This document shows, piece after piece, positions 1-28,714 of a stretch of DNA of 28,714 nt. The position numbers and the translations under genes were made by a program. This DNA is from a virus, in IMG/VR virus record IMGVR_UViG_3300025769_013719, positions 1 through 28,714 of that record; one strand, 5' to 3'. The notes beneath the pieces were generated by a model. That model was not told the DNA's origin. It ran no database searches and saw only the letters and a list, made by a program, of their open reading frames with translations. Each line of letters opens with the position of its first letter. Position 1 is the first letter of the stretch.

Positions 1-993
1 TTTTAACCAGTGTTCTTTATGTGCATCTTTATACTTATCGATAGCTCTCTTATCATCAGGAATAAATCCATGAGGTGTCATTACTACTCTACCTCTAGAT
101 TGTACTCCTCCAATATGATTTTTTTCTACTTGGACGTTAGTTCTCTTTGCAAATTCCACTTGCATACCACTTTTTATAGCTTTAATCTTAGAAGTACCAG
201 GATTAGTAATATTACCAAAAGTAACAACTAACGTGGCATCGTACCACATAGACATTCCACCTTTATTCTGTAATTTAGGTTGTCCCATCGGTGATTCTGG
301 CTTCATAGTCCATACTTTATTGATAGCAACTAGTGTATTAGTGTAAGGAGAATTTTCTTTTCTTGATAATAGAATCTTTTGATTAAGATTGTTACCAAAT
401 TGTGTAGACATCGCACCTGCATTCCATTCATTATTGTTCTTATTAGAACGTACTGATAAATCACAAGGTACTGAACCTATACTATCCCAGAAGAAGCATA
501 AATCATAAGGTAAGTTACCTTTAGCTTGTTCGTCCATAAGATCAGCTATATAAACAGCTACATCTTCAATAGTATTTAATAATCCTCTGTCTGCGTATAA
601 GAAATGACCTTCATAGTCTGTAACGTTTCCATTAGCGTCTTTAACCTCATTAAACTGTAGTCCCATTTCTTTAGCGTGTTCCCAAGACCATTTCATCTCA
701 GTAACGATAAAGACTGGGAGAATGCCCAGTTTTTGAGCATTCACCGCAGCTTCTATAAGGGCAGTGGTTTTGCCCGTATCACTATGTCCTCTTAACAGAG
801 TGATATGTCCGGTGGGAATACCGGGGAGGGAAGTAATGTCCTGAAAAGCTTTAGATAAAGGTATCCATCCTTGTTCTTTAAACTTCACAGACGCATTAGA
901 AAATCCTTTCTTATTCTTAAAATTACTTAAACTGAACGACTTTCGAACATTCGCAGTCGCTCTTGCTTTAACTTCTTCTTTTTTCTTTGCCAT
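1..993 (-). CDS. uvsX: UvsX/RecA-like recombinase (3' end outside window)
   Basis: ATP-dependent strand-exchange protein for phage recombination and recombination-dependent replication. Reading from the ATG at 993, 331 codons stay open to the window edge, so the C-terminus is missing. A Walker A motif GHSDTGKTT lies at residues 69-77 (catalytic K75) and a Walker B strand DLCFFWD ends at D170; this is the RecA/UvsX ATPase layout. The Walker A is closer to bacterial RecA than to the form I recall for T4 UvsX. The lysine-rich N-terminus (MAKKKEE) resembles a DNA- or partner-binding tail. It starts 2 bases after the gp32 stop, so the two are probably co-transcribed, as suits proteins that compete and cooperate on single-stranded DNA. 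A DnaB-like or KaiC-like ATPase is the alternative, but context and motifs favour UvsX. Confidence 0.85.
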   Translation of the reverse strand, partial: MAKKKEEVKARATANVRKSFSLSNFKNKKGFSNASVKFKEQGWIPLSKAFQDITSLPGIPTGHITLLRGHSDTGKTTALIEAAVNAQKLGILPVFIVTEMKWSWEHAKEMGLQFNEVKDANGNVTDYEGHFLYADRGLLNTIEDVAVYIADLMDEQAKGNLPYDLCFFWDSIGSVPCDLSVRSNKNNNEWNAGAMSTQFGNNLNQKILLSRKENSPYTNTLVAINKVWTMKPESPMGQPKLQNKGGMSMWYDATLVVTFGNITNPGTSKIKAIKSGMQVEFAKRTNVQVEKNHIGGVQSRGRVVMTPHGFIPDDKRAIDKYKDAHKEHWLK

Positions 994-995
994 TT

Positions 996-1781
996 TTACT
1001 CGTTAAATAGGTCATCAAATTTACTAACTGTATCTTTGTTGCCAGCGGTAGCTGTTTCTAAAGTAAAGTCAGCCTTTTGAGGACTTGAGCTTTCTGGCTT
1101 TGCGGCTGCAGGAGTGTCTTCTGCTGAGCCTGGGTTAAGGTGATTCTGTAACTGCTTCTTAATAAAGTCATAATCGTATTGAGTATGTACTTCAGAAGGA
1201 TTAGGTTGAGTTTTTAACCAAGTCTCTACTTTATCATTATCGTCTGATAAAGGAGTCTGTCTAGGTTTTATTCTAACCGTAGTTTCAGGGTAAGGGTTAC
1301 CTGCTTGTTGTTCTACAACTAAGTCCCATCCGTTTATAACGTCTGTGATATCCCCTATATCTTCATCAGCAATTAACGCTAATAAAGCTTTGTATATAGT
1401 GATCCCGAATCCCCATAATCTTACACCTTTTTCTTCTTCTCCTCTAACTACTACAGGTGCAAATATTCTTGTCTTAGGTGAGATTTTACCGGCTAAAGAC
1501 CAATTGTCTCTATCAGAAGTTTTTCTTAGTTCTTTTACGAACTCTTCAATAGGGTCTTGTTTACCGAAATTTGATAAAGCAACCATAGGGTATTTTCCAA
1601 TACCGTAGTGAAACTTTAGTTCTTTGAAAGGCATAGTTGGATCAAAAAACGAAGGTACTAGCCTTACAGTTTGTTTTCCTAACTCTGGTTTCCAAAAAAT
1701 TGTTGAGTAGTCAGTCTTTTCTCTTTGCTGACCGTTGTTGTTCAAGGCATCTAGCTTAGCCTTAATAGCATTTAAATCCAT
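996..1781 (-). CDS. 32: gp32-type single-stranded DNA-binding protein
   Basis: Single-strand binding protein that coats DNA during replication and recombination. The 261-residue protein has the T4 gp32 plan: a short N-terminal segment for cooperative binding (about 1-20), an OB-fold core starting around YSTIFWKPELGKQTVRLVPS (25-44), a low-complexity Ala/Pro/Ser linker (about 217-235) and an acidic C-terminal tail ending FDDLFNE (255-261), the usual docking site for replication partners. T4 gp32 is slightly longer (301 residues). The protein contains no cysteine at all, so the zinc site of T4 gp32 is absent. The gene sits directly upstream of uvsX and downstream of a 61-base gap with a 14-base palindrome and a promoter-like element. 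Function is secure from architecture and neighbours. Confidence 0.88.
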   Translation of the reverse strand: MDLNAIKAKLDALNNNGQQREKTDYSTIFWKPELGKQTVRLVPSFFDPTMPFKELKFHYGIGKYPMVALSNFGKQDPIEEFVKELRKTSDRDNWSLAGKISPKTRIFAPVVVRGEEEKGVRLWGFGITIYKALLALIADEDIGDITDVINGWDLVVEQQAGNPYPETTVRIKPRQTPLSDDNDKVETWLKTQPNPSEVHTQYDYDFIKKQLQNHLNPGSAEDTPAAAKPESSSPQKADFTLETATAGNKDTVSKFDDLFNE

Positions 1782-1806
1782 ATAACTAATTTTTTAAATT
1801 ATAACT

Positions 1807-1820
1807 TTATATTAATATAA
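1807..1820 (-). promoter_or_regulatory. palindromic promoter-like element upstream of gp32
   Basis: A perfect 14-base palindrome, TTATATTAATATAA, lies 26 bases upstream of the gp32 start in one of the few intergenic gaps. In gene orientation it contains TATTAATATAA, which matches TATTTATATAA found upstream of the gp26-like and sheath genes. It could be a promoter core, an operator, or both. The AT-rich background makes one palindrome weak evidence; the match to the other two gaps is the main support. Confidence 0.35.
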
Positions 1821-1851
1821 GAAAAATAAAATTAACGAGCAACTATAGCTC
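1821..1851 (-). terminator. possible weak terminator after the 149-residue gene
   Basis: In the minus-strand transcript GAGC and GCTC (1848-1851 and 1837-1840) can form a 4-bp hairpin with a 7-base loop, followed by a T-rich run (1836-1821). The stem overlaps the stop codon of the upstream gene. The stem is short, so termination would be partial at best. Confidence 0.2.
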
Positions 1852-2292
1852 AATTATTTTATATAACTTGGTATTAATTCTTTTTAAATCTGGTCCTTTT
1901 GTAAGAAGTACACAATTCTTAAAATCTGGCCAGTTAATTCTATATGAAGTATCTAGTACTCCGCCATTTAACTCTTTAATAAGTGTATTAAGAGCATTTA
2001 TTGTGTATAGGGTGTTGGATTCTTTTTTTCTGTGAACTAAAATAGTATTTTCTAGAAACGTACCTACATTACCAAAATCAACATTATACGTACAGATATA
2101 CTCGTTTAAACTTTTGGAGTATAGTACAAATATTTTGTTGTAAATAATGTTGTAGCGCTCTTGAATGTTTTCTAAAACAGGCTCAAGCGTTTCTTCTGTA
2201 GCGAATGTACAGAATAATTTATTACTCATATCTTCATTTAATGTTATAGGGTCGATATCGTAATCAAACCTATTTTCTGCAACCGTTGTCAT
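1843..2292 (-). CDS. unknown protein between polymerase and gp32
   Basis: A 149-residue soluble protein I do not recognise. It begins MTTVAENRFDYDIDP and has alternating charged and hydrophobic segments that suggest a mixed alpha/beta fold, with no signal peptide or membrane segment. It is flanked by the DNA polymerase upstream (22 bases away) and gp32 downstream, so a role in replication or its regulation is a reasonable guess from position only. A TATTTATAA element lies 4 bases before the ATG. Size would suit a UvsY-type mediator (T4 UvsY is 137 residues) or a translational repressor, but I see no motif supporting either. Confidence 0.75.
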   Translation of the reverse strand: MTTVAENRFDYDIDPITLNEDMSNKLFCTFATEETLEPVLENIQERYNIIYNKIFVLYSKSLNEYICTYNVDFGNVGTFLENTILVHRKKESNTLYTINALNTLIKELNGGVLDTSYRINWPDFKNCVLLTKGPDLKRINTKLYKIIEL

Positions 2293-2314
2293 TTGTTATA
2301 AATATTAAAGTGTT

Positions 2315-3640
2315 TCATAAACATAAATCTTTAGAGTATTTAAATTTTACCGGGTATTTTTTACCAGATTCTAAAATAGTCTGAAGTTCTTCTAGTGTAT
2401 CCTTACCATCTTCCTTGTTAAAGTCGAAAAGTAGTGAATCGTAAGTATATAGTACTACTTTTGTTTTTTTATTTTGTAGATATCTTAATACATCTTTTAA
2501 GATAAGAATATTTCTTGATGTTTCCAACGATTGCATTAAATAATTCATAAGCTTTTGTGGATTCATATCTTTTAACTCTTCTGTAAAAGGTTTATTCGAT
2601 ACTGGGTTCTCAACTTCACCTAGTGCTTCATACTTAATCCATAGGGAATTAATAAACTTTTGAATTTGAACAAAGATATCTACATCTTTATACTCTTCTG
2701 GTATTCTACCGTACAAAGCATGAAAATTAATTTGCTTAGCTTTACTATATTCTTCGTCTCCTACTACTTCTTTTTTAAAGTACTTTTTAGCAAGTTGCAT
2801 ATGAGCTGATTCGTCAGTTAATTCATAACCTAATTGCTCACAAAGTAACCTAACATGATATCCGTCAAAGTCAAACTCTACAAAAAAGTCATTTTGAGGT
2901 TTAAAACTCTTTCTATGCTTTTCAGTTTTAGGTATAGCAGCATAATTTACTGAATTAAAAGCATTAGTAGGTCTTGATGTTATATTATATAGGTTATAGT
3001 ATGTATAGGTAACATCATCGATAGTATTCTGTTTTAACTCTCTTGGAGTAAACATTTCTGTAAACTGTTCTGTATAAATTCCTAATCCTGACTGTTCTAG
3101 TAAGTAGAATACGTTTGTTGCAGTTTTATTATAAAAATCGAATCCGCTTGGAATACTTAATTCTATAGTATCTTTTACTTTTTCGTAAATCTTTTCGCAC
3201 GCTTCATATAACTTTGATATTGGAATTAATTTATTGGTAATACTTGTATTTTTATATTTGTTGTAAAAACTATTGATAAAAGAAAAATCTCTAGAATAAT
3301 CTAACTTATCAAATTTTACCATAGAATAAAGTAAAGATAAGTCCGTAGCTCCTTGAAGATTAAAGTGATATAAAAGGTATTTCTTGTCTAATGTATAAAG
3401 TGATGTGTACGCTTTAAGTAGTTCGTAGACACGCTCTTTATCTACATTAAGTCCTTCCTCATGATCTATAGGAATAATAAATCCATGTTTACTATTGATA
3501 GGTCTAAGGTAAACTGCTACTGTAGATGTAAGTTTAGGATGATAATAATAGTTAGTTGGAACTATATCAACATAGCCTCCTAATCTACCTAATGACTGTA
3601 ACCTTTCTAATTGAGTGTCTGTCTCAATAATATAAAACAT
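2315..3640 (-). CDS. compact, divergent family-A DNA polymerase
   Basis: Probable replicative DNA polymerase of family A (Pol I/T7 type), 441 residues. Palm and finger motifs are readable: motif A is DFDGYHVR at 257-264 (catalytic D257 in place of Pol I D705, R264 for R712); motif B is AKQINFHALYG at 301-311 (K302, F306, Y310 for Pol I K758, F762, Y766); NYLMQ at 366-370 aligns with the NAPMQ segment before motif C; motif C is TYDSLLFDF at 399-407 with catalytic D401. The usual HDE of motif C is YDS here, and the motif A glutamate is H262. Residues 1-130 look like a 3'-5' exonuclease fold with its acidic motifs lost (DIV at 25-27; NLQGATDL at 94-101). It is much shorter than a Klenow fragment (about 605). 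T4 itself uses a family-B enzyme, so this is an unusual partner for UvsX and gp32. Confidence 0.8.
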   Translation of the reverse strand: MFYIIETDTQLERLQSLGRLGGYVDIVPTNYYYHPKLTSTVAVYLRPINSKHGFIIPIDHEEGLNVDKERVYELLKAYTSLYTLDKKYLLYHFNLQGATDLSLLYSMVKFDKLDYSRDFSFINSFYNKYKNTSITNKLIPISKLYEACEKIYEKVKDTIELSIPSGFDFYNKTATNVFYLLEQSGLGIYTEQFTEMFTPRELKQNTIDDVTYTYYNLYNITSRPTNAFNSVNYAAIPKTEKHRKSFKPQNDFFVEFDFDGYHVRLLCEQLGYELTDESAHMQLAKKYFKKEVVGDEEYSKAKQINFHALYGRIPEEYKDVDIFVQIQKFINSLWIKYEALGEVENPVSNKPFTEELKDMNPQKLMNYLMQSLETSRNILILKDVLRYLQNKKTKVVLYTYDSLLFDFNKEDGKDTLEELQTILESGKKYPVKFKYSKDLCL

Positions 3641-3673
3641 ATATAACCTTTTATGTAATATAAGATAAAAATC

Positions 3674-4186
3674 TTAGACTACAAACTCTCCATAATTTTT
3701 AACTATCTGAGATAACCCTTTGATAGTCTTTTCAGCTTTTTCTATCTCTACTTTATTTTGAGATGCTGCTCCGAAATAAATATAAGGTCCTTTATTCACA
3801 TTTCCAACTGGTCCTTTTAAAACCCATGATACCTCTACTGATAAAGTATAACTTAATAGGTTAAATCTTTTATAATTCTGCTTATTTACTTCTACTACTG
3901 CTTTAGTTCTTCTATCTTGAATAAAGTACCTAGTAAATTTTTCGTTTATATAATCTGCTTCAGTAGGTCTAATAAGATCATTTTTTAATACTAAAGGACT
4001 ATTATTACTTACATCAGCTAGCCTAAAGTCAGTAAGTTTTTTTGTATTATTATTAAAAGCTTTTCCAGTATAGACTTCTCCGGTAAATGTTTCTATATAA
4101 GAACCTATATATTCATTACCGTTATCATAAAATATTTCACCTCCTTTGGTAAATTTAACGTTATATTTAGATTTTGGTAAGTACAT
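3674..4186 (-). CDS. probable baseplate or tail structural protein
   Basis: Not assigned to a named family. I place the start at the ATG at 4186 (170 residues, MYLPKSKYNV...), one base after the stop of the upstream hub gene. A longer frame from 4225 would overlap that gene by 38 bases and adds only 13 hydrophobic residues. The protein contains short repeats of the type NEYIGSYIETFTGEVYTGK, in which glycine and aromatic residues suggest a beta-rich fold, followed by a region with RPTEADYINEKFTRYFIQDR. Its place directly after the hub/peptidase gene and the tail operon suggests a baseplate or tail-tip part; the sequence alone does not prove this. Confidence 0.65.
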   Translation of the reverse strand: MYLPKSKYNVKFTKGGEIFYDNGNEYIGSYIETFTGEVYTGKAFNNNTKKLTDFRLADVSNNSPLVLKNDLIRPTEADYINEKFTRYFIQDRRTKAVVEVNKQNYKRFNLLSYTLSVEVSWVLKGPVGNVNKGPYIYFGAASQNKVEIEKAEKTIKGLSQIVKNYGEFVV

Positions 4187-4187
4187 A

Positions 4188-6887
4188 TTAACTAAAAGTA
4201 AAGTGCCAGTGACCGCCTGTAGCATGTCCTGAAGGTTTTTTGTATTCGTTTAAGTAACCTGTAATATTATTTACCATAAGTCTTGCTTGATCGACTATTT
4301 TAGATGCAACCTCTATTTGTTGTATCGTTGCATCTTGTTGTATAGCTAAATCTAAAGCTTTACCAATTCTATGAAAAGAAGATTTCGGAGGATCAGGATT
4401 AAATATATGAAACTCATCATGACCGCCAGTAAATCTCCATTTTAAATCTTTTACTCCTTCTCTAGACTGTATAAACTTAATTTGATTTATGAGCTGTATA
4501 CCTCCCCTAGCAGTTGATGCTGTAATATCATTACCACTAGAAGTTATTTCGTATCCTTTTTCTACAAAATCGACTTCACCTTCTATTTTCTTTCTTAAAT
4601 TAGTAGCATTAGGAAATAAACTTTCATCTTCTTGGTCTACATTTTGTATTAGTTGTAATGAAGATATTATTTCAGAAGTATCATCTACAATTTTTTCAGT
4701 TTTCTCATATTCTGAGGTAATCATCATAAGAGCTGAAATAGATGTGATCCATTGATTACTTTCAATTTTGTTATCTATACCAGTTATCGTAAAGCTTACG
4801 TTGTTTTTATATCTAGACGGCAATAAACCGGGTCCAATATTAAATGTATCTGTAATTCGCAAACCGGATATTCCTAAAATATCAAAACTAAGTTGTATAG
4901 GTATTAATCCAGGAGGATTAGTTTTTTTTGTTATGATTTCATTTTTTAATAATAAATTCATTACAGCTTGATGAGCTGGTTTAATGTTACTCATAGACGT
5001 AGTAGGAATAATTTTTTTAGTATTTAACCTACCAAAATAATTTACTACTGTTTCTAGATTATCTATTAATTTTTTTCTTTCTTGAGCAGCTTTTTCTTGT
5101 TTACTTTTTGAAAAATCATCTTGAGTACGTGTAGGAATAATTCTATCTACTACGTCATCATAAAAATTATCAAAATTAAATACATTTTCTGTTATACTTG
5201 ATCCACCTGCTGAAGCGGCTATAGCTATAAGGTTGCTTAAATTAGAAGGAATCTGACTTGATAAACTTATATTAGTAGCTAAGCTTTTAAATCCTACTAA
5301 ATCAAAAGTAGTATTTACTCCGTTATTGTCAGGTATTATGTTACGATCTACTACATAGTAAACTTGATCAGAATCATGTAAATCTAATTGATTAATATTC
5401 CCAGTACTTGAACTTATTGCATTTAATATACTTCTTACGATATCGTATATATTTATAGCTTCTTTTGATGTATTAGCTATAGCTTCTGAGTATATATTTT
5501 TTATAAAGTTTACATTTACTAAAATATTTAAAATATCATTAGTTTCACCTTTTATACAGTTATGTAGTGATTCAGATGAAGCTATATTAACTTTAATTCT
5601 AGCATTTAAATCCTTAGGTTTAGGGAGTATACATACATCAGGTTGAAAAGAAATATGATCATTAAAGCTAACGAAAGGCGTTCTATTTTTATAGTTAGTT
5701 TGAGGAGTTTTAGTATCAAAATTATTAGTAAAGAACTTTACGAATGGAACATCGTTATCTTTAAGCTGATAATGATTATTAATAAAGTTTAAAAAACTTC
5801 CTAAAGTAATATATTTGTAAGAAGCTAAGCCAGAGCCTTTGTCTGAATTAGCTGCATTTAAGTTAGCAATAAAGACATTATTAAACTCTCTTAATATTTC
5901 TTTTTTTGCTTTTTCATATGCATTATAATTTATTAAATCGAAAGGTTCAAATAAATTATTATCATCTTCGCACGGAAAAGGTATTGTATTCATTATAAGT
6001 TCTAGGTACCCGTAAAACTTATTAGAAACTCCAACTCCTTTTTCTTCTTCACTTACTCCAGGTTGAAATAATCCTGATAGAGATTCAGTTAATTCTCCAT
6101 ATCCTGTTATATCTATAGAACAATCATACACTCCTTCATTTGTATAGCTCCAAATAAAGTTACTAACCCTTCCTAAAATTGCATCATAATTATACGAATT
6201 TTCTCCTCTTTTTTCATTTAGTTTTTTAAGTATATTTACTGATCTATGTAAATCTTTTTTCTTGTCACTGTTCTCTAAATTATCAAACCAATTTGTATAG
6301 GTTTTAACACTTGAGGATACTTCTTTAGTTTCATTATCTAGAATCAATGTATGACCCCATTCTAATAACATAGAGAAACCTGGTAAAAGATAAAGTTTTT
6401 CGAATTTCTCTAAATCATCTAGACTATTAACTTGAAAATTTACTGTTGCTTTTTTTATAGTTCCAAAAGATCCTTGAGTTTTAATAGCTACATTAGTAAT
6501 ACCAGCCATGGGTTTAAATCCGTACTCGTTACTGTGTCCATAAGAACTATTACTATCTTGGGTAAAACCCTGTTTAAGTTTTCCATTATAGGTTCCACCA
6601 AAAAGAATATTCTCTTTAGCTAATTTGTTTGTAGTCCCAACTGCACGTTCCCCTCTAAGTATCGATTGTTCTAATTGCTGAGAACTTACTGGTGCTGTTA
6701 CATCTTTTTGATCTACTCCAGAAGATAATTTTACCCAGCTAGTTCTACTATTAAGAAATAGTAAGTCACTATCAGTTCGTTTAGTATCTCGTTTACTAAC
6801 TATACTTTTTCTAGCCTCTAATTGTAGTTTGACGCTTTCTTGTATATTACTGTATATAGTAGAATCTGTAGACCAACCTAATGACAT
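4188..6887 (-). CDS. baseplate hub protein with C-terminal M15-like peptidase domain
   Basis: A large (899 residues) tail-tip protein combining a hub with a wall-degrading domain. Residues about 666-723, from LSFDILGISGLRITD through NNVSFTITGIDNKI and WITSISALMMI, resemble the conserved domain of phage baseplate hub proteins (gp27/gpD type). The last 60-80 residues carry FHRIGKALDLAI (H839, D846) and GGHWHF (H893, H895), which fit the HxxGxAxD...HxH metal-binding pattern of M15-type D-Ala-D-Ala or endopeptidases. The fusion would place a peptidoglycan-cutting domain at the tail tip, the role the gp5 lysozyme has in T4. The glutamate usually three residues before the last metal histidine is not visible here (G892), so activity is uncertain. 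Its stop lies one base before the next start, and its own ATG directly follows the gp53-like stop. Confidence 0.75.
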   Translation of the reverse strand: MSLGWSTDSTIYSNIQESVKLQLEARKSIVSKRDTKRTDSDLLFLNSRTSWVKLSSGVDQKDVTAPVSSQQLEQSILRGERAVGTTNKLAKENILFGGTYNGKLKQGFTQDSNSSYGHSNEYGFKPMAGITNVAIKTQGSFGTIKKATVNFQVNSLDDLEKFEKLYLLPGFSMLLEWGHTLILDNETKEVSSSVKTYTNWFDNLENSDKKKDLHRSVNILKKLNEKRGENSYNYDAILGRVSNFIWSYTNEGVYDCSIDITGYGELTESLSGLFQPGVSEEEKGVGVSNKFYGYLELIMNTIPFPCEDDNNLFEPFDLINYNAYEKAKKEILREFNNVFIANLNAANSDKGSGLASYKYITLGSFLNFINNHYQLKDNDVPFVKFFTNNFDTKTPQTNYKNRTPFVSFNDHISFQPDVCILPKPKDLNARIKVNIASSESLHNCIKGETNDILNILVNVNFIKNIYSEAIANTSKEAINIYDIVRSILNAISSSTGNINQLDLHDSDQVYYVVDRNIIPDNNGVNTTFDLVGFKSLATNISLSSQIPSNLSNLIAIAASAGGSSITENVFNFDNFYDDVVDRIIPTRTQDDFSKSKQEKAAQERKKLIDNLETVVNYFGRLNTKKIIPTTSMSNIKPAHQAVMNLLLKNEIITKKTNPPGLIPIQLSFDILGISGLRITDTFNIGPGLLPSRYKNNVSFTITGIDNKIESNQWITSISALMMITSEYEKTEKIVDDTSEIISSLQLIQNVDQEDESLFPNATNLRKKIEGEVDFVEKGYEITSSGNDITASTARGGIQLINQIKFIQSREGVKDLKWRFTGGHDEFHIFNPDPPKSSFHRIGKALDLAIQQDATIQQIEVASKIVDQARLMVNNITGYLNEYKKPSGHATGGHWHFTFS

Positions 6888-7190
6888 TTATCTTGAAGAA
6901 TTTATATCATCATATAACTGTAAAGCTAATTCCTTAGAAGCAGGTATTCTTATTTGAGCACCTGGTGTAGGGTTAAGAGAAGCTTTTTGATGATTGTTAG
7001 AAGAAGCTATAATCCACCATAAGGTAGAATCATTATAATATTGAGATGCAAGTTTATCGTATCTATCGCTTACCGAAGCAATAATGTATATATCGTCTTC
7101 AGATTCCGGAATAGAAGGATATATAGGGTTAGTAATATAACTTATACCTTCTTTAGTTTTATATTTATCTATATCTTTATATCGTCTCAT
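6888..7190 (-). CDS. 53: LysM/gp53-like baseplate wedge protein
   Basis: A 100-residue baseplate protein. Residues 34-83 (YIIASVSDRYDKLASQYYND, then STLWWIIASSN and PTPGAQIRIP) are a LysM-like fold of the kind found in T4 gp53 and in tail X-type proteins. Such small LysM proteins bind the central baseplate tube or link wedges around it. The start overlaps the stop of the upstream gene in a TAATG arrangement, and the stop directly abuts the hub gene, so all three are probably translationally coupled. T4 gp53 is longer (196 residues), so the symbol is by analogy. Confidence 0.65.
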   Translation of the reverse strand: MRRYKDIDKYKTKEGISYITNPIYPSIPESEDDIYIIASVSDRYDKLASQYYNDSTLWWIIASSNNHQKASLNPTPGAQIRIPASKELALQLYDDINSSR

Positions 7191-8533
7191 TAATTAAAAG
7201 GCTTTTTTTTAGGATTAGTTAAAAAAGGTTTATTACCAGTTTCTGGAATAAAATTATGAACTGGTCTAAAGCTTAGACTTACATCTAATACCATAGGTAA
7301 TTCTTGTACATCAGAATCTGAGTCTCCATTTTCTGGTTCAGTCATTGCTATTTCCCATGGGTATGTTGTATTCCAAGATAAATCTATAGATTCTACAAAT
7401 CCTGGTAATTCATAAAAAAAGCTACCTACAGTTAATTTTGTAAAAGTACCTCTCATAAATCCATCTTTGTTATAGGTAGGAGATGTTGTAGATATTAAGT
7501 TATTTAGTTTATTGTAGATAGGTTTTAATTCATGTCTAGTCATAGCAGCGACTTTAAAAGAAATACTTACCGATCTTTGAGAACTTAAATAATTATAAAA
7601 AGGTTCACCTCTACCAATATAATTAGTAGAAGTCCAATCAGCTGTATGGCTATCGTCTATAGAATCTATTAAAGCTCTAAATACTAAAAATGTATTTTGC
7701 CCAGTATTATCTGAATCTATAACTTCGAATCTAAATTTAACTAAATCTCTGTAATCTATATTAGCTTTAAATTCTGCGAAGTTACCTTCAAATGGTTCTA
7801 ATGCGTTTATTCTATCAAGATCAAATGGAGAAACATCTTTTGAAAATTTGGATTTTTTCAATTTTCCATTTTTATCAGTCATATTCCCGATATTTCCTAA
7901 CCCTACTCTATTTTCTATTTTTCTAGGTATAGTAGGTTGAGCCATTCTTTCGGGTGCTACTTGACCTGGGTAAGTAAAAGGAGAGGTCAGCAATTGTCCA
8001 TCTTCACCCTGTTTTTTAATTTCTATAGAAGTTGTTTGAGTTTTTAATGTAAATCTATCATCTTCTTTTTCAAATGCATTAACATACCTACCGCCTTCTT
8101 TTACTTCACCGGCATAGTTTCTACCTAAGTAATGAGAGTTTCTCTGAAAGCCTTTAACAAAGTGGATACCTGTGCCATTAACAGGAACTTGTGCTAATGT
8201 AGAACCGAGTACTCTAGCAGCATTAACACTCCCACCTAATAAATTACCTAGTAAACTTGAACCTTGTTCTTCTTGAGCTTTACCTTTTATTCGTACTCTT
8301 CCTAATTGAGCTTCATTAGATAAGTAACTTAATCCTTGAGCTCTAGTCATAAGTGAAGCTATTCTGGCTAAATCATCTCCTCTTTTACTTCCTTGAGTAG
8401 ATTTTTCTCCTTGCTCTTCTATAGTAGACGGAATAGTCTTTTGAATTATAGGTTCATTACCTACATTAAAAGTTCCGTACTTAAGTTTATTAAGCTGAGT
8501 TTTGCCTTCGGTATAGTTTTTTAATATTGACAT
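7190..8533 (-). CDS. baseplate / tail-tube adaptor protein
   Basis: A 447-residue structural protein between the tape measure and the LysM-like wedge protein. The N-terminal half (about 1-235) is polar, with low-complexity basic stretches and no recognised domain. The C-terminal half, from DYRDLVKFRFEVID (260-273) through EPFYNYLSSQRSVSISFKVA (310-329), a conserved-looking PGFVESIDLSWNTTYPWEI segment and a final LPMVLDVSLSFRPVHNFIP, reads as a beta-rich tube or baseplate fold. By position it may be a tube initiator or cap (a role like T4 gp48/gp54), but I cannot name the family. It is separated by 3 bases from the tape measure gene and overlaps the next gene by one base. Confidence 0.65.
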   Translation of the reverse strand: MSILKNYTEGKTQLNKLKYGTFNVGNEPIIQKTIPSTIEEQGEKSTQGSKRGDDLARIASLMTRAQGLSYLSNEAQLGRVRIKGKAQEEQGSSLLGNLLGGSVNAARVLGSTLAQVPVNGTGIHFVKGFQRNSHYLGRNYAGEVKEGGRYVNAFEKEDDRFTLKTQTTSIEIKKQGEDGQLLTSPFTYPGQVAPERMAQPTIPRKIENRVGLGNIGNMTDKNGKLKKSKFSKDVSPFDLDRINALEPFEGNFAEFKANIDYRDLVKFRFEVIDSDNTGQNTFLVFRALIDSIDDSHTADWTSTNYIGRGEPFYNYLSSQRSVSISFKVAAMTRHELKPIYNKLNNLISTTSPTYNKDGFMRGTFTKLTVGSFFYELPGFVESIDLSWNTTYPWEIAMTEPENGDSDSDVQELPMVLDVSLSFRPVHNFIPETGNKPFLTNPKKKPFN

Positions 8534-8536
8534 ATG

Positions 8537-10681
8537 TTAACTTTTATAGCTTGACATTACTAATGTTTCGCCAACTTTTCTACCTTCTAAGTTTATAGTT
8601 GCTCCTTTTTCTACTGCTGATATTAATCTTTTAAGAAGAGAGTTTGTTTCATTACCAAATTTAGTACCACCAGCCATTACTAAGGTATCTTTAGGGTTAG
8701 ACTTTATTGTAAAGTCATTAACATTAATTTTATTAACTTGTGCTTTTGCAGATTTTTCTTCATCACTTAATGCGTAGCTATCTCTGACATTTTGCGATAT
8801 ATATCCACTACGACTACTGGTTATAAGTCTAGTCATCTCCGTATGTTTTCTCATAGCAGATTCGTAAGCGGTCATTATTTTTTGTGCTTCTTCAGCAGTA
8901 TACTTTTGTCCAGTTGCAGAATTTTCTTGCTGCATTAATCCTTGAACACGTTGATTCCTTTCGTATACATCACTCTGTCCGGTAAGAAAAGCTAACATCT
9001 TTAAGGCTTTCGGTAATAGACTTGTAAGCGTATCTAAAAATCCGGTACTTACTAAGTTTGTAAATTGTTGCTTAGCATTTTCAAGAGCATTATTAAATTG
9101 TTCCTGTGCAGTTATATTCGCTTTTATTTCCTTAAATGATGCTCCTCTAAGTATACCTTCTTGTATTGCAATTTTTTCGGTTTGACTAGCAGCATTTTTA
9201 TATAAATCTTGTGTTTCTTTTGTTGCTCTATTAAGAGCTCTAGTAATTTGTATAGACTTAACTAATTCATCCGCATTTAATCCTGTTGCTTTAGCTAAGG
9301 ATTGTTGAATCATCGGACTTCTTAACTGTTCATCAGTTAGATTTTGAGTCTGTTTTAGTACCTCCGCTGTAGCTCCAGCTATATCACCTGTAGCAGCTAA
9401 AGCTCTAGCTCTTTCAAAAGTAAATTGTTTTCCAGTTAAAAGTTCAGCTTCTAATTCAGCGCCTATAGATTGTTCAAAGTCTAATAAACTATCTGCTACA
9501 TTAGCAGCTTGAGTTAGAGACACTCCAAATCTTCTAGTTTGCAGTACAGCAGCTGTTAATTCTTTACCAGAATTTCCAAAATTTGCTAATATGGATGCTG
9601 AGGTTTTCCCTAATTCTTTAAATATTGATTGGGCAGAAATTAAATATCCGTTATTTTCAGCAGTAGCTACAGCTGTTGCGTTTGTATTATTGAAAACTTC
9701 TTCAGTTGTAAGGCCCTGATTAGTAAATAATGTATCTAAGTAAGCTGCTTCATTGCCCGCTAAACCTAATTTTTTTGTAAGAGTAGCTACATTTTCAATT
9801 GATTTTCCTTGTGAAAAAGTAAAAGCTCCTTGAAAATCAACTAATTGTTGTTGAGCAGCAATTAGATCTTTAGTAGTGTATAACGCTTTAGTTAAATAGT
9901 TATTTTGATTTTGTAGATTCTGTACTATAGCTCGACCTTGTTCTTTTGTAACACCAAATGCTTTTGCTACTTTGACAGCTTGTTCATCTGCAGCAAACAC
10001 TGTCTCAACAAAGAATTGAGCTATTTTAACTAATCCTGTAAGAATTGCTAAAGGTCCTATTTTTAAAGCTTTACCCATAGATTTTACTCCAACTAACATT
10101 AAATCAAATCCTTTTTTACCCCCAACAGCAGCTTTACGCATATTTTCTGTAGCTCCTGATGCGTTTACTAACCCTCCGAAGAATTTAGTTTTACCTAATC
10201 TACTAAAGATTTCGCCGGTTATACCCATTCTCTTTTCTATCTCTTCTATTTTTGCTTTTGATGCGTTTAATGCCTCTTCTTCTATATCAAGTGCTTTATT
10301 TGCTGCTTTTAAACCACGTTTCTGGGCTGCTGTTAAGTTCTTACCCGTAATCTTCTGTGCTGCATCTAATTTACCTTGTAACTCTATTCTTTTAATGGCT
10401 AAATTCTGTAAGTCTCTGGTAATATCTTTAGAGGACAAGAGTCCTTGTTCTATCTTATATTGATTTGCAGAAAATTGACTGGAAGATTTAACTAAACTGT
10501 TAAAAGCCCTATTAATATCATTAGATATAGTTTTTATTGCCCCAGCTTGAGCTCCATCAAAAGCTGTTTCGATTGAGTCTTTTATAGTACCGGCAATTTG
10601 AGACCCTACGTTTAAGAGAGTATCTTGTACGTATGCCGTTGTTTCGTCAATAGTTTTTTTGTTTTTAGGATCTATAGCCAT
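8537..10681 (-). CDS. tail tape measure protein
   Basis: Sets tail length and is thought to be ejected ahead of DNA. The 714-residue protein is almost wholly alpha-helical: a long charged N-terminal coiled-coil region (about 55-155), one strongly hydrophobic segment at about 205-229 (GPLAILTGLVKIAQFFVETV) typical of tape measure proteins, then helical Ala/Gln/Thr-rich sequence to the end. It lies between the tail assembly genes and the baseplate genes, the canonical position. At the usual rule of about 1.5 angstrom per residue the tail would be near 105 nm (rough inference). The corresponding T4 protein is gp29, but there is no obvious sequence match. A hairpin and a TATTTATAA element lie just upstream. 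Confidence 0.85.
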   Translation of the reverse strand: MAIDPKNKKTIDETTAYVQDTLLNVGSQIAGTIKDSIETAFDGAQAGAIKTISNDINRAFNSLVKSSSQFSANQYKIEQGLLSSKDITRDLQNLAIKRIELQGKLDAAQKITGKNLTAAQKRGLKAANKALDIEEEALNASKAKIEEIEKRMGITGEIFSRLGKTKFFGGLVNASGATENMRKAAVGGKKGFDLMLVGVKSMGKALKIGPLAILTGLVKIAQFFVETVFAADEQAVKVAKAFGVTKEQGRAIVQNLQNQNNYLTKALYTTKDLIAAQQQLVDFQGAFTFSQGKSIENVATLTKKLGLAGNEAAYLDTLFTNQGLTTEEVFNNTNATAVATAENNGYLISAQSIFKELGKTSASILANFGNSGKELTAAVLQTRRFGVSLTQAANVADSLLDFEQSIGAELEAELLTGKQFTFERARALAATGDIAGATAEVLKQTQNLTDEQLRSPMIQQSLAKATGLNADELVKSIQITRALNRATKETQDLYKNAASQTEKIAIQEGILRGASFKEIKANITAQEQFNNALENAKQQFTNLVSTGFLDTLTSLLPKALKMLAFLTGQSDVYERNQRVQGLMQQENSATGQKYTAEEAQKIMTAYESAMRKHTEMTRLITSSRSGYISQNVRDSYALSDEEKSAKAQVNKINVNDFTIKSNPKDTLVMAGGTKFGNETNSLLKRLISAVEKGATINLEGRKVGETLVMSSYKS

Positions 10682-10710
10682 ACTGTAGTATATGTTATAA
10701 ATAGGAAAGA

Positions 10711-10727
10711 CGTCTATTTTTTAGACG
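10711..10727 (-). repeat. hairpin at the end of the 86-codon frame, before the tape measure gene
   Basis: CGTCTA (10711-10716) and TAGACG (10722-10727) form a perfect 6-bp stem with a 5-base loop, spanning the stop codon of the small frame upstream of the tape measure gene. In gene orientation it is not followed by a T-run, so it is not a standard terminator. It might affect mRNA stability or re-initiation at the tape measure start. Confidence 0.35.
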
Positions 10728-10974
10728 CCTTTGCAGTAAAGGAAGGTTTTATATCTGGCCCGAAGGTTTTTTTGTTTTTAGGGCTCTTAGATTTATTTTG
10801 TTCAGCTAAATCATCGAAATGACTTTGTATTTTCTGAAAAGTAAATTTTCTTAGCCAAATAGGCATATTATATACATCGTACCAGGTATAACCTCCATTA
10901 CCGTTAAATACAATTTCGTGAATTTGTGTAAAAATATTTTGCCTATGTTCAGGCGTCAGGCCAAAAAAAGTCAA
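10714..10974 (-). CDS. small frame before tape measure; probably frameshift extension of the gp26-like protein
   Basis: Codes for 86 residues with a conserved-looking core (GGYTWYDVYNMPIWLRKFTF) and a basic, lysine-rich tail. The frame has no plausible ATG: a stop codon lies at 10980-10978, the first possible start is TTG at 10974, and the first in-frame ATG is codon 37, inside the core. It overlaps the 3' end of the gp26-like gene by 26 bases, and a run of seven T sits inside the overlap. A +1 (or -2) ribosomal slip there would fuse it to the upstream protein. Its position directly before the tape measure gene is where tailed phages keep their frameshifted tail assembly chaperones. Independent start at TTG is the alternative. 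Confidence 0.6.
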   Translation of the reverse strand: MTFFGLTPEHRQNIFTQIHEIVFNGNGGYTWYDVYNMPIWLRKFTFQKIQSHFDDLAEQNKSKSPKNKKTFGPDIKPSFTAKASKK

Positions 10975-11692
10975 GTCCTATAGGGACAATGACGTCCTCC
11001 TCACCGCCCATAGAATTTGTAAATGTATATGTAAGATCAATATCTGGGTTAATACTTTTATAGAATGTTCTTATAGCCCTAGCATCTTTAGCTAATAGAA
11101 ACTTATCAACAAATTCTCTAATGTCTTTTGTTTCTTTTAAACCATTTACTGATGTAATAAGGTGTTTTAATCTTGATGTTGAAGAAGTATTACGTTCTTT
11201 ATTTATTTTTTGATTACCTTCTATCTCTTTAGAAATTAATGTTTCGTCTTTAGTAGAAAGACATTTTATAGTGACTATATTATCGGTATTAGGTAATTTA
11301 AACTCAAATTCGTTTTTACCTTCTTGAAATAAACTGTAATCTACTTTAACGTGTTTTAATTTAGTTAAATCAACTACGATAGATTCATTTCCATACTTAA
11401 TATTATAATCTTTACCGTATGATAAAAGTCTAACTGCTATCATTAAAGCATTTTTATCTCCTATCAAAATATCATCTATATTAATAGTTTTATCTACTAA
11501 TAAAGACTCAACTAGTTTATCTATAACATTACCTTTAGTAATGTAATTTGCATTAGTAAGAATATCTTCTTCTTTTGCAGTCATATACTTCATTTCAACC
11601 TCACCTTTGCTTAAAGGGGATTCTTTTGGGTATAATAAGCCTTTTGAAGGTAGTTCTACTGTTTCAGTAGGTAGAGTAAATTTTGATTCCAT
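10949..11692 (-). CDS. 26: gp26-type baseplate hub assembly protein
   Basis: A 247-residue protein of the T4 gp26 baseplate family. The hallmark N-terminal segment ELPSKGLLYPKESPLSKGEV starts at residue 13 and is followed by MKYMTAKEEDIL, the conserved 'PS.G..Y ... EE..L' pattern, then a GDK...VRLLSYGKDY element near residues 78-95. In T4, gp26 acts with gp51 and others to assemble the central hub; T4 gp26 is about 208 residues. It is the first gene of its unit, preceded by a promoter-like element and by the terminator that closes the sheath-tube unit. Its last codons (GAC TTT TTT TGG) contain the T-run where a frameshift into the following 86-codon frame could occur, giving a product of about 325 residues. 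Confidence 0.75.
   Translation of the reverse strand: MESKFTLPTETVELPSKGLLYPKESPLSKGEVEMKYMTAKEEDILTNANYITKGNVIDKLVESLLVDKTINIDDILIGDKNALMIAVRLLSYGKDYNIKYGNESIVVDLTKLKHVKVDYSLFQEGKNEFEFKLPNTDNIVTIKCLSTKDETLISKEIEGNQKINKERNTSSTSRLKHLITSVNGLKETKDIREFVDKFLLAKDARAIRTFYKSINPDIDLTYTFTNSMGGEEDVIVPIGLDFFWPDA
10963..10969 (-). other. candidate ribosomal frameshift site (T7 run)
   Basis: Seven consecutive T in gene orientation fall in the only stretch where the gp26-like frame and the downstream 86-codon frame are both open (between the stop at 10980-10978 in one frame and the stop at 10951-10949 in the other). A phenylalanine tRNA could slip +1 from TTT to TTT and continue with GGC. A -2 slip gives the same frame with one extra Phe. 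Confidence 0.45.
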
Positions 11693-11718
11693 AAATTTTA
11701 TTTAATATAACTTGTCTT

Positions 11719-11729
11719 TTATATAAATA
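11719..11729 (-). promoter_or_regulatory. promoter-like TATTTATATAA element upstream of gp26-like gene
   Basis: Gene-orientation TATTTATATAA lies 26 bases before the ATG at 11692, just after the sheath-tube terminator, where a new promoter is expected. The identical 11-mer occurs upstream of the sheath gene at 14137-14147, and a one-base variant precedes gp32. Confidence 0.4.
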
Positions 11730-11754
11730 TACGAAAAATAAATTATGCGACAAA

Positions 11755-11781
11755 CAAAAAACCCGACTAAATGCCGGGTTC
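11755..11781 (-). terminator. Rho-independent terminator after tail tube gene
   Basis: In the minus-strand transcript AACCCG (11780-11775) pairs perfectly with CGGGTT (11765-11760) around a 9-base loop, followed by a T-run (11761-11756). The stem is GC-rich against a very AT-rich background. It lies 24 bases past the tail tube stop and before the gp26-like unit, so it ends the sheath-tube transcript and would keep the abundant sheath and tube mRNA separate from the low-copy baseplate genes. Confidence 0.85.
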
Positions 11782-11804
11782 TAAGATATATATGTGGTAG
11801 TATA

Positions 11805-12290
11805 TTAGAAGTTCAGTATACAATAATCCATTGATACGGTTAAGTTAAGGTCAACTACTTCAGAATTAGACCAATCATACTGTCCGAAGTCAGCATTTTG
11901 AATAAATGCTCCTTTGATAACCCATTCACCGATTATATCCCCAACAGGACCTAATACGTTTAAAGTTAAGTCTTTTTTATAGAAGTCTGAATATCCAGCT
12001 CTTCCTGTTACTGATTCATAAGATAAACGAGCCCACTCCATTACTGCTTGCGCACCTGATGGTGTGATTGGATCATATAGAGTCATATCTATATCTCCCC
12101 ACTCTCTCTTTCCACGAATCTTTCTATAAGAGTTGATATGGTCTAATTTTATTACTTCGTCAGTAAAGTTCGGAGACGATACTTGCTTGACCATAAACGA
12201 AGGAATACCGTCTATAAAAAGGGCAAATCTATTTTGCACTTTCGGCTCAAACGCTCTGAACATTATTTCATTTGGGTCTAATACTGCCAT
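11805..12290 (-). CDS. 19: tail tube protein (gp19-like)
   Basis: Major tail tube subunit that forms the inner DNA conduit. The 161 residues match the size of T4 gp19 (163) and the layout of the family: FRAFEPKVQNRFALFIDGIP at 12-31, an EVIKLDHINSYRKIRGKREW segment with the conserved tube-forming beta hairpin, the WGDIDMTLYDPITPSG motif, and a C-terminal VDLNLTVSMDYCILNF strand. It lies directly downstream of the sheath gene, as in T4, with a TATTTATAA element in the 39-base gap between them and a strong terminator after it, which suits a highly expressed structural gene. Confidence 0.9.
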   Translation of the reverse strand: MAVLDPNEIMFRAFEPKVQNRFALFIDGIPSFMVKQVSSPNFTDEVIKLDHINSYRKIRGKREWGDIDMTLYDPITPSGAQAVMEWARLSYESVTGRAGYSDFYKKDLTLNVLGPVGDIIGEWVIKGAFIQNADFGQYDWSNSEVVDLNLTVSMDYCILNF

Positions 12291-12308
12291 TTTATGTTAT
12301 TAATTTAT

Positions 12309-12316
12309 TATAAATA
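12309..12316 (-). promoter_or_regulatory. TATTTATA element upstream of tail tube gene
   Basis: TATTTATA in gene orientation ends 18 bases before the tube ATG in the sheath-tube gap. The same octamer occurs in the gaps before the tape measure gene (10696-10703) and the 149-residue gene (2297-2304). It could boost tube expression over sheath as an internal promoter. The base composition makes chance occurrence possible. Confidence 0.3.
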
Positions 12317-12329
12317 GTTATTTATTTTA

Positions 12330-14054
12330 TTATGCTCCAAAAGATGCTCCTGTCGGTTCAACTGTGAAGTCTAGTACTATAAATTCTGCTGTTTTAGCTG
12401 GCTGTATAAATATCTGACCTACTAATTGGTTTCTATCTACTACATCTGCTGTATTATTACTATCGTCCATTGTTACTCTGTATGCGAAAAGACCTTGTCT
12501 TTGTACTACTGAGTCTAAATATGGATTAACTGCAGCTAAGAATTTATTTCTTGTATTTACTGTATTTTGTTCAAATACTAAGTTCTGTGCTTGGTTACCA
12601 ATAAACTCTTTTAAGTCTATTAATAATCTTCTTACATTTACTCTATCTAAAGCAGAAGCTTTAGTTTGTAAAGTCTTTTGACCAAATACTGCTATTCCAC
12701 TTCCAGGGAAAGAAGCTATTGGGTTTACCTTTGCATCATATAAAGTATCTCTTTGTGTACGAGATAATCTTCTTTCTGCTTGAATTACTCCAGCTAAACC
12801 TCCTCTTACTAATCCTGCAGGTGCAAACCATGGTGCGTTAGCTCCATCTGTAAATGCATATACTCCTGGAATAAATGTTGAAGCTGGTACGAATACATTC
12901 TTACCTGTTGCTGAATCTGTTTGTAGCCAAGGCCAGTATGCCGCTGCATAAGAACTATTTAATGTATCAGCTTGACCTGTTACGTTAGATACTGTAGCTC
13001 CGTGTGCATATAAATCTACTACTGCGATACAGTCTCCTCTGCTTTCTGCTAAGTCAATTAATCCGTCTACTGTAGCTCCGTGATAATTATCTACTATACC
13101 TGGTGCAGATATTACATTAAATTTATAATCGTCTGCATTATTTAGTAAAGTAATAATATTAGTATAGTCACCAGTGCCTAATCCTTGTGAATTAGCATTA
13201 ATATTATCAAAGAACTTCATACCTGCATGAACAATCTCTCCATCAGCATCAAAGAACGCTCCTGATTGTGCAGTCGGTAATGAACCTGTATGTGCTCCAA
13301 CTCTTCTTGCTCCATTGTTACCAATGTAATTGATAGTAGGAAGATTAACAGCACTTACTCTAATGTATTTTGATCTATTTACATACTCTCCTGAAGTTAC
13401 TACATGATCGTTAGTACCAGCAATAGCTTGTGACTGATTACCGATTACTTTTTCAATATAGTTAGGTGAGTTAGGATCTAGATCAACATTATTAAATGTT
13501 TCTAATACAATCTTATTTTTTAAATTATCATCTCCTCTTCTAACAGAAACAGTAAATGTACCTTTTGCTTCGCTTACGTTTGAGATCTCCCATCTCAAAT
13601 TGTCACTTGATCCAGATACGATAGATGAATCGCTATTTTGTTCTCCTAGTATAGCAGTTGAACCTGTAGCGTTATTATAAATTGCTCCTTTACCAATAGT
13701 CTCTAATTGGAAAGGTTGGTTACTTCCGTTATCAGAAGCAGATATATGAGTACTGCTTGCTGCTGTGAATGAACCTGTTACAACTCTTGCTACTAATAAG
13801 TTATTTCCTCCTTGAGAAAAATAGTTTTTAGCGGCTATAGAAGTTAAAAATTCTTGATTAGTAGAAGCGGATTCAAATGTATCTCCGAATACTCTTACAT
13901 ATTCATTATAGGAAGTAACGACAGTAGGAATTTCTACCGGTCCTTTTACTGCTGGTCCTATTATACATGCTCCTACTTCTGTTGGTGCTGGGGTTATAAA
14001 AGAAATATCATTTTCTCTTGTAAATACACCTGGGGAGATTATAGTTTCTGCCAT
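12330..14054 (-). CDS. 18: tail sheath protein (gp18-like)
   Basis: Contractile tail sheath subunit, 574 residues (T4 gp18 is 659). It starts with the family signature MAETIISPGVFTRENDISF and TEVGACIIGPAVKGPVEIPT, continues with a variable beta-rich insertion (about 100-330), and ends with the conserved C-terminal domain: GIAVFGQKTL near 455, NVRRLLIDLKEFI, then FIQPAKTAEFIVLDFTVEPT at the C-terminus, which forms the intersubunit strand mesh. It precedes the tube gene as in T4. What is unusual is the upstream neighbour: a sugar gene cluster and a small coiled-coil protein, where T4 has the terminase gene gp17. The leader carries alternative hairpins and a promoter-like element. Confidence 0.93.
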   Translation of the reverse strand: MAETIISPGVFTRENDISFITPAPTEVGACIIGPAVKGPVEIPTVVTSYNEYVRVFGDTFESASTNQEFLTSIAAKNYFSQGGNNLLVARVVTGSFTAASSTHISASDNGSNQPFQLETIGKGAIYNNATGSTAILGEQNSDSSIVSGSSDNLRWEISNVSEAKGTFTVSVRRGDDNLKNKIVLETFNNVDLDPNSPNYIEKVIGNQSQAIAGTNDHVVTSGEYVNRSKYIRVSAVNLPTINYIGNNGARRVGAHTGSLPTAQSGAFFDADGEIVHAGMKFFDNINANSQGLGTGDYTNIITLLNNADDYKFNVISAPGIVDNYHGATVDGLIDLAESRGDCIAVVDLYAHGATVSNVTGQADTLNSSYAAAYWPWLQTDSATGKNVFVPASTFIPGVYAFTDGANAPWFAPAGLVRGGLAGVIQAERRLSRTQRDTLYDAKVNPIASFPGSGIAVFGQKTLQTKASALDRVNVRRLLIDLKEFIGNQAQNLVFEQNTVNTRNKFLAAVNPYLDSVVQRQGLFAYRVTMDDSNNTADVVDRNQLVGQIFIQPAKTAEFIVLDFTVEPTGASFGA

Positions 14055-14096
14055 GTTAGGTTAAATTTAATTTATGTCTATTAATAAATATATTGT

Positions 14097-14129
14097 AATA
14101 CTCGAAAAACCTCTTATGAAAAGAGTATT
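14097..14129 (-). terminator. alternative hairpins upstream of sheath gene (weak terminator or attenuator)
   Basis: Two hairpins share bases and exclude each other. The inner one pairs CTCTT (14111-14115) with AAGAG (14121-14125) and in the minus-strand transcript is followed by GGTTTTT, a short terminator-like form. The outer one pairs AATACTC (14097-14103) with GAGTATT (14123-14129). The structure sits between the sugar cluster and the sheath gene, downstream of the TATTTATATAA element. It may limit read-through from the cluster or tune sheath expression. Stems are only 5 and 7 bp. Confidence 0.35.
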
Positions 14130-14136
14130 CGTCGTC

Positions 14137-14147
14137 TTATATAAATA
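14137..14147 (-). promoter_or_regulatory. promoter-like TATTTATATAA element upstream of sheath gene
   Basis: Identical in 11 bases to the element before the gp26-like gene. It is 82 bases before the sheath ATG, in a 111-base gap, the second largest in the window. It would allow strong sheath and tube transcription independent of the sugar cluster. Confidence 0.4.
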
Positions 14148-14165
14148 GACTACATTATTCGAAAA

Positions 14166-14423
14166 TTATAGAGGAACAAATAAGCCTTTTGCAGAATCAA
14201 CAGCACCTTTTCCATATTTTAACGTAAGGTCTTTTCCTAGCTCAACTTTCATTTGTTCTGTCTTTGACATAAAACCTTTTACAGCTTCTATCCTTCTTTC
14301 TATAGATAGTTCAGTTTTTTTTATTTCTGCACATTCTTGATCGATTAAAGTTTCTCTTTTTTGAATGTTTAAAATAGCCTCTGTTTCAGATTCTTCTAGT
14401 TTTATACTTCTTTTTATTGCCAT
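14166..14423 (-). CDS. small coiled-coil protein of unknown function
   Basis: An 85-residue, highly charged protein with heptad-like spacing (KLEESETEAILNIQKRETLI through IKKTELSIERRIEAVKGF), predicted mostly helical. It ends with a less charged tail that includes LTLKYGKGAVDSAKGLFVP. Small helical proteins like this occur near tail genes in marine T4-like phages, but I cannot assign a function. It overlaps the upstream glycosyltransferase-like gene by 10 bases, so it is co-translated with the sugar cluster, and the next feature is the sheath leader. It may be a structural accessory protein or chaperone for the sheath. Confidence 0.7.
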   Translation of the reverse strand: MAIKRSIKLEESETEAILNIQKRETLIDQECAEIKKTELSIERRIEAVKGFMSKTEQMKVELGKDLTLKYGKGAVDSAKGLFVPL

Positions 14424-15079
14424 TGTTTGTTATTTGGTAATTTTAAATTTATATCTTGTATAAGTTCTATATTATAGTATTCAAATAATTCACTCCATAG
14501 CAAACTACCTTCGTACTCTTTTGCTATCCAGTACTGAAGCTTTTTATCTAATTGTATAGCTTCTTTCATAAATCCTCTATGGTAACTCCTTGTTCCATCG
14601 TCTTGAAACATTTTATTAATAACGTGTGGATAACAAGTAAAAACTCTTTCATCTATAGCTTTGTAATGAATATAACCATAAACACATTCCTCTTTTGTAG
14701 TTTCATTTAATAGAGGTTGATTTTGAAGATATGCTTTTCTAAAACTATTCTTCATATCTTCTTTATATGTAATAACGTCTGTATCTAAATCTGGTTTAAA
14801 TTTAACTATAGATTTGTATTTATACGGGTCTTTAATTAAGTTAGTAGCATACCAAGTAGACTGTAAGTAAGATATTCTCTTTCTTTTATGTTCAGGTTTA
14901 GTAAATAGAAAGGTTGTTTCATTACAGTATTTTTTATATCTCTCTAATTTTTTTATCCATCTGCTATTCTCTTCTGTTTGCCAAGAATGAACAAATAGAT
15001 CAGTATCTTTATCTAAAAATGGAATAATATTATCTGACAGTCCGTATAAAAAGCCAGATATAAAAACTGCTTTACTCAT
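14414..15079 (-). CDS. putative glycosyltransferase-like protein (WavE-like)
   Basis: A 221-residue protein that begins MSKAVFISGFLYGLSDNIIP and continues with DTDLFVHSW (25-33) and YKSIVKFKPDLDTDVI (about 88-103). The pattern 'ISG...iipfL...DlFvHsW...vvkfkPDl' is typical of a group of putative glycosyltransferases of bacterial surface-polysaccharide loci (WavE-like), in which the Asp in the PDLD segment may hold the metal and nucleotide sugar. No membrane segment is seen. It overlaps both neighbours (8 and 10 bases). The assignment rests on motif style and the surrounding sugar genes; I could not confirm the family. Confidence 0.5.
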   Translation of the reverse strand: MSKAVFISGFLYGLSDNIIPFLDKDTDLFVHSWQTEENSRWIKKLERYKKYCNETTFLFTKPEHKRKRISYLQSTWYATNLIKDPYKYKSIVKFKPDLDTDVITYKEDMKNSFRKAYLQNQPLLNETTKEECVYGYIHYKAIDERVFTCYPHVINKMFQDDGTRSYHRGFMKEAIQLDKKLQYWIAKEYEGSLLWSELFEYYNIELIQDINLKLPNNKQWQ

Positions 15080-15515
15080 AATTTATAATGTAATCTGAAC
15101 ATACTCCTAATCTACCTTCTATCTTATCTTTTTTATATTCAGGCATTACTGCTATACTTCCTTCTATATAGGTACCAGGATTAGCCCACATATAACCTTT
15201 TGATGTAATAATAACGTCATCTGTATCATGCCAAAAGTAATTAAAATATACTCCTCCTCTATCTATTTCTACTAACTTAGATAAAGCATCATGGTTTTTA
15301 CAATGTATCCATAAATACCTATAGTAGTTTTCGATAAAATCAAGAGGTATAGAATACTGTGGTTCATCATGACCTAAAACAAACTTACCGTTGTCATACC
15401 AAAAGTCTACTTCAACGTTATAACCTTTTCTTATAGCATCTACTATGTAAGATGGTTTATTTTCTTTAGATTCATCCTTACCGTTTATATTACCTCTATG
15501 AGAAATTAGAATCAT
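15072..15515 (-). CDS. glycerophosphodiester phosphodiesterase-like protein
   Basis: A 147-residue single-domain protein of the GDPD/PI-PLC-like TIM-barrel superfamily. Key residues are in place: SHRGN with H6-R7, ENKPSYI with E18-N19, NVEVDFW with metal ligands E35 and D37, and the second histidine in LGHDEP (H49). It continues with an LWIHCKN strand and ends at VCSDYIINYE, where the family's last barrel strand is expected. It is short compared with typical GDPDs (about 240), which is common in members from polysaccharide loci. It may remove or trim a glycerophosphoryl group on a glycan or lipid precursor. The start overlaps the HAD-nucleotidyltransferase gene by 20 bases. Confidence 0.7.
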   Translation of the reverse strand: MILISHRGNINGKDESKENKPSYIVDAIRKGYNVEVDFWYDNGKFVLGHDEPQYSIPLDFIENYYRYLWIHCKNHDALSKLVEIDRGGVYFNYFWHDTDDVIITSKGYMWANPGTYIEGSIAVMPEYKKDKIEGRLGVCSDYIINYE

Positions 15516-16872
15516 TATTTTCTAAATAATATTTTAAATCTTCAGGTGTGCCTAATCCCCACATCTTAGTAATATCGAAGGTACGAATCTCTTTTCCATC
15601 TTCAATAGCTTGATTGAATACAGGACAAACATAAAACTCATTGTTTACTCTAATATCTTTTTCAATCATTTTTTCAGCATACTTAACAAAATCAGAACCT
15701 TTCTTCCAATAGTAATAACCAACTGTTGCTGTATCAGAAATAGGATTTTTTTCGGCAACTTCTGTAACCAGCCCTGCTTTATTAATTTTAGCAAACGACC
15801 ATTTAGGGTGAGTGGCTTTAAAAGTAACTATACCTCCATCAGCATCTGTTTCATTCATTTTATATAAAAACTCATTTGAATCCCACTCTACAAACTGATC
15901 TGAGTTGGCAAAGAATAAAGGATTATTGTTGTCTATATATTTCTTAGCTAATAAAGCAGTACAGGCTGCTCCTTCAGTTACTCCGCCTACTTCTACTATT
16001 TTACATTTTGGAGTTATTAAATTAAGTAGAGTATCTAAATTATATTTTTCTCTGTGTTGTTTCTGTACTACATAAATAAAATTAGCTTTAATGTTTAAAT
16101 TCTCAGTAACAACTTGAATCATAGGTTTACCTTTAACATCAATTAAAGGTTTAGGAAATGTATATCCTGCTTGCTCAAATCTACTTCCAGCTCCTGCCAT
16201 AGGAATAAGAACGTTGAGGTTTTCATCTCTCCATGCCGGTATAGATTGTTTTTCTCCCATATCTATCTCTTCTATTTTACTTATAATTTTGTTTACAACT
16301 ACTTCCGATGGGTTTTTTACTCTGTAAATGTAAGACTTACTTCTGGAAGCTGCAAGTAATCCATAAGGCGAATCTTCTACTATAAGAGTTTCTTCTGGTA
16401 GTACACTCATTTTAGATATTGCTGTCCAGTATATTTCTGGATGAGGTTTAGGGTTAGTAACATCCTCTCCTGAAAGTATAAAGTCCATATATTCAGCTAA
16501 TCCTAATTTAGCTAAAACTGTTATAGCAGTCTTACGTATAGAGTTGGTACATAATCCCATTTTAAAACCTTTTTTAGATAAAGCAGACATAATAGTCTGT
16601 AATCTAGGGTCAGGTTTAATGTCTCTCAACATTTCAAAAGTAATTAACTGTTTCTTTTTCCATATTTCATTATGCTTTTCAACAGGTAATCCTTTGTTTT
16701 GAGATAGTACTTTGAGTTTTTGTTTGGTAGTTAAACCATCATAAACAGCAAGATGTTCAGCCCAATCAAAAGCATATTCTCCTAACGCTTCATTTAATGC
16801 TTTAAAGTGTAGATGTTTTGTTTCAATTAAAACTCCATCTAAATCAAAAATAATTAACTTTATACTACTCAT
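15496..16872 (-). CDS. HAD phosphatase fused to sugar nucleotidyltransferase
   Basis: A 458-residue bifunctional protein. Residues 1-205 are a beta-phosphoglucomutase/phosphatase-type HAD domain: DLDGVL (D10, D12), CTN (T109, N110), the motif III lysine K142 in NPKPHP, and VEDSPYG (D167). Residues 218-455 are a GT-A nucleotidyltransferase: VLIPMAGAGSRF (221-232) with KP at 241-242, ANSDQFV for the metal aspartate, and a C-terminal VAEK...GYYYWKKGSDFV core. The fused pair would dephosphorylate (or isomerise) one sugar phosphate intermediate and activate a sugar phosphate with NTP. The second half is clearly related to the separate nucleotidyltransferase at 24750-25481. It overlaps the NeuB-like gene in an ATGA junction. 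The substrate cannot be read from the sequence. Confidence 0.8.
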   Translation of the reverse strand: MSSIKLIIFDLDGVLIETKHLHFKALNEALGEYAFDWAEHLAVYDGLTTKQKLKVLSQNKGLPVEKHNEIWKKKQLITFEMLRDIKPDPRLQTIMSALSKKGFKMGLCTNSIRKTAITVLAKLGLAEYMDFILSGEDVTNPKPHPEIYWTAISKMSVLPEETLIVEDSPYGLLAASRSKSYIYRVKNPSEVVVNKIISKIEEIDMGEKQSIPAWRDENLNVLIPMAGAGSRFEQAGYTFPKPLIDVKGKPMIQVVTENLNIKANFIYVVQKQHREKYNLDTLLNLITPKCKIVEVGGVTEGAACTALLAKKYIDNNNPLFFANSDQFVEWDSNEFLYKMNETDADGGIVTFKATHPKWSFAKINKAGLVTEVAEKNPISDTATVGYYYWKKGSDFVKYAEKMIEKDIRVNNEFYVCPVFNQAIEDGKEIRTFDITKMWGLGTPEDLKYYLENNDSNFS

Positions 16873-17699
16873 TTGAATCTTTCTCTATAATAATCGTGAT
16901 TAAATATTTGCTGATCGTTAAACTTGTTAAGTTCCCTATATTGATCTTCTTTTGACATTTTACTAAACTTCCTTAAGTTTGATAGCATTTTAGGGGTTAC
17001 AGAAACTTTTCCGTCTCTAGTATCATTAATGTCTAAAATAGTAAAATGTCTTTCTAAAACGTCTATACCTTGAAATATAGCAAGCTTAGAAGAAAGTAAT
17101 TTATCTTCATGAGGGTTAGAATGATCACTTAGTCCTACATTTTTAACTCCTAATGCTCTATAAAAATCTATATTCTGTAAATTAAGTCTATCTAAAGGGG
17201 TAGGGTATATACATGTGCACTGCATCATATAATACTCTATTCCCATTTCGTTTAAGTTTTTTATAGTTAATTTTATTTCTTCTAGAGATAAACTAGAAGT
17301 AGAAAAAAATAATCTTTTAAATTTAAAGGCTTTTAACTTTTTACCGTAATCAAAAGCAGGTATTGAATAACCAGATATTTTTAAGTTATCATATCCTAAT
17401 TCATTAAATCTAGGAGCATGTTGTGGTACAAAAATAGTAGTCATAGACTCAACTCCATACTCCATACATTTAAATATAAAAAGCTCTTCGTCTTTTCTGC
17501 TAAGTTCTAATCCTTTTAGTCTCTCATATTCAGGTTCATACGGTCTATAATCTTCGTAGTTTTCTCTATAGGTAAGATTACTAGCATATATGGTTTGTAT
17601 TTTAACTATATCACTACATACTGCAGCAGTTTTTATCATTGACTCTAAAGTCTCTAAATTACCGTTATGATTTTGACAAAGTTCAGATATTAGTTTCAT
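16869..17699 (-). CDS. NeuB-like nonulosonic acid synthase, lacking the SAF domain
   Basis: Condenses phosphoenolpyruvate with an amino sugar to give sialic, legionaminic or pseudaminic-type acids. Signatures of the TIM-barrel domain are present: SELCQNHNG with E6 (for E25 of the meningococcal enzyme), VKIQT with K33, LKISGYSIP with K107, CTCIYPTP (161-168), GLSDH with H193, and ERHFT with H218; the two histidines are the metal ligands. At 276 residues it lacks the C-terminal antifreeze-like (SAF) domain that closes the active site in the usual 340-350 residue enzymes. The usual His of the HC..YP motif is Q160. It overlaps the dehydrogenase gene by 17 bases and the downstream fusion gene by 4. 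The closest general name is an N-acetylneuraminate synthase homologue. Confidence 0.75.
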   Translation of the reverse strand: MKLISELCQNHNGNLETLESMIKTAAVCSDIVKIQTIYASNLTYRENYEDYRPYEPEYERLKGLELSRKDEELFIFKCMEYGVESMTTIFVPQHAPRFNELGYDNLKISGYSIPAFDYGKKLKAFKFKRLFFSTSSLSLEEIKLTIKNLNEMGIEYYMMQCTCIYPTPLDRLNLQNIDFYRALGVKNVGLSDHSNPHEDKLLSSKLAIFQGIDVLERHFTILDINDTRDGKVSVTPKMLSNLRKFSKMSKEDQYRELNKFNDQQIFNHDYYRERFK

Positions 17700-18516
17700 T
17701 TAACTTTTCTATTACTCTTTTATATGCTTTTTCTTGTGCTTCTATTGCTGTTCCACCTATATGAGGTGTAATAAGAATACTATTATGGTTCTCTATCTTT
17801 AGAGCTGTTGCTTTAGAAGTATGTTCTTCTTTAATTACGTCGGTAGCATAACCTAGTACTTTACCTTCGTACAGTCCTTTAAGTATATCTACTTCATCTA
17901 CTACTTCACCACGACTAGTATTTACAATATAGATATTATTTTTGAATTTTCCAACAAATTCTTCGTTTATATAATTTATATTTACATCTTTGTAATCTAT
18001 ATTAATAGATAAAAAATCAGTATCACTAAAAAAATTATTATCTACAAAATCTATATCAGCTTTTAATACCTGTTTAAATATAGGTTTAGTTATTTTCTCT
18101 AATATTTTTCCTAATCTACCGTATCCTAGTATACCTAAAGTTTTTTCTTTCAATTCAACTATAGTACCTATCTGTCTGGGAATGGCCAAACAAAGATATA
18201 AGTTATGTTCTGCGGTAGAATGAATTTGTTCTAATATACTATCATTCTTTATCGATATAACCGGTATAGAGACGTTTATATGATTGTCGCCAGTAGATGG
18301 AGTAATAATCCCTTTTATACTAGATTCTTCTATATCTTTATCCTCTATAATATACTTTAAGTAGTTAGGAGCGGCAAATAAATAATCAACGCTTTTAAAT
18401 ATATTAAGCTGGTCTTTTGGTAACCCTACCATGCTGATGCATTTGAAATTAGCTTTTACATATTTGCTAAAGTTAGGTAAATGATTAAATGGGGTTAAAA
18501 ATCCTATAGTTTTCAT
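17683..18516 (-). CDS. D-2-hydroxyacid dehydrogenase (SerA-like)
   Basis: NAD-dependent oxidoreductase of the phosphoglycerate/lactate dehydrogenase family. The nucleotide-binding loop is GILGYGRLGK (128-137). The substrate-binding and catalytic residues are R202 in NTSRGEVVDE and H252 in ITPHIGG, with ATDV (224-227) before the acidic partner region. AEHNLYLCLAI (102-112) is the family's hinge helix. At 277 residues it is somewhat shorter than usual (310-330), mostly in the N-terminal substrate domain. In a sugar cluster it could oxidise or reduce a 2-hydroxy acid such as glycerate or a phospho-hydroxyacid that the HisC-like enzyme then aminates, as in serine-type pathways. It shares an ATGA overlap with the upstream gene. 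Confidence 0.75.
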   Translation of the reverse strand: MKTIGFLTPFNHLPNFSKYVKANFKCISMVGLPKDQLNIFKSVDYLFAAPNYLKYIIEDKDIEESSIKGIITPSTGDNHINVSIPVISIKNDSILEQIHSTAEHNLYLCLAIPRQIGTIVELKEKTLGILGYGRLGKILEKITKPIFKQVLKADIDFVDNNFFSDTDFLSINIDYKDVNINYINEEFVGKFKNNIYIVNTSRGEVVDEVDILKGLYEGKVLGYATDVIKEEHTSKATALKIENHNSILITPHIGGTAIEAQEKAYKRVIEKLNETNI

Positions 18517-19856
18517 ATTTCAAAAAATGAATTATTAATTAATGTTTCTTTATAATTTGCTTTAGTTTTCCAGAACTCATGTTCACAATTTATAATCTGT
18601 AAGCTATTGTCTCTTGTTTTAGTAACTGCGCTATTAATATTTGTAATCATAAGTAATTCTGCAAATAACCTAGTGTCTGGGAGATTCTTAGATAAAATTA
18701 CAACTATTCCTTTATAATTATTTTTTGCTACTGTGTTTTGTAGATTAATAGATTGTATATCTGCTTGAATAACTTCAGCATTACCTAAACTAAGAGTAGG
18801 GTTATAAAAATTTGGCTCTTCTAAATACTTCCGATTATCTCTAGAATAGTCACATAAACCTTTATAGATAGATTTATAGAATTTATCTTCTTTAGAGTTT
18901 AATTCCATTTCTTTAATCATACCAGGATCAATTAACTGCAAGTAGTGTTCTCTATTCCAATTAACAAAACCGTCTCTTAATTTACTTCCATCTCCAAAAA
19001 GAAATTTACTAAACTTATTTTCAATATTGCGGAACTTTTGAGATAAGTACTCTTCATTCGTATAAATCTTTATTCTGCTGTTAAAAAAAACTCTACTAAA
19101 TTTATTAAAACTTCTAAATGTACTTTGTCTGTAGAAAGAAGAAGGATGTATACTTCCAGTATTTTGGTTTATATTATTTGCTTTTAAAATATTAGTAGAT
19201 GTTTCCTTATGCTGTTTTACTCCTTCGAGTTCAGGTTTTAAAAGATCAGGAACAAAAAAATCTATTGTATAATCTTCAACTTTTTTTGTAGGTTGGTAAT
19301 ACTCGACTAGTTGATCTTTAGTTTGAATTTTTGTAATACAGTCTTCTTTTTCAAATACTATATTATGTTCTTTATTTACATAGATAAAAACGTTCTTAAG
19401 GTTACCGTTTAAAAATATCGCTCCATTAAATCTAGTAAAACCAGGATGAACGATAGAGCTAAATTCTTTCCTTCTAGTATAAAGATCAGAAAGTTTTATA
19501 GTCTCATTTTTAAAAGTAGGTTTTACTGAGAAATGAGAGGGTAGGTTAGTTTTCATATCATTTGATATGAGTGTTTCAATCATATTGAACTTATGTCTTA
19601 AAGCTAATGGTTGATCACCGTATAAAGAAAATTCTAATATTCTAGAGGCAAAGCTATAATATTGATTTATGGTAGTATTAAACCCGTCAGTACCGTATAG
19701 TGTGTTGAATCTAATATTATTTACTAGGGTTTCATAATCAAAATAACGATACTGTGATACAGCATATTTTAGGTCAAAGTCATCACAGTGGTATATATCG
19801 GTAGTAGCAAGTACTGTGTCTATAACTTTATGACTTGAAGGGGTCAGGTTGATCAT
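18513..19856 (-). CDS. orphan protein of the sugar cluster
   Basis: A 447-residue protein I do not recognise. It has no membrane segment or signal peptide and no clear P-loop, GxGxxG or metal-binding motif. It contains CDDFDLKYAVSQYRYFDYET (24-43), a HPGFTRFNGAIFLNGN segment near 137 and a hydrophobic YKGIVVILSK strand near 390 that could be the core of an alpha/beta fold. It is placed between the HisC-like enzyme (29-base overlap) and the dehydrogenase (4-base overlap), so it is certainly part of the operon and may be a novel enzyme or a scaffold for the pathway. Composition looks like that of its neighbours. Confidence 0.7.
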   Translation of the reverse strand: MINLTPSSHKVIDTVLATTDIYHCDDFDLKYAVSQYRYFDYETLVNNIRFNTLYGTDGFNTTINQYYSFASRILEFSLYGDQPLALRHKFNMIETLISNDMKTNLPSHFSVKPTFKNETIKLSDLYTRRKEFSSIVHPGFTRFNGAIFLNGNLKNVFIYVNKEHNIVFEKEDCITKIQTKDQLVEYYQPTKKVEDYTIDFFVPDLLKPELEGVKQHKETSTNILKANNINQNTGSIHPSSFYRQSTFRSFNKFSRVFFNSRIKIYTNEEYLSQKFRNIENKFSKFLFGDGSKLRDGFVNWNREHYLQLIDPGMIKEMELNSKEDKFYKSIYKGLCDYSRDNRKYLEEPNFYNPTLSLGNAEVIQADIQSINLQNTVAKNNYKGIVVILSKNLPDTRLFAELLMITNINSAVTKTRDNSLQIINCEHEFWKTKANYKETLINNSFFEI

Positions 19857-20847
19857 AATGTAACTTTAAATCGTAATTAAATTTAATATATTCTATTCCA
19901 TCAGGAAGTATAACTGTTCTAAAAGACATTCCTAAATCATTAAACTTTTTTAAGTTATCTACTTTATCCCATCTTTTAACAAAAAACCAACTAGCATCAG
20001 TATCTATAATCGTATGCTTTAATTTTTTAAGTTGTTTGATTGCTATTTTTTTATCAGTATAAGTCTTTTTAATATAAGAGTTGTAGTCATTTATATTATC
20101 AAGAATAAATTCAGTATACTTAGCTCCTACTCCATTTATTTCATACATGGCTCTAAATTTTGAAAGGTATTCTAAATTTTCTTTACTTCCAACTAGAAAT
20201 CCTACTCTACAGCCTGCTGCTCCATAAGCTTTTGAAAATGTCTTTGTGACTATTAAGTTTGGATATTTTTTTACTAAGTGTATACAGCTATCTTGTTCCG
20301 TAAACTCTATATAAGCTTCATCAATTATAACTGTTTTGCCAGTCTCTAGCAAAGTAATTATTTGGCCTTCTGTATATAAGTCTCCTAATGGAGAATTAGG
20401 ATTAGCTAAAATAATAAATTTAGTTTTATTATCAATTAAGTATAGAAGGTCATTAATATTTAATTTTGTACTTTTATATTTAGCTTTTCTGAGTTCTACT
20501 TGGTATAATTCACTAAATACTTTGTACATTGGAAAACAATAATCAGAAGAAACTATATTATTTCCTTTAACATCAAAAGTTTCAAAAATAGTTTTAATAG
20601 CAAAAGTTGAACCAGGTGTTAATAGTAAGTTTTCTACTTTGATATCGTAGTAACTACATATTTTATCTTTAAGTCTAGATGTATTAGGGTAGAAGCATAT
20701 ATCTGTTTGTTTTAAACTACTAAAAAATTCTTTTAACTGAGTATCAGGAATAGGGTAGTTTCTTTCATTCTGAGTAAGTACATATTTATGTAGGGTTTTA
20801 TCTTCTTGATTACATTTTCTATATACGTCTTTTAAATGTTTTTTCAT
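19828..20847 (-). CDS. HisC-like PLP aminotransferase or decarboxylase
   Basis: Fold-type I, class I/II PLP enzyme, 339 residues. Active-site residues are visible: ANPNSPLG (148-155, N149), IIDEAYIEF with D176 and Y179, TFSKAYG with the cofactor lysine K206, and R214 in GCRVGF. The family includes histidinol-phosphate aminotransferase, threonine-phosphate decarboxylase (CobD) and the capsule enzymes of Campylobacter that make ethanolamine phosphate or serinol phosphate. The C-terminal IKFNYD segment lacks the usual Arg of the 'lRis' motif, so the substrate may lack a typical carboxylate. With a dehydrogenase, a HAD and two nucleotidyltransferases around it, making an amino-alcohol or amino-sugar unit for a glycan is plausible (inference). 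It overlaps the next gene by 29 bases. Confidence 0.75.
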   Translation of the reverse strand: MKKHLKDVYRKCNQEDKTLHKYVLTQNERNYPIPDTQLKEFFSSLKQTDICFYPNTSRLKDKICSYYDIKVENLLLTPGSTFAIKTIFETFDVKGNNIVSSDYCFPMYKVFSELYQVELRKAKYKSTKLNINDLLYLIDNKTKFIILANPNSPLGDLYTEGQIITLLETGKTVIIDEAYIEFTEQDSCIHLVKKYPNLIVTKTFSKAYGAAGCRVGFLVGSKENLEYLSKFRAMYEINGVGAKYTEFILDNINDYNSYIKKTYTDKKIAIKQLKKLKHTIIDTDASWFFVKRWDKVDNLKKFNDLGMSFRTVILPDGIEYIKFNYDLKLHYDQPDPFKS

Positions 20848-21774
20848 TTAATTTCTAATTTGAGTTAAAATAGGTGTGAGTTCTTTATATGAACAATTTT
20901 TACAGTGACTTGTAGGTTTATTTGTAGAGCATCCACTTTTTACTGCTTTATAGTCTTTAGATTCTCTAATTTCTTCTATAGAACTTTCAAATAGATTGCC
21001 GAATGGTTTAGCACCCGTGTTCATACAGCACATTTTAACATGTCCTTCTACTGTAGTATATATACCTTCTTCTACCCAGAAACAATCACTAAAGTCCCAT
21101 TGACTTTTGCCTTTAATATTGTCTTTCCAACTTTTTCTTAAGTAATCGATTTGATCTAATGTATAACCACCAGGAAGAGATTTATTTTCACTCCAATCTT
21201 GTGCAATATTTAAACGTAATTCTTCTAATCCGTATCCATTGACTATTTCGTCATTTACTTTCTGTATATCACTGACGTTTTGGGGATTCACGACATAATT
21301 ACAGGTTACTTTACATCCTTTTCTATCTATGTCTTTAAAATTAGCTAAAAAAGACAGTAACCTACTCCATTTTGCAGGAGAACGGTCTCTTTCGTAACTT
21401 TTATCATATCCATCAATAGAGAAGTAAAGTAAATCTATATACTGTAATGCATTTTGAAATCGCTCTCTCAATGGTCTACCTTCACCTATGTTATATTGAC
21501 AATTAGTAGCAACTATTAGGAAAGCATTAGGAAAATATTCTTTAAAGAGTTTACATATTTCATCAAATTGAGGATGAAGCATTGGTTCACCCATTCCCAT
21601 AAGTTTAGCTTCTTTTATAGGGTGATGTTTAAGACCGTCTAACATCTTTCTATATTTTGATAGTGGCATATGCTGTAATGCCCCAATAACCTCGTCTCTG
21701 TTACAAAAAGAACACTGTAAGTTACAGTAGTTAGTAGTTTCTAAGTAAGCATATGTTATAGGTTTGTTGCTCAT
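20848..21774 (-). CDS. radical SAM/SPASM protein (copy 1)
   Basis: Radical S-adenosylmethionine enzyme of 308 residues. The cluster motif CNLQCSFC places C17, C21 and C24 on the [4Fe-4S] cluster that cleaves SAM, followed by a GMGEPMLHP loop typical of the barrel. The C-terminus has CCMNTGAKPFGNL and a CSTNKPTSHCKNC region, a cysteine-rich SPASM-type domain for auxiliary Fe-S clusters. Such proteins modify peptides, sugars or other substrates by radical chemistry; the substrate here is unknown. It abuts the HisC-like gene without a gap and overlaps the ParB-like gene by one base. A second, divergent copy lies at 23888-24763. No precursor peptide gene is seen, which argues for a sugar-type substrate. 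Confidence 0.8.
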   Translation of the reverse strand: MSNKPITYAYLETTNYCNLQCSFCNRDEVIGALQHMPLSKYRKMLDGLKHHPIKEAKLMGMGEPMLHPQFDEICKLFKEYFPNAFLIVATNCQYNIGEGRPLRERFQNALQYIDLLYFSIDGYDKSYERDRSPAKWSRLLSFLANFKDIDRKGCKVTCNYVVNPQNVSDIQKVNDEIVNGYGLEELRLNIAQDWSENKSLPGGYTLDQIDYLRKSWKDNIKGKSQWDFSDCFWVEEGIYTTVEGHVKMCCMNTGAKPFGNLFESSIEEIRESKDYKAVKSGCSTNKPTSHCKNCSYKELTPILTQIRN

Positions 21775-22718
21775 TAAACGTACTTATCTTTAAACTTTAA
21801 GCATTTAGTAGTAAACTCAAATTCAGTTTGTTTTTTATCTAAATCAAAATGAAAATTTAGATACTTATATTCTCCTTTATTAAAAAAATTAGGTTCTAAT
21901 GACTGCCCAGTCCATTTTCTCATACCACAAGGTATAGGAATAATAAAAGGAAAGTTCATACTATTAAAAGATGTCATAATCATTCTATGAAAGCTATGAT
22001 ATACTAATTTACGAAAAAAAGTCCATATAGCAGGAAATAAAATACCTTCTTTTCTCATTTGCATAAATCCGTTGATTGGAAAATCATGACTCCAATCCGG
22101 GTATTTAATATCATACTTATCTACTACTTTTTTTACTTCTTCTATATCGTCCCATCCTATAGTATCAGTTACTTCGTTTACAAATTTCTTAGAGTAGGTT
22201 ATATCAACCCCATTTGTAGTAGTTTTTAAGTTATTATAAATTATAGAATGAGGAATTTCTTGATATAGCCATTCTCCTGTGATTCTATTTTCTGCTTTAG
22301 GCTTATAGTAGTACTCATATAAACTAGGAGTAGCAAAGCCACCTCTTATTTGTCCGTCTCTACCGTTATAATTACTAGTTTGACCTTTAAATTTTAAGGT
22401 AGTATGATATTCAGGCTTGTCAAAATTTTTATACTGCTTTAATCCATAAGCAATTTTCTTATTGGGTTCATAGTATTGTCCATGTAATTTAAAATCATCA
22501 AGATCACAAAAAGGAGAGTTATATTTTTCATGGAATTCCTTTAGCTCATTATACTTATGTTGAGATTTATGGATATTAACAAAAAAGTAACCTTCATCAT
22601 ACACACCTTGGTATTCTTCAAAAGCTTTTAATCCTGATAGATACCTATACAGTACGTTATCCATAGATAATGTATCGTATGGTTTAAGATCATTAAATAT
22701 TCCTTTCCACCATTTCAT
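21774..22718 (-). CDS. unknown protein, family shared with 26815-27747 (copy 1)
   Basis: A 314-residue protein related to the one at 26815-27747. Shared features are an N-terminal WKxxFNDLKPxDxLxxxxVLxRY motif (here from W4), an NGRDGQIRGGFATPSLYEYY region matching RDGKVTPGFGTWDWKEYF, a WxxDFPI segment, and a C-terminal block RKEGILFPAI...HRMIMTSFNSMNFPFIIP. That last block resembles the ParB/sulfiredoxin-like nucleotide-binding fold (a 'GxHRxxA...ipv' pattern), but only loosely. A role in the sugar pathway is inferred from context alone. It overlaps both neighbours by one base, so it is tightly coupled to the radical SAM protein and the GT8-like enzyme. Confidence 0.75.
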   Translation of the reverse strand: MKWWKGIFNDLKPYDTLSMDNVLYRYLSGLKAFEEYQGVYDEGYFFVNIHKSQHKYNELKEFHEKYNSPFCDLDDFKLHGQYYEPNKKIAYGLKQYKNFDKPEYHTTLKFKGQTSNYNGRDGQIRGGFATPSLYEYYYKPKAENRITGEWLYQEIPHSIIYNNLKTTTNGVDITYSKKFVNEVTDTIGWDDIEEVKKVVDKYDIKYPDWSHDFPINGFMQMRKEGILFPAIWTFFRKLVYHSFHRMIMTSFNSMNFPFIIPIPCGMRKWTGQSLEPNFFNKGEYKYLNFHFDLDKKQTEFEFTTKCLKFKDKYV

Positions 22719-23416
22719 TATAACATTTCATATTGGTTCATCCAGTTTAGTTTATAGTCACCTTTCCATGTATCGTGCCATGGTCCTCCGTTAGTAAAGT
22801 GTATAGCTTTAGGGTTAACAGAGCTATCATAATCTCCTTCTAGCCAATTATACTCTAAAGGTATACTACCAATTTTTTCATCTTCTGTCCACATCATACG
22901 GTGTAGGTATTTTGGCGATTCATTATTTATTACTTCGGGAATCAAATCCTTACAGTGTTTGTCTGAACAATTAAATAACATTAAGCTTGACCAGTTTTTT
23001 CTCGGGTATACTGTCTGCTTAAGCCCATCCATTTTAGTATTATTACTTGGAGTATATTCATGTTGACAGCACATAACAGAGTATTTAGAATCAAAGTACT
23101 TTAACACATCGGTAATATCTGTTTGCCATAGAAAATCTGAATCACAAAATAATGCTTTTCCTTGATAATTGTTCAGATAAGGAACTAAAAATCTTGAATA
23201 TGTAAATTCAGTAGATGCTAAAGGATCTTTTTCTCTACTATAAATTCCTTTGTTTATTAATTCATCTAACTTTAGAGGTATTATCTTGACTCTACTGTTA
23301 TAGTTTCTTATAGATGCTTTACAGACTTCATAAGGAGGATTAATTATACCTTTTCCTAAAGGATCTTTATCTTGCCTTGAATCGTATCCTATGTATATGT
23401 TAAGATTTTCTTTCAT
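22718..23416 (-). CDS. GT8-like glycosyltransferase
   Basis: A 232-residue GT-A fold protein. It opens with NIYIGYDSR, has TEFTYSRFLVPYL (69-81) and ALFCDSDFLW with the metal-binding D92-S-D94 (DxD), then MDGLKQTVYPRKNWSSLMLF and a C-terminal AIHFTNGGPWHDTW block, where HFTxGGPW is the conserved histidine-containing end of these enzymes. The absence of a signal or membrane segment suggests action in the cytoplasm on a lipid-linked or soluble acceptor. Together with the nucleotidyltransferases it provides the transfer step of the pathway. It overlaps the SDR gene by 17 bases and the ParB-like gene by one. Confidence 0.75.
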   Translation of the reverse strand: MKENLNIYIGYDSRQDKDPLGKGIINPPYEVCKASIRNYNSRVKIIPLKLDELINKGIYSREKDPLASTEFTYSRFLVPYLNNYQGKALFCDSDFLWQTDITDVLKYFDSKYSVMCCQHEYTPSNNTKMDGLKQTVYPRKNWSSLMLFNCSDKHCKDLIPEVINNESPKYLHRMMWTEDEKIGSIPLEYNWLEGDYDSSVNPKAIHFTNGGPWHDTWKGDYKLNWMNQYEML

Positions 23417-23891
23417 CTTTCATTTTTGATATTTGACTATATGGAGTTTTATGCCATATTGATAATTCTCCTACCTCAATATGAGATGGAAGGTAAATAC
23501 AATACTCAATAGCATCAACTATTTCTCTATACTTTAAGGAAGGTAAATCTGATTCTAATAACCCTGGGTTAATATCTATAATTCTGCATTTTTTATCACT
23601 GTTTAACCGTAAATTATTAGATAGATGACTTAATGCTGCTTTAGAAGCAGAGTATAAATAACCTTTTGATATATTAGGGTACTTACTTCTACTGATGATA
23701 TTAACTATCGTTTTATCAGTATCTTTCCATTTATCAAATACCTCCATAAGAAGTTCAGTTTGACTGAAGCTATTATGTCTGTTATTAATAAATACATCGC
23801 TAGTCTCGTCAAAACCGTCTACTACGTGATTAAATCGTTTTGCTATTTCTAATCCTAATCCTCTATAACTATTTGTTATTGAAATTTTCAT
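23400..23891 (-). CDS. minimal short-chain dehydrogenase/reductase (SDR)
   Basis: A 163-residue SDR-like oxidoreductase. The cofactor loop is reduced to TNSYRGLG (6-13), followed by FINNRH (35-40), the position of the family's NNAG. The catalytic triad is plausible: S67 in IISRSK, and Y80 and K84 in YSASKAA. DINPGL (about 106-111) matches the usual vNPG turn. Typical SDRs have about 240-250 residues; the missing part lies mainly between beta-3 and beta-4 and in the substrate-binding C-terminus. It may reduce a keto group of a sugar intermediate. The 4-base ATGA overlap with the radical SAM gene suggests it is co-translated and still in use. Confidence 0.7.
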   Translation of the reverse strand: MKISITNSYRGLGLEIAKRFNHVVDGFDETSDVFINNRHNSFSQTELLMEVFDKWKDTDKTIVNIISRSKYPNISKGYLYSASKAALSHLSNNLRLNSDKKCRIIDINPGLLESDLPSLKYREIVDAIEYCIYLPSHIEVGELSIWHKTPYSQISKMKDERKS

Positions 23892-24763
23892 AAACTATTT
23901 TTTAATATTTCAAAACTTGGTTTCCCGAATAACTGCCCGTTAACTGTGCATTTATTACAAGGGCTTTCAGAACGATCTCCTTTTACAAGTCTTTTTCTTA
24001 TAACGTTTAAATCTTCTCCTAACCATACTTCTTTTAATCTTTGTTTAGCAAGATTTCCTACTTTTCGTTCTTTTTGCCAATCGTTTGCGCAAAATATAAC
24101 TTCTCCATCCCAGTCTACAAACATTTTATAGAAAGGATAATGACAAGGTTGACCCTTAAGTTTATCAACAGACTCTTCATCCATACCTAACCAAGTAATA
24201 GATCCTCCTCTATTGTTAAGATTAAGTCCATAATCAGCTTGCGAATAATGAGCTCTATATCTATACTTAGATTTATCTATACCTTTCATGATATTATCAA
24301 ACTTCTCTATCTGATCTATTCCGTCATAAAGATTTATGTAAAGCAAATCTAAACCAGAATTAAAAAGTTGTTTAGCATATTCCGGTGTAAGTTTATCTCC
24401 GTTAGTATTACATTCAGCTGTAGTATCTGGTAATTTATCTTTTAAAATTTTTATAATTCCAGCAAATTGTTTATTGAGTAAGTTTTCACTAAACCCACTA
24501 TAAGAAATTTTACCTTTATAATTATCCAAACTTAAATTATTAGCAATTGCTTCAGCTGTTTGCAAAGACATATTCAAATTCCTATTAGGATAAACATCTT
24601 TATCGTGTCTAGGACAGAACACACACGTTCTATTACATAATTCAGTAGTATTTATTTCTACTGTTAGCAGTGAACTTAAAGGGTTAGAGGTATCTACATT
24701 ACTGAAATGTAATTTCTCTTGCTTCTTTCTGTGATTTAAAAATGTATCTTTATTTTCTGCCAT
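23888..24763 (-). CDS. radical SAM/SPASM protein (copy 2)
   Basis: A 291-residue radical SAM enzyme. CNRTCVFC places cluster cysteines at C43, C47 and C50. The core has an AECNTNGDKLTPEYAKQLF segment, and the C-terminus has CHYPFYKMFVDWDGEVIFC with CNKC near the end, a SPASM/twitch-type auxiliary cluster region. The N-terminal 30 residues are a polar extension not seen in copy 1. It overlaps the nucleotidyltransferase gene by 14 bases and the SDR by 4. Having two divergent copies in one cluster suggests two chemically distinct steps or two sugars. The substrate is not readable from the sequence. Confidence 0.8.
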   Translation of the reverse strand: MAENKDTFLNHRKKQEKLHFSNVDTSNPLSSLLTVEINTTELCNRTCVFCPRHDKDVYPNRNLNMSLQTAEAIANNLSLDNYKGKISYSGFSENLLNKQFAGIIKILKDKLPDTTAECNTNGDKLTPEYAKQLFNSGLDLLYINLYDGIDQIEKFDNIMKGIDKSKYRYRAHYSQADYGLNLNNRGGSITWLGMDEESVDKLKGQPCHYPFYKMFVDWDGEVIFCANDWQKERKVGNLAKQRLKEVWLGEDLNVIRKRLVKGDRSESPCNKCTVNGQLFGKPSFEILKNSL

Positions 24764-25481
24764 GCAAGTAGTCTTGTAAATCTTCTGGTGTTCCCATTTG
24801 GTATATATTATCGACTTGAGTAATTACTATACGTCTTCCATCTTTAATAGCGTAATTATAAACTGGTGCTACATAAAATTCATTATTGAGTCTATCGTTT
24901 GCTTCTATCATCTGTTCAGCATACTTTACAAAATCAGATCCTCTATTCCAGTAGTAGTACCCAGCAGTAGCATCATTAGATATTTGTTTCTTTTCTGCTA
25001 CTTCAGTTACATATCCTTCTTCATCTGTCTTTGCATATGACCATTTAGGTCCTTGGCCTTTAAAGCATGGCATACCTCCATCATGTAGACTTAACCTACT
25101 AAAGGTTTCACTAGGATTGTAGTCAATCATTTGATCTGAGTTAAAACTTAGTAGAGGAACACGATTATTAATAAACTCTTTTGCAGTAAGTAAAGTACAA
25201 GCAGCACCTTCAGTTATTCCATTTAGTTTAATTATTTCTATATTATCATGTCCTATTATTTCGTTGAATATAGAAAAATCATACTGTTCATAATCAGCTT
25301 TTTGACATAAAATTATAAACTTAAAGTTTTTATCAAACTCTATATTTAAATTTTCTATAACTCTACGTATCATTGGTTTTCCTTCTACATCTATAAACGG
25401 TTTAGAGTCTTTATACCCTTTTTGTCTAAATCTTGATCCTCTTCCTGCCATTGGCAGTACTATGTTAAAAAATTGTTTCAT
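24750..25481 (-). CDS. sugar nucleotidyltransferase (stand-alone)
   Basis: A 243-residue GT-A nucleotidyltransferase that activates a sugar or other phosphate with an NTP. The signature IVLPMAGRGSRFRQKGY (7-23) with K27-P28 binds the nucleotide; NSDQM carries the metal aspartate; VAEKKQISNDATAGYYYW and GSDFVKYAEQMI match the second domain of the HAD fusion at 15496-16872 almost residue for residue. The two are paralogues, by eye about half identical. The family includes glucose-1-phosphate uridylyl/thymidylyltransferases and the cytidylyltransferases of capsule loci. It overlaps the SGNH gene by 17 bases. Confidence 0.82.
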   Translation of the reverse strand: MKQFFNIVLPMAGRGSRFRQKGYKDSKPFIDVEGKPMIRRVIENLNIEFDKNFKFIILCQKADYEQYDFSIFNEIIGHDNIEIIKLNGITEGAACTLLTAKEFINNRVPLLSFNSDQMIDYNPSETFSRLSLHDGGMPCFKGQGPKWSYAKTDEEGYVTEVAEKKQISNDATAGYYYWNRGSDFVKYAEQMIEANDRLNNEFYVAPVYNYAIKDGRRIVITQVDNIYQMGTPEDLQDYLHGRK

Positions 25482-26175
25482 ATATTTTATTAGAAATTGT
25501 TGTACAGTCTTCTTTGGTTGGATGCATAGTTTCGTTTTTAGTTATATCAAAATACAGAAACTTATCTAAATTTAAATCACTTGATTTTTTAATCTTTTGC
25601 ACATGTCCTGATATTGAATCAAATGCTATAAATAGGTAATTAAGTTTTTTATGCTCTAAATATCCCTGTAATGCTAGTACTTGAGAATAGTACAAAGAGA
25701 ACATATCTTCTTTATAATTAGGGTTATATGTAACCATTGCTTTTACATATTCTCTTTTAGCAAGATAGAGTGCTTTAGCATTTTCGTCTTTTCTTAAATC
25801 ATCGCAAACTATATCTGTTTCATCAGTATCGGTAATAAGGTGTAAAGGAGAGCTAATTCTTCGATATCTATGTAGTTTAGAAGTAAATCTAGGTTTTTCA
25901 AAATCAGCAGGAGTAACGTTTATATTCCATCCTGAATATGAAAAATAATGTCTATGAGGCCATGTTAACCCTATTACTACACTTGTATCTATACTATCTA
26001 ACTTATTTAAGTGGTGTATTGAATTGGTAAAAATAGAACCAAACGATTGTCCGTTTTTAGCTTGATTATACAAAGTAGTATTTGTAAGTTCTGCTAATTT
26101 AACAGGCCAAGTGTCTTCGTCTTTTAGCCCATCACCAGCAGTAAAACTACATCCGTTTATATATAAGTTTTTCAT
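25465..26175 (-). CDS. SGNH/GDSL-like hydrolase or acyltransferase
   Basis: I place the start at the ATG at 26175 (236 residues), which forms an ATGA overlap with the methyltransferase stop. An ATG six codons upstream would create a 22-base overlap. The N-terminus MKNLYINGCSFTAGDGL has the block I signature of the SGNH superfamily with S10 as nucleophile. NGQSFGS supplies a glycine/asparagine loop, and MHPTKEDC near the C-terminus has the block V histidine. The typical 'DxxH' spacing is not exact, so activity is likely but not certain. In sugar clusters such enzymes add or remove acetyl or other acyl groups. Confidence 0.65.
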   Translation of the reverse strand: MKNLYINGCSFTAGDGLKDEDTWPVKLAELTNTTLYNQAKNGQSFGSIFTNSIHHLNKLDSIDTSVVIGLTWPHRHYFSYSGWNINVTPADFEKPRFTSKLHRYRRISSPLHLITDTDETDIVCDDLRKDENAKALYLAKREYVKAMVTYNPNYKEDMFSLYYSQVLALQGYLEHKKLNYLFIAFDSISGHVQKIKKSSDLNLDKFLYFDITKNETMHPTKEDCTTISNKIYETIF

Positions 26176-26828
26176 ATTGTTCCTATTCCACATTTATATC
26201 CGTCTTCTCTTTTAAATTCTTTAGCTTTATCTATCCCTATCCAGCTACTTTTTACTTTGTCTCCAAATAAGGATTTATAGTATCTTTGTTGTTGTATTCT
26301 TCCGTCTATTAAAAAACTAAAATCAGTATTAAAGTGTTCTTTTAACTTAACCATATTAGTAGATGCATTACAATTGTATTTGGCAATATCAGGTCCATCG
26401 TCTAAAACAAAGTCTACATCTTTTATTAAACTCATATCATGATTATAGTAACAAGTTTGATCATTATCAATAGTAACGTCTACTAGATGTACTTGACTAT
26501 TCTTATAAAAACCTGATCTTTTACCTAATTCGTAATACTCTTTGTTGTCTTCAAACGAAATAACGCTACCGCCGTAATTTAGATCTTTAAAAATTGTGCT
26601 TATAAGTAGTGTAGTAACTCCGCTACCATATTCTACTATATTTTTAGGTCTCTTACTATGAATATACCCTGTTAAGTATAAAGCTACAGCCATTCCCACA
26701 CCGGTAAACTTACTACTCCAGTATCCGTCGTACCATAGATCGTAGTATTTAGGAAAGTTTATTTGAAAATACTCTCTTAACTCTACTATTGACTTATCGT
26801 TATGTTTAATAAACTCAAAATAATTCAT
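26172..26828 (-). CDS. class I SAM-dependent methyltransferase
   Basis: A 218-residue Rossmann-fold methyltransferase. Motif I is NIVEYGSGVTT (63-73), with the acidic partner in ISFEDN (E93-D94) for the SAM ribose. DFVLDDGPD (139-147) is the post-II/IV region where catalysis and metal binding occur in O-methyltransferases; the doubled aspartate suits a metal-dependent O-methyltransferase. The N-terminal 60 residues are a helical cap. It overlaps both neighbours (ATGA with the SGNH gene, 14 bases with the ParB-like gene). A role in decorating a sugar is inferred. Confidence 0.72.
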   Translation of the reverse strand: MNYFEFIKHNDKSIVELREYFQINFPKYYDLWYDGYWSSKFTGVGMAVALYLTGYIHSKRPKNIVEYGSGVTTLLISTIFKDLNYGGSVISFEDNKEYYELGKRSGFYKNSQVHLVDVTIDNDQTCYYNHDMSLIKDVDFVLDDGPDIAKYNCNASTNMVKLKEHFNTDFSFLIDGRIQQQRYYKSLFGDKVKSSWIGIDKAKEFKREDGYKCGIGTI

Positions 26829-27747
26829 ATTTTCCTAAACACTCTTTAATTATATCTTGAGAAGATAAATAAAAAGTTATCTCTTTCTTTTCAGTATTTA
26901 CATCTAATAAAAGATAGGTATTTTCATTGTCTATCTTTCTATAGTCTTTAAACTTAGACCTAATATAATATCTACTTTTTTTACTTTTTGGTAAAATAAA
27001 AGGTACATCTGATTTAGCTAAAGCTGTCATAGCAAATCTATGTAATCCGTTACCTGGAAAAGAATTAGCTGAGACTGCTCCTAATATAGGAAATAATAAC
27101 CCATCTCTTTTTACAGATATATAAGATAAAATTGGAAACTCAAAGTTCCAATCTTTCCATATTTTATCATAGTTTTTTATAGTTTCATTTATATAGTCTA
27201 TATCATTCCAATCTTCTATTTCGTTAATAAATTTTTTTATTATACTTACATCAGTACCTTCTAACAACGCTAGATTCTCTTCTATAATTTTATACGGTAT
27301 TTCCAAGTAAATATTTTCTCTGGATGTAATACCTTTATCTACTCTCAGAAAATATTCTTTCCAATCCCAAGTGCCGAATCCAGGAGTTACTTTACCGTCT
27401 CTCAACTGAAAATTAGGCATATCTCTTTTTATATAATTTGGATCATAGTTTTGTTTGAATGCTCTTTTTCCGTAAGCTTCAAATTTTATTATCTGTAAAT
27501 CATTAATATTAATATTTTTATGATTAAATATAGTATGTAATTTTTTTACTCTAGGATCTGTTAATTGATCTTCTGTTATTCTTAAAAAATAATGACCATT
27601 CTGTTCTTGTACTTTACATTCATCAAAAGAACTTATAGTATCTTTATATCTTTTTAATACATCTTCTATGTCTAATATATCAAAAGGTTTAAGATCGTTA
27701 AAAAACGGTTTCCAAAAATTTACACCTGTGTTTTTATGAAGAAACAT
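26815..27747 (-). CDS. unknown protein, family shared with 21774-22718 (copy 2)
   Basis: A 310-residue protein sharing motif blocks with the 314-residue protein at 21774-22718: NFWKPFFNDLKPFDILDI near the N-terminus, RDGKVTPGFGTWDWKEYF in the middle, WNFEFPI, and KRDGLLFPILGAVSANSFPG with GLHRFAMTALAKSDVPFILP. The final block, with its 'dGl...G.HR.A...l...vpfi.p' pattern, resembles the ParB/sulfiredoxin fold and is clearer here than in copy 1. The family is unnamed to me. It is coupled by 14-base overlaps to the oxygenase upstream and the methyltransferase downstream. Confidence 0.75.
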   Translation of the reverse strand: MFLHKNTGVNFWKPFFNDLKPFDILDIEDVLKRYKDTISSFDECKVQEQNGHYFLRITEDQLTDPRVKKLHTIFNHKNININDLQIIKFEAYGKRAFKQNYDPNYIKRDMPNFQLRDGKVTPGFGTWDWKEYFLRVDKGITSRENIYLEIPYKIIEENLALLEGTDVSIIKKFINEIEDWNDIDYINETIKNYDKIWKDWNFEFPILSYISVKRDGLLFPILGAVSANSFPGNGLHRFAMTALAKSDVPFILPKSKKSRYYIRSKFKDYRKIDNENTYLLLDVNTEKKEITFYLSSQDIIKECLGKYELF

Positions 27748-28303
27748 CTATAATTTTATTAAATCGATAAAAAGCACTTGTAATTTCCTTAGATGGTTCA
27801 TCTTCTGATGTGATATTTAGTGCGATTGCTCTTCTAACTCTACGATGTTTATTCACCACTCTATGCCAGGTTGGAAAATGCTTGTCTCCAGGGCAAAAGA
27901 TTAGTCCTCTATTTTGTTTCCATTGTACTTCCTTAGAAAACTCTCTATTTTTATCTAATAAGTAAGTTCCAGTATTACCGAAACAGTAGATTACGAGAGT
28001 CCATAACTTAGTTACATGATCCATATGTATTTCCTGTTCTGTGTGGGGTGCGGATGATAGCCAGTGCACCCTTGCCCATGAATGATATGGTTCTCGAAAT
28101 CTCATAGGTTTATAAATTTTTAAAATATCATTTTTTATTGTATAGAACTCTCCTAAAAGTTGATAATATAGAGAGTAATTAAATAAAAATTCTTCTTCTT
28201 TTGAAAAATCATAATTTAAAATATCATCTACTATATAATGTGTAAATGGTTCATTACAGGGATTTTTTATTGCATCAAATATTTTATTTTTATTGATAAT
28301 CAT
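27734..28303 (-). CDS. 2-oxoglutarate/Fe(II)-dependent oxygenase
   Basis: A 189-residue double-stranded beta-helix oxygenase. The iron triad is H93 and D95 (HMD) plus H147 (TWHRV), and the 2-oxoglutarate-binding basic residue is likely R158 in RRVRRAIALNI. The beta-helix framework (LWTLVIYCFGNTGTYLL and NRGLIFCPGDKHFP) is typical of prolyl-4-hydroxylase-like and small phage oxygenases. It would hydroxylate a sugar, peptide or lipid; a glycan or its precursor is the likely substrate from context. Three bases separate it from the HAD gene. Confidence 0.75.
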   Translation of the reverse strand: MIINKNKIFDAIKNPCNEPFTHYIVDDILNYDFSKEEEFLFNYSLYYQLLGEFYTIKNDILKIYKPMRFREPYHSWARVHWLSSAPHTEQEIHMDHVTKLWTLVIYCFGNTGTYLLDKNREFSKEVQWKQNRGLIFCPGDKHFPTWHRVVNKHRRVRRAIALNITSEDEPSKEITSAFYRFNKIIDVSS

Positions 28304-28306
28304 AAT

Positions 28307-28609
28307 TTAATCTTTAAAAAAGCTATCAGGGTGTACACCTCTATCATCTATAAATATATCTGCATCGAAAGGTTTAAAATAGAGATGATGATATTTACAT
28401 CCCCAGCTTTCTAGCTGTGCTTCTGTTATAGGTCTGTAGTATTTTTCTCCTCTACCGCTTTTATTTCCTCTTGCAGTATAGTATATTACTGTATGACCTT
28501 CGTCAAACATTTTATTTATCTTTTCTATCCTATCTTTGAAAGGTTTTCTTCCTATAACCGGTCCTTCTTCTTTGCAGATAGTATCATCAATGTCTATTAC
28601 GTACTTCAT
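28307..28609 (-). CDS. small HAD phosphatase (capsule-biosynthesis type)
   Basis: A 100-residue HAD phosphatase of the small, cap-less kind associated with capsule loci. DIDDT (6-10) gives the nucleophile D6 and acid D8; YYTARG (43-48) contains the motif II threonine; DIFIDDRGV (89-97) is the motif IV acidic pair. It probably dephosphorylates a sugar-phosphate intermediate before or after nucleotide activation. The start overlaps the 3' end of the NeuA-like gene by 23 bases. Confidence 0.75.
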   Translation of the reverse strand: MKYVIDIDDTICKEEGPVIGRKPFKDRIEKINKMFDEGHTVIYYTARGNKSGRGEKYYRPITEAQLESWGCKYHHLYFKPFDADIFIDDRGVHPDSFFKD

Positions 28610-28714
28610 ATATTTTTTCTACTAATTTAAAATCTGTTTCTGTATCTACGTCAACTAACTCTTCTTCAGGCCAGTCTATAACGTAAGGATGAGGATCATC
28701 TTCTGTATTAGAAA
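28587..28714 (-). CDS. C-terminal fragment of a cytidylyltransferase (NeuA-like), 5' end outside window
   Basis: An open frame from the window edge to a TGA at 28589-28587, 41 codons with no start in the window. It reads SNTEDDPHPYVIDWP then EEELVDVDTETDFKLVEKIY and ends VRNRH. The 'vDvDtetDfkLvE' end matches the last helix of CMP-sialic acid synthetase-type cytidylyltransferases, in which the Asp residues bind metal or nucleotide. A NeuA-like role fits the NeuB-like gene in the same operon. The fragment is short, so the call rests on the C-terminal motif and context. Confidence 0.5.
   Translation of the reverse strand, partial: SNTEDDPHPYVIDWPEEELVDVDTETDFKLVEKIYEVRNRH

Follow-up and report, generated by a model that had tools for sequence, protein, structure and literature searches.

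What does a T4-like phage make with a long run of sugar genes placed next to its tail genes, and to what would the product be attached? The question is raised by a window of 28,714 nt, the whole of IMG/VR record IMGVR_UViG_3300025769_013719, in which PHROG matches to the gp18 sheath, gp19 tube, baseplate genes, UvsX and a gp32-like SSB identify a T4-like myovirus. Phage glycans are often reported from sequence, but it is seldom said by which pathway they are made, what the product is or what it is attached to.

Layout and recurrence of the island

The ORF listing gives 18 complete minus-strand ORFs at 14,414-28,609, with inter-gene spacing of zero or negative throughout, the single exception being 3 nt; of a nineteenth gene, a NeuA-like CMP-sugar synthetase, the C-terminal end alone lies inside the window. 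ORF positions and spacing confirm the nineteen near-continuously overlapping coding regions of the preliminary description, the last one cut by the window edge. The features, in descending order of coordinates, are as follows.

28587..28714, minus: NeuA-like CMP-sugar synthetase, family f15, C-terminal 41 aa (28,587-28,712), cut by window edge (translation agrees with the ends of f15 proteins in 22 relatives)
28307..28609, minus: g01, small HAD-type phosphatase, capsule type, DxD motif (NCBIfam BT0820 E 3e-6 and EcbF-BcbF E 3e-5, both below cut-off)
27734..28303, minus: g02, possible 2OG-Fe(II) oxygenase (HxD...H motif by eye; no Pfam match)
26815..27747, minus: g03, 310 aa, paralogue of g10, G-x-HR motif family (alignment)
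26172..26828, minus: g04, possible methyltransferase (sequence motif only; no Pfam support)
25465..26193, minus: g05, SGNH-like esterase or acyltransferase (GCSFTAGDG motif by eye; no Pfam match)
24750..25481, minus: g06, sugar-phosphate nucleotidyltransferase, NTP2 (PF00483 E 1.4e-8; phrog_3980)
23888..24763, minus: g07, radical SAM/SPASM enzyme, rSAM2 (PF04055 and PF13186; CxxxCxxC present)
23400..23891, minus: g08, short SDR oxidoreductase (PF00106 E 1e-8)
22718..23416, minus: g09, GT8-like glycosyltransferase (PF01501 E 0.0016, below Pfam cut-off; phrog_28018 E 6e-52)
21774..22718, minus: g10, ParB/Srx-like protein, varies among close relatives (AF2 pLDDT 90; ParB matches weak)
20848..21774, minus: g11, radical SAM/SPASM enzyme, rSAM1, core (PF04055 E 5e-15; PF13186)
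19828..20847, minus: g12, HisC-like PLP enzyme, core (PF00155 E 1e-37; TIGR01141 E 3e-55, below cut-off)
18513..19856, minus: g13 (unk447), hypervariable core protein (alignment; AF2 pLDDT 82; C-terminal half weakly GT-A-like)
17683..18516, minus: g14, D-2-hydroxyacid dehydrogenase, 2HDH, core (PF02826 E 4e-25)
16869..17699, minus: g15, NeuB-family PEP-condensing synthase without SAF domain (PF03102 E 1.5e-29; barrel alignment to 1xuu, 8h2c)
15496..16872, minus: g16, HAD phosphatase-NTP transferase fusion (PF13419 and PF00483; ~56% identity to cyanophage S-CAM9 protein)
15072..15515, minus: g17, small conserved protein, GDPD-like N-terminus by eye (phrog_34507 E 7e-28; no Pfam match)
14414..15079, minus: g18, possible glycosyltransferase, GT221 (family kept in 19 relatives; no Pfam match)
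14166..14423, minus: o85, small tail-module ORF, outside sugar pathway (alignment with immuto and Mel-JY01 ORFs)
14055..14165, minus: gap with TATTTATA promoter-like element preceding sheath (spacing and motif scan)
12330..14054, minus: tail sheath, gp18-like (phrog_23 E 8e-75; 64% identity to immuto)
11805..12290, minus: tail tube, gp19-like (phrog_4542 E 1e-26)

The enzyme names proposed earlier stood in part. Pfam supports HAD, NTP_transferase (twice), NeuB, 2-Hacid_dh_C, Aminotran_1_2, Radical_SAM with SPASM (twice) and SDR, whereas for g02, g04, g05 and g18 Pfam gave nothing significant, not even at E<=5, so that the names ‘2OG oxygenase’, ‘methyltransferase’, SGNH ‘hydrolase’ and GT221 represent motifs recognized by eye; g02 also matched PHROG 274 (‘DNA endonuclease V’) at E 3e-6.

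The sugar genes had been placed directly before the tail sheath; in fact o85 (85 aa) and a 111-nt gap intervene, while the adjacency to tail genes as such, as well as the unusual enzyme combination, is upheld. Since o85 aligns with the small pre-sheath ORFs of two phages that have no sugar cluster at this position, Flavobacterium phage immuto and Microcystis phage Mel-JY01, it is most likely a tail-module gene. The motif TATTTATA is conserved upstream of the sheath, tube and hub genes (before the sheath in 34 of 35 loci) but missing in front of o85 and of almost every sugar-cluster gene. Sheath, tube and hub appear, from this distribution, to have a promoter-like element of their own, separate from the sugar genes, and the suggested late expression of the cluster through coupling to the sheath unit is not supported. 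The T4 late-promoter motif TATAAATA, with 11 matches against 10.85 expected by chance, is not enriched; the informative pattern was its reverse complement on the coding strand.

The cluster was found, with largely the same order, in 47 other viral contigs from uncultured, mostly marine T4-like phages, which makes the sugar-pathway island genuine. The repeat search for relatives was saturated, and a scan with the PLP enzyme as query gained just 2 further contigs. Gene order, proposed beforehand as a check, is fully consistent in 42 of the 47, and most core genes are under purifying selection (dN/dS ~0.05-0.2 against most relatives); for these two reasons the cluster is more than a chance grouping. 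The same sheath and tube genes are reached in 34 of the 47 contigs. An assembly chimera, or a host-derived locus fused to phage tail genes, is therefore ruled out: the junction recurs in the same order in 34 independent contigs from many metagenomes, and one relative (L002), itself mosaic, is 96% identical across it. Nothing was found in favor of such a fusion and we consider its probability negligible. A second lineage carries the same core near lysozyme and terminase genes, unlinked to the sheath.

In a 191-kb relative (L006) the island spans 29.7 kb, with a Peptidase_S74 tail-fibre gene on the left and the sheath on the right. The window holds about half of it; ~14-16 kb more lie upstream in relatives, up to the tail-fibre gene, and the ‘complete path’ once read into the window is not supported.

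The NeuB/NeuA core and its putative product

The protein g15 has the NeuB TIM barrel with invariant E, K, T, S and H motifs when aligned to 8h2c. The barrel alone aligned with the PDB synthases 1xuu and 8h2c (SiaC and PseI structures): phage NeuBs are 276-277 aa long, the alignments stop at ~residue 247, and there was no match to the C-terminal SAF (antifreeze-like) domain in any scanned cluster protein. Phage NeuBs share common ancestry, forming a single clade (support 100/100) beside a cellular SAF-less subfamily whose genes often adjoin those for NeuA, UDP-sugar dehydrogenase and 2-hydroxyacid dehydrogenase. The CMP-sugar synthetase family f15 is present in 22 relatives, with a member (in L023) matching PF02348 (CTP_transf_3, NeuA-like) at E 7e-11. 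The cluster chemistry, as read from these families, points to a CMP-activated ulosonic acid made via SAF-less NeuB. Literature searches on NeuB in phages, on NeuB without SAF and on glycosylation of virions turned up no direct precedent.

We infer the substrate, step order, product and target of this pathway as follows. The SAF-less NeuB would condense PEP with a phosphorylated or dehydrogenase-derived aldehyde, and the HAD phosphatases would clear phosphates; NeuA would then use CTP to activate the NeuB product, giving the CMP-ulosonic acid. The 2HDH, the HisC-like PLP enzyme, the SDR and the radical SAM enzymes could build or tailor the sugar. Soluble glycosyltransferases, together with the sulfotransferases and SGNH enzymes of relatives, would put the glycan together and decorate it, both in the cytosol, and its acceptor would most likely be a virion tail or fibre protein, resulting in a variable particle coat.

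The same enzymes could instead turn amino-acid and sugar building blocks into a soluble secondary metabolite that acts like an antibiotic or as a signal: a radical SAM pair, a PLP enzyme, a 2-hydroxyacid dehydrogenase and a possible oxygenase and methyltransferase would suit it, and something similar has been proposed for a second cluster in cyanophages (PMC7824862). Still, the many glycosyltransferases and nucleotidyltransferases, the CMP-sugar synthetase and the tail-fibre neighbour fit a glycan better, and Pfam scans of the window cluster showed no NRPS, PKS or carrier protein; we think a metabolite improbable.

Among the remaining proteins, g13 (unk447, 447 aa) is hypervariable with raised dN/dS, and its C-terminal half has a weak GT-A/nucleotidyltransferase likeness (Z ~5 to GT-A folds in a structure search with the AF2 model). 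The paralogues g03 and g10 carry a G-x-HR motif, their top structural matches being to ParB and weak (Z 2.5; E 0.13); the g10 model had no convincing match in structure searches of PDB or BFVD, and profile searches of PDB with g10 and unk447 gave nothing useful. A reading of g03 and g10 as serine kinases of ParB fold that would supply the HisC-like enzyme was considered and dropped. Relatives also carry GT7-LamG glycosyltransferase, UGDH-like and sulfotransferase genes.

Virion or host surface as target

Phages are known to modify their DNA with nucleotide sugars that they produce themselves, glucose or arabinose being used in T-even phages, and given the T4-like background the sugar could be destined for phage DNA. 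However, a PF00303 protein (thymidylate synthase/dCMP-hydroxymethylase type) was not found in a 191-kb relative (G001) and occurred in G006 alone, records that may be incomplete; although other base chemistry is possible, we regard DNA as a very improbable target.

No multi-spanning membrane protein was seen: none of the 619 cluster ORFs, and none in the upstream island halves of three relatives (L104-L106), had two or more hydrophobic segments, and no cluster contained a Wzx, Wzy, ABC-transporter or initiating phosphoglycosyltransferase-like membrane protein. Cytosolic assembly is likely for this reason. The absence counts against remodelling of the host surface (LPS or capsule) during infection, a defence against superinfection that would go through the host's lipid carriers, flippase and ligase; it is compatible with such a role as well, since host flippases could supply export. 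Remodelling is the published reading for pelagimyophage host-recognition and cyanophage sugar clusters (PMC7029224, PMC7824862), similar clusters having been read as modifying the host O-chain (PMC7029224). Moreover, GT8-like genes are typical of LPS pathways, and the cellular relatives of the NeuB module are in what look like surface-sugar loci. We hold a host-surface role to be possible, if doubtful, and favor decoration of a virion tail protein.

Tentatively, and with somewhat less than even confidence in the whole, we propose that the window cluster forms the 3' half of a glycan island that belongs to the phage, is linked to its tail fibre and reaches ~30 kb in a relative. The island would make a CMP-activated ulosonic acid, and the glycan would be built cytosolically, with a tail or fibre protein of the virion as its most likely carrier. 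Neither an acceptor protein nor a dedicated CMP-ulosonate transferase turned up, which counts against this reading, as does the second lineage, in which the core is unlinked to the sheath. The product is probably an unusual acidic sugar decorating the particle or, less likely, the infected cell. A more specific and rather unlikely version has a phage-specific CMP-ulosonic acid outside the known nonulosonic acids, built by the SAF-less NeuB together with the 2HDH, the HisC-like enzyme and the radical SAM enzymes; unk447, as a hypervariable transferase, would attach it to virion tails, so that serotype-like allelic coats would arise. As the core keeps its order across the 47 contigs while one core gene and the surroundings are hypervariable, the question of virion versus host coating becomes testable with a defined enzyme set.

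Comparison with known sugar clusters

The island is a variant of the host-recognition clusters known from marine T4-like phages. In pelagimyophages and cyanomyophages such a cluster is a large hypervariable island among structural genes (PMC7029224), and both kinds of island have tail fibres, many glycosyltransferases, UDP-glucose dehydrogenase and radical SAM cassettes. The 191-kb relative L006 shows the same trait, a glycosyltransferase-rich hypervariable island with tail fibres in the structural region (Peptidase_S74 fibre, sheath, GT7, radical SAM). In SAR11 phages the host-recognition cluster lies between VrlC and the neck gene gp14 (PMC7029224), two genes that were not located here. The present island has a Peptidase_S74 tail fibre on one side and o85-gp18 on the other, its clade is nearest to Flavobacterium phage immuto, and its fixed-order NeuB/NeuA/2HDH core goes without mention in PMC7029224.

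The sugar/LPS clusters of cyanophages P-SSM2, S-CAM9 and S-PRM1 share the HAD-NTP transferase fusion (~56% identity) beside glycosyltransferases; unlike the present island, they lie near transaldolase, psbA and plastocyanin genes. Among 50,697 phage records there was no homologue of NeuB or unk447.

The NeuB and NeuA logic is that of the Neu5Ac, legionaminic and pseudaminic acid pathways. Unlike in those pathways, the phage NeuB has no SAF domain; in the window cluster there was no Pfam match to an NDP-sugar 4,6-dehydratase, a DegT/PseC-type aminotransferase or an acetyltransferase, the PLP enzyme being PF00155.

The cellular SAF-less modules of Pelagibacter, Thaumarchaeota, Prochlorococcus, Peregrinibacteria and others likewise combine NeuB with NeuA, often with a CBS-UDP-sugar dehydrogenase, and with 2HDH in 11 of 47 loci. 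Their NeuB is longer (~326 aa against 277 aa) and at most ~42% identical to the phage protein, one short partial match aside, and the radical SAM, PLP, unk447 and HAD-NTP partners are mostly missing from them. A SAF-less NeuB subfamily, apparently without an assigned product, is common to phages and to abundant ocean cells (Pelagibacter, Prochlorococcus and Thaumarchaeota), and may lead to an unrecognised surface sugar.

Extent and conservation of the sugar gene island

On a single 28,714-base IMG/VR contig, PHROGs identified T4-like genes left of 14.1 kb (sheath, tube, baseplate hub and wedge, SSB, UvsX), with no PHROG match for proteins of 899, 714, 447 and 441 aa in the structural region (2315-10681). 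In Flavobacterium phage immuto, which lacks the cluster before its sheath gene, the sheath shares 64% identity with the one here; a Bacteroidota host is therefore likely. The minus strand carries 18 genes (g18, nearest the sheath, to g01) at 14,414-28,609, with intergenic gaps of ≤3 nt and overlaps in most cases; the final 128 bases are the end of a NeuA-like gene. Among the enzyme names of the preliminary description, Pfam upheld the HAD, both NTP_transferases, NeuB, the dehydrogenase, the PLP enzyme, the radical SAM pair and the SDR; the oxygenase, methyltransferase, SGNH and g18 glycosyltransferase had no Pfam family support, these names being motif readings.

Cluster genes named by Pfam (minus strand)
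g06: second NTP_transferase
g07, g11: radical SAM/SPASM proteins (rSAM2, rSAM1)
g08: short SDR
g12: class I/II PLP enzyme, nearest HisC but under the HisC family cut-off
g14: 2-hydroxyacid dehydrogenase (2HDH)
g15: NeuB
g16, 15496-16872: HAD + NTP_transferase fusion

Synechococcus phages, S-CAM9 and S-PRM1 among them, carry versions of the fusion protein at ∼56% identity, so the gene moves between T4-like phages with different hosts.

The phage NeuB turned up at 47 further loci when 2.9 million viral contigs were scanned; a profile search recovered practically the same set (46 loci, none of them new). Homologues of NeuB and unk447 (g13) were absent from the 50,697 phage genomes searched. Gene order was compared across related phage contigs, as the preliminary description had proposed: the core (NeuA, HADs, rSAM1, PLP enzyme, unk447, 2HDH, NeuB, HAD-NTP, g17, g18, the 85-aa ORF o85, sheath, tube, hub) is wholly kept in 42 of the 47 loci, and in 34 the cluster continues to the sheath and tube genes seen here. 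The five exceptions have a moved PLP enzyme (L023, L027) or, in the other three, a HAD or NTP-family gene that is additional or out of place. In a second lineage (L037, L040-L048) the same core lies elsewhere, near lysozyme and terminase genes. Most core genes show dN/dS of 0.05-0.2. The sugar island is confirmed as genuine and phage-owned, and belongs with host-recognition-type clusters.

In two relatives, L006 (a 191-kb contig) and L025, the island extends upstream beyond NeuA as far as tail-fibre-like genes. The L006 island spans 29.7 kb (113,024-142,730); a Peptidase_S74 tail-fibre protein forms its left border, and two small ORFs without an assignment come next. The upstream part encodes two GT7 galactosyltransferase-like proteins with a fused LamG lectin domain (in one relative at L104:6170-8967), one more radical SAM protein, a UDP-sugar dehydrogenase-like protein and, by eye, GT28-like and sulfotransferase-like proteins; the sulfotransferase of L014 is Pfam-supported.

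Allelic variation within the operon

The nearest relative, L002, is 96% identical to the window over 7,600-18,527, up to a break at the unk447 gene; beyond it, blocks of 84-86% identity are interrupted by unk447 and g10, both mostly unalignable as DNA and 38-45% identical as protein. The break at 18527 is sharp and recombination-like: on one side the tail and the 3′ island are 96% identical, on the other the 5′ island is diverged. Across relatives unk447 (18513-19856; 447 aa, HPGxTR motif) shows 28-41% identity, against 60-99% for neighbouring genes, and the highest dN/dS (0.33-0.57). It is a hypervariable core protein, and the variation is mosaic and allelic inside a conserved operon.

A candidate late promoter

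The 8-mer TATTTATA occurs ≤110 nt upstream of sheath (34/35 loci), tube (35/35), g23 (19/20) and hub (17/29), against a chance expectation of ∼0.03 per gene. In the window it stands at five places.

Intervals containing TATTTATA (coding strand)
14055-14165: before sheath
12291-12329: before tube
11693-11804: before hub
10682-10713: before g23
2293-2314: before g29

As the motif was picked after inspecting the window, the independent tests are the other genes and immuto, where all nine occurrences in the stretch read precede annotated genes. Kept across relatives and in immuto, it is a candidate late promoter of this clade. The tube-hub gap (11693-11804) also holds a hairpin that resembles a terminator, with a T run after it (AACCCGGC...GTCGGGTTTTTT).

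The motif was not found upstream of o85 or of nearly all sugar genes; in the NTP family it precedes 9 of 97. Late expression of the island through coupling to the sheath unit, proposed earlier, is thus not supported; the pattern suggests that the sheath begins its own transcript and that the island would be transcribed from upstream.

Target and chemistry of the product

A Kyte-Doolittle scan found two or more hydrophobic segments in none of 619 cluster ORFs, nor in any ORF of the upstream island halves of three relatives; one marginal segment occurred in only 11 of the 619, all in soluble enzyme families. The cluster therefore encodes neither an exporter nor a flippase, a lack that favours cytosolic transfer onto a virion protein, with both target and product inferred. 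Possibly the sugar instead alters the host surface after export by host machinery; a changed host O-chain is the reading preferred for similar clusters in published work (PMC7029224; PMC7824862).

The NDP-sugar dehydratase and DegT aminotransferase of the legionaminic and pseudaminic acid pathways are absent from the window, so these pathways are unlikely. A GTDB genome scan gave 47 cellular relatives (∼326 aa) of the phage NeuB, at most ∼42% identical to it, one short partial match excepted; nearby lie NeuA (42/47), UDP-sugar dehydrogenase (30/47) and 2HDH (11/47). This SAF-less subfamily (L051-L097), with NeuA, CBS-UDP-sugar dehydrogenase and 2HDH, occurs in Pelagibacter, Prochlorococcus, Thaumarchaeota and candidate phyla. 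Phage NeuBs fall in a single clade (100/100) whose stem is long; it lies next to the cellular relatives and is separate from canonical NeuB. From this placement and these neighbours, the phages carry an ancient copy of the ulosonate module found in cells, extended by radical SAM, PLP, HAD-NTP and uncharacterised proteins. The SAF domain is the sugar-binding part of canonical sialic acid synthases. The phage NeuB shares the catalytic barrel motifs of these enzymes but stops short of this domain.
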